Below, piece after piece: positions 1 through 64,000 of a stretch of DNA of 64,000 nt. Within the stretch, counting starts at the first letter, position 1; every line of letters begins with the position of its first letter. The DNA is from Sphingomonadales bacterium (lineage in GTDB: Bacteria > Pseudomonadota > Alphaproteobacteria > Sphingomonadales > Sphingomonadaceae): the NCBI GenBank assembly GCA_027486895.1, contig JAIXOE010000053.1, positions 1 through 64,000 on the forward strand, in the 5' to 3' direction. Under the pieces are notes generated by a model. That model did no database searches, had not been told where the DNA came from, and saw only the letters and a program-made list of their open reading frames with translations. The position numbers were made by a program, and so were the translations under genes.

Positions 1-501
1 GAATGTGATTTTGTCGATGTGACGATTGGCGTTGCGCGCCTGCAAAAGTTGCTCGCGATATTTAACGACACCTATTTCCTGCCTGACGCGGCAACGCGGC
101 GACAGGTGTTGATGGCGACGGCACCGGGCAATCAGCATTCGTTCGGCGTGAACATGATTGAGCGCTTGCTCACCGCTGCCGGCTGGCAAGTGCAAACCGA
201 ATTCTCCAGCGACGCTGCGCAAATTGTCGATGCGGTGCGCGAAGGCTGGTTTGCGGTGATCGGGTTGACCGCAGGGTCCGACCTTCAGCTTGACGGGCTT
301 ACATCGGTCATCCGCCAAATCCGCCTTAAATCGCAGAATCCGTCGATCGGGATCATGGTGGGTGGGCCGATGTTTACCCAAAATCCGGGGCTCGCGTTCA
401 AAGTAGGTGCAGATGCCACCGCGCCAAACGCACCCACCGCTGTGTTGTGCGCACAAAAGCTGTTCGACGATTCCGTGCGTGGAGCCATCGCGCATAACTG
501 A
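1..501 (+). CDS. Cobalamin-binding AerR/PpaA-like regulator, 5' truncated by window edge
   Basis: The reading frame is open to base 1, so the start codon lies upstream of the window; the visible part is 166 residues ending at TGA. An N-terminal helical part (FVDVTIGVARLQKLL) is followed by a Rossmann-like B12-binding fold with the cobalamin-loop-like segment GNQHSFG and a later VGGPMF strand-turn. This layout matches the AerR/PpaA family, light-sensitive cobalamin proteins that antagonise the photosynthesis repressor CrtJ/PpsR. From family knowledge it would be cytoplasmic and sit at the edge of a photosynthesis gene cluster. No photosynthesis gene is visible inside the window, so that context is inference. 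It could also be another B12-domain sensor. Confidence 0.65.
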   Translation, partial: ECDFVDVTIGVARLQKLLAIFNDTYFLPDAATRRQVLMATAPGNQHSFGVNMIERLLTAAGWQVQTEFSSDAAQIVDAVREGWFAVIGLTAGSDLQLDGLTSVIRQIRLKSQNPSIGIMVGGPMFTQNPGLAFKVGADATAPNAPTAVLCAQKLFDDSVRGAIAHN

Positions 502-835
502 TTGGTTATGAGGACTGCATAGCCAAAGCGGCGATGCCACATCTTCATTTGTTGTTCCATGGACAGGTAGATGCATGCACAGCAACGTCGTCATGACAAC
601 GGGTGCTATATTCGGTAAACTGGCAGGAATTCGGCGTAGCTCAGGTGATGCTTTTGGCCGGCCTGACCTAAAAGGAATGACGCGATGATGGCCGCAAGAC
701 ATGTGCGACTTCGATGTCCAGATGGACGAACGCGTGCGAAATTTATTTGTAACAGCGCGTTCTTTCGAAAGCCCGCCGGGTAAGCACTTTGGCTTATCCT
801 ATGGCACTTCCGAAAGAACGCGTATTTCTGTCAGC
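502..835. other. Intergenic stretch between two convergent genes
   Basis: About 330 bp without a convincing gene. A 32-codon frame at 685-783 has a fair upstream AAGGA but no recognisable product. The one clear structure is the inverted repeat described at 756-822, just past the stop of the minus-strand receptor gene. Confidence 0.5.
756..822 (-). terminator. 12-bp perfect inverted repeat 3' of TonB receptor
   Basis: CGCGTTCTTTCG at 756-767 is exactly complementary to CGAAAGAACGCG at 811-822, leaving a 43-nt loop. It lies 14 bp beyond the stop codon of the minus-strand receptor, between convergent genes, so a terminator or mRNA-stabilising hairpin is the natural reading. There is no clear T-run, and the loop is long for an intrinsic terminator. 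Confidence 0.4.
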
Positions 836-3349
836 TTAGAATTTGTAACCTACTTCGACACCCATCAGGCGACGTGCACCTGGCGATATGAATGAACCGC
901 CAAATTCGATCGCTGGAATGGCTTCGTTGATATATTTGCGGTCGAGCAAATTGTCAGCGAATGCCGTGACATTCCAGTTATCGCCTTCAAGGCCAACGCG
1001 CAGGTTCAGGACACCAAATGGATCACGCTTGGCGACGCTGTAATTCGCATTTCCGACGAACCCGGGCAGTGCAAGCGCCGAAATTGGCAGCAACTGGCTG
1101 AAAATCGTCGACCGTGTCTGGTCCTGAACTGTGTGGAACCATGTCGCGCCGGTAATGCGGTAATCGGCACGCACGACAAGATCCATGCCGTCATTCAGCG
1201 GTGCGTCAATCTGGCTGCCCAGGTTGATCGTGTAATCGGCGGTATAAGGCGATTTGTTGCCCACGGTGTAAGGCCGCGAGGCATTTGCCTTGATCTCGCT
1301 GTCGGTCAGGTTGACCGAGCCAAAGATCTTCCAGCCATCGACAATTTTTGCAGATGTGTTCAACTCGACGCCCTTAACATCAACCTTGTCGATGTTGGAC
1401 ACGACGCGGAGCAAACCAAAGGAGCCGACGAAGAATTCGAAGAACTGCATGTCTGTGATGCGGGTGTAATAACCAGCAAGATCAAAAGTGACGCGGTTGT
1501 CGAACAATGATCCCTTGATGCCCGCTTCAAATGAGCTCGACCGTTCTTTGCGGAACTGGTCATTGATCGTCACGCCTGCACCGATCGCAGGAATGTTGAA
1601 GTTGGCGTTCACCAGAGCCGACGAACCAGTGTTGTTGAAGCCGCCCGATTTAAATCCGATGCCCCAGTTGGCGTAGATGTTTGTCGAGCTGTTTGGCGTG
1701 TAGCTAAGCGTTACCTTGGGCTGCACTTGCTTAAAGCTGGCTGATTTATCGGCAATTCCGCCTGTTGCGGGAAGACCGGGATTGATCTTCGCACCGGTAA
1801 TGGGATCGAACACATTTGGCACAAGGTTGGACGTTGTTCTGTCTTCGACGTCATAACGCAATGCGAGGCCAGCTTTGAATTGATCGGACATTTTATAGTC
1901 GAGCGATCCAAAAGCAGCATAAACATCGGTCTTGAATGTGTCGTTGAACAGCTGCGAAGTCGGATTGCTGCTGCCGGGTGCGTTGTACAACGCACGGCTT
2001 ACGCCTTGACCCAGATCCGCACCAAGGCTGACGCCGACGGTACGATCAATGTGCAGTCCATAGACACCCAGTTGCCAGTTCAGCGGGCTATCAGTGTTAG
2101 ACGCGAGACGGATTTCGCCGCTAATGTCCTTTTGATTGCGAATTTGCAGCTGTGTGCCGTCGCAGGTTGTTGGGCTATAGGCACCGAAGGTTGAGCCTGT
2201 CGCCGGAGCAAAGATAAACGGCACCGGAACTTGTCCGACGAAACCCGGTGGGTTCAGCGGGAACCCAGTCAATGCAGCAGTCGTTGCAAAGCACTTGTTC
2301 TGGACGGCCAGGTTTGTTGCGTTCGAAGGTGCGCCCAAGGCGGGCGCAATGTAGCGGGCGAAATCGGCTGATGTACCGTCGGCCGTCAGGCTTTGGTCAA
2401 CATCGGAGTACAACGCCCAAGCGGTTAGGCGTGTTGAACCGAAGTCATGATCGATTTTTGCCGAAAGATCGATCGACCGCTGGTCGTTCGTTGGCCGTAT
2501 GTTGCTGTAGTAACGCAGTTCATGCGCGTCGACATCTTCGAAGAAGGCGCCACCAAATGCTTCGATATGAAAGACCGAGTTGAAGTTAATCGATGCGCCG
2601 GAGAACTTCGAGTAGCGGGCCTTTACGTCGAGCTCGGTCGCATCGCCCAGTTGGGCCATGAAGCGGCCATCGATGGAATAGACTTCCTGATCGTCGACGA
2701 CTTTCTGGTCGAGGTAAAGGTTGCGATAAAAACCGTCGGTGCTGCGGTAGTTGCCCGACAGGACGAAGCCTGCATTATCGCCCAAGGGCGACGAGATGTA
2801 GGCCGATCCTTCCATCGTTTTTTCGTTGGCGTAGCTTAGTTTTACAGCGCCTTCGAGGACATCGCCTGGCTTTACTGTCGACACGACAATCGCACCGGCT
2901 GCAGCGTTGCGACCATAAATAGCGCCTTGTGGGCCCTTCAATATTTCGATTTGGCGCAGCGTGCCTTGTGTTTGGTTGAGTTGCGCGGTGTTGGTCTTCA
3001 AAATGCCGTCAACGACCAAAGCGACCGAGCTTTCAGCGTCACGCGCACCGTTGATGCCGCGGATGTTGATTTGGGTGTCACCAGCTTCGGCGGTTCCCGT
3101 CACGATTGTCACACCGGGTGTAAGCTGGGCAAAGCCTTGCGCATTGTCTGCACCGGTTTTTGCGAGCGAGTCGGCATCAATGACGGATACAGAAGCCGGA
3201 ACGTCGACAAGCCGTTCATTCTGGCGACGCGCCGTCACAATGATTTCTTCCGCTTCTACGCCCTCGTCGGCAGTTTGTGCGAATGCCGATGTGGGCACCA
3301 AGACACTGACTGCAATCGATGAGAGGAGTGCACTTTTTCCAATACGCAT
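836..3349 (-). CDS. TonB-dependent outer-membrane receptor
   Basis: 837-residue outer-membrane receptor. It has an N-terminal signal peptide (MRIGKSALLSS...TSAFAQ), a TonB-box-like EEIIVTARR at about residue 33, a plug domain with LRQIEILKGPQGAIYGRNAAAGAI, and a long beta-barrel ending in the aromatic terminus GYKF. Size and order are typical of the family, which takes up bulky or scarce substrates using the Ton system. I chose ATG 3349 because it begins the signal peptide; an upstream in-frame ATG at 3406 falls inside the regulator palindrome. It is divergent from the GntR gene and shares the TTGTATACAA operator, so it probably imports the substrate of the adjoining catabolic operon. The ligand cannot be read from sequence. 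Confidence 0.9.
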   Translation of the reverse strand: MRIGKSALLSSIAVSVLVPTSAFAQTADEGVEAEEIIVTARRQNERLVDVPASVSVIDADSLAKTGADNAQGFAQLTPGVTIVTGTAEAGDTQINIRGINGARDAESSVALVVDGILKTNTAQLNQTQGTLRQIEILKGPQGAIYGRNAAAGAIVVSTVKPGDVLEGAVKLSYANEKTMEGSAYISSPLGDNAGFVLSGNYRSTDGFYRNLYLDQKVVDDQEVYSIDGRFMAQLGDATELDVKARYSKFSGASINFNSVFHIEAFGGAFFEDVDAHELRYYSNIRPTNDQRSIDLSAKIDHDFGSTRLTAWALYSDVDQSLTADGTSADFARYIAPALGAPSNATNLAVQNKCFATTAALTGFPLNPPGFVGQVPVPFIFAPATGSTFGAYSPTTCDGTQLQIRNQKDISGEIRLASNTDSPLNWQLGVYGLHIDRTVGVSLGADLGQGVSRALYNAPGSSNPTSQLFNDTFKTDVYAAFGSLDYKMSDQFKAGLALRYDVEDRTTSNLVPNVFDPITGAKINPGLPATGGIADKSASFKQVQPKVTLSYTPNSSTNIYANWGIGFKSGGFNNTGSSALVNANFNIPAIGAGVTINDQFRKERSSSFEAGIKGSLFDNRVTFDLAGYYTRITDMQFFEFFVGSFGLLRVVSNIDKVDVKGVELNTSAKIVDGWKIFGSVNLTDSEIKANASRPYTVGNKSPYTADYTINLGSQIDAPLNDGMDLVVRADYRITGATWFHTVQDQTRSTIFSQLLPISALALPGFVGNANYSVAKRDPFGVLNLRVGLEGDNWNVTAFADNLLDRKYINEAIPAIEFGGSFISPGARRLMGVEVGYKF

Positions 3350-3396
3350 ATAACCTAATCCCCTGTTGTACCAATTATTGCTTTGGCAGCAGCTTA

Positions 3397-3406
3397 TTGT
3401 ATACAA
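3397..3406. promoter_or_regulatory. Putative GntR operator 1 (TTGTATACAA)
   Basis: Perfect 10-bp palindrome between the divergent TonB receptor (ATG 47 bp away) and GntR gene (ATG 30 bp away). FCD-subfamily GntR regulators typically bind short TNGT-N-ACNA palindromes, which this matches. An identical copy occurs at 4125-4134. Confidence 0.7.
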
Positions 3407-3436
3407 ATAGCATTCGTCAAGAGGAGCGTTGCACTA

Positions 3437-4111
3437 ATGTCCCGGGCATCGGAACGAGCATATAATCACATACGCAGCATGATTTTGTCTGGCGAATTGC
3501 AGCCCGGTTCGCAAATTCGTGAAGAAGCGCTTGCGGAATTGTGCGGGGTTTCACGCACGCCCGTACGCGATTCGCTTCGGCGGCTTGAGGCGGAAATGTT
3601 CATTCGGCGTAATGACTCGCAACGGAGTTTCGTGGCGGACTGGTCATTGGATGATCTGGAGGATGCTTTCCAGTTACGTGCCATGCTGGAGGCGCATGCG
3701 GCAAAGCGCGCTGCCAGCCGCATCACCCGTGAACAATTGGCGCGGCTGCGTATGCACAACGCCCAGCTAAAGCAGGCTATCGACATTCCATATCCTGATG
3801 TGCCAAAATTTTTGGATCACAACCGGCAGTTCCATGCGATTATCCTTGCGGCTGCGGCCTCCGAACGACTTGCCAACATGCTGGGGCAGGTCACCGAGCA
3901 GCCTGTGGTCCTACGCACAGCGCGACAATATGACTTGGAAAATCTGCGTCGCTCGCACCACGAGCACGATGAATTGCTGATCGCATTTGACAAGCGTGAT
4001 GGTGAATGGGCTGCTGCCGTAATGACTGGCCATATCCGCCGTGCCTTCCATGCCTATGCAGAAGCGCATTCGACCGACACGGAAATTCGAAAGTCGAATT
4101 TGGCGGCATAA
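3437..4111 (+). CDS. GntR-family transcriptional regulator, FCD subfamily
   Basis: 224-residue regulator. A winged helix-turn-helix occupies about residues 5-75 (GELQPGSQIREEALAELCGV, then SRTPVRDSLRRLEAE). The C-terminal all-helical FCD ligand domain carries the expected acidic and histidine positions (DHNRQFHAII; HHEHDELL; GHIRRAFHAY), which in this family bind a metal and an organic acid effector. ATG 3437 is preferred over 3383 because AAGAGGAG lies about 10 nt before it and the upstream extension has no homology-like content. The identical palindromes on both sides of the gene suggest that it controls the divergent receptor, itself and the catabolic genes after it, probably as a repressor released by a pathway intermediate. 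Confidence 0.9.
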   Translation: MSRASERAYNHIRSMILSGELQPGSQIREEALAELCGVSRTPVRDSLRRLEAEMFIRRNDSQRSFVADWSLDDLEDAFQLRAMLEAHAAKRAASRITREQLARLRMHNAQLKQAIDIPYPDVPKFLDHNRQFHAIILAAAASERLANMLGQVTEQPVVLRTARQYDLENLRRSHHEHDELLIAFDKRDGEWAAAVMTGHIRRAFHAYAEAHSTDTEIRKSNLAA

Positions 4112-4124
4112 ATCCTATTTGATT

Positions 4125-4134
4125 TTGTATACAA
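4125..4134. promoter_or_regulatory. Putative GntR operator 2 (TTGTATACAA)
   Basis: Exact copy of the palindrome at 3397-3406, here 13 bp after the GntR stop and 19 bp before the ATG of the lyase gene. Its place suggests a separate, regulated promoter for the catabolic operon rather than read-through from the regulator. Confidence 0.7.
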
Positions 4135-4153
4135 TTATGCCATTTACATTGCG

Positions 4154-5065
4154 ATGAGTATTTCTGACCACATCGAATTCGTCGAAGTTGGACCGCGCGA
4201 TGGCCTGCAAAATGAGGCTGTGTTGGTTTCGACTGAGAATAAGCTGGCGCTGATAAACAAAGCCATCGACGCTGGCGCGCGCCGTATTGAGGTTACGAGT
4301 TTTGTAAATCCAAAGCGCGTTCCGCAAATGGCGGATGCAGAAGATGTATGTGCGGGGCTGCCTGAACGTGACGATGTCACGTTTATTGGATTGGTCATGA
4401 ACCTGCGTGGCGCAGAGCGGGCCATTGCTTCGGGAAAAATCGACCAGCTGGGTGCCGTCGCGGTTGCAACGGACACCTTTGCGATGGCCAATCAAGGTCA
4501 AAGCAGCAACGAATCGGTCGAAGCAGCGAAGGCCATTATCGCGCTTGCACATGCCGAAGGGCGTTCGGCGCAATGCACGATTGCTGCGTCCTTTGGTTGT
4601 CCATTCGAAGGTGAAGTGGCCGACAAGCGCGTCATCGAAATGGCCGTCGCCATAGCTGAGGCTGGCCCTGTGGAAATCGCGTTGGCGGATACTATCGGCG
4701 TTGGAAACCCAGCGCATGTTGCGCGGCTCGTGGAACAAATTCGCAAAGAGGTTGATCCTCTTCCTGTGCGGGTGCATTTCCACAACACGCGGAACACCGG
4801 TCTTGCCAACGTTTGGGCAGCTGTTGGCGCTGGCGCCAGCGTCGTAGATGCCTCGCTTGGCGGACTTGGCGGATGTCCATTCGCGCCTGGCGCAGCGGGT
4901 AATGTGCCTAGCGAGGACGTCGTCTACATGCTCGAGCGCGCAGGCGTCAGCACAGGAATGAATTTACAAAGTTTGATTGAGGCCAGCAACTGGCTTTCAG
5001 AAATTATGGGTAGGAAACTGCCCGGCATGGTGGCGCAATCGCCATCATTTCCAAAAGCAGCGTGA
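4154..5065 (+). CDS. HMG-CoA lyase family enzyme
   Basis: 303-residue DRE-TIM metallolyase of the hydroxymethylglutaryl-CoA lyase type. The N-terminal VEVGPRDGLQNE carries the catalytic Arg-Asp. The metal ligands are in VHFHNTRNTGLANV, and GGLGGCPFAPGAAGNVPSED is the family signature with its active-site cysteine. Such enzymes cleave a 3-hydroxy-3-methyl(ene)-glutaryl-CoA-like substrate to acetyl-CoA plus an oxo product. No good Shine-Dalgarno precedes the ATG; the frame begins directly after the operator. It heads an operon with HyuA, HyuB, a CoA-transferase and an amidase, none of which belongs to leucine breakdown, so the true substrate is probably an analogue of HMG-CoA. Confidence 0.88.
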   Translation: MSISDHIEFVEVGPRDGLQNEAVLVSTENKLALINKAIDAGARRIEVTSFVNPKRVPQMADAEDVCAGLPERDDVTFIGLVMNLRGAERAIASGKIDQLGAVAVATDTFAMANQGQSSNESVEAAKAIIALAHAEGRSAQCTIAASFGCPFEGEVADKRVIEMAVAIAEAGPVEIALADTIGVGNPAHVARLVEQIRKEVDPLPVRVHFHNTRNTGLANVWAAVGAGASVVDASLGGLGGCPFAPGAAGNVPSEDVVYMLERAGVSTGMNLQSLIEASNWLSEIMGRKLPGMVAQSPSFPKAA

Positions 5066-5075
5066 GGAGAGTTTA

Positions 5076-7124
5076 ATGGGGTATCGTTTGGGCGTGGATG
5101 TCGGCGGGACTTTTACCGACCTGTTGCTGTTCAATGCAGACACGGGCGCGTTCTGGAGGCACAAAACGCCTTCAACGCCGCATGACAGCAGCGAAGGCAT
5201 ATTAAACGGCGTCAACGCCATTTGCGCAAACGCTGGCGTAGATGCGGCGGGCATCGAATATTTCCTGCACGGAACCACGGTCGCGACCAATGCCGTGCTT
5301 GAAGGCAAAGGCGCACGCGTCGGCCTGATCGTCACTGAGGGATATCGCGACATCATGCAGATCGCACGGTCGTACGTGCCCGGCGGTCTTGCCGCGTGGA
5401 TCATCTGGCCAAAGCCAACGCCATTGGCTGCTTTGGAAGATACGGTTACTGTCGGTGGCCGAATGAATGCACAAGGCGAAGAAGTCCGTCCGCTCGATAT
5501 CGCTTCGGCAAAAACGGCTCTCAGTTATCTGAAGGATCATGGCGTCGAAGCAATCACCGTCAGCTTCATGAATGCGTACACCAATGGCGCACATGAAAAG
5601 CAAGTAGGTGACCTCGCACGCGAAATGATGCCGAATGTTCCAGTGTCGCTCAGCCATGAAGTTCTGCCAGAAATGCAGGAATATGAGCGGACGCTGACAA
5701 CCGTTGCGAACGCCGCGGTTCGTCCGGTGGTCGGAAAATATATCTCCAACCTGCGCAGCAAGCTGGCCGATGCTGGCTTTTCCGGCAAATTGTCATTGCT
5801 GCGGTCCGATGGCGGATTGATGTCAGCGCAAAAGGCGCAGGAGCATCCCGTCGACATTTTGATGTCCGGTCCAGCCGGCGGCGTGACAGGTGCGCTTTGG
5901 GTCGGCAAAAACGCAGGCATCAAGAATATCCTGACGCTTGATGTCGGCGGCACATCGACCGATGTCGCGCTGATCGAAAATCTGGAACCCCGCCGCGTGC
6001 GTACGACTGAGGTCGGCCACTTGGCGGTGCGGGCTTCATCGCTTGATGTCAAAACGGTTGGTGCCGGCGGTGGATCAATCGCCTATGTGCCTGAATTGAC
6101 CAAGGCCTTGCGCGTTGGGCCGCAGTCGGCTGGCGCTGTTCCCGGTCCAGTCGCTTATGGCAAGGGCGGGGAAGCTCCGACCGTGACCGACGCCAACGTA
6201 GTGCTTGGTTATCTTCCTGAAAACCTGTTGGGCGGCACTTTCCAGCTTGACCGCGAGGGCGCGAAAAAGGCGGTGCAGACCATCGCTGACGCGCTTGGCA
6301 TTGACCTGATGGCGGCGGCGCGCGGTATCATCGATATTGTGAACGAAAATATGTTCGGCGCGCTGCGCATGATTTCGGTGCAGCAGGGTTATGACCCACG
6401 GCATTTCGCCCTGATGGGCTTTGGCGGGGCTGGACCGTTGCACGTGAACGCGGTTGCAAGACTGATGGGCAGCTGGCCTGCCGTGTCACCTGTTTCGCCA
6501 GGCGTATTGTGCGCATTGGGCGACGCCACGACGCGGATGCGTACAGAAACGGCGCGCAGCTTTTCACGGCTAGCGACAACAACCGATGCGGCTGAACTCA
6601 TTGCTATCTTGAAAGAGATGGCGGAGCAGACCCGTGCGCAGTTGCAGTCAGATGGCATCAACGATGCGGATATCACCAGCGAGTTCGAAATTGACGTCCG
6701 CTATGCCGGGCAAGCGTTTGAAGTGCCGCTGACGATTACGCCTGACGTTTTGGAGCGTGACGGCGTTGCAGGCATTCTGGCGCGTTTCGACGAAGAGCAT
6801 CTGCGGTTGTTCACCTTCAATATGGATACGCCGCACGAAATCGTGAACTTGCGCGCCGTTGCCCTTGGGCAGCCGCTCGATTTACCCGCTGCCGAACTGC
6901 CCAAGGGCGATGGAAATCCTGCAGCCGCAAAAATGCGTGACCATGTTTTGTGGATGGACGGCAAGGAACAGGCGGCCGTCATCTATGACCGTTCAAAGCT
7001 GCGACAGGGGGATGTCATTCCCGGTCCAGCGATTGTCGTCGAAATGGATTCGACCACACTCATCGAAACTGGCTGCGTCGCAATCGTCGACAAGGTCGGC
7101 AATATCCTGATCAATCTGGCTTGA
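5076..7124 (+). CDS. Hydantoinase/oxoprolinase/ketone carboxylase family, subunit A
   Basis: 682-residue ASKHA-fold ATPase subunit (HyuA). Visible motifs are the first phosphate loop GVDVGGTFTDLLLF at the N-terminus, HGTTVATNAVLEGKG, the second phosphate loop LTLDVGGTSTDVALI near residue 290, and GAGGGSIAYV. The family couples ATP hydrolysis either to ring opening (N-methylhydantoin, 5-oxoproline) or to carboxylation (acetone, acetophenone); sequence alone does not separate these. ATG 5076 is chosen because GAGGAG lies just before it and the glycine-rich motif begins at residue 5. It follows the lyase by 10 bp and precedes HyuB by 13 bp, indicating co-translation as a heteromer. Confidence 0.85.
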   Translation: MGYRLGVDVGGTFTDLLLFNADTGAFWRHKTPSTPHDSSEGILNGVNAICANAGVDAAGIEYFLHGTTVATNAVLEGKGARVGLIVTEGYRDIMQIARSYVPGGLAAWIIWPKPTPLAALEDTVTVGGRMNAQGEEVRPLDIASAKTALSYLKDHGVEAITVSFMNAYTNGAHEKQVGDLAREMMPNVPVSLSHEVLPEMQEYERTLTTVANAAVRPVVGKYISNLRSKLADAGFSGKLSLLRSDGGLMSAQKAQEHPVDILMSGPAGGVTGALWVGKNAGIKNILTLDVGGTSTDVALIENLEPRRVRTTEVGHLAVRASSLDVKTVGAGGGSIAYVPELTKALRVGPQSAGAVPGPVAYGKGGEAPTVTDANVVLGYLPENLLGGTFQLDREGAKKAVQTIADALGIDLMAAARGIIDIVNENMFGALRMISVQQGYDPRHFALMGFGGAGPLHVNAVARLMGSWPAVSPVSPGVLCALGDATTRMRTETARSFSRLATTTDAAELIAILKEMAEQTRAQLQSDGINDADITSEFEIDVRYAGQAFEVPLTITPDVLERDGVAGILARFDEEHLRLFTFNMDTPHEIVNLRAVALGQPLDLPAAELPKGDGNPAAAKMRDHVLWMDGKEQAAVIYDRSKLRQGDVIPGPAIVVEMDSTTLIETGCVAIVDKVGNILINLA

Positions 7125-7137
7125 GGAGGCGAACGAC

Positions 7138-9012
7138 ATGCCCGCCCAAATCATTCAAACGAACAACACCCCCTTCAACAAGATCGCTATCGATCCGGTT
7201 ACGCTAGACATCATCGAAAACGCGCTGCGTAATGCACGTATCGAAATGGATGCGACGCTGGTGCGCACAGCGATGTCCCCTGGCATCCGCGAACAAGGCG
7301 ATGCATTCCCGTTGATCGCGGACCACACCGGCAAAATGATTGTTGGCCAGTTTGGCAGCTTCATCGGCGGTTTCCTCGATAACTTCGACGGAACGCTTGA
7401 AGATGGAGACATGATTTTCCTGTCCGATCCTTACTCGTGCGCAGGCGCGGTTAGCCATTCGAATGATTGGCTCGTACTTCTACCTGTTTTCAAGGACGGA
7501 CGGTTAATCGCCTTTACGTCAATGTTTGGCCACCAGTCCGATATCGGCGGCAAGGTTGTCGGTTCGATGCCTATCAACGCCCGTTCGATTTTTGAAGAAG
7601 GCGTTCGCATCCCGCCCGTCAAAATCTGGAAAAAGGGCGAATATAATGACGATCTGATGAAGCTCGTCATGCACCAGACCCGCAAGCCCGATTGGTGTCA
7701 GGCGGATTTGAACGCACTTATCGCGTCCTGCCGGGTTGCAGCGCGCCGCGTTATCGAAATGGCTGCCCGCTTTGGCGATGATGTCTATATCTCGGCAACG
7801 CAGGAACTGTTGGCGCGCAATCACCGCGCCATGAAATCGCTTATTGCCATGGCCATTGGCGAAGAACCGGTCAGCTTCGAAGATTATATCTGCGATGACG
7901 GCATGGGCGCAGGTCCATATAAAATTAAGTGCACGATGTGGCGCGAAGGCGAAAAGGTCGTGCTCGATTTTGCAGGCACCGACCCGCAAAGTCAGGCATC
8001 AATCAACTTTCTCCTGAACGAAAACATGTTCAAAATGTTCTTTGGCATTTACATGATCATGGTCTTCGATCCCCAAATTCTCTTCAACGATGGCTTTTAT
8101 GATCTGATCGATGTCCGCATTCCGGACGGCTCACTTCTCAAGCCGAAATTTCCAGCAGCGCTCTCGGGTCGCACCCATGCGCTGGGCCGCATTTTTGATA
8201 TTTTAGGTGGTCTCTTGGGACAAAAAACACCGGAATTCTTGAATGCGGCCGGTTTTTCCTCCAGCCCCCATGTCTTCTATTCAGGCAATGACAAAAAGGG
8301 TGACTGGTTCCAGTTGTTCCAGATCGGCTTTGGCGGAATTCCTGGACGTCCAATGGGCGACGGGCCAGACGGTCACTCGCTATGGCCGGGCTTTACCAAC
8401 GTACCCAACGAATTTCTGGAACGGTATTTCCCGCTGATAATCGAACGTTATGAAACGGAACCCGACAGCGGCGGCGCTGGTCTGCATCGTGGCGGCAATG
8501 GCATCCACATGACCTATCGTTTCCTCGCAACCGGAACGATCTCGATCCACGATGACCGTTGGTTCGTTCCACCATGGGGCGTCAATGGCGGTGAGCCGGG
8601 CAAGCGCGCGCGGAAAATTTTGGAGAAAGCCGACGGCACTTCACAGATTATCGGCAATAAGGTTGAGGACGTCCATGTCGAAGAAGGCGATCAATTGCAC
8701 TTCATCACGTGGGGCGGCGGCGGTTGGGGCGACGCACTTGACCGTGACCCCGCTTTGGTTGGCAAAGAAATCGTCCAAGGGCTCGTTACAGTCGAAGGTG
8801 CAAAGGCTTATGGCGTCGTTGCGAATGCACATGGCGTAGTGGATGTGGCCGCCACCGAGACCTTGCGCAGCCGTTTGCGGCAAGAGCGCGGCGAGCTTCC
8901 ATTGTTCAATTATGGACCGGGTATTGAAACGCTAAGGGCCAATTGCGAAACCGAAACTGGCCTGAAGGCTCCTGTTCAGCCTGTCTGGACGACGCTGGAG
9001 GCTGCCGAGTGA
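7138..9012 (+). CDS. Hydantoinase/oxoprolinase/ketone carboxylase family, subunit B
   Basis: 624-residue HyuB partner of the preceding HyuA. Typical features are DPVTLDIIENALRNARIEM at the start, FLSDPYSCAGAVSHSNDWL with a later GHQSDIGGKV (the conserved metal/active-site region), and a glycine-rich GGGGWGDALDRDP near the C-terminus. HyuB holds the amidohydrolase or carboxylase chemistry while HyuA supplies phosphorylated intermediates. A GAGGAGG sits just before the ATG. The stop overlaps the GTG start of the CoA-transferase. No third small (gamma-type) subunit, as in acetone carboxylase, is present, which slightly favours an amidohydrolase-type reaction. Confidence 0.85.
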   Translation: MPAQIIQTNNTPFNKIAIDPVTLDIIENALRNARIEMDATLVRTAMSPGIREQGDAFPLIADHTGKMIVGQFGSFIGGFLDNFDGTLEDGDMIFLSDPYSCAGAVSHSNDWLVLLPVFKDGRLIAFTSMFGHQSDIGGKVVGSMPINARSIFEEGVRIPPVKIWKKGEYNDDLMKLVMHQTRKPDWCQADLNALIASCRVAARRVIEMAARFGDDVYISATQELLARNHRAMKSLIAMAIGEEPVSFEDYICDDGMGAGPYKIKCTMWREGEKVVLDFAGTDPQSQASINFLLNENMFKMFFGIYMIMVFDPQILFNDGFYDLIDVRIPDGSLLKPKFPAALSGRTHALGRIFDILGGLLGQKTPEFLNAAGFSSSPHVFYSGNDKKGDWFQLFQIGFGGIPGRPMGDGPDGHSLWPGFTNVPNEFLERYFPLIIERYETEPDSGGAGLHRGGNGIHMTYRFLATGTISIHDDRWFVPPWGVNGGEPGKRARKILEKADGTSQIIGNKVEDVHVEEGDQLHFITWGGGGWGDALDRDPALVGKEIVQGLVTVEGAKAYGVVANAHGVVDVAATETLRSRLRQERGELPLFNYGPGIETLRANCETETGLKAPVQPVWTTLEAAE

Positions 9013-10190
9013 GCGCACTTAAGGGGTTGCGTGTCGTTGAACTCGGCCAGCTACTTGCTGGCCCGTTCTGCGGACAATTGCTCGGTGATATGGGCGCAGA
9101 AGTTATCAAGGTCGAGCCGCCGGGCGCGGGCGACCCAATGCGCGTGTGGGGCCAGGGCGAAGAAAAGGTGCAATGGGAAGTCGTCGCACGAAACAAGAAA
9201 TCTGTTTCCGCCAATTTGCGGATTCCAGAAGGGCAGGCGCTTGTTCGTCAATTGATTGGCAAAGCCGATATCTTGATCGAGAATTTCAAGCCCGGCACGA
9301 TGGAGAAATGGGGCTTTTCTCCGGAAGCGCTTCTGGCGGAATATCCAGGCCTCATTATCGCACGCATGTCGGGCTACGGCCAGACTGGGCCATATTCAAA
9401 CCGCGCAGGCTTTGGCGGCATCGGTGAAGCGATGGGTGGCTGGCGCTATATTGTGGGTGAGCCTGATCGATCACCAAGCCGCATGGGCATTTCCATCGGC
9501 GACACCTTGACCGCAACATATGGTTGCATGGGAGTCCTCGCGGCATTGCATCATCGCAGCATGACTGGCCACGGCCAAGTTATCGATGCCGCGCTTTATG
9601 AAAGTGTATTGCAGGTCATGGAGGGGTTAGTCCCTGAATATGACCATGGCGGCTTCATCCGCGAGCGGTCCGGCTCCATTCTACCCGGCATCGCGCCATC
9701 AAATGTCTATATTTGCAAGGACGGCGAATATATGATCGGCGCGAACAAAGACTCGCTGTGGCAAAGATTGGCAGAAGCTATGGGCATGCCAGACCTTGGG
9801 ACGGACCCGCGGTACGCGACACATCTCGCGCGTGGCCATAACCAGCTTGAGCTGGATGAACTTATCAATGCTTGGACGGCCACGCTTACCGTTGACGAAG
9901 TCGACGCGTTGATGATTGCATATTCTATTCCAGCAGGGCGTGTGTATCGCGCTCCGGAAATGCTGGAAGACCCGCATTTTCAAGCACGTGAAGCGATTAT
10001 TGAGGTCGAAACTGAGCGGTATGGAAAGCTAAAAATGCAGGGTGCGTTTCCGAAGATGTCGGTCACACCCAGCAGCGTTCGTTCACCGGCACCGTCGATT
10101 GTCGGACAGCACAATTCCGAAATCTATGGCGGCTTGCTTGGTATGGAAACCGCCGAGTTGGACAGGCTGAAGGCGGCTGGCGCAATCTGA
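9009..10190 (+). CDS. Type III CoA-transferase (CaiB/BaiF family)
   Basis: 393-residue family III acyl-CoA transferase. The N-terminal LKGLRVVELGQLLAGPFCGQ and LLGDMGAEVIKVEPP are diagnostic. The catalytic aspartate region is expected near GQVIDAALYESVLQVMEGL. These enzymes move CoA between carboxylic acids in the cytoplasm through a mixed anhydride. I placed the start at GTG 9009, overlapping the HyuB stop (GTGA); the longer ATG form would run 66 bp into HyuB and adds residues unlike the family. In this operon it probably activates the acid product that the HMG-CoA-lyase-type enzyme later cleaves. Confidence 0.88.
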   Translation: MSALKGLRVVELGQLLAGPFCGQLLGDMGAEVIKVEPPGAGDPMRVWGQGEEKVQWEVVARNKKSVSANLRIPEGQALVRQLIGKADILIENFKPGTMEKWGFSPEALLAEYPGLIIARMSGYGQTGPYSNRAGFGGIGEAMGGWRYIVGEPDRSPSRMGISIGDTLTATYGCMGVLAALHHRSMTGHGQVIDAALYESVLQVMEGLVPEYDHGGFIRERSGSILPGIAPSNVYICKDGEYMIGANKDSLWQRLAEAMGMPDLGTDPRYATHLARGHNQLELDELINAWTATLTVDEVDALMIAYSIPAGRVYRAPEMLEDPHFQAREAIIEVETERYGKLKMQGAFPKMSVTPSSVRSPAPSIVGQHNSEIYGGLLGMETAELDRLKAAGAI

Positions 10191-10834
10191 TGACGCAACA
10201 GAATGACGATCTGACTGCGAATTATGTCGGCGCGTTCGACGGCCGTCTTTCTTTTGGTAAGCGCCCGGCACTTTTGATCGTCGATTTTGTAATGGCGTAT
10301 CTGGACCCGGCATCGCCTTTATATGCGCAGGTTGAGGATGCCTTGGCCAGCAACGAACGCCTGTTGGCGGCTGCGCGGGCGGCTGCGATTCCTGTCTTTT
10401 TTACGAATGTCGTGTATCAAGCAGATGGCGCAGACGGCGGCTTATTCTACAAGAAAATCCCTTCGCTTCGGGTGTTTCTGGAAGGATCGCCATTGGGAGC
10501 TTTCCCGCCGTCGCTTCAGCCAATGGAGGGCGAACGCGTCATTTCGAAACAGTTCGCGTCGGCATTTTTTGGCACGTCACTTGCCGAGACACTTTCCGGC
10601 GAAGATATAGATACTTTGCTCATAACGGGGCTGTCGACCTCCGGATGCGTGCGTGCAACGGCGCTCGACGCATTGCAGTCCGGCTTTGCGCCCTTCGTCG
10701 TCCGAGAGGCGTGCGGTGACCGGCACCCGGCACCACATGAAGCCAATCTATTCGACCTGCAGGCAAAATATGCAGAGGTTGTTTCGGAACAGGAGGCATG
10801 TGCGCTTATCCGCACAAGCGCAAAAGCGCGATAA
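10190..10834 (+). CDS. Isochorismatase-fold amidohydrolase (N-carbamoylsarcosine amidase-like)
   Basis: 214-residue cysteine hydrolase. The catalytic triad of the isochorismatase-like amidases is intact: Asp32 (LLIVDF), Lys120 (VISKQ) and Cys153 (STSGCVRATALDA), with the cis-peptide loop just before the cysteine. Families with this triad include N-carbamoylsarcosine amidase, nicotinamidase and ureidoacrylate hydrolase. The start overlaps the previous stop as TGATG. Next to HyuAB, the best precedent is the N-methylhydantoin route, where ring opening yields N-carbamoylsarcosine that this type of amidase hydrolyses. The CoA enzymes in the operon do not fit that route, so substrate assignment stays open. 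Confidence 0.85.
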   Translation: MTQQNDDLTANYVGAFDGRLSFGKRPALLIVDFVMAYLDPASPLYAQVEDALASNERLLAAARAAAIPVFFTNVVYQADGADGGLFYKKIPSLRVFLEGSPLGAFPPSLQPMEGERVISKQFASAFFGTSLAETLSGEDIDTLLITGLSTSGCVRATALDALQSGFAPFVVREACGDRHPAPHEANLFDLQAKYAEVVSEQEACALIRTSAKAR

Positions 10835-10928
10835 TCTAAGCATGATGTGTTAGGCACTTTGGGAACTACTGTATTGCCAACGAGGTGCAATTCCGACGTG
10901 TGAGGGATTCAATTTCGGCAAAAATATA

Positions 10929-11327
10929 TTAGATGATGCGCGCAAACCCAGCCACGCCACTAATGGCTGCAGGTACAGTGATTTTGTTGTCCGTGTCCAA
11001 GGCGTCAGTCAAAAGCTGTTGGACGTCGCCAGCTTCTCCTAAGATTACTTCCATCGTGCGGACGCAGAGGCTAATTTTTTCATCAGCCAAATCATACCAG
11101 ATTTGTTTGGACGCTCTGCGCGTTTCCACAAGGTCGTTTCGCCGCAGTTCTGCAAGCTGCTGACTGAGCGCAGGTTGACCGATGCCGGTTGCCGCGTCAA
11201 TCTGGCTCACGGTTAGCTCTCCGCGCAGGAGGCAGGACAAAATCATTAACCGCTGGGGCTGTGCATAGACTTTTAGTTTGTCGGCCGCCTTTATGGCTTG
11301 TTCACGGTTTTCATAAAGCGCGGTCAT
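10929..11327 (-). CDS. ArsR-family persulfide-sensing repressor (BigR/SqrR type)
   Basis: 132-residue winged-helix repressor. It carries cysteines at about positions 32 (MILSCLLRGE) and 88 (ISLCVRTMEV), the same places as the two sensor cysteines of BigR and SqrR, which form a di- or tetrasulfide bridge with reactive sulfur and leave DNA. The recognition helix lies in IGQPALSQQLAELRR. ATG 11327 is preferred over the track-level TTG 11354 because it overlaps the peroxiredoxin stop as ATGA. The pair is transcribed divergently from the persulfide dioxygenase operon, with a 7-3-7 inverted repeat between them, exactly the BigR arrangement. Confidence 0.87.
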   Translation of the reverse strand: MTALYENREQAIKAADKLKVYAQPQRLMILSCLLRGELTVSQIDAATGIGQPALSQQLAELRRNDLVETRRASKQIWYDLADEKISLCVRTMEVILGEAGDVQQLLTDALDTDNKITVPAAISGVAGFARII

Positions 11328-11956
11328 TTCGCGTCGGCCAAATGACAAAACCAATCGTCTTCCGCTCCGATTTCGGCGCTATTGATTATTGGTAATGCAA
11401 GCAACCGATCTCCCGGTTCCCATCCCTCCGGGGCAAGGGCAGCGCTGCCTTCAGTGGCTTGCAATGCATGAAGAAGGCGCAGCATTTCGCTAACCGAACG
11501 GCCGACGTTATGCGGGTAAGTGGTAATCGCCCGGATTATGCCTTCTGGGTCGATGAAATAGGTTGAGCGAACCGTGGCACTGTCAATAGCAGCATCATCA
11601 ATCATGCCATAGGCGCGACCAATCGCCATGGAGGGGTCTTCAATGATTGGGAAAGGAACATTTACCCCAAATTTGTGTTTAATCGCAGTCACCCAAGCAA
11701 TGTGCGAATAGACACTGTCCACTGACAGTCCGAGCAATGCACAACCAGCCGCGTCAAACTCTTCGGCCGACTTCGCAAGAGCAATGAATTCCGTCGTGCA
11801 TACAGGCGTAAAGTCCGCAGGGTGCGAAAACAAGATGAGCCATTGGCCACGATATTCCGACAGGCTCCGTTCCCCGAGCGTGGTTCGCGCGCGAAAGTTC
11901 GGCGCTGTTTCGCCGATCCTGATTGGCTCTGAGGCAACTGCTGGCGTGTCGTTCAT
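11324..11956 (-). CDS. 1-Cys peroxiredoxin (Prx6-like)
   Basis: 210-residue peroxiredoxin of the long, Prx6-type class. The peroxidatic cysteine is Cys53 in HPADFTPVCTTEF, and further cysteines are at about 71 and 204 (WFCHLADAK). The C-terminal extension (TEGSAALAPEGWEPGD) is typical of this subgroup. It reduces peroxides, and in this context perhaps persulfides or peroxide formed during sulfur oxidation, in the cytoplasm. It is the first gene of a two-gene minus-strand operon with the repressor; their stop and start overlap. Peroxiredoxin in a BigR operon is not the textbook layout, so a link between peroxide and sulfane-sulfur stress is inferred. Confidence 0.88.
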   Translation of the reverse strand: MNDTPAVASEPIRIGETAPNFRARTTLGERSLSEYRGQWLILFSHPADFTPVCTTEFIALAKSAEEFDAAGCALLGLSVDSVYSHIAWVTAIKHKFGVNVPFPIIEDPSMAIGRAYGMIDDAAIDSATVRSTYFIDPEGIIRAITTYPHNVGRSVSEMLRLLHALQATEGSAALAPEGWEPGDRLLALPIINSAEIGAEDDWFCHLADAK

Positions 11957-12021
11957 TTATTCATCCTGTTAATCTGTCGGCGCTGCCACGTGTCTCTTAT
12001 TGACGCAACATTGATAATTGA

Positions 12022-12038
12022 TTACATAGTTTATGTAA
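12022..12038. promoter_or_regulatory. Putative BigR-type operator, 7-3-7 inverted repeat
   Basis: TTACATA-GTT-TATGTAA is a perfect dyad in an AT-rich stretch between the divergent peroxiredoxin-repressor operon and the persulfide dioxygenase operon, 23 bp before the latter's ATG. BigR/SqrR sites are AT-rich palindromes of this size. One site could control both directions. Confidence 0.7.
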
Positions 12039-12061
12039 ATATGAATTTATAGGAGTTTTCC

Positions 12062-12979
12062 ATGCCCGACTCAGCGTTAGACAATGCCATCGCGCAGGTG
12101 AGCGGCGCCCAAAAGGGCGTTCCGATAATTCGTGCCTTTTTCGACAAACCGACTTTCACGGTCAGCTATGTGGTCCACGATCCCGAAACGAAGCAGGCTG
12201 CGATCATTGATAGCGTGCTTGACTTTGATCCTGCCTCAGGGAGAACCTCGTTCGCGTCGGCGGATGCAATTATCCAATATGTTGCGGAACAGGGGTTGGC
12301 CGTGGATTGGCTGCTCGAAACCCATGCGCATGCCGATCACCTTTCGGCAGCGCCGTATCTTCAGCAAAAACTGGGCGGCAAAATCGCGATTGGCGAGCAT
12401 ATCGTCACTGTCCAGAATGTGTTTGGCAAACTCTTTAACGCCGGCACCGACTTTAAGCGCGATGGTTCGGATTTTGACCGGCTTTTTGCTGACGGCGACC
12501 ATTTTCAAATCGGCAAGCTCGACGTGACCGTGCTTCATGTCCCGGGCCATACCCCAGCAGATATTGCTTACGTCATTGGCGACGCCGTATTCACCGGTGA
12601 TACGATGTTCATGCCCGATTACGGCACGGCGCGGGCTGATTTTCCAGGCGGCGATGCGCGGCAATTGTTTCAGTCATTGCGGCGGATATTGTCGCTGCCT
12701 GATACGACGCGACTGTTCATGTGCCATGATTATCTGCCAGCTGGCCGTACGGAATATGTGTGGGAAACGACCGTTGAGGCTGAGCGCAAGGGCAATGTCC
12801 ACGCGCATGACGGTGTAACCGAGGATGAATTTGTGGCCATGCGTGAAGCGCGCGATGCGACGCTCGATATGCCGCGCCTCATCTTGCCTTCGGTTCAGGT
12901 AAACATGCGCGCAGGGCATCTGCCGCCAGCAGATGATAATGGCGTGACATATCTCAAAATTCCGGTCAACGCGGTATGA
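12062..12979 (+). CDS. Metallo-beta-lactamase-fold persulfide dioxygenase (Blh/ETHE1-like)
   Basis: 305-residue MBL-fold protein. The motif THAHADHLS (His88, His90, Asp92, His93), the second metal histidine in HVPGHTPADIAYV, the aspartate in FTGDTMFMPDYGTARADFPG, and MCHDY supply a mononuclear iron centre as in ETHE1. Such enzymes oxidise glutathione persulfide to sulfite and glutathione. The C-terminal region after GRTEYVWETTVEAE is typical of the Blh branch encoded with BigR. AGGAG precedes the ATG at a usual distance. It begins a tightly packed operon, overlapping the next gene as ATGA. Confidence 0.9.
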   Translation: MPDSALDNAIAQVSGAQKGVPIIRAFFDKPTFTVSYVVHDPETKQAAIIDSVLDFDPASGRTSFASADAIIQYVAEQGLAVDWLLETHAHADHLSAAPYLQQKLGGKIAIGEHIVTVQNVFGKLFNAGTDFKRDGSDFDRLFADGDHFQIGKLDVTVLHVPGHTPADIAYVIGDAVFTGDTMFMPDYGTARADFPGGDARQLFQSLRRILSLPDTTRLFMCHDYLPAGRTEYVWETTVEAERKGNVHAHDGVTEDEFVAMREARDATLDMPRLILPSVQVNMRAGHLPPADDNGVTYLKIPVNAV

Positions 12980-13416
12980 TCCCGGCGTTCCCCAATGCCA
13001 TGCCGGTTGAAGGCTTTATCGGCGGCTTGCTGATCGGGCTGGCGGCCGCGATCATGCTGCTTGGCCTTGGCCGGATTGCCGGTGTGAGCGGACTTGCGGC
13101 GCGCGCTACCGGTATTGCCGACGCTGGCGCGCCAAGAAATGTTGCAACGGCGTTCGTCCTCGGCCTACCCGTTGGGGCATTCGTGATCGCACGTGCAATC
13201 GGCGAAGTTCAGGTCAGCTTCCCTGCCTCGATTTGGCCGCTGATCATCGGAGGCGCGCTGGTCGGTTATGGGACGCGCCTTGGTTCGGGTTGCACCAGCG
13301 GTCATGGCGTTTGCGGCCTGTCACGGCTTTCGCCGCGGTCGATGGTTGCAACGGCCATGTTCATGGCAAGCGGCTTTGCCACCGTTGGTCTGCTTCGCGT
13401 TGGAGGCTGGCTATGA
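12976..13416 (+). CDS. YeeE/YedE family membrane protein, half 1
   Basis: 146 residues with about four membrane helices. The conserved segment GTRLGSGCTSGHGVCGLSRLS is the YeeE/YedE (TsuA-type) core; its cysteines pass thiosulfate-like sulfur across the membrane in characterised homologues. This protein is about half the length of a full YeeE, and the next gene supplies the other half. The start overlaps the dioxygenase stop, and its own stop overlaps the start of the next gene (ATGA both times), which suggests a coupled, probably heterodimeric transporter of the inner membrane. Confidence 0.85.
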   Translation: MIPAFPNAMPVEGFIGGLLIGLAAAIMLLGLGRIAGVSGLAARATGIADAGAPRNVATAFVLGLPVGAFVIARAIGEVQVSFPASIWPLIIGGALVGYGTRLGSGCTSGHGVCGLSRLSPRSMVATAMFMASGFATVGLLRVGGWL

Positions 13417-13832
13417 CCCGGGCGCTCATCGCATTGGTCTCTGGTCTGTTGTTCGGTGCCGGGCTTGCGTATTCAGGCATGTCCGACCCTGCGCGGGTTC
13501 AAGCTTTTCTTGACCTTTTTGGCAATTGGGATCCGACGCTGGCATTTGTCATGGGCGGGGCTATCGTGCCGATGGCCTTTGCGTGGTTAATCAAATCTCG
13601 GCTGTCTTCGCCGCTTGCCGCGCCAGCATTTGATCTGCCGGGTACAACCAAACTCGATCGCCCACTCGCCATCGGCGCTATATTATTCGGCATGGGTTGG
13701 GGAATTGCTGGCCTGTGTCCGGGACCAGCACTTGCTGATCTCGCAATCGCGCCTGTGGCTGTGTTGCCATTTGTCGCTGCGATGTTCGCGGGCATGGCGG
13801 CGCATCGTTTCATTCCCGTTTCACCTAAATGA
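13413..13832 (+). CDS. YeeE/YedE family membrane protein, half 2 (DUF6691-like)
   Basis: 139 residues, about four membrane helices, starting LIALVSGLLFGAGLAYSGMS, with the conserved FGMGWGIAGLCPGPAL near residue 100 containing the single key cysteine. It is the usual partner of the preceding half-protein in BigR operons. ATG 13413 is chosen because it overlaps the previous stop (ATGA); a longer frame from 13233 lies inside the upstream gene. The likely role is uptake or export of a small sulfur compound; direction and substrate are not known from sequence. Confidence 0.83.
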   Translation: MTRALIALVSGLLFGAGLAYSGMSDPARVQAFLDLFGNWDPTLAFVMGGAIVPMAFAWLIKSRLSSPLAAPAFDLPGTTKLDRPLAIGAILFGMGWGIAGLCPGPALADLAIAPVAVLPFVAAMFAGMAAHRFIPVSPK

Positions 13833-13844
13833 GAGGATCATAAA

Positions 13845-14048
13845 ATGACAAAAAATATGGGAAATCTCGACCGTGCATTTCGCCTCATCATCGTTCTGGC
13901 AATCGTCATAGCTTATTTGATGGGGCAGTTTTCCGGAACACTAGCGATCGTTCTCGGTTTTGTAGCCGTTGTATTTCTGCTGACCAGTCTCGTCGGGACA
14001 TGCCCGGCCTATCTGCCTTTCGGCCTGTCGACGCGCAGCAAAAATTAA
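13845..14048 (+). CDS. DUF2892 small inner-membrane protein
   Basis: 67 residues: MGNLDRAFRLIIVLAIVIAY begins the first of two hydrophobic helices, followed by a GTCPAYLPFGLST tail with one cysteine. This matches DUF2892, a domain often found fused or adjacent to rhodanese and sulfur-transfer proteins (YgaP-type). GAGAGG precedes the ATG. Within this operon it is probably a membrane anchor or sulfur relay component; no catalytic motif is present. Confidence 0.8.
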   Translation: MTKNMGNLDRAFRLIIVLAIVIAYLMGQFSGTLAIVLGFVAVVFLLTSLVGTCPAYLPFGLSTRSKN

Positions 14049-14082
14049 GACCGACAACAGTCCGGCCAAGCAGGAGATCATC

Positions 14083-15663
14083 ATGCCATTCAAGAAAATT
14101 TCACCGGTATTTTCTGTTTCCGGTCAACTATCACTCGACGACGTTCGCGATGCAGCTGCGCAAGGTTTTAAGACCGTTATTTGTAACCGTCCCGACAATG
14201 AGGAGGCTGCACAGCTTTCATCCAGTGCCGTGCAGGAGCTGTCAGAAACGCTTGGCATGAAATTCGCCTATGTTCCAGTGTCCTCCTCCGGGGTCACCCC
14301 GGGCGATGGCGTCAAAATGCGCGCCGCGCTAGATACGATGCCTTCACCTGTGCTCGCGTATTGCCGATCAGGTGCGCGTTCGGGCAAAGTGTTCGAATTG
14401 GCACAACAGACATTTGACAAACCGTCGGATTCCAAAATCTATGATGTCGTGATTGTCGGTGGCGGAAGCGCCGGAATCGCAACGGCCGCAAGTTTGCTCA
14501 AACGCAATCGCAACCTTGATATCGCGGTTATCGAGCCTGCGGATGTACATTATTATCAGCCCGGCTGGACGATGGTTGGCGCAGGCGTGTTTTCCGCAGA
14601 GTTCACCCGCCGGTCCGAAAAATCCGTGATGCCGCGTGACGTCGAATGGATTAAAAAGGCGGCGACCGGCTTTGCCCCTGAACAGAATTCGGTATCGCTT
14701 GATGATGGCAGCGCGGTTTCGTACCGCGTGTTGGTTGCTTGCCCCGGTATCAAGCTTGACTGGGATGCAATCGAAGGTTTGACCAACACGCTGGGTAAAA
14801 ATGGCGTTACATCGAACTACAGTTACGACTTGGCGCCTTATACCAACCGCCTTGTCAAAGACATGAAGCGCGGTCGTGCGCTGTTCACACAACCGCCGAT
14901 GCCAATCAAATGTGCAGGCGCGCCACAAAAGTCGATGTATCTATCGTGCAGCAGCTGGGAACGCGCAGGTGTGCTTGGTGACATTGATGTTCAATTCCAC
15001 AACAGCGGCGCAGTGCTGTTCGGTGTCGCGGCTTATGTCCCTGCGCTCATGGAGTATATTGAACGCTACGATGCGCATCTGAATTTTGAATCGAAGCTCG
15101 TCGCCATCGACGGTCCCGCAAAAATTGCGACATTCGAACAGAAACGCGGTGACACCGTCACGCGGGTTCAAGAGCCATTCGACATGATCCATGTCGTCCC
15201 TCCTCAGGTCGCGCCTGACTTTGTGCGCAATAGCCCGCTCGCCGCCGTCAGTGGCTTTATCGAGGTGAATGAAGCCACATTACAGCATGTGCGGTATCCC
15301 AACATATTTGCACTGGGCGACGCCTGCTCGGCATCAAACGCGAAAACCATGGCGGCGGCACGCAAACAGGCCCCCGTTGTCGCGGTCAATGTTCTGGCTG
15401 CTCTCGAAGGCAAGCCACCAGTCGCCGATTATGACGGCTATGGCAGTTGCCCGTTGACAGTCGAGCGCGGCAAGATTGTACTCGCCGAGTTCGGCTATGG
15501 CGGCAAGTTGCTGCCGAGCTTTCCGAATTGGTTGATCGACGGCACCCGGCCTTCAAGGCTTTCGTGGTTGCTGAAAGACACCATCCTTCCGCCGATTTAC
15601 TGGTACGGCATGCTCAAAGGGCATGAGTGGATGGTCAAGCCGCACAAAATCGGGGCGGCATAA
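14083..15663 (+). CDS. DUF442 sulfurtransferase-sulfide:quinone oxidoreductase fusion
   Basis: 526-residue fusion. Residues 1-110 are a DUF442 (TIGR01244-type) phosphatase-fold domain with the loop YCRSGARSGK, whose Cys94 would carry sulfane sulfur. From residue 120 follows a flavoprotein with FAD-binding VVIVGGGSAGIATAA, Cys220 (VACPGIKL), KCAGAPQK and a late LGDACSASNAKTMAAARKQA, typical of type II sulfide:quinone oxidoreductase. The enzyme oxidises sulfide at the inner membrane, passes electrons to quinone and the sulfur to a thiol acceptor. Elsewhere DUF442 is often fused to the dioxygenase; here it is joined to SQR, so one polypeptide may make and hand on persulfide. Confidence 0.88.
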   Translation: MPFKKISPVFSVSGQLSLDDVRDAAAQGFKTVICNRPDNEEAAQLSSSAVQELSETLGMKFAYVPVSSSGVTPGDGVKMRAALDTMPSPVLAYCRSGARSGKVFELAQQTFDKPSDSKIYDVVIVGGGSAGIATAASLLKRNRNLDIAVIEPADVHYYQPGWTMVGAGVFSAEFTRRSEKSVMPRDVEWIKKAATGFAPEQNSVSLDDGSAVSYRVLVACPGIKLDWDAIEGLTNTLGKNGVTSNYSYDLAPYTNRLVKDMKRGRALFTQPPMPIKCAGAPQKSMYLSCSSWERAGVLGDIDVQFHNSGAVLFGVAAYVPALMEYIERYDAHLNFESKLVAIDGPAKIATFEQKRGDTVTRVQEPFDMIHVVPPQVAPDFVRNSPLAAVSGFIEVNEATLQHVRYPNIFALGDACSASNAKTMAAARKQAPVVAVNVLAALEGKPPVADYDGYGSCPLTVERGKIVLAEFGYGGKLLPSFPNWLIDGTRPSRLSWLLKDTILPPIYWYGMLKGHEWMVKPHKIGAA

Positions 15664-15667
15664 CCCG

Positions 15668-17437
15668 ATGAAATTGGCGCGCTATTTGCCGATACTGGAA
15701 TGGGGACGCGGCTATGGCGGCGTCACGCTAACCAATGACTTGGTCGCCGCCGCGATCGTCACCATCATGCTCATTCCGCAGAGTCTGGCTTATGCTATGC
15801 TCGCCGGACTGCCACCTGAGATTGGACTATACGCTTCGATCCTGCCGATTATCGCCTACGCGCTGTTCGGCACGAGCCGCGCACTCGCGGTTGGCCCGGT
15901 GGCGGTTATTTCGCTGATGACCTTGACGGCGGCGAGTGCGGTTGCAGCTCCGGGCAGTCCGGATTTTATTGCTGCAACGCTTATCCTCGCCCTTCTGTCG
16001 GGGTTGATCCTGATCATCATGGGTGTGTTGCGACTTGGCTTTTTGGCCAACCTACTATCGCACCCCGTGGTGTCGGGCTTTATCACAGCAAGCGGCATCA
16101 TCATCGCCACCAGCCAATTGAAGTCAGTGCTCGGCATTAAAGCGTCTGGCGAGGCGATGCCTGAACTCGTCACGACGTTGATCGAAAATGCCAAGGACAC
16201 TAACCCATATACCCTCGCGATTGGGGTGATTGCGACTGGTTTCCTGTTCTGGGTGAGGAAGGGAATAAAACCCTTGCTCATACGTTTCGGACTTGCGGCT
16301 CGGCCCGCTGATCTTGTCGCGAAAGCCGGACCTATCGCAGCGGTCGCGCTTTCCATTCTCGCGGTCATTGCCTTTGACCTCGAAGCCAAGGGCGTGAAAG
16401 TTGTCGGTAGTATTCCGCAAAGCCTGCCGCCTTTTACCGTGCCGTTATTCGATGCTGAGCTATGGCGGCGTCTAGCAATTCCTGCCTTGCTGCTCAGCAT
16501 CATTGGATTTGTGGAATCTGTCTCGGTCGCGCAGACGCTCGCGGCGAAAAAACGTCAACGCATCGTTCCCGATCAGGAATTGATCGGTCTCGGCGCCGCC
16601 AATGTCGCGGCGGCTTTTTCCGGCGGTTATCCCGTGACGGGCGGATTTGCGCGTTCGGTGGTTAACTTCGATGCAGGCGCGGAGACTCCGGCCGCGGGCG
16701 CATTCACTGCGCTTGGCATATTGCTGGCGGCACTGTTTCTGACGCCTTTGCTTGCTTCGCTGCCAATTGCGACATTGGCAGGTACAATCATTGTCGCCGT
16801 GCTCAGCCTTGTCGATTTCAAGACCCCGCGCGCGATTTGGCGTTATTCGAAACCTGATTTCGCTGCCATGGCTGCTACAATCGCCGTCACCCTGCTAGTT
16901 GGGGTAGAACCCGGCGTGATTGCGGGCGTCGGCCTTAGCCTTGCCTTGTTCCTGTGGCGGTCGTCACGCCCACATGCGGCGATTGTCGGGCGCGTCCCCG
17001 AGACCGAGCATTTCCGCAATATAAAACGCCACAAGGTATTCACTGACAGGCGGATACTTACGATCCGTATCGATGAGAGCCTTACCTATCTCAACGCCCG
17101 CTGGCTCGAAGAATTTGTGCTGGAACAGGTCGCGGAACAATCCGAGTTGCGCCACCTTATCCTGATGTGTTCGGCCATCAACGCTGTTGACGCCTCCGCG
17201 CTCGAAAGCATCGAAGCGATCAACCACCGTCTGGCTGACAGCGGCGTGAAATTGCATCTCTCCGAAGTGAAAGGCCCGGTCATGGACGCGCTCGAAAAGT
17301 CTCATCTGCTCAGGGACCTGACCGGCAAAGTCTGGTTGTCGCAGAATGAAGCGTTCCAGTCACTTATTCGCACATCCGATGAAGAAGACGATGCCCCGAT
17401 TGCCCTCGATAATATGGCTGCGCGAGGCTTGATTTGA
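15668..17437 (+). CDS. SulP-family sulfate/anion transporter with STAS domain
   Basis: 589-residue inner-membrane transporter. Its N-terminal membrane domain begins LPILEWGRGYGG, with the SulP signature region IPQSLAYAMLAGLPPEIGLYAS at about residues 35-55, and about 12-14 helices. The C-terminal cytoplasmic STAS domain covers about residues 455-565 (ILTIRIDESLTYLNARWLEE... INAVDASALESIEAI). ATG 15668 lies 5 bp after the SQR stop; the longer frame overlaps SQR. As the last gene of the sulfur operon it may export sulfite or sulfate produced by persulfide oxidation, though SulP proteins often import sulfate or bicarbonate. Confidence 0.88.
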   Translation: MKLARYLPILEWGRGYGGVTLTNDLVAAAIVTIMLIPQSLAYAMLAGLPPEIGLYASILPIIAYALFGTSRALAVGPVAVISLMTLTAASAVAAPGSPDFIAATLILALLSGLILIIMGVLRLGFLANLLSHPVVSGFITASGIIIATSQLKSVLGIKASGEAMPELVTTLIENAKDTNPYTLAIGVIATGFLFWVRKGIKPLLIRFGLAARPADLVAKAGPIAAVALSILAVIAFDLEAKGVKVVGSIPQSLPPFTVPLFDAELWRRLAIPALLLSIIGFVESVSVAQTLAAKKRQRIVPDQELIGLGAANVAAAFSGGYPVTGGFARSVVNFDAGAETPAAGAFTALGILLAALFLTPLLASLPIATLAGTIIVAVLSLVDFKTPRAIWRYSKPDFAAMAATIAVTLLVGVEPGVIAGVGLSLALFLWRSSRPHAAIVGRVPETEHFRNIKRHKVFTDRRILTIRIDESLTYLNARWLEEFVLEQVAEQSELRHLILMCSAINAVDASALESIEAINHRLADSGVKLHLSEVKGPVMDALEKSHLLRDLTGKVWLSQNEAFQSLIRTSDEEDDAPIALDNMAARGLI

Positions 17438-17548
17438 TGCAGAAGCAGTCAAGTGGTGCTCAGATGCAACCGCAAACGTCCGTTATGCGATTGCCAATAA
17501 GCCAACGCCAGCACAATAATATTTCCAACGCATCTACAGAGAACGGCC

Positions 17549-18985
17549 ATGATTGAACAGGAATGGGCGATAATTCTTGCCCGCATGCAGTTTGCTTTTA
17601 CCGTCAGTTTCCATTTTCTGTTTCCTGCTTTTTCGATCGGCCTGGCGAGTTTTCTCGCGGTGCTGGAAGGTCTGTGGCTCAAAACCGGTAAAGGCGTATA
17701 TGCCAATCTCTACCGTTATTGGCTCAAGATATTCGCCGTCGTTTTTGCGATGGGTGTCGTGTCGGGCATCGTTATGTCTTATCAGTTCGGTACCAACTGG
17801 TCGGTGTTCTCTGACAAGGCTGGGCCGGTCATTGGTCCCTTGATGGCCTATGAAGTTTTGACGGCATTCTTTTTGGAGGCGGGCTTTCTGGGCGTCATGC
17901 TGTTCGGAATCAACAAGGTTGGGCGTAAGCTACATTTCGTTGCGACACTTGCAGTTGCAGTGGGCACCTTCATTTCCGCCTTCTGGATTTTGTCGGTGAA
18001 CAGCTGGATGCAGACGCCGGTCGGTTACGAAATTGCCGCAAACGGCCAGTTTGTGCCCGGCGATAGCTGGCTTACGATCATCTTCAATCCCAGTTTCCCA
18101 TACCGTCTCATACACACATTGTTGGCGGCCTATTTGACCACTGCATTTGCTGTTGGGGGCGTCGGCGCGTGGCATTTGCTTAAGGACAAGGCCAACCCGG
18201 GCGCGCGCAAAATGTTCTCAATGGCCATGTGGATGGCGGCAATTGTCGCACCGCTGCAGGTGGTTGCGGGCGACTTCCACGGTATCAACACTTTAGAGCA
18301 CCAACCTGCCAAAGTCATGGCTATGGAAGGCCATTATCAAAGCCATCCCGACGGCGCGCCGCTGATATTGTTTGGTGTGCCAAACAGTAAAGACCGCACA
18401 GTTGATTATGCTATCGAAATTCCAAAGCTTTCGTCTTTAATTCTCAAGCATGACCTCAATGCCCCGCTAGACGGGCTTGATACGATCCCTGATGCCAACG
18501 AGCCGCCAGTGGGCATCGTGTTCTGGTCTTTTCGGATCATGGTCGGGCTTGGGATGGCAATGGTCGGCATTGGTTTGTGGAGCCTAGCAGCGCGGGCGCG
18601 CAAGAAACTCTATGACTGGCCGTGGCTGCACCGCGCCGCCCTTGCCATGGGGCCAAGCGGGTTCATCGCTGTTCTTGCAGGTTGGGTGACAACCGAAGTC
18701 GGAAGGCAGCCGTTCACGATTTATGGCGTGCTTCGAACAGTGGACAGCGCATCGCCGCTTGATGCGCCTGCTGTGGCTTTCTCGCTCCTTGCCTTTGTGG
18801 TCGTTTACTTCGCGGTGTTCGGCATGGGCATCTGGTATCTGCTCCGGCTGATGAAAAAACCGCCTGAGGCACATGAAGCACCGCCGAGCGATGCACCAAT
18901 CCGCAGCGCAGGAATCACACCGGCGCCACAGGTGCTGTCGGGCGATGGCGTTCCAGGTGATGCGCGTAGCGGGGAGATTGTATAA
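17549..18985 (+). CDS. cydA: Cytochrome bd ubiquinol oxidase subunit I
   Basis: 478 residues, multi-helix quinol oxidase subunit. The haem b595 ligand histidine is in FTVSFHFLFPAFSIG near the N-terminus, GDFHGINTLEHQPAKVMAMEGHY carries the haem b558 region, and the quinol site motif is GWVTTEVGRQPF. The Q-loop is short, as in the CIO (cyanide-insensitive) branch. It reduces oxygen with electrons from quinol without proton pumping. The TAA-free 110-bp leader separates it from the SulP gene. Its place after SQR fits a sulfide-tolerant terminal oxidase for quinol made from sulfide. Confidence 0.93.
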   Translation: MIEQEWAIILARMQFAFTVSFHFLFPAFSIGLASFLAVLEGLWLKTGKGVYANLYRYWLKIFAVVFAMGVVSGIVMSYQFGTNWSVFSDKAGPVIGPLMAYEVLTAFFLEAGFLGVMLFGINKVGRKLHFVATLAVAVGTFISAFWILSVNSWMQTPVGYEIAANGQFVPGDSWLTIIFNPSFPYRLIHTLLAAYLTTAFAVGGVGAWHLLKDKANPGARKMFSMAMWMAAIVAPLQVVAGDFHGINTLEHQPAKVMAMEGHYQSHPDGAPLILFGVPNSKDRTVDYAIEIPKLSSLILKHDLNAPLDGLDTIPDANEPPVGIVFWSFRIMVGLGMAMVGIGLWSLAARARKKLYDWPWLHRAALAMGPSGFIAVLAGWVTTEVGRQPFTIYGVLRTVDSASPLDAPAVAFSLLAFVVVYFAVFGMGIWYLLRLMKKPPEAHEAPPSDAPIRSAGITPAPQVLSGDGVPGDARSGEIV

Positions 18986-19980
18986 TGGACCTGACAGTCA
19001 TCTGGGCCGGTATCATCGGTTTCGCCATCATTGCCTATGTTGTCATGGATGGCTTTGACCTAGGCATCGGGATATTGTTTCCCTTTTTCAAAGCGGGCAA
19101 GGATCGCGATACCGCGATGAACAGTATCGCGCCCGTATGGGACGGGAACGAGACATGGCTGGTGATGGGGGTCGGCGGTTTGCTGGCAGCTTTCCCGCTC
19201 GCTTATGCCATTATCCTGCCTGCGTTATATGCGCCGATGATCGCGATGCTGCTCGGCCTCGTGTTTCGCGGCGTTGCATTTGAATTCCGTTGGCGTGACC
19301 CGGACCATCGCGAGCTTTGGGACCGTGCGTTCACGACGGGATCGTTCATCGCGACCTTCGCGCAGGGCGTTGCTTTGGGCGCATTACTTCAGGGCATTAC
19401 CGTTGAAGGCCGCGCTTATGCCGGTGGCTGGTGGGAATGGCTTTCGCTGTTCAGTATATTGACCGGCTTTGGGCTGGTCATTGGATATGCGCTGTTGGGA
19501 GCGTGCTGGCTGAACTGGAAAACCGAAGGCAGCTTGCAACGGCAGGCGGTCACCTATGCCGGAAGGCTGGGCATCAGCTTGCTGGTGATGATCGGCGCCA
19601 TCAGCCTCGCCACACTGACGCTTGAGCCGCAATATCACATGCGTTGGCTGAGCTTCCCCGGCGTGCTCGCAACCGCTTTGGTGCCAATCGCCACAATTGC
19701 TGTGACCTATTTCTTCTACCGCTGCCTGCGGCAGACCAAAGATGCGCAGCCCTTTTTCTGGGCGCTCGCCTTGTTCGGCCTGTGCTTACTGGGCCTTGGT
19801 ATTTCGATATGGCCAAACGTTATTCCGGCGCGCGTCACGATCTGGGAAGCGGCGGCGCCATATCGTAGCCAGGTGTTCATGCTTATCGGTGCTTCGATCA
19901 TGGTCCCGATTATCGTCGCCTACACCGCTTGGTCTTATTGGGTGTTCCGCGGCAAAGTCGGCCACGACGGATATCATTGA
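18985..19980 (+). CDS. cydB: Cytochrome bd ubiquinol oxidase subunit II
   Basis: 331-residue, about eight-helix partner of CydA. It begins with VIWAGIIGFAIIAYVVMDGFDLGIG, the strongly conserved CydB opening, followed by WDGNETWLVMGVGGLLAAFP. The start overlaps the CydA stop (TAATG), and its stop overlaps the DUF2474 start (TGATG), giving a strictly coupled three-gene oxidase operon in the inner membrane. Confidence 0.93.
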   Translation: MDLTVIWAGIIGFAIIAYVVMDGFDLGIGILFPFFKAGKDRDTAMNSIAPVWDGNETWLVMGVGGLLAAFPLAYAIILPALYAPMIAMLLGLVFRGVAFEFRWRDPDHRELWDRAFTTGSFIATFAQGVALGALLQGITVEGRAYAGGWWEWLSLFSILTGFGLVIGYALLGACWLNWKTEGSLQRQAVTYAGRLGISLLVMIGAISLATLTLEPQYHMRWLSFPGVLATALVPIATIAVTYFFYRCLRQTKDAQPFFWALALFGLCLLGLGISIWPNVIPARVTIWEAAAPYRSQVFMLIGASIMVPIIVAYTAWSYWVFRGKVGHDGYH

Positions 19981-20081
19981 TGCCGCGCGCGAAACAACTG
20001 GGTTGGTTTTTCGGCATTTGGTTGCTGAGTGTGGCGGCACTGGCGATCGTCGGCGGCATTATCCGCTGGGTATTGCTCTAA
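19980..20081 (+). CDS. DUF2474-type cytochrome bd accessory mini-protein
   Basis: 33-residue frame starting MPRAKQLGWFFGIWLLSV, one hydrophobic helix, ending IRWVLL. The ATG overlaps the cydB stop (TGATG). Size, position and the pattern of a short basic start, GWF, one helix and IR near the end match DUF2474, the small protein found with CIO-type bd oxidases, analogous to CydX. It probably stabilises the oxidase haems in the membrane. Confidence 0.8.
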   Translation: MPRAKQLGWFFGIWLLSVAALAIVGGIIRWVLL

Positions 20082-20106
20082 CAATTTGTTGAGGGAGAGG
20101 CATAAC

Positions 20107-20973
20107 ATGGCAGAAGACAATCAACCCAACCCGGAAGCATTGAAAGGCGAAGACTGGGCAGGCGAAATGGGTGCCAAATGGCTCGCCAATCTTGCGCGGT
20201 TCGAAGGCATGATCGCCCCGATCGGCGACGTTCTTTTGAAGCAGGCAGATTTTAATCCCGGCGAGCGCGTGCTTGATATCGGATGTGGTGGCGGCGGAAC
20301 GACGATTGCTATTGCACAGGCGGTTGCGCCTTCGGGCGAGGTCCTCGGTATAGACATTTCACCCGATTTGACGACCGCGTCTACGCAGCGCGCCAAAGAA
20401 GCTGGGGTCAAAAATATCCGCTTCATCTGCGCCGACGCGGCGACTGTCCAACTCGCCGATGCGCCCTTCGACCGTCTCTTTTCGCGGTTCGGCAGCATGT
20501 TCTTCCCTGAACCTCACCAGGCCTTTGCCAATCTGCACGGCTTGTTGCGTCCGGGGGCACGCATTGATCTGGCTGTTTGGGGTCCACCTCGTGACAATTT
20601 GTGGATGATGGAAATGATGGGCGTCGTCCGCCGCTATGTTGACATACCCTCGGCAATTCCCCGCACACCCGGTCCATTCGCATTTGAAGATATCGACTAT
20701 TTGAAAGAAATACTTGCGAGCAGCGGCTTTTCCGGAGCGAGCATTATTCCCTATGATGGGCTTCAACCGGTCGGAGGTGTGAATGTCGTACCGCAGGATG
20801 CGGTTTCATTTGTGCTATCGTCAATGGCGGTGGGGCGAGCACTCGACGAACAGGGCGATGAAATTCGTGCCGCGGCCGAGGTGGATTTGGTCGATCTGTT
20901 CCAGAAGCATTATGTGGCCGGGCAAGGCGTTATGATGCGGGGTAAGGCTTGGCTCGTATCGGCGACGGCTTAG
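20107..20973 (+). CDS. Class I SAM-dependent methyltransferase
   Basis: 288 residues. The SAM-binding motif I is VLDIGCGGGGTTIAIAQ at about residues 58-74, followed by the acidic strand end VLGIDISPDL and motif III-like FDRLFSRFGSMFF. No further domain is visible. ATG 20107 is chosen because GGGAGAGG lies 8 bp before it; a longer frame would overlap the DUF2474 gene. It lies 25 bp after the oxidase operon and is probably co-transcribed. The UbiE-like fold could suggest quinone methylation, but the sequence is not close enough to be sure; a small-molecule methyltransferase of unknown substrate is the safer call. Confidence 0.75.
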   Translation: MAEDNQPNPEALKGEDWAGEMGAKWLANLARFEGMIAPIGDVLLKQADFNPGERVLDIGCGGGGTTIAIAQAVAPSGEVLGIDISPDLTTASTQRAKEAGVKNIRFICADAATVQLADAPFDRLFSRFGSMFFPEPHQAFANLHGLLRPGARIDLAVWGPPRDNLWMMEMMGVVRRYVDIPSAIPRTPGPFAFEDIDYLKEILASSGFSGASIIPYDGLQPVGGVNVVPQDAVSFVLSSMAVGRALDEQGDEIRAAAEVDLVDLFQKHYVAGQGVMMRGKAWLVSATA

Positions 20974-21205
20974 AGTTGACCCTTTTTATCTGAAGCGATG
21001 TTTTGGTTAACCTGAATGAACGGCTTGTTTCGAACACCAGGCGTGGTCGTTTAAATCGCCGGTGTTGTAGCGGACCAGCTTCGATTGGAGCCCGTTAAAC
21101 GATGCTGCCATGTTGTGCCAAATTGCGGTTTACAGGCCCAAGCTCATCTCTTGAATTCCAGCAAAGGGCGAGTTGTGTTCCGACATCATTTTCATGGTCG
21201 CTGAG

Positions 21206-22246
21206 TCAGTCATTTTCTATAATGACCTTAAGGGCTTTCGTTTCCGCAGCGTGCATGAATGCGTCATAGGCCTCTAGGATCTGATCGAGCTTGAAGCGGT
21301 GGGTGATCAGACGGGTGGCATCAATCTTTCCCGTCAGCACAGTTTTCAGGAGCATGGGTGTTGTAACCGTGTCGACGAGCCGGGTGGTGATTGCTATGTT
21401 CTGGGACCACAGAGTTTCAAGGTGAAGATCAACCTTTTGACCATGAACGCCGATATTGGCGATGATGCCGCCAGGACCGACGAGCTTCTGGCAAAGTTCG
21501 AAAGTTGCGGGAACGCCTACTGCCTCGATCGCTGTGTCGACGCCGTTACCGTCTGTGAGTGTCTTGACCTTCTCTGCTGCCTTGCCGTCAGCACTGTTGA
21601 TTATCTGAGTCGCTCCGAACGTGCGCGCCATTGCCAGGCGATTATCGTCGAGGTCGATCATGATGATTTCGGCTGGAGAATAGAGCTGAGCAGTGAGCAG
21701 CGCGGCCAGACCGACCGGCCCCGCACCGACAATCGCCACCGCCGAGCCAGGCGCGACTTTACCATTGAGCACGCCACATTCGAAGCCTGTCGGCAATATG
21801 TCGCTGAGCATCACCATCGCCTCTTCGTCCGCGCCCTGGGGGATCGGATAGAGGCTGGTCTCTGCATAGGGGATGCGAACATACTCAGCCTGCGTGCCGT
21901 CAATTTCGTTGCCGAGGATCCATCCCCCTGTCGTGCAATGCGAGTACATTCCCCGGCGACAATAGTCACATTTCCCGCAGGACGTGATGCACGAGATCAG
22001 GACCCGGTCGCCTGCCTTGAAGGTGGTGACTCCTGCACCGACGGATTCGATCGTCCCGATCCCTTCGTGGCCCAATATGCGGCCCGGCGCGCAGGTCGAA
22101 ACATCGCCTTTCAGGATATGCAAGTCCGAGCCGCAAATAGTCGTCTTCACAATTTTGACGATTGCATCGCTTGGATATTCGATCTCCGGCTTGGGCCGGT
22201 CCTCAATGGTCATTTTCCCGATACCTGCGTAAACCAATGCTTTCAT
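21206..22246 (-). CDS. Zinc-dependent alcohol dehydrogenase
   Basis: 346-residue medium-chain dehydrogenase. Catalytic zinc ligands are in TTICGSDLHILKG and GHEGIGTIESVG; the structural zinc cysteines are in SCGKCDYCRRGMYSHC; the NAD(P)-binding Rossmann motif is AIVGAGPVGLAALLTAQ at about residue 170. It oxidises alcohols or reduces aldehydes in the cytoplasm. It stands alone on the minus strand, 76 bp before the stop of the cytochrome b561 gene that lies upstream of it, so it may be the last gene of that unit. The GGWILGNEIDGTQAEYVRIPYA segment is typical of the ethanol/isopropanol group. Confidence 0.88.
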   Translation of the reverse strand: MKALVYAGIGKMTIEDRPKPEIEYPSDAIVKIVKTTICGSDLHILKGDVSTCAPGRILGHEGIGTIESVGAGVTTFKAGDRVLISCITSCGKCDYCRRGMYSHCTTGGWILGNEIDGTQAEYVRIPYAETSLYPIPQGADEEAMVMLSDILPTGFECGVLNGKVAPGSAVAIVGAGPVGLAALLTAQLYSPAEIIMIDLDDNRLAMARTFGATQIINSADGKAAEKVKTLTDGNGVDTAIEAVGVPATFELCQKLVGPGGIIANIGVHGQKVDLHLETLWSQNIAITTRLVDTVTTPMLLKTVLTGKIDATRLITHRFKLDQILEAYDAFMHAAETKALKVIIEND

Positions 22247-22322
22247 GATACCTATACTCCGCTTCTGTGTTTCACTTGGAAATGGCGCAGGACAATTTTA
22301 GCTCGGGCCCAGAACTCTTAGT

Positions 22323-22871
22323 TCAGTATTGGCTCGGAATCATCCGCTTCAGCGTATCATCTTTGGCAATATAGTGATGGAAGAGCGCCGCAAGCGCATG
22401 CACGCCGATCACGAAATAGCCAATCGTGGCGACTGTTTCATGCAGTTCTTTGACCTGCTCGGCTAAGCCTTTGCTTTGGCCGACGAGAGGCGGAAGTTCG
22501 AGCCCGAAAAAGGGAATGGTCTTGCCGGAAGCGCTCAAAATCACCCAACCTGCGATCGGCATCGCCAGCATGAATCCGTATAGGGCAAAATGCGTCACCT
22601 TGGCGACCAGCGCCTGCCACGCAGGAGGCTCCGGGGTGATAGGCGGATTGCCGTTCAATAGGCGAACAACGATCCTGAAGAGAACGAGCGCCAATACCGA
22701 CAGACCGAGCATGAAATGCCAGGTCTTCAAGCCTTCGCGCAGGTCGCTACCCCGAGGATAGTTTTCGCGTAGCAACATACAGGCATAAACTGCGGCAATC
22801 AGCAGCACCATCGCCCAATGGAGAGCAATGGACAGGTTTGAGTAGCGTCGGTGAATGATGGTCGCACTCAT
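22323..22871 (-). CDS. Cytochrome b561
   Basis: 182 residues with four membrane helices; MSATIIHRRYSNLSIALHW is the usual start, with haem-ligating histidines in ALHW, LKTWHFMLGL, THFALYG and IGVHALAALFHH. It transfers electrons from quinol to periplasmic acceptors in the inner membrane. ATG 22871 is preferred over 22922 because GGAGAATCAGT lies just before it. It is 118 bp downstream of the di-haem peroxidase gene on the same strand, so it could supply that peroxidase with electrons. Confidence 0.86.
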   Translation of the reverse strand: MSATIIHRRYSNLSIALHWAMVLLIAAVYACMLLRENYPRGSDLREGLKTWHFMLGLSVLALVLFRIVVRLLNGNPPITPEPPAWQALVAKVTHFALYGFMLAMPIAGWVILSASGKTIPFFGLELPPLVGQSKGLAEQVKELHETVATIGYFVIGVHALAALFHHYIAKDDTLKRMIPSQY

Positions 22872-22989
22872 ACTGATTCTCCAATTTTCTGCCTTCTTCA
22901 CGGTTGTCGAGAAAAGGGCCATTGTTTCATTTTAGCAATTCCACGCGATCACCACCTTGCGATATCCTTCATGCTCGATATCGTAGCTG

Positions 22990-24156
22990 CTACTGATCGG
23001 GCGGTGGGGATGTCGCGTCACTCGCCGGTAAAAGCGGATGCACAATTTTGGGTTGGTCACCGGTTAGCCCATTCAGAAACGCCACGATCTGGGCAGTCTC
23101 TGCCTGCGTCAATGATTGTCCTAATTGCGTCTTTGCCATGATATTGACGACCTTCGCCAGGTCCTGTTCTGACCCCGTATGAAAATAGGGCGCCGTGAGC
23201 GCAATGTTTCGCAGAGTGGGCACCTTGTAGAAGTAATCGTCTGATGTATTACCCGTAATGGCACTGCGACCCTTGTCGCTGACGGGGCGATATTTGGCGT
23301 CTGGCGGCGAGACCACTCCGAATTTGGCGTACATTGTGCCGCCAAGATTGACTCCGGAATGGCATGCAGAGCACCCTTTGTCGATGAACAGCGCGAGGCC
23401 AGCTTTCTGGTTTGCGTCGAAAGCCGCCGTATCTCCGCGTAAGAAGCGATCAAACGGCGCATTCGGCGTGATGAGTGTCGCCTCGAAAACGGCAATAGCC
23501 TTTTGAGTGTTGACCAGCGAGACGGGGTTGGCGTCGCCCGGGAATGCCCGCGCGAATGCCGTGCGATACTGGGGTAGCGCCGTCAACTGCGCGGCAATAT
23601 GTTGCTTGGGCGATGCCATTTCTACAGGGTTGACCATTGGCCCGCCCGCTTGCTCTTCAAGGTCCTTGGCCCGGCCGTCCCAGAATTGCGCAAAATTGAA
23701 GACTGAATTGAACACGGTCGGCGAATTACGGCCACCGCGCGTTCCATGGAATCCCACAGAAGTAGGAGAATTGTCGGCCCCACCCAATCCAACATTGTGG
23801 CAGGATGCACAACTGATGGAATGCGTCGCCGAAATTCTTGGATCGAAATAGAGCATCGCTCCCAGCGAAATCTTGTCGACGGTTGCCGGGTTACCGGGCA
23901 ACTCCGGTGCCTTGATCGGAATAGGCTTGAACGCCTCGCGAGCCCGTAGGATCAGTGGATCGCTTGAGGGCTTCATTTGCGGCTCAGCATCATTCGATAT
24001 CGTGCCCGAGCCATCGGTCGTCTCCGGTGACTTGTTGCAGCCCGTTGCCAGCACGCTGAGGCTCGCTGCTAGGAAGATCGACCTGCAGTTGGCCAGCAAT
24101 TTTCTTTCACGAGCTAGGTACGCAAGGCCTGCATATCGAAGTGACTGTTCACGCAT
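22990..24156 (-). CDS. Di-haem cytochrome c peroxidase/MauG-family lipoprotein
   Basis: 388-residue periplasmic c-type cytochrome. Two CXXCH haem sites are visible, CASCH at about residues 116-120 and CSACH at about 262-266, in the usual spacing of bacterial di-haem peroxidases. The N-terminus has a hydrophobic stretch ending LATGCNKS, a lipobox, so the mature protein is probably membrane-anchored, which is less common for CcpA. ATG 24156 is chosen as it begins the signal region; ATG 24192 only adds an atypical extension. It reduces hydrogen peroxide or oxidises another substrate, probably drawing electrons from the adjacent b561. Confidence 0.88.
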   Translation of the reverse strand: MREQSLRYAGLAYLARERKLLANCRSIFLAASLSVLATGCNKSPETTDGSGTISNDAEPQMKPSSDPLILRAREAFKPIPIKAPELPGNPATVDKISLGAMLYFDPRISATHSISCASCHNVGLGGADNSPTSVGFHGTRGGRNSPTVFNSVFNFAQFWDGRAKDLEEQAGGPMVNPVEMASPKQHIAAQLTALPQYRTAFARAFPGDANPVSLVNTQKAIAVFEATLITPNAPFDRFLRGDTAAFDANQKAGLALFIDKGCSACHSGVNLGGTMYAKFGVVSPPDAKYRPVSDKGRSAITGNTSDDYFYKVPTLRNIALTAPYFHTGSEQDLAKVVNIMAKTQLGQSLTQAETAQIVAFLNGLTGDQPKIVHPLLPASDATSPPPDQ

Positions 24157-24984
24157 GAGTTTCTGTCCTCGACAATAAACCCACCGACCCACAAAGGGGC
24201 AGGCCGTCCGGGAAGCGTCCGGTGAGGCTGAAAGGCGCGCATCAAGCCCCTCGATACCTAATGGGAGATAGTAAGCAGAGAACAGCTTACGGAGGGATTT
24301 GTTCCAGATGTGCGTGGATTGAGACTGAGGGGGGCATCGACCTAGGCCGCTTTACACTGACCCCGAGCCTCTAAGGTAGAATAGCCCGCGACAGTGGCGA
24401 TGCCAGCAACAGCGTTGACCTCGTCTTCGCTGGCGCATCGGGCAGGCAGCCCGGTGATGTAAGCGCGCGGCGTCGGCGTGGGCAAACAGTCGCGGAGGTA
24501 CTTGATTTTTAGTAGGTTTTTCCATCAATGCACCGCGGCTAAAACATCACCGCCGCTTCACTGGAAACAGTAGCATTGTTAGCCATAACTGCCTTCAAGT
24601 TCCTCCGGCCGAACGTCTGCTTTGCCCATATCGACCTATCAAGCCGGAAAGTCCGCTCCCGGCCCAGTTGTGGTCATGCGATAGCCAGATGGCCGGATAC
24701 CCAGAATAGATTTGGCAGCTGGTTGCAAAGAGCCTGTTCGAATGGTTCACTTACCAAGCGGGCGCTCCGTAGGCCGACAAAAAAACCGTATGTTTATGGA
24801 TTCTGTGTCATGCGCAAAGCGTTGTTTTAATAAGGGTTGGACACCACCTATCGAGGGCTTTTTTGACTGCCCAACCTATGATGGCACCATCATGCCCTTC
24901 CGTTACACTGTCGGCAGGCATTTGCATGTTGGGCGCGTATAAGAAGTGGATGACCCAAGCCGCTTCAACGGAACGACAACTTTC
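24157..24984. other. Gene-poor stretch between di-haem peroxidase and APC permease
   Basis: About 830 bp with no convincing gene. A minus-strand frame around 24343-24520 has protein-like composition but no recognised family and no clear start; it could be a gene relic. Copy 1 of an interspersed repeat occupies 24591-24666. The promoter of the minus-strand peroxidase must lie at the left end. Confidence 0.5.
24591..24666. repeat. Interspersed repeat, copy 1 (about 76 bp)
   Basis: Begins GCCTTCAAGTTCCTCCGGCC and ends GTCCGCTCCCGGCCCA. Both ends, the GAACGTC that follows the first, and the total length are shared with 54714-54790, which is 30 kb away. The 16-bp end block also occurs at 29463-29478. 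Confidence 0.65.
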
Positions 24985-26604
24985 TCACTCCGCGAGATAA
25001 GCAGCTAGCCCAACGGTCGCCGCAGCTGCAATCAGGGCAAGATACGGCAGGAAGCCGGCTTTCGGTTGCACAATTGGTTCGTCTAAAGCCAGATTGTCGA
25101 TCGCTGTTGACGTCGGAAATTGCCCTTTGTCCTGAATATAATGACGGAATGCGAAAACCGGGATGATCAGCAAAACGGCCAAGAGGCCGTTGCGCAGTGT
25201 CCCATCGCCCCACACATTTGCGCCAGCGCCCATCCAAACCATATTCACAAAACCAAGGACAGCCCCTGTCGCGAGCAACCAAGTCGGGCAGCGATACGGC
25301 CGGTTCCAGTCATTCCGGTCAATTCGGTGAATCCATCCAGACTGAAGGTTTAGGAAATTGAATACAAAATAGCAGACGTTTGAAATCATCAGCACCGCGA
25401 AATAATCGGATGCAAGCAGGAGCACGATGTTAAATACCAAGTCTGTCCACATCGCAGCGGTCGGCGCGCCGTGGGCATTGACTCGGGAAAGGTAACGCGG
25501 AAACCAGCCATCCACCGATGCCTGATACAAGGTGCGTGAAGAGCCCATCATCGATGTCATCACAATCAACAATAGCGCGAGGACCAGCATCACGATCAGT
25601 AGGTTGCCAACAACAGCGCCTCCGCCCAAAATTTTGGCAAGCGCATTTGCAACACCCGATCCATCGTAAATCGTCGGATCAAGCATGCCCTCCAGCCCCA
25701 GCGATGCCTGAAAGACGAGCGGCACGAGCGTGAAAATAGCCATGCACAAAAGTCCCGATGCAAAAATCGCGCGGGCGGTGTCCTTTGCCGGATCACGGAA
25801 TTCACGCGTGTAGCAGACCGCTGTTTCAAACCCATAGGTTGACCAGCCCGCCCCGAACATAGCGCCTGCCAGAAGCGTGAGCCCTGCCGCATTCCATGTT
25901 CCAAAACCGATATCCCCGGCGGCATCGCGCACCATCGGCAAGATTGGGAACAGATTCTCGGTTGGTAGATCTCCGGTAATTAGGGGGATTATGCCGACAA
26001 GCAACAGCGGCAACATGCAGGCGATACCAAGAATTTTTTGGAAATGCGCCGCGCGTGCAGCACCATGATGCTGAAGCGCAAAAGTCAGCAGCAAGAACCC
26101 TGTCGCGATGATAGAAACGAGATTGATTCTAAGATGTAGCCCCTCCCGCACGAAATTGAGCGGGAGGAGGTCAAGCTGCCATTGGCGAATCGCAGCCTCG
26201 GCAGGAAATAGGCTGGCCATGACATAGCCTGCGCCAAGACTTGTCCCGAGTGCCAACACAGGCGACCATGCAAGCCAATTGCACCATACGGAAATCGGTG
26301 CAATGAACTTGCCATAAGGAAGCCATCCTGCAGCCCCGTAGACCGATGCCCCGCCAGACTTATTTGGATAAAGCCCGGCAATTTCCGCATAGACGAAGCA
26401 CTGCATAAACCCCATCAGGATGGAAGCGATCCAGATCACCCAACTGGGTTGACCGATCATTGTGGCGATGCCACCCATGGTCAGGAGAACGCCAGCGGGC
26501 ACCCCGCTCGACGCCCAGAAAGCATCCTTCCAATCAAGTTGGCGTTGCAACTGCATTGGGCTTCCTGCCTGTCCTGTGCTCCCTACCGCCGCCGTGCTCG
26601 CCAC
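24985..26604 (-). CDS. APC-family amino acid/polyamine permease
   Basis: 539-residue inner-membrane transporter with about 12-14 helices. The start of the transport fold is WKDAFWASSGVPAGVLLTMGG, with the APC-type glycine-rich first helix, then FVYAEIAGLYPNKSGGASVYG as the conserved cytoplasmic loop. GTG 26604 is taken as start because GGGGGGAG lies 7-8 nt before it; ATG 26556 with AGGAAG upstream is a real alternative and would remove 16 residues. The gene follows the second TonB receptor by 82 bp on the same strand, so the two may import the same nitrogenous substrate across the two membranes. Confidence 0.87.
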   Translation of the reverse strand: MASTAAVGSTGQAGSPMQLQRQLDWKDAFWASSGVPAGVLLTMGGIATMIGQPSWVIWIASILMGFMQCFVYAEIAGLYPNKSGGASVYGAAGWLPYGKFIAPISVWCNWLAWSPVLALGTSLGAGYVMASLFPAEAAIRQWQLDLLPLNFVREGLHLRINLVSIIATGFLLLTFALQHHGAARAAHFQKILGIACMLPLLLVGIIPLITGDLPTENLFPILPMVRDAAGDIGFGTWNAAGLTLLAGAMFGAGWSTYGFETAVCYTREFRDPAKDTARAIFASGLLCMAIFTLVPLVFQASLGLEGMLDPTIYDGSGVANALAKILGGGAVVGNLLIVMLVLALLLIVMTSMMGSSRTLYQASVDGWFPRYLSRVNAHGAPTAAMWTDLVFNIVLLLASDYFAVLMISNVCYFVFNFLNLQSGWIHRIDRNDWNRPYRCPTWLLATGAVLGFVNMVWMGAGANVWGDGTLRNGLLAVLLIIPVFAFRHYIQDKGQFPTSTAIDNLALDEPIVQPKAGFLPYLALIAAAATVGLAAYLAE

Positions 26605-26686
26605 CGGTCTACTCCCCCCGAGAATGCGGGACCAACCGCTGAAAATAGATCAGAGGTTGGCCCAATGTTTTCCTGCGCTCAGCGCA

Positions 26687-29128
26687 TCAATTGCCGAAGT
26701 TATAACGAACCGTAAGCCCCCAGGTGCGTGGCTTGGCATAGACGCCCAACGTATCCCCCCAATATAGCGAACCATCGAAAGCATAGACGCGATAGGCACG
26801 GTTAAAGAGGTTGTTCACGAATACGGCTACGTCGACCTTTTCATCAGCTGTGGTGAAGCCAAGGCGGCCGTTGGCAACGCCATAGCCGCCTTCCCGTTCC
26901 ACGGGCGCACACATGACCGTGAAGCACATCTTGCTCTGGAAGATCGCATCTGCCTGCACCGAAGCCGTACCTCCTGCCAGCGCGAATTCATAACGTGCCA
27001 TGGCACTGCCTGAGAGCTTTGGCGCTTGCGGAAGCTCGTGCGCCACAACCGTAACGCCATCCGGCAGCAGTACATTCTTAACTTCGCTGTCTTGCAAGGC
27101 GCCAGCGAGTTGAAGGGTTAACCCCGGGGCAGGCCGCGTAGTGAAGTCCGCTTCAATGCCTTTGACGGTGGCGGGAAGGTTGCGGACAACCTGCGTAAAC
27201 CCGACCTGCACAAAGGCCTGATAGTTTTTATAGTCGTAATAGAAAGCGGCGACATTGAACGTCGTTCCTCGCGCCAGCGTGGTTTTTAGACCAACTTCAT
27301 AATCGTTCAATGTCTCCGGCTGATAAGCCAGATTGTTCAGCGTATCGACCAGCTGTGACGGGAACGGTGTTCCAGTCGAAAAAGTGAATCCGCCCGATTT
27401 TGAGCCACGGTTATAGCTTGCGTAAACTAAAACATTGTCGCTAGGCTTATAATCAACCTCTGCACGCGCGGTGACGCCGCTGAAATTGGGCGAGGCGGCA
27501 TCCGGCGTAATGGTCACGCCAGATGTGCCGGCTCCATAGGTCCATGTCCCGGGCGTGTTGGTTCCCGTTAGGTCCGTGTAGGATATGCCATTGGGTCCAA
27601 AACGAAGCGAAAGCGCATAGAGCGGTAAAGTGTGAACCGCTGCGTAATTCCCAACCTTGTGATCATGCCAATAGCGCAAGCCACCAATCAGCTTAAGCTG
27701 ATCACTAACTTCATATTCATTCTGGGCAAAGATGGCATAAGACGTCGTCTTCTGCGTGAAATTCACACTGGGATCATAGCCGGCGAACGGCGTTGCATAC
27801 TTCGCCTTGTACTTCCCATCGATAACCATACCAAAGGCGCCGACCGTTAGGAAATTGCGGTCCGATGTCTTGGAAAGCCTCAATTCCTGAGAATATTGGT
27901 TCACGTTCGCGTCTTGGAAAAACACCGTGCCCGACCCGTAGCATGTAAGCGACGTGTTTGGCGCGGGGCATGGCGCAGTTGCTGCCGGCGTGACATTTTC
28001 AACATATGGGATTTCGGGCGGACCATTGCCGCTTTCGATGTAGAATTTGTCGACGTGCTGATAATCGGAAATCGAGGTCACATCGAAGCCGCCAACTTCA
28101 GCGTCAATCCGAAGCGTACTGCCAAACAGCTTTCGGTCGACATAGGCATCGCCCGTACCAGCCGTCTTCCATGGGCTTCCGCCTTGCGACGCTGCGATTT
28201 CCGGATTGAAATAGCCATTGCCGGCTGTCCCGGTCACACCCCAATAAGAACATGTCGCGGCCGGCGCGAGGAACTCGCCCTGAAACTGTGCATTGGGGCA
28301 GGCAGGGCCATAATTATATACCCCGGCCTGACGTTCCTTGTCCGCCTGCGAATAACGCAACGTCAGCTTCGCCTTAAATGCAGAGCTGGGATGATAGTCG
28401 AAGATACCCCGCAAAGCCCAGTGGTTGTTCGCCCCCCGGTCCTTCTCTCCCGGAGTGATGTTCTGCATATAACCATCGTCTCGATCAAAAATGCCGGAAA
28501 CGCGAGCACTCAATACATCGCTCAACGGTCCCGATATGGCCCCTTCAACCTGGGTCTGGTTATAACGACCATAAGTTAAGCGGACATAGCCGTCCAAGAA
28601 GTCAGTCGGTTGGCTGGAAATAAATTGTACGGCGCCGCCTGTGGCGTTCCGCCCGAAAAGGGTCCCTTGTGGACCACGCAAAGCTTCCACCCGTGCCAGA
28701 TCGAAGATCGGGAAACTCGCCGTTGTGATCGAACTGGCGTAGGAATCATCCTGATAGACGGCAACTGGCGGCTCTTGCTGGTCCCCATAGTCATTCTGCG
28801 ACACGCCGCGCATATTGAAGACAACCTGCGACGAGGAATAAGCATTATATTTCAGGTTCGGGATCGCCGAAACAACGTCCGTCGCGTTTGTAATATTACG
28901 GTTATCAAGGTCGTCCTTGCTCAACACCGAAATCGCAATGCCTACATCTTGCAACTTCTGCTCGCGCTTTTGCGCCGTAACAACAATTTCAGTTCCATCA
29001 GCGTCCTCTAAGACTGGCGCAGACATTGTCTGAGCAGCAGACACCTGCGCCGTTGCCAGCGCAACCGATAGAGCCGAACTCGCAAGCAAGAACCGCCCAA
29101 GCTGAGCCGCGCGAAATGAATCGTTCAT
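26687..29128 (-). CDS. TonB-dependent outer-membrane receptor
   Basis: 813 residues. A signal peptide runs to about ATAQVSAAQT, followed by a TonB box DGTEIVVTAQKREQ, a plug domain (VVFNMRGVSQNDYG; RVEALRGPQGTLFGRNATGG) and a 22-strand-type barrel ending in VRYNFGN. The form is the common sphingomonad receptor class for plant- or polymer-derived molecules, but the ligand is unknown. It precedes an APC permease gene. About 115 bp upstream of its ATG lies a striking double palindrome (29244-29281) that could be its operator. Confidence 0.9.
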   Translation of the reverse strand: MNDSFRAAQLGRFLLASSALSVALATAQVSAAQTMSAPVLEDADGTEIVVTAQKREQKLQDVGIAISVLSKDDLDNRNITNATDVVSAIPNLKYNAYSSSQVVFNMRGVSQNDYGDQQEPPVAVYQDDSYASSITTASFPIFDLARVEALRGPQGTLFGRNATGGAVQFISSQPTDFLDGYVRLTYGRYNQTQVEGAISGPLSDVLSARVSGIFDRDDGYMQNITPGEKDRGANNHWALRGIFDYHPSSAFKAKLTLRYSQADKERQAGVYNYGPACPNAQFQGEFLAPAATCSYWGVTGTAGNGYFNPEIAASQGGSPWKTAGTGDAYVDRKLFGSTLRIDAEVGGFDVTSISDYQHVDKFYIESGNGPPEIPYVENVTPAATAPCPAPNTSLTCYGSGTVFFQDANVNQYSQELRLSKTSDRNFLTVGAFGMVIDGKYKAKYATPFAGYDPSVNFTQKTTSYAIFAQNEYEVSDQLKLIGGLRYWHDHKVGNYAAVHTLPLYALSLRFGPNGISYTDLTGTNTPGTWTYGAGTSGVTITPDAASPNFSGVTARAEVDYKPSDNVLVYASYNRGSKSGGFTFSTGTPFPSQLVDTLNNLAYQPETLNDYEVGLKTTLARGTTFNVAAFYYDYKNYQAFVQVGFTQVVRNLPATVKGIEADFTTRPAPGLTLQLAGALQDSEVKNVLLPDGVTVVAHELPQAPKLSGSAMARYEFALAGGTASVQADAIFQSKMCFTVMCAPVEREGGYGVANGRLGFTTADEKVDVAVFVNNLFNRAYRVYAFDGSLYWGDTLGVYAKPRTWGLTVRYNFGN

Positions 29129-29243
29129 CAGAAATCCCCCCAGTTACACCCCACACACTGCAGTTATCTTTCGGCTGTCAGTGTCAATTTTCTTCTTATT
29201 TGAGCATGATAAGCATAATGTTAGTGAGTGCAAGCCGACAGCT

Positions 29244-29281
29244 TTGAAATTTCACCGAACGGAAAATCGGTGAAATTTCAA
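29244..29281. promoter_or_regulatory. 15-bp perfect inverted repeat built from two TGAAATTTCA palindromes
   Basis: TTGAAATTTCACCGA at 29244-29258 and TCGGTGAAATTTCAA at 29267-29281 are exact complements with an 8-nt loop. Each arm also contains the palindrome TGAAATTTCA (29245-29254 and 29271-29280), 26 bp centre to centre. This looks like two dimer sites for one regulator upstream of the TonB receptor. As RNA it could also form a strong hairpin. Confidence 0.6.
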
Positions 29282-29462
29282 CAACACCGCCCAAGACGCA
29301 AACCGCTGCGAATCTGCCAAATCAGAAAACTGGCACGGCAGTTGAATTTAACTACCTTCGTTTTAGCTTTAGCAGGATGGTTACCTTCCGGCACATACAA
29401 GGCCGGTGCTAAGGAATAGATTCAACGGCAACTTTGCGCTGCGAAAAGCTTAAATCCTGACA

Positions 29463-29478
29463 GTCCGCTCCCGGCCCA
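29463..29478. repeat. Interspersed repeat, core only (copy 2)
   Basis: GTCCGCTCCCGGCCCA, identical to the end block of the repeats at 24591-24666 and 54714-54790. The upstream 60 bp are not clearly related, so this copy is partial or decayed. Confidence 0.55.
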
Positions 29479-29753
29479 TTTAATGACATTCGGCTTTGCG
29501 ACCAGTTGCAGACATTCTCAGCAGCCGGTTGGCTGCCCCATAAGCGGACATTGCATCAGCAAGATGTATATGGCTGACTTGTTGGACTGTCCGGCTTTTT
29601 TCAGAAATTTGAATGAGTTGCCGTTCGTTGAGCACGCAATCTATTTGCCGATGCGCCACAACCAGCGGCTATTCAGACGCCAAGCTTTGCCAATTGGCAG
29701 GCCGCGGTACGTAAACTGACCGCCATCGCCAGGCAGTCCAGCGAACTGTTACT

Positions 29754-29767
29754 TGGGTAGTTTCCGA
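29754..29767 (+). promoter_or_regulatory. Island motif, site 1 (TGGGTAGTTTCCGA)
   Basis: 106 nt before the cupin ATG, same strand. The downstream sequence offers TTGCAG, 17 nt, GATAGC as a promoter, with the hexamer beginning 26 nt after the motif. Identical to sites at 45298 and 50763. Confidence 0.65.
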
Positions 29768-29873
29768 ACCTTGCAGGTTCCTTGGCGAAGCAGGATAGCT
29801 TTTCTGCGCACGACAGCTTTTTGCCAACATGGCACTCGAGCATCGTTCAAACGCCGTCTTGAGGAAATGAAAC

Positions 29874-30353
29874 ATGGACCCCAGCTTCGCCAGAATCTTA
29901 GATATTGGCCCACAGCCGCAATCGTTTAACATTGAACGCGCCACTGAAGACAATAGCAACTATCGCGCGGTTGCATGGAGCGGACGGTATCTGCAGGTGA
30001 CACTGATGTCGATTCCGGTCGGCGGCGATATAGGCCTTGAGGCCCACCCTGAAACCGATCAGTTTCTGCGCCTTGAGAAGGGCAAGGGCCGAGTGCAGAT
30101 GGGCGCAGCTAAGGATGATCTCACTTTTTCTAAGGACGTTTCAGACGGTTGGTGCGTCCTTGTACCAGCGGGAACTTGGCACAACATTTCCAACACTGGC
30201 TCTAGCCCCATGCAAATATACACGATCTACGCGCCTGCGCATCACAAGCCCCAAAAAGTTCAGGCAACGCAGTCATTAGCCGAAAGCGACGGGGACGATG
30301 AGCCCGCGGCTTGGTCAGTCCAACCGCACCATGAATCCGACGAGCACGGGTGA
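29874..30353 (+). CDS. Cupin-domain protein
   Basis: 159 residues with one cupin barrel: the first motif is around IGLEAHPETDQFLRLEKGKG, the second around WCVLVPAGTWHNISNTG. Potential metal ligands (His in EAHPE, Glu/Gln, His in TWHN) are present. The C-terminal 35 residues are acidic and look disordered. GAGGAAATGAAAC precedes the ATG. Single-domain cupins of this sort bind a metal and act as isomerases, oxygenases or sensors; none can be chosen here. It carries the first upstream copy of the island motif and converges on the giant kinase gene. Confidence 0.8.
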   Translation: MDPSFARILDIGPQPQSFNIERATEDNSNYRAVAWSGRYLQVTLMSIPVGGDIGLEAHPETDQFLRLEKGKGRVQMGAAKDDLTFSKDVSDGWCVLVPAGTWHNISNTGSSPMQIYTIYAPAHHKPQKVQATQSLAESDGDDEPAAWSVQPHHESDEHG

Positions 30354-30373
30354 CGCGATAGACACAATTGCAA

Positions 30374-33300
30374 TTATTTCTCCGCAACCGCACCGGTTGC
30401 AGCCAAGGCAAGGCGAGCCAGCGCCGGAAGCGATTTGGTTCCGGTTTTTTTCATGATCGACGCCCGGTGGTTTTCGACGGTGCGTTGACTGATGCCCAGG
30501 TCAGCCGCAATATTTTTGCTGGGATGGCCAGCCAGCACCATCTCCATGACCTGATGCTGACGCTTAGTCAGTCCCTTAAGATGCAATTTGGCGTCGGCCT
30601 GCCAATCGAGCAGCTTTGCCTCATCGCGCGACAGTTCCAGCGCACGGTCGATGCTGGCGAGGAGGTCCTTCCAGCGAACGGGCTTTTCGATAAAATCGAT
30701 CGCACCCACTTTCATGGCCTCAACGGCCATGGGTACTGCGCTGCTGCCGGTAATCATGATCGCCGGCAAATGATATCCTGCAGACTTCAACTGACGGAGC
30801 AGTTCAATCCCGTCGATGCCCGGGAGATATGCATCTATCAGCAGACACGCTTCACCGCCGGGGCGGTAGGCGGCAAGAAAGGCCTCGCAGTCGCCGAAAT
30901 CTTCTACCGTTCTGCCATCGGCTTCAAGCAGTTCGCGCAAGGAGTGACGCACCTCGCTATCATCGTCGACGATATAGATCGTCGCGGCTCCGTCGGTTTG
31001 GTGTTTGTCCACGGCAGGTTCCTGCGCGAGTAGCTGGTTGATTGCCTTTAATAGCGCCTCGCGTTTCACCGGCTTGTTCAATTGCACGCAATTGTCAGCC
31101 GCAACGGCGCGCAATGTGGTCGTCGAGATATCGCCAGTCAGGATGACAACTGGAAAACCCTTGCCCATTGTGTTGCGGATCCGCTCGGCCAGTTGAAGGC
31201 CATTTAATGCGCCGGGCAAATTATAGTCTGCCAGCACCAAATCGGGCTGGATTGTTTTGGCCGCGATCATTTCCAAAGCGCTATGGGAATCTCCGGTCAC
31301 CGTTGTGCGATAGCCTGCATCTTTGAGCAATTGGTCGAGCAGATCGCGGAGATCAGGATCATCGTCGACGATCAGAATGGTTTGGGCTCCGGCAACGGGC
31401 GCTGGAGTGTGGGGAGCCTCAATCTCTGCGACTACTTTTGGCGCCGTGAACTTCGCTTTGGGGTCTTTCAGGGCCACATCAATCGAAAAGACAGATCCCC
31501 GGCTGGGCAGCGAACGGACGCCCACTTTATGCCCAAGCAAAGCGCCAAGGCGTTGCACAATGGACAGGCCAAGGCCCAACCCCAGACTTCGTTCGCGGGC
31601 TGCATTGTCGATCTGGTGATATTCTTCGAAGATCGCATCGAGTTGCGACGCAGCGATCCCGACGCCGGTGTCCCAGACTTCGATCCGCAAAACATCGTCA
31701 TGCTGTCGGCAGCCGAGCAGTATTTTACCACGTTTGGTGTATTTGAGGGCATTGGAAACAAGGTTGCGCAACATCTGTTCGATCATAAGCGGATCGCTAT
31801 GGATAATGCAGCTGCTGCGCACAAACCGGAGATCCAGCTTTTGCGCGTGCGCCTGTTCGGTGAACTCGTTGCGCACCCGCTCAACAAGGTCGCCGACCAC
31901 GAAATCGACTGGTTCGGCTCGGACCACTCCTGCTTCGATCTGATTGATGTCGAGCATGGTGTTGAGCATCCCCGACATCGTCGTGAGCGTTTGCTCAAGT
32001 CGCCCCAGCAAGTCTTGTGCGCCGGGATCTTTCACCTTCGCTGCCAGCAATCCCTGCAAAAGAGCCAGTGACTGAAGGGGTTGTCGCAAGTCATGGCTAG
32101 CCGCTGCGAGGAAGCGCGATTTGGCAAGGTTGGCTTGCTCGGCATCGCGCTTGGCGGCTTCAAGAGCGGCGCGCGAGATCTTTTTTTCGGTAATGTCGGT
32201 GAAGGTGATGACCACCCCTTCAACACCATCCGCGTCGGTGCGGTAGGGCAAAATGTGACGCATGAACCAGCTGTCACCGGGAACCTCGACCTCGCAGTCA
32301 TGCGCCATGCCGTCGGCCAGCACCGCTTGCGCGTCCTGCGCCAGCATAGGATCAACCGATAGTGCGCGCAGGTCCGCCAACGGCCGCCCGACATCCCCGG
32401 GTATCAGGTTGAACAGCTTTTTGGTTTCAGGGGTAAAAAACCGGATTTTGAGATCAACGTCGAGAAATAACGTGGCGACTTTCGTGCTGTAGAGCACGTT
32501 CTGCAAATCGTTCGACGTCGTGCGCTGACGTTCAAGTGTTTCCTGAAGCTGGCCATTGAGCGCGGTCAGCTCCTCATTGAGCGACTGCAGCTCTTCCTTG
32601 GACGTCAACAATTCCTCATTCGCCGACTGATACTCCTCATTGACCGACAGTGCCTCTTCGTTGACGGCGCGATGTTCTTCTTCGGACAGTTCGAGATCAT
32701 GCATCGCGGCCGACAAATCGGTCCGTGTGGTCTCTAGTTCGTGCTGAAGAGCGGCGACGAGGTCCTCATCCTGCTCGGCTGCCTGTGCGCTTAGCCCGTT
32801 CGTCCGACCATGCCGATCGACAAAGCTGACCAATATCAATTCTTCGGTCTGGTGCACAATCAGGCGGATATCGAGATCGAATGGAACGGCCCGGCCGTCA
32901 TACTGCGCTTGGCCTCCCGCTGTAACCAGATGAGGCGTCTCGCTTGTGACTTTTCCAATTGCAGCGCGCAGCTTGTTGCGCAACCCGGGCTTTGCCATCG
33001 CCAACACGTCATGCGTGGTATAGCCGGGCGCTATACGCAGATAGCGTTCGGTCGGACCCATTGAGTATAGGCATTCATGGGCTCGATTGATGATCACCGC
33101 TGCGGGCGCAAGGTTGTCCAGAACGACGCGCCGGCAAAGGTCGGCAAGGGCCGGCTCCGGTTCTATATTCGAAGCGGTTTTCTTCCGCGCAGGCATACGT
33201 ACGCCGTCACGCGTATTGCCCGAGAACAGCAGCGCTGCGGCGCGGTTCTTGCCCATGCGACGATAAATCCGTTCGGATTTTGCAATGGGTTTGAACTGGC

Positions 33301-34732
33301 CTTCAACATGGCCAACCGTTTCTGATGTACCTAGAAAGAGTATGCCATCTTTTTGCAGGGCGAAATGGAACAGTGCAATCACCTTGGCTTGCGCTTCGGG
33401 TCCCAAGTAGATCAGTACATTTCGGCATGATATGAAATCGAGCTTCGAGAAGGGCGGGTCGGCCAGCATATCTTGAATGGTAAAAACGATGGCGGATCGC
33501 AGTTCGGGGCCAACGGCATATCCGTGCTCCTGCTTGACGAAAAACCGCGCCAGTCGTTCGGGTGAAATATCCGAAGCTATGGTGTCTGGATAATGTCCTT
33601 CGCGCGCCGTTGCCACTGCATCCGGATCCACGTCAGAGGCAAAAACGGAAAGTTTGATATCGCGCTTCGCGAATGCGATTGCTTCGGAAAAAACTATCGC
33701 CAGCGAATACGCCTCTTCACCCGAACTACACCCCGCAACCCAGATACGCAGCGGCGTGTCTGCGCTGTGTAATCGCACGATATCCGGTACGATCGTCGTT
33801 CCAAGCAGTTCAAAAACACCCGGGTCGCGGAAAAAACTGGTGACGTTGATCAAAAGGTCGGTGGCAAGCAAATTCAGCTCAACGGGGTCATGCTGGATCA
33901 CCTTCAAATACCGCTCCATCTCGGTTGTCGGTATCGATGCTAGCGCCATCCGCCGTTCTATCCGTCTTTGGAGCGTGCCCATTTTGTAGAGCGCGAAATT
34001 ATGTGCCGTGTTCTGGCGCAGATAATCGATAATTCTTGGCAAAATATCGCCGGAGGCTGGTGCAGGCAGACGCTCTGGCTCGGAACTCAAAGCGTTGGCA
34101 TGCGTCAACAAGGCTGCTGACATAGTTGCGACGGGCAATACAGCATCGGCAAAACCGCTTGCGACCGCACTTTGCGGCATGCCGTCATAGTCTGCTTCTG
34201 CGGGGTCCTGAACGAGGACAAAGCCGCCCTTGCCATGAACCGCGTTGATGCCCTGCGTCCCGTCATATCCCGTGCCCGAGAGAATGATAGCAAAGGCGAG
34301 GCTACCCAGTTCGTTCGCCATCGATTCAAACAGGAAATCAACAGGCATTCGGGCACCGTGCGGTGCGGAGGGCTTGAAAAGTTGCAACGCCCCTGCCGCA
34401 ATCGACAGATAGACACCGGCCGGGATGACGTAGATGTGATCGCGTTCCACGATCATGCCGTCGGCGGCTTGCAAAACAGGCATTTCGGTGTGCTCGGCGA
34501 GCAATTGGCCCATCAGGCTTTCATGCGTTGGGTCTAGATGTTGGACGACAATATAACCCATGCCTGCGTCGCCTGGTATCGCTTTAATCAGTTTGGTTAG
34601 GGCCTCAAGACCGCCGGCTGATGCGCCAATACCAACAATTGGAAAATCAGCGAGATGCTTAGGCGGCCCACGCGCCAACATCGCGGGACTGGTCACAATG
34701 GGCGCAGAAGAAACAAGCTCTTTTTCCGACAT
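30374..34732 (-). CDS. Giant CheB-CheR-PAS-histidine kinase-REC-REC-LuxR hybrid regulator
   Basis: About 1452 residues. In order: CheB methylesterase with its Ser-His-Asp set (VGIGASAGG, VVQHLDPTHES, LSGTGYDGTQG), about residues 28-215; CheR methyltransferase (WVAGCSSGEEAYSLAI, FISCRNVLIYL), about 225-490; PAS-like region; a coiled coil rich in NEEL/LNEEL repeats, about 660-745; PAS; HisKA (AAASHDLRQPLQS); HATPase (NLVSNALKYT, DTGVGI, LGLGLSIVQ); REC1 (LIVDDDPDLR, LADYNLPG); REC2 (YIVDDDSEVR, LIDAYLPG); and a C-terminal LuxR helix-turn-helix (LTKRQHQVMEM, ISQRTVENHRASI). All key residues seem present. ATG 34732 has GGGAAGG upstream; ATG 34810 is possible. A soluble complete phosphorelay ending in a DNA-binding domain; no membrane helix seen. 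Confidence 0.88.
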   Translation of the reverse strand: MSEKELVSSAPIVTSPAMLARGPPKHLADFPIVGIGASAGGLEALTKLIKAIPGDAGMGYIVVQHLDPTHESLMGQLLAEHTEMPVLQAADGMIVERDHIYVIPAGVYLSIAAGALQLFKPSAPHGARMPVDFLFESMANELGSLAFAIILSGTGYDGTQGINAVHGKGGFVLVQDPAEADYDGMPQSAVASGFADAVLPVATMSAALLTHANALSSEPERLPAPASGDILPRIIDYLRQNTAHNFALYKMGTLQRRIERRMALASIPTTEMERYLKVIQHDPVELNLLATDLLINVTSFFRDPGVFELLGTTIVPDIVRLHSADTPLRIWVAGCSSGEEAYSLAIVFSEAIAFAKRDIKLSVFASDVDPDAVATAREGHYPDTIASDISPERLARFFVKQEHGYAVGPELRSAIVFTIQDMLADPPFSKLDFISCRNVLIYLGPEAQAKVIALFHFALQKDGILFLGTSETVGHVEGQFKPIAKSERIYRRMGKNRAAALLFSGNTRDGVRMPARKKTASNIEPEPALADLCRRVVLDNLAPAAVIINRAHECLYSMGPTERYLRIAPGYTTHDVLAMAKPGLRNKLRAAIGKVTSETPHLVTAGGQAQYDGRAVPFDLDIRLIVHQTEELILVSFVDRHGRTNGLSAQAAEQDEDLVAALQHELETTRTDLSAAMHDLELSEEEHRAVNEEALSVNEEYQSANEELLTSKEELQSLNEELTALNGQLQETLERQRTTSNDLQNVLYSTKVATLFLDVDLKIRFFTPETKKLFNLIPGDVGRPLADLRALSVDPMLAQDAQAVLADGMAHDCEVEVPGDSWFMRHILPYRTDADGVEGVVITFTDITEKKISRAALEAAKRDAEQANLAKSRFLAAASHDLRQPLQSLALLQGLLAAKVKDPGAQDLLGRLEQTLTTMSGMLNTMLDINQIEAGVVRAEPVDFVVGDLVERVRNEFTEQAHAQKLDLRFVRSSCIIHSDPLMIEQMLRNLVSNALKYTKRGKILLGCRQHDDVLRIEVWDTGVGIAASQLDAIFEEYHQIDNAARERSLGLGLGLSIVQRLGALLGHKVGVRSLPSRGSVFSIDVALKDPKAKFTAPKVVAEIEAPHTPAPVAGAQTILIVDDDPDLRDLLDQLLKDAGYRTTVTGDSHSALEMIAAKTIQPDLVLADYNLPGALNGLQLAERIRNTMGKGFPVVILTGDISTTTLRAVAADNCVQLNKPVKREALLKAINQLLAQEPAVDKHQTDGAATIYIVDDDSEVRHSLRELLEADGRTVEDFGDCEAFLAAYRPGGEACLLIDAYLPGIDGIELLRQLKSAGYHLPAIMITGSSAVPMAVEAMKVGAIDFIEKPVRWKDLLASIDRALELSRDEAKLLDWQADAKLHLKGLTKRQHQVMEMVLAGHPSKNIAADLGISQRTVENHRASIMKKTGTKSLPALARLALAATGAVAEK

Positions 34733-34822
34733 TCGGCAAGCCTTCCCAAACGGGGCTGCCACGACTCCGACAGAGAAGAGGACGTTAACAGCTTTGGCTG
34801 CTTTTGTCATCTTATCCCGTCA

Positions 34823-34836
34823 TAGGTGATTTCCGA
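34823..34836 (+). promoter_or_regulatory. Island motif, weak site (TAGGTGATTTCCGA)
   Basis: 11 of 14 bases match TGGGTAGTTTCCGA. It points toward the response regulator gene, 68 nt before its start, with TATCGG beginning 26 nt later. It lies in the gap between the divergent giant kinase and this regulator. Confidence 0.4.
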
Positions 34837-34904
34837 TTCTGCACTGCGCTGAATAATGCATCTATCGGGTTCAGGCATTGTCATGCGGGAAGGGGAATAG
34901 CGGG

Positions 34905-35270
34905 TTGAAGAAGATTGTGCGTGTTTTGATTGTCGAGAACGAACCCATCATTGCGATGTTGCTTAAGGACGTCGTCGAATCTCTGGGCCATCTGGTGTGC
35001 GATATTGTGGCAACCGAATCCGAGGCAGTCGCAATCGCGCTTGCAAGCGGACCCAACCTGATGATTGTCGATGCCGGACTGCGCGATGGAAGCGGCGTTA
35101 CTGCAATGGAAACCATCCTCAAGCAACGGGCTATGCCCCATATCTTTGTAACCGGAGACAAGCGCAGAGTGCAGCAGATGGCCCCCGACGCGACAATTCT
35201 CGAAAAGCCATTTTTCATTCCCGATCTGGTGCGCGCGATCGAAGAAGCGATGGCAAACAGCGCAAGATAG
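34905..35270 (+). CDS. Single-domain response regulator
   Basis: 121 residues, a receiver domain only: phospho-acceptor Asp56 in LMIVDAGLRDG, conserved Thr in FVTGD, and Lys in ILEKPF. No output domain follows. No ATG occurs at the beginning of the frame; TTG 34905 has GGAAGGGG about 10 nt upstream and starts KKIVRVLIVENEP, so it is preferred to TTG 34878. It is divergent from the giant kinase gene with about 170 bp between starts, so it may be a phosphate sink or shuttle for that kinase. Confidence 0.83.
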   Translation: MKKIVRVLIVENEPIIAMLLKDVVESLGHLVCDIVATESEAVAIALASGPNLMIVDAGLRDGSGVTAMETILKQRAMPHIFVTGDKRRVQQMAPDATILEKPFFIPDLVRAIEEAMANSAR

Positions 35271-35279
35271 TTATGCTCA

Positions 35280-35645
35280 CTAATGCACGACACGGCCCAC
35301 ATCCGTGACCCGAAACAGCCACATGGCAAACGCGAAAACAGCACCAGCTGCATATATGGAGCCAAAAATCTGCTTGTTATAGCGCGCAAGCCATGAGGGG
35401 AGGTAGATGTCAAAATTAGGCGCTCTACTCTCGGTAAAGCGCGCAGCAAGTGGCGTCATCGGGCAATGCCATTGGTTCAAGGCCAAAATTGCCACTTCGA
35501 TCGCCACTATCCCAACGAACAAGGCGGCCAAGCCATCATCGCCACGCCATGACATGACCGGAATGGCGAAAATGCACAGCACAAAGAAGATCCAGACGAG
35601 CGTATGCACCGTCTTGATCCCCTGAAGTGCGATATTTGTTGGCAT
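35280..35645 (-). CDS. Small membrane protein of unknown function
   Basis: 121 residues with three to four hydrophobic segments (VHTLVWIFFVLCIFAIPVM, FVGIVAIEVAILALN, IYAAGAVFAFAMWLF). A conserved-looking loop NQWHCPMTPLAARFTESR followed by FDIYLPSWLARYNK lies between helices 2 and 3. This resembles small uncharacterised membrane proteins of the DUF2784 sort, but I am not sure of the family. It is the third gene of a minus-strand set after the BON and coiled-coil genes. Confidence 0.65.
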   Translation of the reverse strand: MPTNIALQGIKTVHTLVWIFFVLCIFAIPVMSWRGDDGLAALFVGIVAIEVAILALNQWHCPMTPLAARFTESRAPNFDIYLPSWLARYNKQIFGSIYAAGAVFAFAMWLFRVTDVGRVVH

Positions 35646-35659
35646 CGGCGACTGCGTGC

Positions 35660-36064
35660 CTAAGTCGTTTGTGGATGCTCGGCTTCATGCCGCGCGACGC
35701 TTGCGGACAGCATCGCTTTTTCCGCCTGATCGACGCCCGATAGCGCCACAACCATCGCAGCTTCGGCATAGCGTTCTGAACGGTCTGCGCGCGCCTGCAA
35801 CATTTTGGTGTCTAGTTTGGTCTTCCAACCAGCCACCGTTTCCTTGCTATCTTCAACCCAAGCAGCGATTTCGGCATTGGCCTCGCTCAGCTTGCCATTT
35901 GCCTTGTGTGCTTCGTCTTCGAGGTTATCGACATGCTTGCGGATGGTTTTGGCGGCATGCTCCGCCTGTTTTTCAGTTGCGACCTTCAGTGCGTCAAGGC
36001 GCTGTTCAACCTCATGCAATTTATGCTGCATCCGCTTGGTGAATTTCGACATTGAACTTGTCAT
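35660..36064 (-). CDS. Coiled-coil protein of unknown function
   Basis: 134 residues, highly charged and predicted helical (KFTKRMQHKLHEVEQRLDAL, then KVATEKQAEHAAKTIRKHVD), with no cysteine and no signal peptide. ATG 36064 is favoured over 36103 because AGAGGAAA lies 6 nt before it. It resembles small stress-associated helical proteins found beside BON-domain genes, but no named family was recognised. It lies after the BON gene, from which it is separated by a large hairpin (36092-36147). Confidence 0.65.
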   Translation of the reverse strand: MTSSMSKFTKRMQHKLHEVEQRLDALKVATEKQAEHAAKTIRKHVDNLEDEAHKANGKLSEANAEIAAWVEDSKETVAGWKTKLDTKMLQARADRSERYAEAAMVVALSGVDQAEKAMLSASVARHEAEHPQTT

Positions 36065-36091
36065 GAAAATTTCCTCTTCATTGGAGTTGAA

Positions 36092-36147
36092 TACGTCCGG
36101 CACGCTGCATGGGGATCCGAGGGGTGGAAGCAGCGGTGCCGGACGTA
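36092..36147 (-). terminator. Long hairpin just after the BON gene
   Basis: TACGTCCGGCAC at 36092-36103 pairs exactly with GTGCCGGACGTA at 36136-36147, and GCTGC/GCAGC extend the stem after a one-base bulge. It starts 5 bp past the BON stop on the minus strand. No T-run follows, so it may attenuate or stabilise mRNA rather than fully terminate. Confidence 0.5.
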
Positions 36148-36152
36148 ACGGT

Positions 36153-36803
36153 TCAGGCGACGATCAGGTCGTTTTCAACCGACGTCGCACCATGTGCTGC
36201 CCAGGCAGTAGAGCCCGCTCTTTGTCGTTCCATCCAGGAATCAACAGTTCCAGTCAGCTTTACGCGGCCATCCGATGCGCTGACATGAACGCGTTCCGGT
36301 TGGAAGAAGACCGAACGGTGGAGCGCGTGCTGGATATCGTCCTGCAGATGGGCGGTATCAACGCGTGCTTTGATCGTGATCTGGTTGGATAAACCGACCA
36401 CACCAGTCAGGTGACGGACTTCGCGTTCGGCTGCTTCCTTCTGGAAATGCCATTCTACTTCGCCAGTCAGTGTGACCCAGCCTTTCTCTACCTTGACCTT
36501 AATGGCATCGCCAGGCGTGGTCGTGTCCCACGCGAGGCGGTTGATAGCCGCGGTGGCGATATCGGTATCCGACCGCTTGATTTCGAAGGGCAGCTTGACG
36601 TCGATTTCCTCGGCAATTGCTTTGACGCCTTTGACACGGCCAGCCGCCATTTCAGCGGCATGCTTTTCGCCGTAACTTGCGACCGTCCCCGTCAATGTGA
36701 CGGTGCCGTTATCGGCGGCAACGCCAATGTGAGAGGCGGTAACTCTGGGTTCCCAATTCAGTTCTGCCAGAACAGCTTTTTGCAGTTGGTCGTCATGTGA
36801 CAT
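36153..36803 (-). CDS. Triple BON-domain protein
   Basis: 216 residues made of three BON repeats, each with the GxVxLxGxV core: GTVTLTGTVASYGEK (about 33-47), GWVTLTGEVEWHFQK (about 107-121) and GRVKLTGTVDSWMER (about 178-192). No signal peptide is visible, unlike periplasmic OsmY, so it is probably cytoplasmic. BON domains are associated with phospholipid or envelope binding and with osmotic or general stress. CGAGGAAA precedes the ATG. The island motif at 36870-36883 lies 66 nt upstream. Confidence 0.85.
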   Translation of the reverse strand: MSHDDQLQKAVLAELNWEPRVTASHIGVAADNGTVTLTGTVASYGEKHAAEMAAGRVKGVKAIAEEIDVKLPFEIKRSDTDIATAAINRLAWDTTTPGDAIKVKVEKGWVTLTGEVEWHFQKEAAEREVRHLTGVVGLSNQITIKARVDTAHLQDDIQHALHRSVFFQPERVHVSASDGRVKLTGTVDSWMERQRAGSTAWAAHGATSVENDLIVA

Positions 36804-36869
36804 GATATTTTCCTCGTGGGGTGGGGGAGTTCTTGCATTATGCTCTCATGCGTAGCTCTATCGGAAGAG

Positions 36870-36883
36870 TCGGAATCTACGCA
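36870..36883 (-). promoter_or_regulatory. Island motif, site 2 (TGCGTAGATTCCGA, minus strand)
   Basis: 66 nt before the BON ATG, oriented with the gene. CATAAT begins 27 nt after the motif and could be the -10 element. Identical to the site at 50683-50696. Confidence 0.65.
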
Positions 36884-37725
36884 CACGCCATGGACGTGGT
36901 ACGGGCAACCCATCGGGTCATTGTTCCGCGCCAATAGATGAAATCTTTCCCATCAATGACCCAAGCCACATTAGCCTGCATCGGGACGAGCCGTCCGCTG
37001 CGCTCCTGATAATCCCAGAACCGGCCATGCCAAGGATAGCGTTTACCGCTTGCATCAAAAGACCGCGATGCGGCCCGCATGGTCGAAATCAGTCCTGCAT
37101 CGTTAAGCTGGAACGATATCTCCGCTCGCGAAGCGCCGCACCCTTTTGCAACCTTGATCGTGTCAGTGCCATCCGCAGACCACTCAAGCGTGTGGTCGAA
37201 CAAAATGGCGTCGGGATTTAATGGCAGCTCGGCGAGGTAGCGCAATGCTTCGCCCTCATTAATGGCAGTCGTTCCATCGACTCTGGCAACCCCAAGGGCT
37301 CCAAAAAGGCGGGCCTCGAGATATCCGCGACCTGCTACAAATGAGTCGACGACTTTCATTGACCCTGACGGACCAATATCGGCACGCCAGACAAAGCCGG
37401 ATACCATGGTTCCAATTTTTTGCCGGGCTTTGAATGCACGTGGCCGCCCGCCGGGTTTGAACCACATCGTGCCAGTCTGACGCAAATCGATTGTTCGGGT
37501 TGGACGATCGCTTCTGGCACCTAACCGTGCCGCAAGCGCGATGATCTGTGGCAGAAGATCAGTTCGTGGGCCGGGGCCGATTTGGGTATCTTCTAGATGG
37601 CGCTCAAGCGCATCAAGCGTCCCGCGAAAGCGCCGGCGCGCGATAAATGTTCCTACGGTGCCTGCTGCGACGAATATGGGAATGATCGTTGTCGTCAGCG
37701 CCTTTAGGCTATCGCGCACCGGCAT
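36877..37725 (-). CDS. DUF6544/DUF6920-like protein
   Basis: 282 residues. One hydrophobic N-terminal segment (LTTTIIPIFVAAGTVGTFIA) could be a membrane anchor. The rest is a soluble domain with TGTMWFKPGGRPRAFKARQK, FVWRADIGPSG and a C-terminal YWRGTMTRW; this pattern fits the uncharacterised DUF6544/DUF6920 group. The start is ATG 37725, overlapping the stop of the GNAT gene (TGATG). Its 3' end overlaps the motif site at 36870-36883 by a few bases, so the motif is partly coding on this strand. Function unknown; last gene of a three-gene operon. Confidence 0.65.
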   Translation of the reverse strand: MPVRDSLKALTTTIIPIFVAAGTVGTFIARRRFRGTLDALERHLEDTQIGPGPRTDLLPQIIALAARLGARSDRPTRTIDLRQTGTMWFKPGGRPRAFKARQKIGTMVSGFVWRADIGPSGSMKVVDSFVAGRGYLEARLFGALGVARVDGTTAINEGEALRYLAELPLNPDAILFDHTLEWSADGTDTIKVAKGCGASRAEISFQLNDAGLISTMRAASRSFDASGKRYPWHGRFWDYQERSGRLVPMQANVAWVIDGKDFIYWRGTMTRWVARTTSMACA

Positions 37726-38285
37726 CAGGGCATTGCCAGATTTTTTTGCACCAGCACGAGCGTTGAATCTCCCGGATAGGATGATGCAACAAACCCCATC
37801 TCGCGCTCCATATCGATCGCTGCATGGCTGCTGCGATCCTCGATCGACTGGATAGTGGTCAGCCCTTTGGCCTTTGCATATGCGGTCACGTGGTGAAGCA
37901 AGTCCCAACTGACACCTTTGCCCTTATACTCGGGCCGAATGACGATCGCGACTTCGCCTGTTTTCATTTCGGCGTCGCAGGCGAGCATCGCGGTCGCAAT
38001 GATCTCTGCCTCGTCATCGATAAATGCCAGAAAATTCTCGGTCTGGCGGTGATCAATGTCGGTCATCGCAACAAGCCTGTCATGGCCCACAGTCCTGATG
38101 CCGCTTAGGAAACGGAATCGAAGGTCATCAGGCGTGACATGGCTAAAAAATGCGCCAAGTGCTTCTTCGTCCAAAGGCACTGCCGGGCGGACGGAAAAGC
38201 GGAAACCTGTCCTCGTCGTTAGAATTTCAGGTGCAATGGCAACAACTGTGGGCTTTTTAGGCGCGATGTTAGAAGCTGAAGTCAT
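37725..38285 (-). CDS. GNAT-family N-acetyltransferase
   Basis: 186 residues. The GNAT fold is seen as FSVRPAVPLDEEALGAFF, then VAIVIRPEYKGKGVSWDLLHHV (acetyl-CoA pyrophosphate loop, R/Q-x-x-G-x-G/A form) and a C-terminal HAAIDMEREMGF helix-strand. It resembles the acyltransferase half of protein lysine acetylases of the Pat type, but lacks the nucleotide-binding half. Start and stop overlap with both neighbours (ATGA and TGATG), so the three genes are translationally coupled. Substrate unknown. Confidence 0.82.
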   Translation of the reverse strand: MTSASNIAPKKPTVVAIAPEILTTRTGFRFSVRPAVPLDEEALGAFFSHVTPDDLRFRFLSGIRTVGHDRLVAMTDIDHRQTENFLAFIDDEAEIIATAMLACDAEMKTGEVAIVIRPEYKGKGVSWDLLHHVTAYAKAKGLTTIQSIEDRSSHAAIDMEREMGFVASSYPGDSTLVLVQKNLAMP

Positions 38286-38827
38286 TCTGCTAGCGCGGGT
38301 TCGCGCATTTCTGCATCCGAATAAATGTCCACGCGCGTCGGGTTCGTTCTGTCCAAAATATCCTTTGCGCGATTTATTTCGGCTTCGCTGCCATGCGCCA
38401 TCACCAAAAAATTGTCCGCCGTGATATCGACCTCATATTGGATCACGCTGTCCTTCTTGATACCAAGGCCATATAGTGCTGCAGCAAGCGCGCTCACTCC
38501 GCCTACGACAACGGCGCCCTCAATGGCGGCGAGCACGGCTGCTGCAAGGGTGCCGAGAACCACAATTTGGCCGACAACCGGAATGACGATGAACAGACCG
38601 CCAAAAAACAAACCCCATAGACCGCCCCAGAAAGCGCCTTGCTTACCCCAGAGTTTGATGCGGTCGCCGTTGCTGTAGAAGCCGACAACTTTCTCATCGG
38701 TATGATAGCCCTTTCCGACAATGCTGAGATTTTTCATTTCAAACCCGGCTTTGCCCAGCTGTGCTATTGCAGCTTCGGCCCGTGGATGTTCGTCGAATAC
38801 GGCAATGGCAGTGTATGAAGATGACAT
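38282..38827 (-). CDS. General stress protein 17M-like membrane-associated protein
   Basis: 181 residues. The N-terminal TAIAVFDEHPRAEAAIAQL and KNLSIVGKGYH form the domain shared with Bacillus stress protein 17M. A central glycine/alanine-rich double hydrophobic hairpin (LWGLFFGGLFIVIPVVGQIV; LGTLAAAVLAAIEGAVVVGG) and a C-terminal alpha/beta segment (FLVMAHGSEAEINRAKDIL) follow. ATG 38827 has AAGGA upstream. First gene of an operon with GNAT and DUF6544 genes; a degenerate island motif lies 67 nt upstream. Probably a stress-induced inner-membrane protein. Confidence 0.78.
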   Translation of the reverse strand: MSSSYTAIAVFDEHPRAEAAIAQLGKAGFEMKNLSIVGKGYHTDEKVVGFYSNGDRIKLWGKQGAFWGGLWGLFFGGLFIVIPVVGQIVVLGTLAAAVLAAIEGAVVVGGVSALAAALYGLGIKKDSVIQYEVDITADNFLVMAHGSEAEINRAKDILDRTNPTRVDIYSDAEMREPALAE

Positions 38828-38894
38828 GTCGGGGTCCTTTTTGGCGCGGAATAGAACAGCAACTCTATCGCGATTTGCGAGATAACCGGTAGGG

Positions 38895-38908
38895 ACGGAA
38901 AACACCTA
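38895..38908 (-). promoter_or_regulatory. Island motif, weakest site (TAGGTGTTTTCCGT, minus strand)
   Basis: 10 of 14 bases match. It is oriented toward the 17M-like gene, 67 nt before its ATG, with GATAGA beginning 25 nt downstream. On its own this would not be convincing; the shared orientation and spacing support it. Confidence 0.35.
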
Positions 38909-38943
38909 GACCGTGAATCCGGTCAACGCTGAACCACATCTAT

Positions 38944-38957
38944 TGGGTAGATTCCGA
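38944..38957 (+). promoter_or_regulatory. Island motif, site 3 (TGGGTAGATTCCGA)
   Basis: 55 nt before the ATG at 39013 and oriented with it. CATTCT begins 27 nt after the motif. Confidence 0.65.
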
Positions 38958-39012
38958 GGCTACCATCGAAGCAGCTGCTCCTGCCATTCTATGGTTTCAA
39001 AGGAGACTTATC

Positions 39013-39468
39013 ATGCACGTTTCGAAGATGATCACATTGCTCGCATTCGCTGCCACAGTCGGAAGCGCACCCGTTGTTGCCAAATCTGTTGCTGCCAAGG
39101 ATGTGCCGAGCGCAACCGCCTCGTTTACGGGCGAGACAGTAGCCGTTGGCGTGGGCTTCACCTGGGGTAAGGGTGTTTTGACTTTCAAGGGCAAGACCTA
39201 TCCATTCAGAGTAGACGGGCTTAGCGCTATCGGCGTGGGCGTGAGCAAAATTTCGGGAACCGGCACCGTCTACCATTTAAAAACCGCAGCAGATTTTGGT
39301 GGCACTTATGCCGCTGCAGGCGGCGGTGGTTCGATAGGACCTCTTGGCGAGGGAAGCGCATCACTTCGGAACGAGAAAGGCGTGGTCATTGAATTTCGCG
39401 CCAAGGAAAAGGGCGTATCGATCAATCTGGATCTGAGCGGCGTTCACATCGCGCTGACCCCCGCATAA
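39013..39468 (+). CDS. Secreted protein, DUF1134/EipA-like
   Basis: 151 residues with a signal peptide (MHVSKMITLLAFAATVGSAP, cleavage near VVAKS). The mature part is rich in glycine and beta-strand: VAVGVGFTWGKGVLTFKG, VGVSKISGTGTVYHLK and a glycine run FGGTYAAAGGGGSIG. This resembles periplasmic DUF1134/YSC84-like folds, some of which bind lipids and guard the envelope, but the family call is uncertain. AAAGGAGA precedes the ATG. It is a single gene with the island motif upstream and a terminator-like hairpin downstream. Confidence 0.65.
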   Translation: MHVSKMITLLAFAATVGSAPVVAKSVAAKDVPSATASFTGETVAVGVGFTWGKGVLTFKGKTYPFRVDGLSAIGVGVSKISGTGTVYHLKTAADFGGTYAAAGGGGSIGPLGEGSASLRNEKGVVIEFRAKEKGVSINLDLSGVHIALTPA

Positions 39469-39539
39469 TCTGATCCAATGCAAAATTAGGCGTCACTGCT
39501 GGCCTGAACTGTGCGTGATTAGCTATGAAACAGGTTAAG

Positions 39540-39586
39540 CCGCTGACCCTTGAGCTTGTAAGGCAAGCTTGGGGACCAGCGGTTTT
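39540..39586 (+). terminator. Intrinsic-type terminator
   Basis: A 19-base arm at 39540-39558 and its partner at 39564-39582 pair with 14 Watson-Crick and three G-U pairs around a TAAGG loop, followed directly by TTTT. It lies about 70 bp after the secreted protein gene, between convergent genes. Confidence 0.6.
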
Positions 39587-39655
39587 CCAGCATGGTGCAT
39601 TCGTCTGTAAAAAGCGAATTCTAGAGCAGCGTTATCCGTCAGTAGAAGGCTGTAC

Positions 39656-40789
39656 TCATGCCTTGATGATGACAGCGGCGCTCGGCCGCCGCATCGACAT
39701 CGGCATAGGTGGTGCATATCCGAACCGGACAACCAGATCGGGCCGTTGATTGCCGATCTCAAGCCAGCGCGCGAATTCGCTGCGGACATTTGGTACCTCC
39801 ACTGGCTGATTGACCATCGCGTGCCGGATCCCCAACGCCGTTGCCTGAAGGGCAAAGCGCTGAAAACTGCGGCCGACGCGAACCCAATGATCCTTGTCCG
39901 CTTTATCTCCGATGAAAATCGCGACACCCGCCGATGAATGCATCTGGGCGGTATATTTCTTGTCTTCTGCAGCTTTGGTGAAAACCATCCCGAAGAACCG
40001 CTCTCCGATCCAACTCGGGATTGCGGCGTTACCCGAGCATTTGCTGAACAATCCATCGCGCAAGGACAGGGCCTGTGCGGGATTGAACCGGATCCAGTTA
40101 CGCAGTTCATCGACAAAATGCGGATTATCCATTTGGGTGTCATTGCCGCGCACGACAAAATCGAGAATGGCATCAAGCTTCGTGCGACCAGTAAGTATGA
40201 GCATCGTTACGCCCTCGGTGCGCGCAGCCGTCTCAAGCAGATTAAGTTTTTCAGTCGATACCGCCTGACCATCATAAATCGAACGCGTCGATTGGCGTTT
40301 GGTGATGGCTTGATAGAGCGAACTGGCTTGCGGTCGTCCATCGGCCAAATCTATGTCAACATGTCCGGCATCGCTCCCAACAAAGGCTGCTGCGCCGGGC
40401 CGGCCCTGCGCCGCGCTGGCAATAAGGAAGTTTTCGGTGGCACAGCCGAGGCTGATAAACAGATGGTGATCGTCTGGATCTACTACTGGTGTCCGTCGCG
40501 CAAGGTCAGGCAGTATGCGCGCTCCAGCAGGCAGTGCAGCGAAGCGCCATGGCTGGGTATTGTGTCCATTGGGCGCAAGCGTGGCAAAACGAACGAGCTC
40601 TGCAAACCCTGGGTTCGCCGCCATTGGCGCGCGTAATGCGGCTGCGGCTGCATCATATTCGGTCATATCATTTGAAGAACATGCGGCGAGCGGTAATGTC
40701 GCCACCGCTGCGGATGTGTGCACCAAAAAGTTACGCCGGCTTGTTTGCGCTGCGGTAATGGCCTGCCAAGGATCAAAATCGGGTTTCAC
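39656..40789 (-). CDS. Acg-family nitroreductase-like protein with Tat-type lipoprotein signal
   Basis: 377 residues. The N-terminus contains RRNFLVHTSAAVATLPLAAC: a twin-arginine signal whose hydrophobic stretch ends in a lipobox, implying export of a folded, cofactor-loaded lipoprotein. Residues from about 60 show the Acg (Rv2032-type) nitroreductase fold: ELVRFATLAPNGHNTQPWRF for flavin binding, TKRQSTRSIYDG, and a C-terminal LQATALGIRHAMVNQPVE. In Mycobacterium, Acg belongs to the dormancy regulon and may store flavin. GTG 40789 overlaps the stop of the host-attachment gene (GTGA). Confidence 0.85.
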   Translation of the reverse strand: MKPDFDPWQAITAAQTSRRNFLVHTSAAVATLPLAACSSNDMTEYDAAAAALRAPMAANPGFAELVRFATLAPNGHNTQPWRFAALPAGARILPDLARRTPVVDPDDHHLFISLGCATENFLIASAAQGRPGAAAFVGSDAGHVDIDLADGRPQASSLYQAITKRQSTRSIYDGQAVSTEKLNLLETAARTEGVTMLILTGRTKLDAILDFVVRGNDTQMDNPHFVDELRNWIRFNPAQALSLRDGLFSKCSGNAAIPSWIGERFFGMVFTKAAEDKKYTAQMHSSAGVAIFIGDKADKDHWVRVGRSFQRFALQATALGIRHAMVNQPVEVPNVRSEFARWLEIGNQRPDLVVRFGYAPPMPMSMRRPSAAVIIKA

Positions 40790-41229
40790 GCTTCGTGATC
40801 GCGCAGCAGAACCGCTATGTCAGTTGCAGATCGCGAAGCGTAATCCTTGTCGATTTCGCCCAGCAGATGCGTGCGCACATTGGCCGTATATTGTTTGCGC
40901 ATCACACCGAGTACATGCGGCGTAGCGACGACAATGAAACCAAGCTTGGACTGCGCTACGAGAGCGTTCAACGTGTCCGTTGCAGCCTTGGCAAAAGCGT
41001 CTTCTTCGGCTTGGTGGAAATCCGTCGACTGATATGCGCTTCGACCATGACCCGTTGAGCTAAAGCTACGTCCAGGCTTGTCGGTACCCAGTTCTGCCGT
41101 TTTTGCTGCATGGTGCGCGCTATGATCGACAGCTTCGAGATCAGGTGTAAAGTCAGTCCCACGGTTGCGGAACAGCGCCATTTTTGCGCCGTCGAGCACC
41201 ATGACCATCGTGCCATGCGGTACCAACAT
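40786..41229 (-). CDS. Host-attachment-family protein (PF10116-like)
   Basis: 147 residues. It starts LVPHGTMVMVLDGAKMALFRNRG, typical of the family named after an Agrobacterium attachment gene; the fold resembles eRF1 domain 1/baeRF proteins. The C-terminal half contains LGFIVVATPHVLGVMRK and HLLGEIDKDYA. ATG 41229 is chosen because AAAGGAG precedes it and the longer frame would overlap the upstream gene. Despite the name, these proteins are probably cytoplasmic and stress- or translation-related. Middle gene of an operon with the lipoprotein and the Acg gene. Confidence 0.82.
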   Translation of the reverse strand: MLVPHGTMVMVLDGAKMALFRNRGTDFTPDLEAVDHSAHHAAKTAELGTDKPGRSFSSTGHGRSAYQSTDFHQAEEDAFAKAATDTLNALVAQSKLGFIVVATPHVLGVMRKQYTANVRTHLLGEIDKDYASRSATDIAVLLRDHEA

Positions 41230-41254
41230 TATACGGCTCCTTTCGGTAATGGGT

Positions 41255-41716
41255 TCAGCGGCATCGTGCACCATTGCGACCGATGGACCGGCCGATGGCT
41301 GCGCCGCCTCCTGCGCCAAGCAGCGTGCCGAGGGTTTGCGAATCTCCTGGAGCTATTATGTTACCGAGAATGCCGCCAGCAATGGCACCCAGAATGAGTC
41401 CCGTTGTGCCGTCATTGCGCCGACAATAATAGCGGCCGTCAGTGCCGCGATAGACGCGGTCGTTGCGCTGTAACGTGCGCTCCCGATATCTCGGGTTATT
41501 GCTATAATATCGTCCGGCATCGTAACTGCCATAGGCAGGGTCTGGGCGATTATGGTCATATTGCTGATAGGCGTATCCCGGCTCTGCATAGCCCGAATCC
41601 ACACAGCCAGAGACAAGAGCTGCACACAACACACCGACAGACAGCGCGCATACGCGAACACTCCGGCCGTTGCTGTGGTTGGCCAAGTATGATGGTTGCT
41701 GAATTGCCTGGGGCAT
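41255..41716 (-). CDS. Glycine-zipper outer-membrane lipoprotein
   Basis: 153 residues. Signal peptide with lipobox (VGVLCAALVSGC, cysteine near residue 38), a tyrosine-rich middle (GYAEPGYAYQQYDHN; NPRYRERTLQRNDRVYRG), and a C-terminal glycine zipper (LILGAIAGGILGNIIAPG; LLGAGGGAAIGRSIG) as in 17-kDa surface antigens. Such proteins associate with the outer membrane. AAAGGA lies before the ATG. It heads the operon with the host-attachment and Acg genes; an island motif lies 95 nt upstream. Confidence 0.82.
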   Translation of the reverse strand: MPQAIQQPSYLANHSNGRSVRVCALSVGVLCAALVSGCVDSGYAEPGYAYQQYDHNRPDPAYGSYDAGRYYSNNPRYRERTLQRNDRVYRGTDGRYYCRRNDGTTGLILGAIAGGILGNIIAPGDSQTLGTLLGAGGGAAIGRSIGRNGARCR

Positions 41717-41811
41717 GTTGCGGTCCTTTCCAATAAGTTACGGAATGTCCGCTATCGGACAGTTCGACGGTCGAACCGCTTTGTGCGCTTCTATTTACGG
41801 TTGACGCCAGC

Positions 41812-41825
41812 TTCGGAATATACGC
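41812..41825 (-). promoter_or_regulatory. Island motif, site 4 (TGCGTATATTCCGA, minus strand)
   Basis: 95 nt before the glycine-zipper lipoprotein ATG, oriented with it; one base different from the sites at 36870 and 50683. The TA-rich element is poorer here: GCACAA at 26 nt, GTAAAT at 14 nt. Confidence 0.55.
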
Positions 41826-41888
41826 AGCTTAGTTGCCTCTATGGCCAGATTGGCAGCTTCGGCTTGCTGGCACTTGAACCCGCAATAT

Positions 41889-42590
41889 TCAGGTTTGGAC
41901 CAACGCACCATCGGCAAGGTTGATGATGCGGTCGCATTTTTTTGCCAGGTCGAGATTGTGCGTGACGATCAGGAAGCTGGTGCCTTCGTCCTTGTTCACC
42001 TGCCGCATGAAATCGAAGACATTATCGGCTGACTGGCTGTCGAGATTGCCAGTCGGTTCGTCTGCGAGAATAAGATTGGCCCGCATCGCCAGCGCGCGCG
42101 CAATCGCCACACGCTGTTGCTCTCCACCAGACATGTTGGAGGACATATGGTCTCCTACGTGGGCAAGGCCCATCTTTTCAAGCAAGCCAGCCGCACGTTC
42201 CCTGATTGCCGTGCTGCCAGAGTCGCGATCGACAATCATCGGCATCATAACATTTTCAAGAGCCGTGAAAGCTGAAATCAGGTGGTGCTCCTGAAACACA
42301 AAGCCGATGGCATGGCCCCGGAGCCGTGTGAGGGCAGCATCTGCAAGGTTGGCAGTGTCCGTTCCGTTAATGAAGACATGCCCCGCAGTCGGCCGGTCAA
42401 GCAAGCCGATGATATTGAGCAAAGTGCTTTTTCCGGAACCAGACGGCCCCATCAGCGCAAGAAACTCCCCATGATGCAGATCAAGGTCGATACCGTGCAG
42501 AATTTCAATCTCGGACACCATGCCGATGTTGTAGGAGCGTCGGATTCCCGTGAGGTGCAGAACCGGTGTCGAGGCAATCGGTTCACCCAC
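41889..42590 (-). CDS. ABC transporter ATP-binding protein (LolD/MacB type)
   Basis: 233 residues. Complete ABC set: Walker [22 protein letters not shown]-loop FVFQEHHL, signature [15 protein letters not shown], Walker [13 protein letters not shown] and H-loop [12 protein letters not shown]. The [11 protein letters not shown] form is typical of the MacB/LolD group. The start is uncertain: GTG 42590 overlaps the permease stop by a few bases, while TTG 42611 would overlap by 29. Last gene of a three-gene exporter operon. Confidence 0.9.
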
Positions 42591-43809
42591 GAATGGCCGC
42601 AACAGGGTCAAGTTTAGCAGCGCGAAGCGCAGGGGCCATTGCGGACAAAAGCCCCGTTACGGTTGCAACGCTGAGCGTTATGATAATCATTTGGCGTTCG
42701 ATAAGCATAGGAAACAACTCGCTTCCGTCAGCCTGGCGGACAAGGCTGTGATACCAGGCCAAGCCGCCCACGCCGACTGCACAGCCGACAATCGCGCCTG
42801 CCAAACCCAGCATTCCGCCCTGAATCAAAAATATCCTCAAAATCTGGCCGCGCGTGGTCCCCATCGCACGCAGGATGCCGATGTCTTTTGACCGCTGGAT
42901 CACCGATACGACAAGCACAGCAGCAATGCCGAACGCAACTGACAAACCGACGAAAATGCGGATGACGTTATTCGTTGATTTCTGTGCGCTGATGGCTGTG
43001 AAAAATTGCGCATTGGTTGCGATCCAGCTTTCCGCTTTCACTGGGTTGGCAGCTGCAATCTGCTCAGCAAGCCGTTCTGCGGCATAGACGTCGGTGATTT
43101 TGACTTCGATGGTCGTAACCGCACCAGCTTGTCCAAGCAGTGACTGGGCGGTGCGCAGCGCGACAAAGCTGATGCCCTCATTCGCCGCCTTGTTCCCCAC
43201 ATCGAATAGCCCGGTGATACGCAGCACAACCGAATTGCCCGAGGCAGCGCGCACGTTGACCGTGTCGCCAAGCATGGCGCCAAGATTGGTCGCGAGGTCG
43301 GTACCAACGATGATTTCGTCGTTTGACAGCGTGGCGCGGCCTGCGGTCAGATATTGGGGCACCCGGATGATCTGGAAATAGGATTCGGGTTCGACGCCCG
43401 CTACTCTGACGGCGCGGCTCGCGTCACCCCGTGTCACCAATGCGGAACCCGACATGGTGGGGGCGGCAACCAATACGCCTGGCATCTGCGCAACGCGGTC
43501 TAGCACCTTTTGCCATTGGTTAATCGATACGATCCGCTGCGTCGGGCGTTGAACCGTCGCATCTTCGACCACCGAACCGGACGTGAATAAAGGGCGTGCG
43601 ATTTGATCCGGTGGCAGCAGCTGAATCTGCGCTGACGAGGTCAAGACACTGTTTAGAAAATTGACCTGAAGTCCGGATATCAGCGCCGACATGAAAACGA
43701 TCACCGCAACCCCGATGGTGATGCCAACTATGATGAAAGCCGTCTGCAATCGTCCTTCGCGCAGAAAACGGACAGCTGCGATCCACTCAAATGGAACGCC
43801 GTTGTTCAT
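42583..43809 (-). CDS. ABC transporter permease, FtsX/MacB-like
   Basis: 408 residues with four membrane helices: one N-terminal ([20 protein letters not shown]), a long periplasmic MacB-PCD-like domain, and three C-terminal ([59 protein letters not shown]). The cytoplasmic [18 protein letters not shown] coupling helix is characteristic. It overlaps the adaptor gene stop by ATGA. With the ATPase it forms a mechanotransmitter-type exporter rather than an importer. Confidence 0.88.
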
Positions 43810-45140
43810 GGCGCCGATGCGCGGACACGGCTACCCGCTGTAATGTCCGATGATGTCGGGATCACCTGTGCACCGGACGCAAGACCACCAAGTATCTCTA
43901 TTCGCTGGTTCCCCTGAAGCCCCAAACGCAGCGGACGGCGGACCGCGAGCCCCTTTTCCAGCACCATCACCCAGGGTGCGTTGGTCAGCGCATCATGAAC
44001 CGCATTGCCCGGTAGCGAGAGGACATTGTTCCGACGGGCTGTTTCGATATCAACCGACACCGTCATATTCTGCCGCAAATAGGCAGGCGGATTTGGTACG
44101 GTCAGCTTCACGATCGCCGAAGCGCGCGCGATGTCGATCCCGGGATTGATAAAGGCAACGGTCGCGATGAAGTGCTGCTGTGGATAGGCATCGGCCGATA
44201 CCCGCGCGGTTTGCCCCACGGTGATCCGGCTGAGATTACGTTCGTCGATTTGGAGTATAATTTGCATTTCGCCGCCGGGCGACAGCAACATCAATGTCGC
44301 ACCCGGCGTCACCACGGCCCCGCGCTCCACCGAACGACTGATGAGGGTGCCATCGCGGGGAGCAGATATGGCAGCATAGCCGAGCCGCGAACGGGCTGCT
44401 GCTGAGCCTGCCCGCGCCTGCTGCAAATCAGCCTGGGCCGCCGCAAGTCCGCTGCCGCCTGATTGAGAGTTGCGGATTTGGGCCTCGGCAATAGCGACTT
44501 GAGTGCGCGCAACATCACGGTTTTTCGTCACCTCATCGAAGTAAGCGCGCGTCACAAACCCCTGCGCCATGAGCGCAGATGTGCGATTGAAAATCTGTTG
44601 TGTGGCAAGCAAATTTGCTTGCGCGGATCGCCGGGCCTCCGAAGCTTGTGGGAGCGAAAGCTCTCCGATTTGGCGAACAAGCGCTTCTGCTTGCACGACA
44701 CTTGCTTGTGCTTGGGCAGCAGCATTTTGCAGTTCATCGGCGCTCAACATGATAAGTGGCTGCCCTTGACGGACCACTTCGCCTTCTCGCACCGCAACCG
44801 AGACCACGGTCCCGGTAATCTGGCTTGCTATTTCCACCCGGTAAGGAGATTCGACATGCCCGCTGGCGACTACCGTCTCTAGCAGGTCGGCTCGCTGCAC
44901 CGCTTCGACCGGAACCAAGGCGCCCCTGAAATGGCGGAATGTTACAAAGCCGACTGCCAACAGTCCGACAATTGCAAGAGCGCTAACCCATTTGTGGCTC
45001 CAAAGCCGCACAAGAAATTGCGGAAGCTTGCGGGCAGCCGGGTCGGGCAGCAAAGCAGGCTCTATCATGTCCTTTTTCGCAATCGGCTTGACCAGCGAGC
45101 CCGATACGGCGTCTTCAGAAGCGGGTGAAACGAGCTTCAT
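43806..45140 (-). CDS. HlyD-family periplasmic adaptor protein
   Basis: 444 residues. A short cytoplasmic part precedes one helix ([18 protein letters not shown]), followed by a lipoyl half ([40 protein letters not shown]), a long alpha-helical hairpin (about residues 150-240), the other lipoyl half ([20 protein letters not shown]) and a beta-barrel. It is the membrane-fusion partner of the two ABC genes after it. DevBCA-like exporters of this form secrete lipids, glycolipids or small proteins; the cargo here is unknown. A degenerate island motif lies 97 nt upstream. Confidence 0.88.
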
Positions 45141-45237
45141 GCGGTCACCGATAAGTCAGGAAAATTTTGCGTCACGTGCAATCGATCCTCCTGCAATCAT
45201 TCTGCATTTTGGATCGGTAGGCGCGAGAAAAACAGGT

Positions 45238-45251
45238 TCGGGAAATACCTA
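45238..45251 (-). promoter_or_regulatory. Island motif, weak site (TAGGTATTTCCCGA, minus strand)
   Basis: 11 of 14 bases match. It points toward the HlyD-ABC operon, 97 nt before its ATG, with CAAAAT beginning about 26-27 nt later. Confidence 0.4.
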
Positions 45252-45297
45252 CCGAAACGAGAACTGTGGAAATGCCATCTCTCTGTTCAAATGCTTG

Positions 45298-45311
45298 TGG
45301 GTAGTTTCCGA
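45298..45311 (+). promoter_or_regulatory. Island motif, site 5 (TGGGTAGTTTCCGA)
   Basis: 113 nt before the carbamoyltransferase ATG, oriented with it, with TAAACC beginning 26 nt after the motif. Together with the site at 45238 it occupies the gap between two divergent operons. Confidence 0.65.
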
Positions 45312-45424
45312 TTCTATTTCGGCTCTCTGACAGCACCTAAACCTTTGCACATCGCCGAACCCGTTGGCGGTCAACGTAAAATCCAAGGCAGCCGGATTGG
45401 TTTCTGGCCGGAGTCATTTTTGTC

Positions 45425-46531
45425 ATGCAATTGCTGTCCCAGAATACACTGCACAATGGCTCGGATGCGATGCTCATCGCCAATTTCCCAGTACCCTCAA
45501 TTTACGCGCCTCCGCTCCGGCATTTCATTGATACGCAAGATTGTGCGCAATCGGAACTGCTCCATATTTTCGAACTGGTCCGTCTATTGAAAGATGCCGA
45601 TCAAGTCGGCGCGTGCCCAAAGCTTCTCGCCGGGGCATCACTCGGCATGATCTTTGAGGAGCCGTCCACCCGAACACGCATTTCGTTCGAAGTGGCGATG
45701 ACCAAGCTCGGCGGCCATGCGCTCTATCTGCGTCCCGGCGAAATTCATCTCGGTGCCCGCGAAAGCGTTGAAGACACTGCCAAAGTCATATCCAGTATGG
45801 TCGATGTTATCGAGGCGCGCACGCTGAAACATCAAACCGTTCTCGATCTTGCCAAATATTCCAGCGTGCCCGTGATCAATGGTTTGACCGACTACAATCA
45901 TCCGACTCAGGCCGTGTGCGATGTGTTCACGATGCTTGAGCATTGTAGGGCTGATAAGGCGATGGGCGATGTGCACGTCACCTTTGTGGGCGATGCGACT
46001 AATGTCTGTTCGTCGCTGATGATGATCTGCACTCAGATGGGAATGCACTTCACGCACGCTGCGCCAAAGCGTTATCAAGCGCCTGCCGCATGGCAAGCGA
46101 TCGCACAGGCCAATATCAAGAAGTATGGCGGATCATTGACGGTTACCGAAGATGTCAAAGATGCCGTCAAGGACGCCGACTTCATTTATACCGACTTATG
46201 GTGGTGGATGGGTCAGGAAGCCGAGATTCCCGACCGAACGGCGGCTTTCATGCCGAAATATCAGGTCAATGACGCCTTGCTAGATGCTGCGCCCGTTGGC
46301 GTCAAATTCATGCACTGCCTGCCAGCATCCCGCGGTGTGGAAGTAACCGACGCGGTCCTTGATGGTCCGCGCTCAATCGCATTCGATCAGGCAGAGAACC
46401 GGCTTCACACCGAAAAGGCGCTGCTTGTCCACTTCGTTACGCCACATCTCAAGCACCCGTCCCGCGACCTGCTGGCGTGGCACGCGGCCAAAGTCGCCGA
46501 CTTTGTTGACCGCGACGGAGACGATTCATGA
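45425..46531 (+). CDS. Putrescine-type carbamoyltransferase
   Basis: 368 residues, transcarbamylase fold. Carbamoyl-phosphate motif EEPSTRTRISFEVAM, then GLTDYNHPTQAVCDVFTMLEH, and HCLPASRG are intact. The ornithine-binding SMG loop is replaced: the protein reads YTDLWWWMGQEAE, so ornithine is unlikely to be the substrate. Neighbouring agmatine deiminase and carbamate kinase point to carbamoylputrescine phosphorolysis to putrescine and carbamoyl phosphate. It is slightly longer than usual (310-345) because of an N-terminal extension; ATG 45425 has only GGAG at 11 nt, and a later start such as the ATG at residue 17 is possible. First gene of a four-gene operon. Confidence 0.85.
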   Translation: MQLLSQNTLHNGSDAMLIANFPVPSIYAPPLRHFIDTQDCAQSELLHIFELVRLLKDADQVGACPKLLAGASLGMIFEEPSTRTRISFEVAMTKLGGHALYLRPGEIHLGARESVEDTAKVISSMVDVIEARTLKHQTVLDLAKYSSVPVINGLTDYNHPTQAVCDVFTMLEHCRADKAMGDVHVTFVGDATNVCSSLMMICTQMGMHFTHAAPKRYQAPAAWQAIAQANIKKYGGSLTVTEDVKDAVKDADFIYTDLWWWMGQEAEIPDRTAAFMPKYQVNDALLDAAPVGVKFMHCLPASRGVEVTDAVLDGPRSIAFDQAENRLHTEKALLVHFVTPHLKHPSRDLLAWHAAKVADFVDRDGDDS

Positions 46532-47955
46532 CCGTGGCGACTTCCGCCGTCCCGTTACCTGTCACGACGGACAAGAAACCCCGTTTCGTGAAGGTCTTGC
46601 GCGGTTTGGACATGACGCTGTTCACGGTCTGCGCTATTCTGGTGATCGACCAGCTCGCCGCATCGGCATCTATCGGCGTTCAGTCGATATTCTGGTGGGT
46701 GTTCACACTTGTCCTATTCTTCATTCCTTACGGTCTCATCACGTCCGAGCTGGGTAGCTCGCTGCCGCAGGAAGGCGGGATCTATGCATGGGTGCGCCGT
46801 GCCTTTGGCCCGCTTTGGGCCGGCCGGACAGCCTGGTTGTGGTGGGTCAACGTCGCCTTCTGGATGCCTTCGGTGTACATATTGTTCGCGGGTATATTGG
46901 CACAGCTGACCTTCCCCGAGATGAGCCTGCCGAGCAAGATGGTCATAGCGTTCGGCCTCATCTGGCTGACGGTCGGGGTCAACGTCATCACACTTGAGGT
47001 CAGCAAATGGGTGCCAAATATCGGCGCTATCTTCAAAGTCATCATCATGCTCGCCATCGGCATTGGCGGGATCGCTTATGCCATGCAATATGGCGTCGCC
47101 AATCCGTTTACGCTGAAAGCGATGGCGCCAAGCTGGGGTGTCAGTCTCGCCTTCCTGCCCGTCGTGCTATACAATTTTCTGGGCTTTGAACTCATGTCCG
47201 GCGCGGGCGAGGAGATGAAGAACCCCGCCCGAGACGTGCCAAGATCCATCCTCATTTCCGGACTGCTGATTTCATTCTTCTATATCTTCGCGACGCTCGG
47301 CATGCTGCTTGCGCTGCCAACGGCGGATATTGGCTTAATCGATGGATTGATCGATACGTTCCGCCGTCTTTTCGGAAGCTCGCAGGCTGGAGCAGCTATT
47401 GTAACGGTTCTTGCGAGCATGGCGCTTTATACACTCATCGCGAATATGGTCACCTGGACCATCGGCGCAAACCGTTCGGCTGCCGAAGCTGCCCAGAAAG
47501 GCGATTTGCCAGCCATCTTTGCCAAGATGCATCCCAAATTTAAAACACCGACAAGCTCAGCGGTTCTTGGTGGCTTGATCGGCACGGTTGTCCTAATCAT
47601 TTACGGGCTTTTGGCAAAGTCTGCCGAAGACCTGTTTTGGTCGACATTCGCCTTTTCATCAGTGGTGTTCCTGCTGCCCTATTTCCTGCTGTTCGCGTCG
47701 TTCCTGAAACTGCGCCGGACGGAGCCCGATCTGGTCCGCCCCTACAAGGTTCCCGGCGGCTATCCGGTTGCGGTTGTCCTCAGCCTCATCTGCATGGCGT
47801 TCATCGCCCAAGGGATCATCTTCCTGATCTACAAGCCCGGTGATTTCACGCCTGCTTATGCCTTTTCGATCCTCGGTGGCGTGCTGGTAACCATCGTCAT
47901 TGGCGAAATTCTCGTCCGCGCCTCGATCAGGCGCGCCCAACTTAAGAAAGTCTGA
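46528..47955 (+). CDS. APC-family transporter, probable agmatine/putrescine exchanger
   Basis: 475 residues, about 12 helices. It begins with the APC core [20 protein letters not shown], then [24 protein letters not shown] as the conserved loop, and [24 protein letters not shown] as the typical helix 6 broken region. The start overlaps the carbamoyltransferase stop (ATGA), and the agmatine deiminase gene follows at 4 bp. By position it should import agmatine and export putrescine, as AguD does in lactic acid bacteria; sequence alone shows only an amino acid/polyamine carrier. Confidence 0.85.
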
Positions 47956-47959
47956 AACC

Positions 47960-49090
47960 ATGTCGCAGCTATTGACCACGACCCCGCGTACTGACGGATT
48001 CCGCATGCCTGCCGAATGGGAACCGCATACCGGGTGCTGGATGCTTTGGCCCGAACGGTCAGACAATTGGCGCGGCGGTGCCAAGCCGGCGCAACATGCG
48101 TTCGCCGCTGTTGCTGCAGCCATTGCGGCAACAGAGCCAGTCAGCGTCTGCGTGTCGCCGGCGCAATTTCTTGTCGCTCGCGCCCTGTTGCCCGATGCTG
48201 TCCGCCTTGTCGAAATGACCAGTAACGACAGCTGGATCCGCGATTGCGGCCCGACCTTTGTCATCAATGACCATGGCGAAATGCGCGGAATCGATTGGAA
48301 GTTTAACGCCTGGGGCGGGCTAGAGGATGGGCTGTATTTCCCCTGGGATCAGGATGATCTGGTGGGCGAAAAGGTGATCGAACTGGAACGGGCGGGACGC
48401 TATGCGCCGGATTTCATCCTTGAAGGGGGATCAATTGATGTCGATGGTGAAGGTACTGTAATCGTTACCGAACAGTGTCTCCTCAATCATGACCGCAATC
48501 CTGATATGAACCGGGAGCAGATTGAAGCCAATTTGCGCGACTATCTTGGCTGCGAAAAGGTGATCTGGCTCGAAAATGGCGTCTATCTTGACGAAACCAA
48601 AGGGCACACCGATAATTTCTGCCGGTTCGTGGCGCCAGGCGAAGTCATTCTGACTTGGACGGACGACGTCGATGATCCGCAATTTGAAATTTCTACCGCT
48701 GCGATGAAGCGGCTCGCGACCGCAACCGATGCACGCGGCCGTATGCTGAAGGTCCACAAGCTGCTCCAGCCGACGCCTATCCTGATTACGGCCGATGAAG
48801 CCGCTGGCGTCGATCATGTTGAAGGGACGTTACCACGCAGCGAGGGTGATCGCCTCGCGGCCTCTTACGTGAATTTCTATATCGGAAATGGTGTTGTTGT
48901 GATGCCCGCGTTCGACGACCCTATGGACGGCCCCGCACAACAATGCTTGGCGAAGCTGTTCCCATCGCGCCGGATCGTGGCGGTTCCGGGACGGGAAATC
49001 TTGCTGGGCGGCGGCAATGTGCATTGTATCACCCAGCAACAGCCAAAAGCCGCGTCTGCGCCCTCATCGGCCATGCGTTCTGCCGCCTGA
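47960..49090 (+). CDS. aguA: Agmatine deiminase
   Basis: 376 residues of the guanidine-group-modifying (PPAD) fold. The opening [20 protein letters not shown] is the family hallmark. Asp/Glu and His residues are in [12 protein letters not shown] and [10 protein letters not shown], and the catalytic cysteine lies in [15 protein letters not shown] near the C-terminus. It hydrolyses agmatine to N-carbamoylputrescine and ammonia. ATG 47960 lies 4 bp after the transporter stop; the longer frame overlaps that gene. In this operon its product feeds the carbamoyltransferase. Confidence 0.92.
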
Positions 49091-49093
49091 CCA

Positions 49094-50011
49094 GTGCGCA
49101 TCGTGATCGCGATAGGTGGCAACGCCCTACTGAAACGTGGTGAGCCACTTACTGCCGAAAATCAGGCGCGCAACATGGCCATGTCCGCCGTTGGCCTTGC
49201 GCAAATATGCAAGGGGCACCAAGTCGCGATCGTCCACGGCAATGGACCGCAGGTAGGCTTGCTGGCGCTCCAATCGTCAGCTTACAAAGCGACCAAATTA
49301 TACCCGCTGGATGTCCTTGGCGCTGAATCGCAGGGGATGATCGGCTATGTCATCGCTCAAGCAATGCGCGCGGAGATTCCGGCACGCGAAATCGTCTCGA
49401 TCGTCACCCGCACAATCGTTGATGGCCATGACCCGGCGTTTGACCGCCCGACAAAGCCGATCGGGCCGATTTACACTGCCGCTGAAGTGGCAGAATTGTC
49501 GCTCACGTGCGACTGGGCTTTTGCTGCCGACGGCAATCATATGCGGCGAGTCGTTCCGTCGCCCGAACCAGCGGAAATCGTTGAGCTGGCAGCTATCGAA
49601 CGCCTCATGGCTGCCGATGTTCTGACGATCTGCGCAGGCGGAGGCGGCATTCCCGTGGTTCAGGTCGAGCCCACAGGCCATAAAGGAAAATTGGTAGGCG
49701 TCGAAGCGGTCATCGACAAGGATCTTGGCGCCGCGCTGCTGGCGACCAGACTGGCAGCAGACCGGCTGATCATTCTTACAGATGTCGACGGCGTTTTTGC
49801 TGACTGGGGTGGTCCAGCTCAGAACCTGCTCGGCAAGGTGAGCGTCGCTGAATTGAGGGCTTTGTCGTTCGCTGAAGGATCGATGGCACCAAAAGTCGAA
49901 GCAGCCTGCCGCTTTGCCACCGAAACTGGCAACCCCGTCGCGATCGGTAATTTACAGACAGCCGCAGCCGTTATGGCCGGCAGCGCAGGAACGCAGATTG
50001 GCCTGACATAA
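49094..50011 (+). CDS. arcC: Carbamate kinase
   Basis: 305 residues, amino acid kinase fold: RIVIAIGGNALLKRGEPLTA at the start, HGNGPQVGLLALQSSAYK, CAGGGGIPVV, and EAVIDKDLGAALLATRLAAD for ATP binding. It makes ATP from carbamoyl phosphate and ADP. The start is GTG 49094, 3 bp after the deiminase stop. It completes the agmatine deiminase pathway, giving one ATP per agmatine. arcC is also used in arginine deiminase operons, but no arginine deiminase is present here. Confidence 0.92.
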   Translation: MRIVIAIGGNALLKRGEPLTAENQARNMAMSAVGLAQICKGHQVAIVHGNGPQVGLLALQSSAYKATKLYPLDVLGAESQGMIGYVIAQAMRAEIPAREIVSIVTRTIVDGHDPAFDRPTKPIGPIYTAAEVAELSLTCDWAFAADGNHMRRVVPSPEPAEIVELAAIERLMAADVLTICAGGGGIPVVQVEPTGHKGKLVGVEAVIDKDLGAALLATRLAADRLIILTDVDGVFADWGGPAQNLLGKVSVAELRALSFAEGSMAPKVEAACRFATETGNPVAIGNLQTAAAVMAGSAGTQIGLT

Positions 50012-50051
50012 TCGGTTGTTGTTGTCTCATTGCCTTAGCAATATCACCTTG

Positions 50052-50612
50052 TCAGTTCGGGGTTACTGCGACCATCACTTCGTTGCGACGAAGAATCCAT
50101 GGTGTCCAGGGCGGATTGTAGCGCGCCACTGATGATGGGCCGACTGGCGACATGCCTCGCGCTTTGATAATGTCGAGAAGCTTGGTTTTCATCTCGGCTA
50201 CCTTCGTTTCGCCAGCCAAGCCCGAAAAGCGCAGCACTGCAAATCGCGCAGGCGGCAGACGCCTAATCGTCACGGCCTTGTTATTTGGTTCAGGCAGATC
50301 GGCAAGCGCAAATTTGGCAGGCATACTAAAACGGATTAGCCAGTCTTTTTTGCCCTCGATCTGTGTCACCGGAGCGGTCATGGCAAGCTTTTCGCCCTTG
50401 GCGATATTGGTAACCGGAGCCGTCATTGCGATCTTGCTGCGCTTGGCATTGCCGCCGAAGATATAGCCCGCAAGCAGTCCAAAGCCTTCGCGCGCTGCTT
50501 GTTGCTGGTCCCCGGTAACGGTAACTTCAGCCACTATGGACGTGGCATAATCTCTGACCTCGAAGGCGCCATCCTTCAGGACAAGGTCAAACTTTGGCTC
50601 TTCAATCGCCAT
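50052..50612 (-). CDS. SOUL-type haem-binding protein
   Basis: 186 residues without signal peptide. SOUL features: EEPKFDLVLKDGAFEVRDYA at the N-terminus, FGLLAGYIFGGNAKRSKIAM, the repeated KIAMTAPVTNI/KLAMTAPVTQI pair, and PPWTPWILRRNEVMV at the C-terminus. The SOUL/HEBP family binds haem or other tetrapyrroles in the cytoplasm. It converges on the carbamate kinase gene. An exact island motif lies 70 nt upstream. Confidence 0.88.
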   Translation of the reverse strand: MAIEEPKFDLVLKDGAFEVRDYATSIVAEVTVTGDQQQAAREGFGLLAGYIFGGNAKRSKIAMTAPVTNIAKGEKLAMTAPVTQIEGKKDWLIRFSMPAKFALADLPEPNNKAVTIRRLPPARFAVLRFSGLAGETKVAEMKTKLLDIIKARGMSPVGPSSVARYNPPWTPWILRRNEVMVAVTPN

Positions 50613-50682
50613 GGAGCGGGCCCTTTCTAGGCAATGCTATAGACTGGATAACTATGCCGCCCATCTCAAGCGAAATGCAGGT

Positions 50683-50696
50683 TCGGAATCTACGCA
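50683..50696 (-). promoter_or_regulatory. Island motif, site 6 (TGCGTAGATTCCGA, minus strand)
   Basis: 70 nt before the SOUL ATG, oriented with it. CATAGT begins 26 nt after the motif and gives a good -10. Identical to the site at 36870-36883. Confidence 0.65.
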
Positions 50697-50762
50697 ACAA
50701 GCACAAAAACGGAGAGTTTCACTCAATATCGATCTCATTTTCATCCGAGACTTCCTGATAGA

Positions 50763-50776
50763 TGGGTAGTTTCCGA
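50763..50776 (+). promoter_or_regulatory. Island motif, site 7 (TGGGTAGTTTCCGA)
   Basis: 160 nt before the chosen ATPase ATG, oriented with it; TACAGC begins 26 nt after the motif. Identical to sites at 29754 and 45298. Confidence 0.6.
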
Positions 50777-50936
50777 GTCTGAACATGAACGCTCTTGTCC
50801 GCTACAGCGACAATGGGGCGAATTGCCACCGGCGCGCGCAATTTCATCGAGACGGACCTCATATGCTGACCCCATTGCTCATTTCTACGCACTCAGGCGT
50901 CCTGGCCAGCGGGAATATTGCGAGCGCAGTTCCATC

Positions 50937-53486
50937 ATGACGACGGCAAGGCAAGGCTTGTCCTCCATACAAGCGTCTAGCCGCTTGGCCCTTGACGGAC
51001 CAAACGAACTGCCACGAACCGGGCAGCGCTCCATTCTGCGCATTATGCTTGATGTTTTACGCGAACCTATGCTGGTGCTGTTGCTGGCGGGTGGAATTAC
51101 CTATTTGTTTCTGGGCAGTCTGGGAGAGGCCCTGATACTGATTGGGTTTGCCACTTTTTCAATTGTGGTTACCGTCGTTCAGGAAGCCCGCACCGAGGGT
51201 GTGCTGGACGCCCTGCGCGACCTGTCGGCACCGCGGGCACTCGTCATCCGCGACAGTGCGCGCGTTCGGATCGCCGGGCGCGAGGTTGTCGTTGGCGATT
51301 TTCTTGTTGTTGAACCTGGCGATCGCATCGCCGCCGATGCTGTGTTGATCGACGCCAGCGATCTACAGACCGATGAATCACTGCTAACAGGGGAGTCGCT
51401 GCCAGTAAGCAAGGTTGCGGATACCACCAACGATCCGAAAACAGTTCATCGGCCTGGTGGTGACGGGCAGGCCTATCTTTACTCTGGCTCGCTAGTGGTG
51501 CGCGGAAGCGGTTTGGCGCGCGTATTGGCGACCGGGCTAAGCAGCGAAATTGGTCGGATCGGTCAATCGCTTGCCACACTTGAAACCGAAGCGCCGCGCC
51601 TGCGTCAGGAGACTATGCGGATTGTCAAATGGTGCGCTATCGGCGGCGGGGCGATTGCATTGCTGGTCGTCTTACTCTTTGGCCTGCTCCGCGGCGGCTG
51701 GATCGAGGCCATTCTCGCTGGAATCGCAATTGGGATGGCCATGCTTCCCGAAGAGTTCCCGGTCGTGCTCACGGTGTTTCTCGCAATGGGTGCATGGAGG
51801 ATCGGTAAGGCAGGTGTGCTGACGCGACGGGCATCAGCCATCGAGACGCTGGGATCTGCGACCGTTCTGTGCACTGACAAGACCGGGACGCTGACGGAAA
51901 ACCGGATGACCGTAGCTGAAATGTGGCTGCCAACGGGTCAGAAGGCGACGATTGCCGCATCTGCGCCTTTCCAACATTTGCTTCAGGCAGCAGTGCTGGC
52001 GAGTGCTGCTGAACCTGTCGACCCGATGGAGGTCGCTCTTGTCGAAGCGCAAACGGCTTTCGGCATTTCGCCGAACCAGGGCCTGACGATAGTTCACTCC
52101 TATGCGCTGCGCCCGGACATGCTGGCTATGTCGAACATTTGGCAAGGCCATGATGGCCTGACGATGGCCGTCAAGGGTGCACCGGAAGCAATCGCAGAAT
52201 TATGTCAGCTTGCAGCGGACGCGCGCACTGCGATGATGGCAGCGGTGGAGGCGATGGCGGCAAAAGGGATACGTGTGCTCGCGGTGGCAACTGCAACACC
52301 GAAGGACCGCGACTGGGCGCAGTCGCAGGCCGATTATCAATTCCTTTTGACCGGCCTCACCGGCCTTGCTGACCCTCTTCGCCCGACGGTCAAAGAAGCG
52401 GTCGCCCAGTGCCGTAGTGCAGGAATCCGGGTCGTCATGATTACGGGCGATCACGCAGCCACGGCGCGTTCGATAGCAGCGCAGGCAGGTATCGCGGTGG
52501 GCGATGTAATCACTGGAGATGATCTTTCGCTGTTGGATGACGCACATCTGGCGGATCGATTGAAAAGCGTTACGGTTTTTGCTCGGATCATGCCCGAGCA
52601 GAAACTGCGCATCGTTGAGGCATTTAAGGCTGCTGGTGAAATCGTTGCCATGACCGGTGACGGCGTCAACGATGCCCCGTCATTGAAAGCGGCGCATATC
52701 GGCATTGCGATGGGGAAGCGCGGCACTGACGTAGCGCGTGAAGCTTCAGCGATTGTTCTCATCGACGACGACTTCGGCTCTATTGTTCAGTCCATCCGGC
52801 TTGGCAGACGCATTTATGATAACATCCGCAAGGCAATGGCGTTCATTTTTGCGGTGCATGTGCCGATTGCCGGACTGGCGCTGTTGCCGTTGCTGTTTGG
52901 AATGCCCATCCTGTTCGGGCCAATCCATATTGCTTTGCTCGAAATGATTATCGATCCCGTGTGCGCGCTGGTTTTCGAGGCGGAGCAGGATGAAACAAAT
53001 ATCATGGAGCGCCCGCCGCGCAATCCGGACGAGCCGCTGTTCTCGCTCTTCATGGTCACGTGGAGCATCTTTCAGGGTGTGGCTGCCTTCGCCATCCTGG
53101 CGGTGGTGTATGTTATCGAGAGCCGCAGCGGCATGCCCGCGACAGAACTTCGCGCTCTGATTTTTTTCGCATTGATTGTCGAAATTCTCGCTCTGATCCT
53201 TGTAAACCGTTCGTCTGCTGCCGCGATCGGCGAAGCGCTGAACCGGCACAATTTGGCATTACGCTATGTCGTTGCCGCCATTGTTGCGATTACAGCCGTA
53301 ATATTGATTTGGCCCCGTGCGCGGGAACTGCTGCAATTCGGGTCGATTGCGTGGAATGATATGGCGCTGGCATTTGGTAGTGGCGTGGCCCTGCTTGTTT
53401 TGCTTGAGGCGTGCAAACCACTTATGCATCGGGGGTTTGCAAGCCACAAAGTGCCGCTGAGCACCGCGCACCCTATGTCGACATGA
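50937..53486 (+). CDS. P-type cation-transporting ATPase (P2-like)
   Basis: 849 residues. Order: N-terminal cation ATPase region (SRLALDGPNELP), actuator with LLTGESLPVSK, M4, phosphorylation loop with CTDKTGTLTENRMT, nucleotide and hinge region MITGDHAATARSIA and MTGDGVNDAPSLKAAHIGIAM, and six C-terminal helices. The M4 ion motif reads PEEFP rather than the PEGLP of calcium pumps, so the ion is uncertain. ATG 50937 starts the family-like part; SD is weak. The stop overlaps the next gene (ATGA). Inner-membrane pump for a cation, perhaps calcium or protons. Confidence 0.88.
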   Translation: MTTARQGLSSIQASSRLALDGPNELPRTGQRSILRIMLDVLREPMLVLLLAGGITYLFLGSLGEALILIGFATFSIVVTVVQEARTEGVLDALRDLSAPRALVIRDSARVRIAGREVVVGDFLVVEPGDRIAADAVLIDASDLQTDESLLTGESLPVSKVADTTNDPKTVHRPGGDGQAYLYSGSLVVRGSGLARVLATGLSSEIGRIGQSLATLETEAPRLRQETMRIVKWCAIGGGAIALLVVLLFGLLRGGWIEAILAGIAIGMAMLPEEFPVVLTVFLAMGAWRIGKAGVLTRRASAIETLGSATVLCTDKTGTLTENRMTVAEMWLPTGQKATIAASAPFQHLLQAAVLASAAEPVDPMEVALVEAQTAFGISPNQGLTIVHSYALRPDMLAMSNIWQGHDGLTMAVKGAPEAIAELCQLAADARTAMMAAVEAMAAKGIRVLAVATATPKDRDWAQSQADYQFLLTGLTGLADPLRPTVKEAVAQCRSAGIRVVMITGDHAATARSIAAQAGIAVGDVITGDDLSLLDDAHLADRLKSVTVFARIMPEQKLRIVEAFKAAGEIVAMTGDGVNDAPSLKAAHIGIAMGKRGTDVAREASAIVLIDDDFGSIVQSIRLGRRIYDNIRKAMAFIFAVHVPIAGLALLPLLFGMPILFGPIHIALLEMIIDPVCALVFEAEQDETNIMERPPRNPDEPLFSLFMVTWSIFQGVAAFAILAVVYVIESRSGMPATELRALIFFALIVEILALILVNRSSAAAIGEALNRHNLALRYVVAAIVAITAVILIWPRARELLQFGSIAWNDMALAFGSGVALLVLLEACKPLMHRGFASHKVPLSTAHPMST

Positions 53487-54571
53487 CCACGAGACGAAGC
53501 ACTCGGATGACTGCCGAAGATGGCTTCCTACTTTTGCTCATCACTATCACGACGCTCGCCTTTGTCTGGCTGATCGGTCCTTATATCGGAGCGATTTTGT
53601 GGAGTGTAATCGCAGCCATATTGTTTGCGCCTTTCAACACGCACCTGATGAAGGCAATGCCCAAACGCCGCAATCTCTCGGCGCTTGTGACGTTGAGCGT
53701 CATCGTTGCTGTCGGTGTTATCCCTGCAATGCTGTTAGCTGCAGCATTGCTCGACCAGACAACCTCCACTTATGATCGCATACAGTCAGGCGAGATTAAC
53801 GTCAGCCGGGCTTTTCTTGAGGCCGAGCGCCATTTGCCTGACGCGGTTCGGAATTGGCTGGCCGAACTTGGCTTATCCGATTTCTCCACCCTGCAAACGA
53901 AGATCCGTCAGGGTGTAAGCAGCAGCATCAGAGCGCTCATAAGCGGTGCATTTGATGTCGGCCAGAGTGCGCTCGGCTTTTTTCTCTCGCTTGGTGTGAT
54001 GCTCTATCTTTCCTTCTTCTTGCTCCGGGATGGAACAGCGCTTGTCACAACGATTGAGCGTTGCCTGCCACTTCCGGTTGAACAGCGCCGTCTTATCGTC
54101 GCCCGGTTCGTCGTGGTCATTCGCGCGACGATCAAAGGCAGTGTAATTGTCGCCATATTGCAAGGGATAATCGGCGGACTTGTCTTCTGGATGCTGGGGA
54201 TCGGCGGTGCGCTTCTGTGGGGCGTCGGTATGGGGATATTTTCCTTATTTCCAGCCATTGGAACCGGTCTGATCTGGGTGCCCGTGACCATTTTTCTGCT
54301 AGCAACGGGTCACATCTGGCAAGGCTTTGCGTTATTTTTATGCGGGTTTTTCATTATCAGCAGCGTAGACAATATTGTGCGGCCAATCCTCGTTGGGCAC
54401 GATGCGCGCATGCCTGATTATGTCGTGCTGATTACAACTTTGGGTGGATTTGAACTGATGGGCTTCAATGGTTTTGTCATCGGTCCAGTCATCGCCGCGC
54501 TTTGCATGGCGGTTTGGGAAATCTTTGCAGATGCGCGAATGCGTAAGCGGGATGTGACCGCCGGCCGATAA
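53483..54571 (+). CDS. AI-2E family transporter (PerM/YdiK-like)
   Basis: 362 residues with seven to eight helices: paired N-terminal helices (FLLLLITITTLAFVWLIGPY; ALVTLSVIVAVGVIPAML), a soluble helical linker (ERHLPDAVRNWLAELGLSD), and the C-terminal block GIIGGLVFWMLGIGGALLWG and SLFPAIGTGLIWVPV, which carry the family signature. ATG 53483 overlaps the ATPase stop, so the longer frame is discarded. Members export AI-2 or act as sodium/proton antiporters; coupling to a cation pump slightly favours an ion function. Confidence 0.87.
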   Translation: MTTRRSTRMTAEDGFLLLLITITTLAFVWLIGPYIGAILWSVIAAILFAPFNTHLMKAMPKRRNLSALVTLSVIVAVGVIPAMLLAAALLDQTTSTYDRIQSGEINVSRAFLEAERHLPDAVRNWLAELGLSDFSTLQTKIRQGVSSSIRALISGAFDVGQSALGFFLSLGVMLYLSFFLLRDGTALVTTIERCLPLPVEQRRLIVARFVVVIRATIKGSVIVAILQGIIGGLVFWMLGIGGALLWGVGMGIFSLFPAIGTGLIWVPVTIFLLATGHIWQGFALFLCGFFIISSVDNIVRPILVGHDARMPDYVVLITTLGGFELMGFNGFVIGPVIAALCMAVWEIFADARMRKRDVTAGR

Positions 54572-54713
54572 ACTCTGCAACAATATGCGCGGCCCGCCAT
54601 CGCTTGCTTATGCCGGCCCTCCCGAATTTCGTCATTCGGCGTAAATTCAGCGGACCCAAAAATTGACGCTCTTCGGTGTTTAGCCTTTGAATAGCAGCAA
54701 TATTCGCTTTTGT

Positions 54714-54790
54714 GCCTTCAAATTTCTCCGGCCGAACGTCCACATTACCCAGTTTCCATATACCGAACCAGACAGTCCGCTCCCGGCCCA
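54714..54790. repeat. Interspersed repeat, copy 3 (about 77 bp)
   Basis: Starts GCCTTCAAATTTCTCCGGCC and ends GTCCGCTCCCGGCCCA, in the same order and with one extra base compared with copy 1 at 24591-24666. The middle has diverged more than the ends. Confidence 0.65.
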
Positions 54791-54795
54791 AATGC

Positions 54796-54840
<45 letters not shown>

Positions 54841-55271
54841 CCGATTCCATCTGCGATCGTCAGCGCTCTCATGTTGCATCCATGTTGCACGGAGCTGCGG
54901 GGACTGCATGGAAATGCCCGGAAAGGCGAGGAATTGCGTGGGTTGTTGAAGTAACACAAACGCGCGGAATTACCACCGCTCTTCTGCACTAAAACGCATA
55001 TTTATCAATATGTTATGATGGTTCCCCGGTAAAGAGGCAAAGTGACCGTTTTTATGCTTCCGCAAATGTCCAAAATCATACGTTAAGCATCTAACATTAA
55101 ATAGTATTTTATCAAAGTTATGTCCCGAAGATTCCGTACGCATTCTCCAAAATCCAGTGCAAAATGTGGGAACGAATGTTGTCTAACTTTGGCTAGCTGC
55201 AAACCACTGATCGGCCCGCCTTTCGCGTCCAAGATCTATGTTGCTTTGTACACGGTAGGGAACGAATAATT

Positions 55272-55372
55272 CCGTTCAAGAAACACACGCCGGAGGAGAT
55301 CATCGCCAAGCTGGGTGAACCGAGATTGTGCTCGCGCAGGGCGGGGCTACGGCCGATGCGTGTCGTCGGCTG
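55272..55372 (+). pseudogene. IS3-family transposase OrfA fragment, frameshifted
   Basis: Translation from 55278 gives KKHTPEEIIAKLGEP, and one frame over from about 55321 gives EIVLAQGGATADACRRL. Joined, these match the conserved start of OrfA of IS3-family (IS407-like) elements. About one base is missing at the junction, and homology ends after some 33 residues, so this is a short dead relic. No OrfB or terminal repeats were found nearby. Confidence 0.75.
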
Positions 55373-55442
55373 CCTACATCGCTCGCTGGGTTATAGTCTG
55401 CCCGCACCCGAGGTCGCCACTTGGCATACGGTCTCGCGCGCG

Positions 55443-56213
55443 TCAAAAGTTAAGCGTTGCAAAGACTGAAGCACTGGCCTCATTCACCCGAGTTCCGGAC
55501 GAGGTGATGGAAGACATGTCCGTCTTCTTTCGGCGCAAATCGAGCCCATAAAAAAGATTTCCAATTCGCTCAGTTGAGGCTGTGGTTAACGTCAAAGCAA
55601 GGCCGGATGATTTCCGGATACCGCCGGATGACAATTCGATCATGCGATCTACAGCCGAGCGGCGACTGCTGGGGCCTGCGTCAAATGCCGTCAGGCCAAG
55701 CCAAAGCCGGTCCTCATGCGCCAAAATGAGGCCAGCTGATCGTTCGACAGACGCAAAATAGTGTCTTCCTGGCACAAGCATTGCAGGTCTGATACGGTTA
55801 CGGTTCCAGCCCGCAAACACGCTCAAAGTGTCAGTTTGCCCAACATCTATCTCAATTGCTGCTATCGTCGATAGTCTTGAGCTTCGTCTTGGTAGTTCTG
55901 TAACCAGCGAACGTACTTGCCCTTTTTTGCTGCGTGCGACCGTAAGGACCAACCGCGAATCGCCAACGTCGCCCACAACGGATCGTGTCTTCATATTCTG
56001 CTCGCCGCGCCCGCCCGTTATCCTGCTGCTGGGCGATGGTGAAAGAGGCAGTCCTTGGCGGGACACCTCCTGCTCTGGTCGGACCGCAAACCGTTGATTT
56101 TCCATGGTCCGACCTTCTGCGGACTCAGCCAATTGGGCGCTCGCAGCATTCGGGTAAGACAGTGTTAAGGCCACGATAAACGCATAGGCCTGCACCTCGA
56201 AATTTCTGTGCAT
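55443..56213 (-). CDS. Secreted protein of unknown function
   Basis: 256 residues with a signal peptide (VQAYAFIVALTLSYPNAASA). The rest is basic and serine/arginine rich, with predicted beta strands (AIEIDVGQTDTLSVFAGWNR; HYFASVERSAGLILAHEDRL; LWLGLTAFDAG) and a C-terminal phenylalanine (VFATLNF), which may suggest an outer-membrane or surface beta protein. I do not recognise the family. ATG 56213 has CGAGGAGG before it; ATG 56348 would add an unlikely extension. Divergent from the exonuclease-fold gene across 150 bp. Confidence 0.65.
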   Translation of the reverse strand: MHRNFEVQAYAFIVALTLSYPNAASAQLAESAEGRTMENQRFAVRPEQEVSRQGLPLSPSPSSRITGGRGEQNMKTRSVVGDVGDSRLVLTVARSKKGQVRSLVTELPRRSSRLSTIAAIEIDVGQTDTLSVFAGWNRNRIRPAMLVPGRHYFASVERSAGLILAHEDRLWLGLTAFDAGPSSRRSAVDRMIELSSGGIRKSSGLALTLTTASTERIGNLFYGLDLRRKKTDMSSITSSGTRVNEASASVFATLNF

Positions 56214-56363
56214 GGTTTTCCTCCTCGGCAGCAATTGAAGCCGCTGAACAGAAGACGTTCTCCATTTGCGATATCCGCATGTGACAGCGGCAATGCCAAT
56301 AAGATGCGGAAAATGATGATCGCTGTCGTCAGTCCTACATGAATACAAAATGGAGACTGAACT

Positions 56364-57416
56364 GTGCGTAACAGAACGTTAGCCGCATTGGCGCTATTAG
56401 CCCTAATCGCTCCACTCGCTGCGATGACAAATACGCCAACAATGCCGGACATTCTTAGTTCGGCCAAAACAGTTTCAAGTCCGATAGTCGGCCCGGTTTC
56501 GATTCTTACCTACAATGTCAAAGGACTTCCCTGGCCGGTAGCAACCGGGCGAACGTCGGCCTTCGAAGCAATCGAACGGCGGCTCAACGGATTGCGCGCG
56601 GTTGGAGAGCAACCGCATGTTGTCGTTCTACAAGAGGCTTTCACTGACAGAGCGAAGCAAATCGGCGTTCGAAGCGGCTACGCGTTTCGTGCGACGGGGC
56701 CTGCGGCCGGCGATCCTGTTGCAGATGACCCACCGGGGGAAGGTGCCGAATTTCTGAACAACGCCTCAGCTCTGAAGGGCGAGACAGAGGGCAAATGGCT
56801 CGATAGCGGACTGATGATATTCTCAGACTACCCCATTATAAGCATAAAGCGCGCTGCGTTTTCGAAGGCCGGATGCGCGGGCTATGATTGCCTTGCCAAT
56901 AAGGGCATTTTAATGGTCGAATTGCGTGTCCCCGGTCAGGATGTGCCGGTAACCGTCGTAACCACTCACCTCAATTCAAAGAAGGGGGCCGGGGTTAGCC
57001 AAGGCCGCTCACTCGAAGCCTATCGTCGGCAGGTTGCAGCTCTTTCGAGTTACATGCGGACATATCGAAACCCGGATAGTCCTTTCATTCTAGCGGGAGA
57101 CCTAAATGCAAGTTCACCTGCACGAAGACAAGTACTAACGGACGCCAGGTTAGCTGCTGAAGCAAGTCCAGGCCCGCTACAATCCAGGAGCGGTCTGGAC
57201 GCTATCCGGTTTCAGGGAAAACTTGCCAACCAACTAGCCGCCGAGGCGAATTACATTTCCAAACGGGGCCGCGATTGGCAATTTTTTGGTGACGGTCGAA
57301 ATGCTTCGGTGCGACCGAGCGATCTGCAAATCCCTTTCGGCAACGAAGCCGACGGCTCGATGCTTTCGGATCATCTCGGCTTCTCCATTTCATACCGCCT
57401 TACGCGGAAAGTTTGA
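56364..57416 (+). CDS. Exported endonuclease/exonuclease/phosphatase-family protein
   Basis: 350 residues with signal peptide (LAALALLALIAPLAAMTNTP). The DNase I/sphingomyelinase fold is seen in VSILTYNVKGLPW, VVLQEAFTD, DSGLMIFSDYPI, VVTTHLNSKKG, ILAGDLNASS and the catalytic SDHLGFS at the C-terminus, all in order. Export and the CAGYDCLANKG segment fit a phosphodiesterase acting on lipids such as sphingomyelin-like molecules, or on nucleic acids; sequence does not separate these. Start is GTG 56364 with GGAG 8 nt before. One base separates it from the next gene. Confidence 0.83.
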   Translation: MRNRTLAALALLALIAPLAAMTNTPTMPDILSSAKTVSSPIVGPVSILTYNVKGLPWPVATGRTSAFEAIERRLNGLRAVGEQPHVVVLQEAFTDRAKQIGVRSGYAFRATGPAAGDPVADDPPGEGAEFLNNASALKGETEGKWLDSGLMIFSDYPIISIKRAAFSKAGCAGYDCLANKGILMVELRVPGQDVPVTVVTTHLNSKKGAGVSQGRSLEAYRRQVAALSSYMRTYRNPDSPFILAGDLNASSPARRQVLTDARLAAEASPGPLQSRSGLDAIRFQGKLANQLAAEANYISKRGRDWQFFGDGRNASVRPSDLQIPFGNEADGSMLSDHLGFSISYRLTRKV

Positions 57417-57417
57417 G

Positions 57418-58170
57418 ATGAAAGGGATTCGCCGGATGGGCGGTCTGGCCGCCGCGGTCGTATTTTTGGGAACGGTGGCAGCGGCGTCGAATGCTGAGAC
57501 TAGCCAGAATCCTCGTGCCGCCATGATGCACAAAGTCGAGTTGCGAGGCAAATCAGGGCGGATCAAACAGGATCGGTATTGGCACGAGGCGCTGGTCGCA
57601 ATGATGAAGCTTGACCGTGCTGACTTCGTGCCTCCGGACCAGCGCATTTATGCATATCGCGACACTCCACTTCCAATTGGCTTTGAACAGACCATCTCCG
57701 ATCCCTTTGTCGTTGCGGTTATGACCAGCTTGTTGCGCATCGAAAAGTCAGACCGCGTTCTCGAGATTGGTACCGGATCTGGCTATCAGGCGGCTGTGCT
57801 TGCGCGATTGGCGCAAGATGTCCGCACAATTGAAATTGTAGAGCCACTGGCAAACCGAGCAAGCGAAACGCTTAAAAATCTCAACTTTCACAACGTGACC
57901 GTTCGAGCGGGTGATGGCTATGACGGATGGCCCGACGGTGCCCCATATGACGCGATTATCGTCACCGCGGGAGCTCCACGAATCCCGCAGCCCTTATTGG
58001 ATCAGCTGAAACCGGGAGGCCGGATGGTGATTCCAGTTGGAAAAGGATTCTGGGACGAGGAACTGCTTCTTGTCACCAAGAGCCGCAAAGGCAAGGTGAC
58101 GCAAAAGTCCATCGGACCGATTATGTTTGTCGATTTTACCGGTAAGGTGCGTGGGCAGCCCCAGCGATGA
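57418..58170 (+). CDS. Exported protein-L-isoaspartate O-methyltransferase
   Basis: 250 residues. The PCMT core is complete: VPPDQRIYAYRDTPLPIGFE, QTISDPFVVAVMTSLLRI, SAM motif VLEIGTGSGYQAAVLARL, and IIVTAGAPRIPQPLLDQLKPGGRMVIPVG. It repairs isoaspartyl residues in aged proteins. Unusually, the N-terminus GGLAAAVVFLGTVAAASNAET reads as a signal peptide, placing the enzyme in the periplasm. ATG 57418 overlaps nothing and follows the preceding stop by one base; its own stop overlaps the glycosyltransferase start as ATGA. Confidence 0.85.
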   Translation: MKGIRRMGGLAAAVVFLGTVAAASNAETSQNPRAAMMHKVELRGKSGRIKQDRYWHEALVAMMKLDRADFVPPDQRIYAYRDTPLPIGFEQTISDPFVVAVMTSLLRIEKSDRVLEIGTGSGYQAAVLARLAQDVRTIEIVEPLANRASETLKNLNFHNVTVRAGDGYDGWPDGAPYDAIIVTAGAPRIPQPLLDQLKPGGRMVIPVGKGFWDEELLLVTKSRKGKVTQKSIGPIMFVDFTGKVRGQPQR

Positions 58171-59318
58171 CTGAAGTGCGGAACTGTGATGCTGACGGCG
58201 TCATTCAAAGCATGACGGCTCATCACATTGCTCTTGTTTTTCATGATTTTTCAACTGGCGGTAGCGAAAGGATAGCGATCCGGTTGGCGAACCAATGGGC
58301 AGCCTCAGGTCGTCGTGTGACGATTTTCTGCGGCACGGAAGTAGGCAGCGCGCGAGATCTGGTTAGTCCAGCGATCGAGATCGTTTCCTGCAAGCCTGCG
58401 ATACACAGGGGATGGGGCTCTCGTATCCTTCTGGGATGGAAGCTTGCGAACTTGTTTGCGAGATATACACCAGATGTTGTTTTCGCACCGGGAAATTTTC
58501 ACCTGATGGTGCTGGCAGTTGCCGCCCGCAGGGTTACCACTAAACGCCCAATCTTTGTCTGCAAGATTAGCAACCCGCTAATCGATCGCAATTTGCCATC
58601 AATCTTGCGCGCTCTGCTTTCCTGGTTGCTTCGCCCGCTTCTGGCACCAATCGACAAAATGACTGCGATGTCCCCGCTGCTGGCCAAAGAAGCCCAACTG
58701 GTACTCCCCAACCGGCAGTTGACGTGCATCGATGAACCCATTCTTGACGCGAGATGCAACGCATTTCGCTCCACCGCCCTGCGCGAACATGACCCGCTTA
58801 TCCTTTGTATCGGCCGCCTTGAGCGGCAGAAGGATTTCGAGCTGGCGCTACGCGCTTTTGCAGAATTGTCACCTCTGGGTCGCACACGCCTCGCGATACT
58901 TGGAGAAGGGCCGGATCGCCAACGATTGCTGGATATAGCTCAACGATTGGGAATCGCGGCCAGAGTTGACCTTCCGGGCCATGTGCCAAATGTATCCGAT
59001 TGGATTGGTCGCGCGCGACTTATGCTGATGACGTCGCGTTATGAAGGCTTTCCGGCGGTGCTTATTGAAGCGCGAGCTTTGGGCCTTCCTGTTGTCACGA
59101 CCGACTGCTCGGCCGCGCTTCCGGAAGTGATTTCAGCTCCCTGTCACGGAGAGGTTGTCCATTCGCGCGTGCCCTTCGATATCGCTGGAGCTATCCGGCG
59201 ACAATTGGAGACCATCCCCGGCTCCTTCGAAGAGATCGCACGGGGTACGGAGCGTTTCCAGATACAGTCCATTGCCCCGCAATGGCTACATCTGTTTGAT
59301 AGCGCAGCCGTCCGGTGA
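58167..59318 (+). CDS. Glycosyltransferase family 4 protein (first)
   Basis: 383 residues, GT-B fold. N-terminal half: ALVFHDFSTGGSERIAIRLA with the glycine-rich acceptor loop. C-terminal half: LILCIGRLERQKDFELALRAF, DLPGHVPNVSDWIGRARLML and the E-x7-E nucleotide-sugar motif in SRYEGFPAVLIEARALG. It transfers a sugar from a nucleotide donor on the cytoplasmic side of the membrane. A later ATG (58212, ahead of AHHIALVFH) is possible, but ATG 58167 overlaps the preceding stop. The next gene starts at GTG across its own stop. Confidence 0.86.
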   Translation: MTEVRNCDADGVIQSMTAHHIALVFHDFSTGGSERIAIRLANQWAASGRRVTIFCGTEVGSARDLVSPAIEIVSCKPAIHRGWGSRILLGWKLANLFARYTPDVVFAPGNFHLMVLAVAARRVTTKRPIFVCKISNPLIDRNLPSILRALLSWLLRPLLAPIDKMTAMSPLLAKEAQLVLPNRQLTCIDEPILDARCNAFRSTALREHDPLILCIGRLERQKDFELALRAFAELSPLGRTRLAILGEGPDRQRLLDIAQRLGIAARVDLPGHVPNVSDWIGRARLMLMTSRYEGFPAVLIEARALGLPVVTTDCSAALPEVISAPCHGEVVHSRVPFDIAGAIRRQLETIPGSFEEIARGTERFQIQSIAPQWLHLFDSAAVR

Positions 59319-60055
59319 GCGTGAAACGGCTTCTTGTTGCAATCCACGATGTCACGCCGGCGCACAGCGATCGGCTGGAAAAGATTGTATCGCTGGTCGA
59401 ACGGATTGTTGGCCCCGGCAAGGCCGCTCTGCTGGTTGTCCCTGATTTTCATGGAAAGGCCCAGCTGGACTCGGATCGTAATTTTCAGACTTTGCTGCGT
59501 CGATGGGCTGAAGCGGGGAATGAAATCTTCCTGCATGGCTATTACCACCTCGAAGGCAATTGCCGCGATGAGGCGACGCGGTCTTGGAAGGCGAAATATC
59601 TGACAGCCGGCGAAGGCGAGTTTCTCAGCCTTGATTATGATGAAGCGGCGTCTCGGCTTCGGGAAGGCCAAAAGCTGATCGAGGAGGCCACTGGACGTCC
59701 CGTTTCAGGGTTTGTGGCGCCGGCATGGTTATATGGGCCAGCAGCCAAGCAAGCCATTAGTGATCAAGGATTCCGGCTCGCTGAAGACCATTTCAAGGTT
59801 TGGAATCCAGCAACGGGTGAAGTGCTTACCCGCGGACCCGTCATAACTTACGCTAGCAGGACGCCGTTGCGCCTCCTGAGTTCACTCCTCTGGTCCTATA
59901 TCGCTGGGGTCTTGCTTAAACCTTCCCCGGTAGTTCGGATCGGAGTTCATCCACATGACTGGGATGCACCAGAACTTGTCGATGAAATTCAAAGAACGCT
60001 CACGCATTTTGTGAAGTCGCACGTGCCGTCCCGCTATTCGGACCTCCAGAAATAA
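59315..60055 (+). CDS. DUF2334/polysaccharide deacetylase-like protein
   Basis: 246 residues. The NodB-like catalytic pieces are LLVAIHDVTPAHSDRLEK near the N-terminus, EIFLHGYYHLEG in the middle, GFVAPAWLYG and a late IGVHPHDWDAPE, which together supply the metal-binding Asp and His residues of DUF2334 deacetylases. No signal peptide, so it likely acts in the cytoplasm on a lipid-linked sugar. GTG 59315 overlaps the glycosyltransferase stop (GTGA). Its place between two glycosyltransferase genes suggests de-N-acetylation of a sugar during glycolipid assembly. Confidence 0.84.
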   Translation: MSVKRLLVAIHDVTPAHSDRLEKIVSLVERIVGPGKAALLVVPDFHGKAQLDSDRNFQTLLRRWAEAGNEIFLHGYYHLEGNCRDEATRSWKAKYLTAGEGEFLSLDYDEAASRLREGQKLIEEATGRPVSGFVAPAWLYGPAAKQAISDQGFRLAEDHFKVWNPATGEVLTRGPVITYASRTPLRLLSSLLWSYIAGVLLKPSPVVRIGVHPHDWDAPELVDEIQRTLTHFVKSHVPSRYSDLQK

Positions 60056-60135
60056 TCTGGCCCAAGTTTAAAGTGCGGAAAAAGGCCACTGGTGCCGTCA
60101 TCATCAAAAGTGCCGTTCTTGGAGTTTAGTGCATT

Positions 60136-61053
60136 ATGGCCTCACGCGCCCTAGCGGTCGGCACCCCTTATGACCATGAGCTTCCAGCGCTCGAAATTCG
60201 CCCAAGGCAATGGCAGGCTTGGCTGACCCGGAGCATCTCGGCTGCCCTACTGATTACAGTCGTACTAAGGCTTCAAAATTTCGGCTTTGCCGCTTCCATT
60301 GCGGCTTTGCCGAAAAGTTTTGGTTTTTGGTTAGCATTTGCCGCATATTATCTTTCTCTGCCGTTCTCAGAATGGCTAATTTTCCGACGCCTGTGGCGAC
60401 TACCCGCAAAAGGAATAGCAGCTCTGCTGCGAAAACTTGTCAGCAACGAAATATTGCTAGGCTATAGCGGAGAGGCATATTTTTATGCGTGGGCGCGCCA
60501 GCATGCAAAACTGGTGGCAACGCCATTCGGTGCGATTAAGGATGTCAGCATCCTTTCTGCCCTGGCAGGGAATTTGATCACAATCGTGATGCTCGCAATT
60601 TCGTGGCCACTCGTAAACGATCTGGCTCCTGCGCTGCATGGCCAGACTATTGCGGCTTCTTCGGCGTTTGTTCTTGGTGTGTCGTTTGTGATTCTTGCGT
60701 TTCGCAACAGACTTTTTTCGCTTGAATCGTCCGCGCTAGGCTTCATTTTCTCAATTCACATTGCCCGGCTTCTTGTGACGACGATTTTGGCAGGCATAAT
60801 GTGGCATCTTGCGATGCCCGGTGTGCCGTTGCTGTGGCTTGTCATTTTGGCAACGCTTCAACTGCTCGTTTCCCGGCTTCCCTTCGTACCAAGCAAGGAT
60901 CTTGTTTTTGCAAGTCTGGCGGTCTTCCTGATCGGCAATAGCAGCACAGTGTCCATTGTAGTTACAATGATCGCTACGGCCATTGTCATGACCCACCTCG
61001 TGCTTGGCGCGCTTCTAATTCTGCCCGAGTTCGTCCGAAAGGAAGAAATATGA
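60136..61053 (+). CDS. Multi-spanning membrane protein, flippase/LPG-synthase-like
   Basis: 305 residues with about seven or eight hydrophobic helices, for example ISAALLITVVLRLQNFGFAA, FWLAFAAYYLSLPFSEWLIF and ILSALAGNLITIVMLAISWP. The general form, with EILLGYSGEAYFYAWAR between helices, recalls the membrane part of lysyl-PG synthase/UPF0104 proteins, but I cannot assign it firmly. It may move or modify a lipid made by its neighbours. Its stop overlaps the next start by ATGA. Confidence 0.65.
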   Translation: MASRALAVGTPYDHELPALEIRPRQWQAWLTRSISAALLITVVLRLQNFGFAASIAALPKSFGFWLAFAAYYLSLPFSEWLIFRRLWRLPAKGIAALLRKLVSNEILLGYSGEAYFYAWARQHAKLVATPFGAIKDVSILSALAGNLITIVMLAISWPLVNDLAPALHGQTIAASSAFVLGVSFVILAFRNRLFSLESSALGFIFSIHIARLLVTTILAGIMWHLAMPGVPLLWLVILATLQLLVSRLPFVPSKDLVFASLAVFLIGNSSTVSIVVTMIATAIVMTHLVLGALLILPEFVRKEEI

Positions 61054-61574
61054 AAAAGGTGGTTCTGGTGGGTTCTGCTGTTTTACTACTTGCCAATGGT
61101 GTGGTTAAATCTTCACCGTCACTGGGCAAAGCTGAGGCGGCTTGCCGACCGAATGAGCCTGGTCCAGCACTGCTTATTTATGCAAAAGGGCTAAAGGACA
61201 GAAAAGGCCTGTTGCGCGCAGAGCTCTACCCTCCCAACGATAAAGATTTTCTCTCCGATGATAACATTCTTCTAAATGAGGGCAAAACCTTCAGGCGCGT
61301 GGACCTCAATGTTCCCAACTCGGGTGATCCGGTATTGTGCATGCGCGTTCCGTCGGCCGGAAGATATTCCCTGTCACTTTTGCATGATCGTGACCGTAAC
61401 CTTAAATTTGGTGTTTTCTCAGATGGAATAGGCTTTTCCGGAAACCCTAAACTCACACGATCCAAGCCCAAAGCCGTGTCCGCTATGATCACGGCGGGAG
61501 CAGGCATTACCCGTATAAATATCACGATGAACTATCTCAGCGGGTTCTCGATGAAACCCGTAAACAAACGGTAG
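61050..61574 (+). CDS. DUF2141 secreted protein
   Basis: 174 residues with signal peptide (VVLVGSAVLLLANGVVKSSP). The mature domain has ALLIYAKGLKDRKGLLRAEL, CMRVPSAGRYSLSLLHDRDR, DRNLKFGVFSDGIGFSGNP and MITAGAGITRINITMNYL, the usual DUF2141 pattern (immunoglobulin-like, with the HDxDxNxKxDxNxxGxPxE-type loop). Function unknown; common in sphingomonads near carotenoid or lipid genes. Overlaps the preceding stop; the second GT4 gene follows after 8 bp. Confidence 0.84.
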   Translation: MKKVVLVGSAVLLLANGVVKSSPSLGKAEAACRPNEPGPALLIYAKGLKDRKGLLRAELYPPNDKDFLSDDNILLNEGKTFRRVDLNVPNSGDPVLCMRVPSAGRYSLSLLHDRDRNLKFGVFSDGIGFSGNPKLTRSKPKAVSAMITAGAGITRINITMNYLSGFSMKPVNKR

Positions 61575-61582
61575 GTGCGGCG

Positions 61583-62758
61583 ATGAAAATTGTAGATGTT
61601 TGTGCATTTTACTCGCCATTTGGTGGCGGCGTAAAAACCTATGCTGACCGCAAGCTCGCGCTTGCTTCCCAGTTAGGCCATGACATTGCCCTCATCGTAC
61701 CCAGTGACCGGAATGCGGTCGAGAAGGTTGGCGATAACGCAAGAATTATACATTTGGCTTCGCCGCAACTTTTGGTGGATCGACGATATCGCTATTTCGA
61801 AGCGGCCAGTCCTGTTCATGCCATATTGGACCGAGAGCAGCCGGATTTTGTGGAGGCCTCATCACCGTGGCGGACGGCGAGCATAGTGGCTGATTGGAAA
61901 GGCCCGGCGGGGCGTTCCCTGATCATGCATGCAGATCCGCTATCGACTTATGCCTATCGCTGGTTCGGCCCTTTGGCATCGCGCGAAACCATTGATAGGC
62001 AATTTGACTTTTTCTGGCGGCATTTGCGACGGGTTAGCGCTGGCTTCGATTTGACCGTATCTGCCAATCGAGGCTTGACAAACCGTCTTGCAAAAGGAGG
62101 GATTGCGCGAGTTGCCACCATCCCGATGGGTATCGAGAGAGGCTTGTTTTCCCCCGCCCGCCGGGACCTAGATTTGCGCAGGGCATTGCTTGCCAGGTGC
62201 GGTTTACCAGAAACCGCGACGCTGATGTTGGGCGTTGGACGGCACAGCGCCGAAAAAAGATGGCCGCTGGTACTTGATGCCTGTGTGGCAGCATCGCGCG
62301 AAACGCCCTTGGGTCTGGTGATTATTGGTGACGGTCGGCAAAGGAGCCAGCTTATCCGGAATGTGGGTGCAAATCCCCACGTACATTTGCTCGCGCCGCT
62401 TGAAGACCGCGTCATGCTTGCGCGTGTTTTGGCCAGTGGCGATGCCCTCATCCATGGCTGCGAGACAGAGACTTTTGGTATGGTGGCAGCAGAAGCAGCG
62501 GCGTCCGGAATTCCCCTTATTGTGCCTGACGAGGGCGGTTCGTCATGCTTTGTGTCTGACGGGGCGGGTACTAGCTATAAATCGGGCGATCCTGTGGCCG
62601 CAGCTGATGCGATCCGCGCGCTGATCATTGGAGGGATCGGCACAGCGCTTGAGCGAGCAAAAGTCGGAGCAAAAACCGTTCCCACGATAGAAGCGCATTT
62701 CCGGCAACTCTTTGCACGCTACGAGGCGGCCAGCCATCGCAGCTATCGTGCTGCATGA
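61583..62758 (+). CDS. Glycosyltransferase family 4 protein (second)
   Basis: 391 residues, GT-B fold. N-terminal acceptor loop FYSPFGGGVKTYADRKLALA, C-terminal donor part with LMLGVGRHSAEKRWPLVLDA and the E-x7-E motif in CETETFGMVAAEAAASGIPLI. The opening is typical of phosphatidylinositol-mannoside and sulfoquinovosyl/glucosyl-diacylglycerol type transferases, so a lipid acceptor is likely. Together with the other GT4, the deacetylase and the CDP-alcohol transferase it suggests a glycophospholipid pathway. Confidence 0.86.
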   Translation: MKIVDVCAFYSPFGGGVKTYADRKLALASQLGHDIALIVPSDRNAVEKVGDNARIIHLASPQLLVDRRYRYFEAASPVHAILDREQPDFVEASSPWRTASIVADWKGPAGRSLIMHADPLSTYAYRWFGPLASRETIDRQFDFFWRHLRRVSAGFDLTVSANRGLTNRLAKGGIARVATIPMGIERGLFSPARRDLDLRRALLARCGLPETATLMLGVGRHSAEKRWPLVLDACVAASRETPLGLVIIGDGRQRSQLIRNVGANPHVHLLAPLEDRVMLARVLASGDALIHGCETETFGMVAAEAAASGIPLIVPDEGGSSCFVSDGAGTSYKSGDPVAAADAIRALIIGGIGTALERAKVGAKTVPTIEAHFRQLFARYEAASHRSYRAA

Positions 62759-63032
62759 CTGCGGGCATTGCCGATTAATCTTGCTTCCTCACCTGCTCGA
62801 TAATGATGCGGGGTTTGTCCGTTGGCGGCGTCTACCCTGCATGATGAACTTTTCGATTAGTGATCGTGGCATGAAGATATTCCCAATCCCTGCCGCGCAG
62901 CCTCTTCTCCGGATTAAGGCAACTAACCGTGGCCTGCCATGGTGGTGGAAGTTTCTGAATTTTGCGTGCCGCAATGTCCGCTGAAGCGCATAGAGGCGTT
63001 GGAACGCCGGGCGCGGGACCGAGAGATTTTCC

Positions 63033-63827
63033 TTGTTAGACGACCGACCCCCTCGAACGTTGAACGAGATTCACTTAGGATCTAGCAAAGTTGCTGGCGG
63101 AGTGGGCGTGCAGTCGGCACGCGCAGAGACGTGCGACAAGGCTGATATCGACGGTCTTGGCAACTCGCCGCCCTTATCGCGCGTTCAGCAAAATCTTCTA
63201 GCAGCCTCTGAACGCAAGGTTTTGGACTGGCTGTGCGCACATATGCCGAAAAGAGTTATGCCCGACCATCTAACGATCGTCGGCTTTCTCGGGACCATCA
63301 TGATTTTCTTGGGCTATTTTGCCAGCGAAGTTGACTCATACTGGTTTCTCGTCGTGATCGCGGGATATGCGATAAACTGGTTTGGAGATTCGTTGGACGG
63401 GAGCCTTGCACGATACCGGCATACCGAGCGCCCAAAATTCGGCTATTTCATAGATCATAGCCTCGATGCGGTTGGAAATCTTCTGACAATGGTAGGATTG
63501 GGCTGTACGGCTTTTGTGCGCATGGATGTCGCGTTGCTGGCGGCGGCATGCTATTTATTGTTGTCAGTCCATACATTTCTGGCAGCTCGGATCCTTGGAA
63601 CTTTCCGGTTATCCTATGGTCTGATGGGACCTACTGAACTTCGGCTAATGCTGATCGGTTTGACGATTGCGATGTTTTTACTCGATCCATACGTTCCCCG
63701 ATTGGGCGGTCATTCGGCGTTTGACCTTTTTGCAACCTTCGTTTCTGCGGCGCTTTTTGTAATTTTTGCAACGCAGACATTCGTCCTTGCTCGCGCGCTT
63801 CGCCAGTCTGAAGGCGGTTTGCTATAG
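63033..63827 (+). CDS. CDP-alcohol phosphatidyltransferase
   Basis: 264 residues with about six helices. The family signature is complete: GDSLDGSLARYRHTERPK followed by FGYFIDHSLD, matching D-G-x2-A-R-x(8-9)-G-x3-D-x3-D. It joins a CMP-activated lipid to an alcohol head group or the reverse, in the inner membrane. Start TTG 63033 has GAGAG upstream and a 45-residue polar extension before the first helix; ATG codons further inside are possible. Gap of about 270 bp after the glycosyltransferase. Confidence 0.85.
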   Translation: MLDDRPPRTLNEIHLGSSKVAGGVGVQSARAETCDKADIDGLGNSPPLSRVQQNLLAASERKVLDWLCAHMPKRVMPDHLTIVGFLGTIMIFLGYFASEVDSYWFLVVIAGYAINWFGDSLDGSLARYRHTERPKFGYFIDHSLDAVGNLLTMVGLGCTAFVRMDVALLAAACYLLLSVHTFLAARILGTFRLSYGLMGPTELRLMLIGLTIAMFLLDPYVPRLGGHSAFDLFATFVSAALFVIFATQTFVLARALRQSEGGLL

Positions 63828-63867
63828 ATTAGGTTCGTTCACGCCCAAGCTTTGCGAATAATCGCGA

Positions 63868-64000
63868 TTAAAGGTGCGGATTAGCCGCTGCTTCGGCGTC
63901 AATGCAGTATGAACGCAGCAGCGATTTCTTGTTTTCGGTCTCCGGCAGTGCCCGCCGGGTCGCAGCAGCCGCCATTCGTGCATGACATTGGATGGCGGCT
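63868..64000 (-). CDS. Possible C-terminal part of a minus-strand gene
   Basis: Reading from the right edge, a frame of 44 codons runs to TAA at 63868. It is charged and alanine rich (CHARMAAAATRRALPETENK) and reads like the tail of a real protein, but it is too short to assign. The rest would lie outside the window. Confidence 0.35.
   Translation of the reverse strand, partial: AAIQCHARMAAAATRRALPETENKKSLLRSYCIDAEAAANPHL

Follow-up and report, generated by a model that had tools for sequence, protein, structure and literature searches.

The locus considered here, a 64,000-nucleotide stretch of a Sphingomonadales contig (‘the window’), raises the question of which protein might read a short motif that stands before operon after operon within a 21-kb island of envelope, stress and putatively ATP-yielding arginine/agmatine-type genes. 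The answer that we favour, with a probability of about 85%, is that these are predicted binding sites of a one-protein, FixJ-type phosphorelay that would command a dedicated and mobile stress/energy regulon. The proposed relay is P0001, a giant regulator of 1478 amino acids encoded at 30374–34810 on the reverse strand.

A pattern search of the window recovered six exact copies of TGSGTAGWTTCCGA, at 29754(+), 36870(-), 38944(+), 45298(+), 50683(-) and 50763(+), together with a seventh close copy, TGCGTATATTCCGA, which carries one mismatch. The positions listed in an earlier note on this DNA stand for the six exact copies, and the copy that it placed at 41812 begins at 41813(-). Two of its three weak copies, 34823(+) and 45238(-), were found with three mismatches each, whereas the third, 38895(-), is absent among matches with up to three mismatches and was picked up by a longer matrix alone. 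Matrix and 14-mer searches together give ten closely similar sites. With up to three mismatches allowed, the 14-mer does not rise significantly above chance in the window (20 matches against 14.5 expected, a count that 9 of 100 shuffles reach), so that only the close copies exceed chance. The site is also longer than 14 bp, with C17 and T18 conserved and R19, Y20 and C21 more weakly so, and each copy may be regarded as a site of 21–22 bp, T R R G T A K W T T C C G A n n C T R Y C.

Each copy faces the gene downstream of it, as had been claimed. The first site (29754–29775, +; exact, matrix score 28.2 bits) precedes a cupin gene (29874–30353; Pfam cupin), and the second (34823–34844, +; 22.6 bits), which lies divergently upstream of the kinase gene, precedes a gene for a single-domain receiver (34878/34905–35270, +; Pfam Response_reg), a possible phosphate sink or feedback partner. 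On the reverse strand, an exact site (36862–36883; 26.9 bits) stands before a BON gene (36153–36803; Pfam BON) and its followers, and a weak one (38887–38908; 20.7 bits) before a YflT gene (general stress 17M-like, 38282–38905; Pfam YflT) and its followers; an exact site on the forward strand (38944–38965; 29.3 bits) precedes 39013–39468, which has no Pfam family. The one-mismatch site (41805–41826, -; 27.8 bits) precedes a glycine-zipper gene (41255–41716), followed by baeRF12/Host_attach and nitroreductase genes (Pfam), and a weak site (45230–45251, -; 20.9 bits) heads an HlyD/MacB-type exporter operon (45140–41889; Pfam). Beyond these, an exact site (45298–45319, +; 27.3 bits) heads an operon (45425–50011) of carbamoyltransferase, permease, agmatine deiminase-type (PAD_porph) and amino-acid kinase genes (Pfam), another (50675–50696, -; 26.3 bits) precedes a SOUL gene (50052–50612; Pfam), and the last (50763–50784, +; 27.2 bits) precedes genes for a cation P-type ATPase (50823/51045–53486) and an AI-2E family protein (53507–54571; Pfam). 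These Pfam scans covered most of the window genes that stand first or follow after a site, some with other start codons; 35280–35645 lay outside them.

From site to called start (codon-usage gene caller), the distances are 120, 82, 80, 3, 69, 224, 111, 127, 84 and 282 nt, the values of 3, 224 and 282 nt arising because gene starts are uncertain. Alternative starts give 110 and 60 nt in place of 224 and 282, and for the site at 38895 a later ATG is the likelier true start of its gene.

Throughout the 2.87-Mb host genome, all six exact TRSGTAGWTTCCGA matches fall within the island, against one match for the reversed control pattern. With the longer pattern TRNGTRNNTTCCGANNCT, the island holds 8 of the 10 exact and 2 of the 5 one-mismatch matches, and the reversed control gives 11 matches at up to one mismatch. 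The short core GGTAGWTTCCGA is uninformative at that tolerance, with no genome-wide enrichment (25 matches against 41 for the control). A genome-wide regulon was rejected on the grounds that the island has 10 of the 15 long-pattern matches at up to one mismatch; good sites lie nearly all within it, which bears out the suggestion of a single regulon packed in one locus.

The same sites could be followed into other loci. The un-iterated window matrix, run at 14 bits over 23 kinase-centred contigs, gave 73 matches, against 0–2 in five Markov shuffles and one for the reversed matrix. After iteration, 154 matches (one reversed) were found in 62 loci (64 less two duplicates), a count that is partly circular because 24 of them come from 14 loci fetched through an exact motif match; 119 lie in 41 kinase-centred loci besides the window, 33 of which have at least one site. 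A frozen matrix applied to 12 separate plasmid loci, which have essentially no sequence in common with the training loci, gave 54 matches against 2 reversed, with at least one in all 12. Since the loci partly overlap and are not all independent, the p-values come out too small. The Rhizobium Y9 and Roseicitreum loci each gave one site and one reversed-matrix match, which as a count does not exceed noise.

Omission of four matches with repeated surroundings leaves 150 distinct sites, whose placement was computed directly. Only 2 of the 150 fall within called genes, where 78% of random places lie, and 131 precede a start on the same strand, against 19% (codon-usage caller). Annotated plasmid records independently agree, with 1 of 49 sites inside a CDS and 42 within 450 nt before one (this count omits L196, which is unannotated and has five sites, and for some loci it omits CDS distant from the sites). 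A crude longest-ORF caller, which placed 48 of 150 sites in ORFs (84% for random places) and 83 before a start (23% for random places, in a window of -150 to 450 nt), was dropped because it chose spurious long ORFs in high-GC DNA. The abundance of in-gene matches that might have spoken against the motif was thus not seen in the loci examined, and in other loci, too, the genes that follow sites are of comparable kinds. Chance as an origin of the motif was rejected by its restriction to the island, the reversed controls, the placement before genes and the frozen-matrix plasmid test.

The promoter layout suggests what a protein bound at the site would do. A TAnnnT -10 box, which played no part in matrix training, occurs at positions 40–42 in 82 of the 150 sites, against 0–7 at 13 shifted places. 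The site forms an imperfect dyad (complementarity 0.90 for pair 6–18, 0.57 for 7–17, 0.85 for 10–14 and 0.97 for 11–13; 0.09–0.49 for the remaining pairs) centred on position 12, which the fixed distance to the -10 box puts near -41, a class II position. The TA-rich hexamer reported 25–27 nt downstream of the motif is therefore real across the population of sites, although, taken one by one, the -10 hexamers of the window itself are poor. The motif does not end some 3 nt before the -35 element, as had been supposed, and the extended site instead reaches into the -35 region; the class II position itself is upheld, the computed positions of TAnnnT setting the site over -35 at a fixed spacing from -10. 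A site overlapping -35 could also block polymerase, and 32 of 47 kinase genes have a divergent site in the 600 nt upstream of them, either of which would suit sites that chiefly repress, or that are boundary or structural repeats. The fixed, same-orientation spacing to the -10 box is instead the pattern of activation, and we regard repression or a structural role as very improbable.

The natural candidate for the binder is encoded in the island. Pfam resolves P0001 into CheB, CheR, a Glu-rich coil, PAS, HisKA, HATPase, two receivers and GerE, and its last 208 residues match FixJ best (5xso, E 1.2e-39), far more strongly than DevR (3c3w, E 1.6e-10). Its active-site residues are conserved among relatives; the receiver phospho-acceptor Asp1326, which accompanies the GerE domain, is kept in 52 of 53, and GerE is the most conserved domain (mean identity 0.77). 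The true start may lie downstream of the called one, since for many relatives the alignment begins only at about residue 40–58. The earlier note had suspected this giant kinase, and a stronger reason for suspicion is now its own FixJ-type DNA-binding domain (Pfam and the 5xso match): because P0001 ends in a FixJ-like receiver and GerE, that end is the predicted binder of the sites. In the plasmid records examined, such CheB-CheR hybrid kinases are mostly labelled chemotaxis protein CheB or CheR family methyltransferase.

Alternatively, the protein that reads the sites might be a distinct regulator, of NarL/FixJ type or another, which travels with the kinase and to which the kinase only signals. 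Small GerE/LuxR-type proteins do occur in some islands (in genome G322 and, by annotation, in Sphingomonas paeninsulae L191 and Methylocapsa L201), and receiver genes are common beside sites; outside the window, Pfam found a receiver domain in 10 of 120 genes that stand first after a site, and in at least one case (L036) the gene is that of the kinase itself. Against this, a GerE search of the host genome found P0001's own domain alone, in contig C33, and the host genome has no other close FixJ-like output: remaining matches to the P0001 end are at most 38% identical, and the longest other receiver-GerE match is 29% identical. FixJ-like proteins 37–41% identical to the kinase end are found in four relatives (G014, G019, G026 and G031) that all lack the exact motif, and the conservation of GerE within the kinase also tells against a separate regulator, which seems very unlikely.

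Direct binding by the P0001 end is further favoured by co-occurrence. Among 385 genomes, the motif is present in 10 of 17 with the kinase (9 of 16 when the window's own genome is set aside) and 5 of 368 without it (Fisher 3e-12). Of 61 genomes (the host and 60 relatives), G000, G016 and G042 have a full-length kinase, and the same three plus G053 have the exact motif. Two of the five motif genomes lacking a full kinase encode a related GerE protein near the sites; that of G322 is short and has a GerE domain 75% identical, and that of G126 is a PAS-kinase-receiver-GerE protein without CheB/CheR. G159, G220, G403 and G053 have single motifs and GerE proteins at most 38% identical, none of them close. 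At the recognition helix, a site is present in 32 of 34 loci with Asn at the position of Asn1447 and in 2 of 7 with another residue. Eight of 42 kinase-centred loci are free of sites (L032, L033 and L035, from Acidiphilium, and L034, L045, L047, L150 and L159). Of these, L047 and L150 lack sites in spite of the usual Asn helix; A. cryptum, conversely, has Ala at that position yet two sites. In the Caballeronia island, the arginine deiminase operon lacks a site of its own.

The earlier note could match the motif to no known site, a view that now gives way, since its core GTAGTTTCC shares 9 of 10 letters (GTAGTTTCCG) with the published FixJ SELEX consensus (PMC4999443), and the motif is predicted to be a FixJ-class site. 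That paper gives, for Sinorhizobium meliloti, the SELEX consensus GTAGTTTCCC and the fixK site TAAGTAATTTCCCTTA. Core, receiver-GerE output and imperfect dyad are alike in the two systems, whereas the window motif has CCGAnnCT in place of CCC(TTA) and the P0001 helix has Asn where FixJ 5xso has Val. For FixJ, few conserved targets are reported, chiefly fixK (PMC4999443), in contrast to several operons per locus here. As to fixK as a main target, the 25 families listed of 104 and of 67 include no Crp/Fnr family. Like FixLJ, P0001 joins a histidine kinase to a FixJ-like output; unlike it, sensor and output are one chain rather than separate proteins, with CheB, CheR and two receivers, and the targets are stress, envelope and energy genes.

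A variant FixLJ cascade, in which low oxygen is reported through a haem PAS, would concern the signal only and is compatible with the reading of P0001 as a one-protein relay. It fits the FixJ-class site and output and the energy genes of anaerobic type that islands contain or have nearby (arginine/agmatine pathway, phosphoketolase and acetate kinase). The sensor domains of P0001 are, by contrast, CheB, CheR and one PAS_10 (Pfam), and the target families that occur most often are OmpA, PRC-barrel, receivers, ferritin-like, CsbD and DUF3309 (from 120 of 131 first genes, ten window genes and one 2839-aa ORF being left out, and 71 of 82 followers, less 11 window genes). Oxygen control is possible but doubtful; the signal to P0001 would be one of stress or energy limitation.

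Other known systems resemble the island in part. EcfG promoters have the form GGAAC-N16/17-CGTT, and the alphaproteobacterial general stress response under EcfG involves genes of kinds also found here, CsbD and PRC-barrel among them; an EcfG promoter was rejected because site and spacing differ, the layout here being an activator box with a TAnnnT -10. Hybrid two-component systems of Bacteroides likewise unite a kinase, a receiver and a DNA-binding domain in a single polypeptide, with an AraC-type output and a periplasmic sensor, whereas P0001 has GerE and CheB/CheR. The DosR dormancy regulon resembles the present one in its genes for nitroreductase, P-type ATPase and universal stress proteins; the window site differs from the DosR box, which was rejected. 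DevR/DosR of Mycobacterium is, like the P0001 end, a NarL-subfamily receiver-GerE regulator (PMC3029386), and it differs in box, sensor architecture and phylum, the P0001 end being far nearer to FixJ. Among the matches listed from the open-access literature, none describes the pairing of kinase and motif.

In the proposed mechanism, P0001 would autophosphorylate at the HisKA histidine, the phosphate would pass within the chain to the second receiver, and the GerE domain would then bind the site, from where, with the site centre near -41 pointing to a class II activator, P0001 would contact RNA polymerase at promoters that combine a weak -35 with a TAnnnT -10 box. A more tentative extension would make it a transcription factor with chemotaxis-style memory, in which CheR and CheB reversibly methylate the Glu-rich coil and set kinase gain, so that output adapts to signal history. 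Between CheR and PAS, the coil has paired Glu residues at seven-residue intervals (725/726, 732/733, 739/740 and 746/747), the spacing of chemoreceptor methylation helices; at least 90% of relatives retain each of these Glu residues, and nearly all retain the CheB Ser/His/Asp and the CheR residues examined.

The kinase and its sites are found together, with the same kinds of gene, in other proteobacteria, often on plasmids, which suggests that the module travels with its targets. A precise predicted binding site and promoter layout can thus be assigned to the family of CheB-CheR hybrid kinases, and genome scans for the site can now predict the targets of such kinases. The regulator appears to spread with a pre-wired regulon through Alphaproteobacteria and onto at least one betaproteobacterial plasmid (Caballeronia), and the architecture of P0001 makes the idea of a methylation-adapted transcription factor testable.

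The 14-bp motif copies of the island lie where the earlier note had placed them, except that the copy put at 41812 is really at 41813 and carries one mismatch. The accompanying suggestion that the motif is packed into one locus held up in a scan of the whole host genome (2.87 Mb), where all six exact occurrences of TRSGTAGWTTCCGA fall within the island and the reversed control gave a single match; an extended pattern placed eight of its ten exact matches there (binomial, 4e-16). Within the window, chance alone would account for the matches of the 14-mer at three mismatches, and across the host genome the 12-mer core is not enriched when one mismatch is allowed; it is the close and extended copies that carry the signal.

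The window's close sites read GTAG(T/A)TTCCGA (with GTATATTCCGA as the single exception) and may have a known relative in the site of FixJ, for which PMC4999443 gives both a SELEX consensus (GTAGTTTCCC) and the site at fixK (TAAGTAATTTCCCTTA). Because such a match was only a lead until tested, a corresponding protein was sought. The island itself encodes P0001, a ‘giant’ kinase of 1478 amino acids (30374..34810, minus strand) that contains CheB, CheR, PAS_10, HisKA and HATPase domains, two receivers and GerE, and whose last 208 residues find their best match among solved chains in full-length FixJ (5xso, E 1.2e-39), with a related response regulator close behind (1yio, 2.1e-38). A GerE search of the host genome gave eight matches (seven above the cut-off, the kinase among them), and no close second FixJ-like output was found there: identity to the kinase end (receiver plus GerE) is at most 38% in the other matches, and 29% in the longest of them that spans receiver and GerE. 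Our reading, to which we assign a probability of roughly 0.85, is that the GerE end of P0001 binds the sites and activates from them as a class II factor, overlapping the -35 element. What the data show is the sequence, placement, spacing and conservation of the sites and their co-occurrence with the kinase; binding, phosphotransfer, the direction of control and the signal are inferred.

Phosphotransfer within the chain would be expected, and the phospho-histidine is conserved in 53 of 53 relatives and the Asp of the second receiver in 52 of 53; of 47 relatives compared over CheB, 46 retain its Ser, 46 its His and 45 its Asp. Residues 691-768 form a coil with Glu pairs at seven-residue spacing, with a mean identity (0.73) exceeded among the stretches compared only by GerE (0.77). 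It is conceivable, if rather unlikely, that these pairs are reversibly methylated by the attached CheR and CheB, creating a transcription factor with adaptation.

The site is conserved well beyond the window. A search for relatives returned 27 loci, including 23 contigs (nearly all labelled alphaproteobacterial) with relatives of P0001 at 51-58% identity, in which an un-iterated weight matrix from the window sites gave 73 matches at 14 bits, versus 0-2 in five Markov shuffles and 1 with the reversed matrix. Additional kinase relatives were drawn from further genomes, for a set of 62 loci (1.09 Mb, some partially overlapping) after two duplicates were dropped from 64. The iterated matrix produced 154 matches in this set versus one reversed, and two in loci lacking the full kinase, which total 261 kb (one of these matches is in a locus of genome G053 that had itself been fetched for its motif). 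The 42 kinase-centred loci account for 129 matches, 10 of them in the window, and 34 of these loci have one or more; a further 24 matches come from 14 loci chosen by exact motif match, and one from six flanks. Since the set is mixed, the clean figures are the 119 matches in the 41 kinase-centred loci besides the window, together with a test of the frozen matrix on 12 plasmid loci from another collection (H1, H2, H4, H6, H8, H10-H15 and H18, of 253 matching records). That test gave 54 matches versus two reversed, with at least one in all 12 loci; 40-mers common to plasmid and training loci numbered five for one locus and none for eleven, although the two Methylocystis loci are closely related. 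The locus of Caballeronia, a betaproteobacterium, harbors six sites of 30-32 bits. These plasmid islands (L191-L202) come from Sphingomonas, Methylocystis, Caballeronia, Polymorphobacter, Lichenicola, Novosphingobium, Asticcacaulis and others, and transposases lie near several of them.

Site and protein also co-occur. Among 385 class-level genomes, the extended motif was present in 15 (reversed control, 1), a kinase with a GerE end in 17, and both in 10, including the window's own genome (Fisher, 3e-12). Five motif genomes had no such kinase. In G322, three sites adjoin a short protein whose GerE domain is 75% identical (about 9820-10490 of locus L144, from G322:C83; coil-like N-terminus, no receiver seen) and which is possibly a regulator without phosphorylation input; in G126 (L148), a PAS-kinase-receiver-GerE protein without CheB/CheR shares 20 kb with five sites, and a separate CheB-CheR relative is found elsewhere in that genome. 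In G159, G220 and G403, GerE/receiver proteins are at most 39% identical to the query, and the motifs may be due to chance. Conversely, of seven kinase genomes without an exact motif, six had matrix matches near the kinase and one (G378) had none. Forty-four of 52 relatives have Asn at residue 1447 of the recognition helix, and among 41 loci the site is present in 32 of 34 with this Asn versus two of seven without, a count that is soft because three Acidiphilium contigs with no site nearby (L032, L033 and L035; Val at 1447, like FixJ) are short or overlapping. Those three relatives have a FixJ-like recognition helix (ISPRTVEVHRA) and may use another box; A. cryptum has Ala at 1447, yet two sites.

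The placement of the sites agrees with the proposal that they head genes: 131 of 150 distinct sites lie within 450 nt before a same-strand start (19% of random places do), and two of 150 fall inside called genes (versus 78%). A first, cruder gene caller, since replaced, had put 48 inside genes and 83 before a start. Of 49 sites in the plasmid loci that carry annotation, 42 precede a CDS and one lies within one. Positions 3′ of the site played no part in finding sites; T41 A42 nnn T46 is enriched there, and TAnnnT begins at positions 40-42 in 82 of 150 sites, versus 0-7 at 13 shifted places. With transcription assumed to start about 7 nt beyond this -10 box, the site begins (position 1) near -52 and has its dyad centre, position 12, near -41. 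Its distal arm (C17 T18 R Y C) reaches into the -35 element, the class II position that the earlier note had guessed. In 32 of 47 cases the 600 nt upstream of the kinase contain an opposite-strand site, and in three a kinase-strand site. Usually, then, no class II site drives the kinase gene itself; the site serves the divergent neighbour (in the window, a single-domain receiver gene).

First genes after the sites (120 scanned) encode OmpA (13), PRC-barrel (11), receiver domain (10, including the kinase itself at least once), ferritin-like (4), DUF3309, DUF3096 and LTXXQ (3 each) and BON (2) proteins; followers (71 scanned) include receivers, DUF3309 and CsbD (5 each), KaiB and P-type ATPase (2 each), and phosphoketolase and acetate kinase (1 each). 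Hand-picked cases add phosphoketolase, aconitase, SOD, KaiC, a fatty acid desaturase, a CHASE3 kinase and a ShlB-type transporter. At L043 (9669-14039) a strong site is followed by a KaiC-type ATPase gene, and KaiB is an operon follower in two cases. In Polymorphobacter, sites precede an alternate F1F0 ATPase operon and oleate hydratase. The Caballeronia island closely resembles the window's in kind, with an arginine deiminase, carbamoyltransferase and carbamate kinase set, BON, alcohol dehydrogenases, and universal and general stress proteins; its sites stand before general stress, universal stress, BON, HAD phosphatase and hypothetical genes, and the frozen matrix found none before the arginine operon. 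The window also encodes cytochrome bd oxidase subunits I and II (17549-19980), after a sulfate permease and a BLH-phosphatase/oxidoreductase gene, with no matrix match before them.

FixJ sites and hybrid kinases are both already known; the open-access literature matches listed describe no regulator that joins CheB, CheR, kinase and FixJ-type output in one chain and comes with an extended site and a mobile regulon of several operons dedicated to it. The target set reads as one for survival under energy or envelope stress, and a signal of that kind may be surmised.
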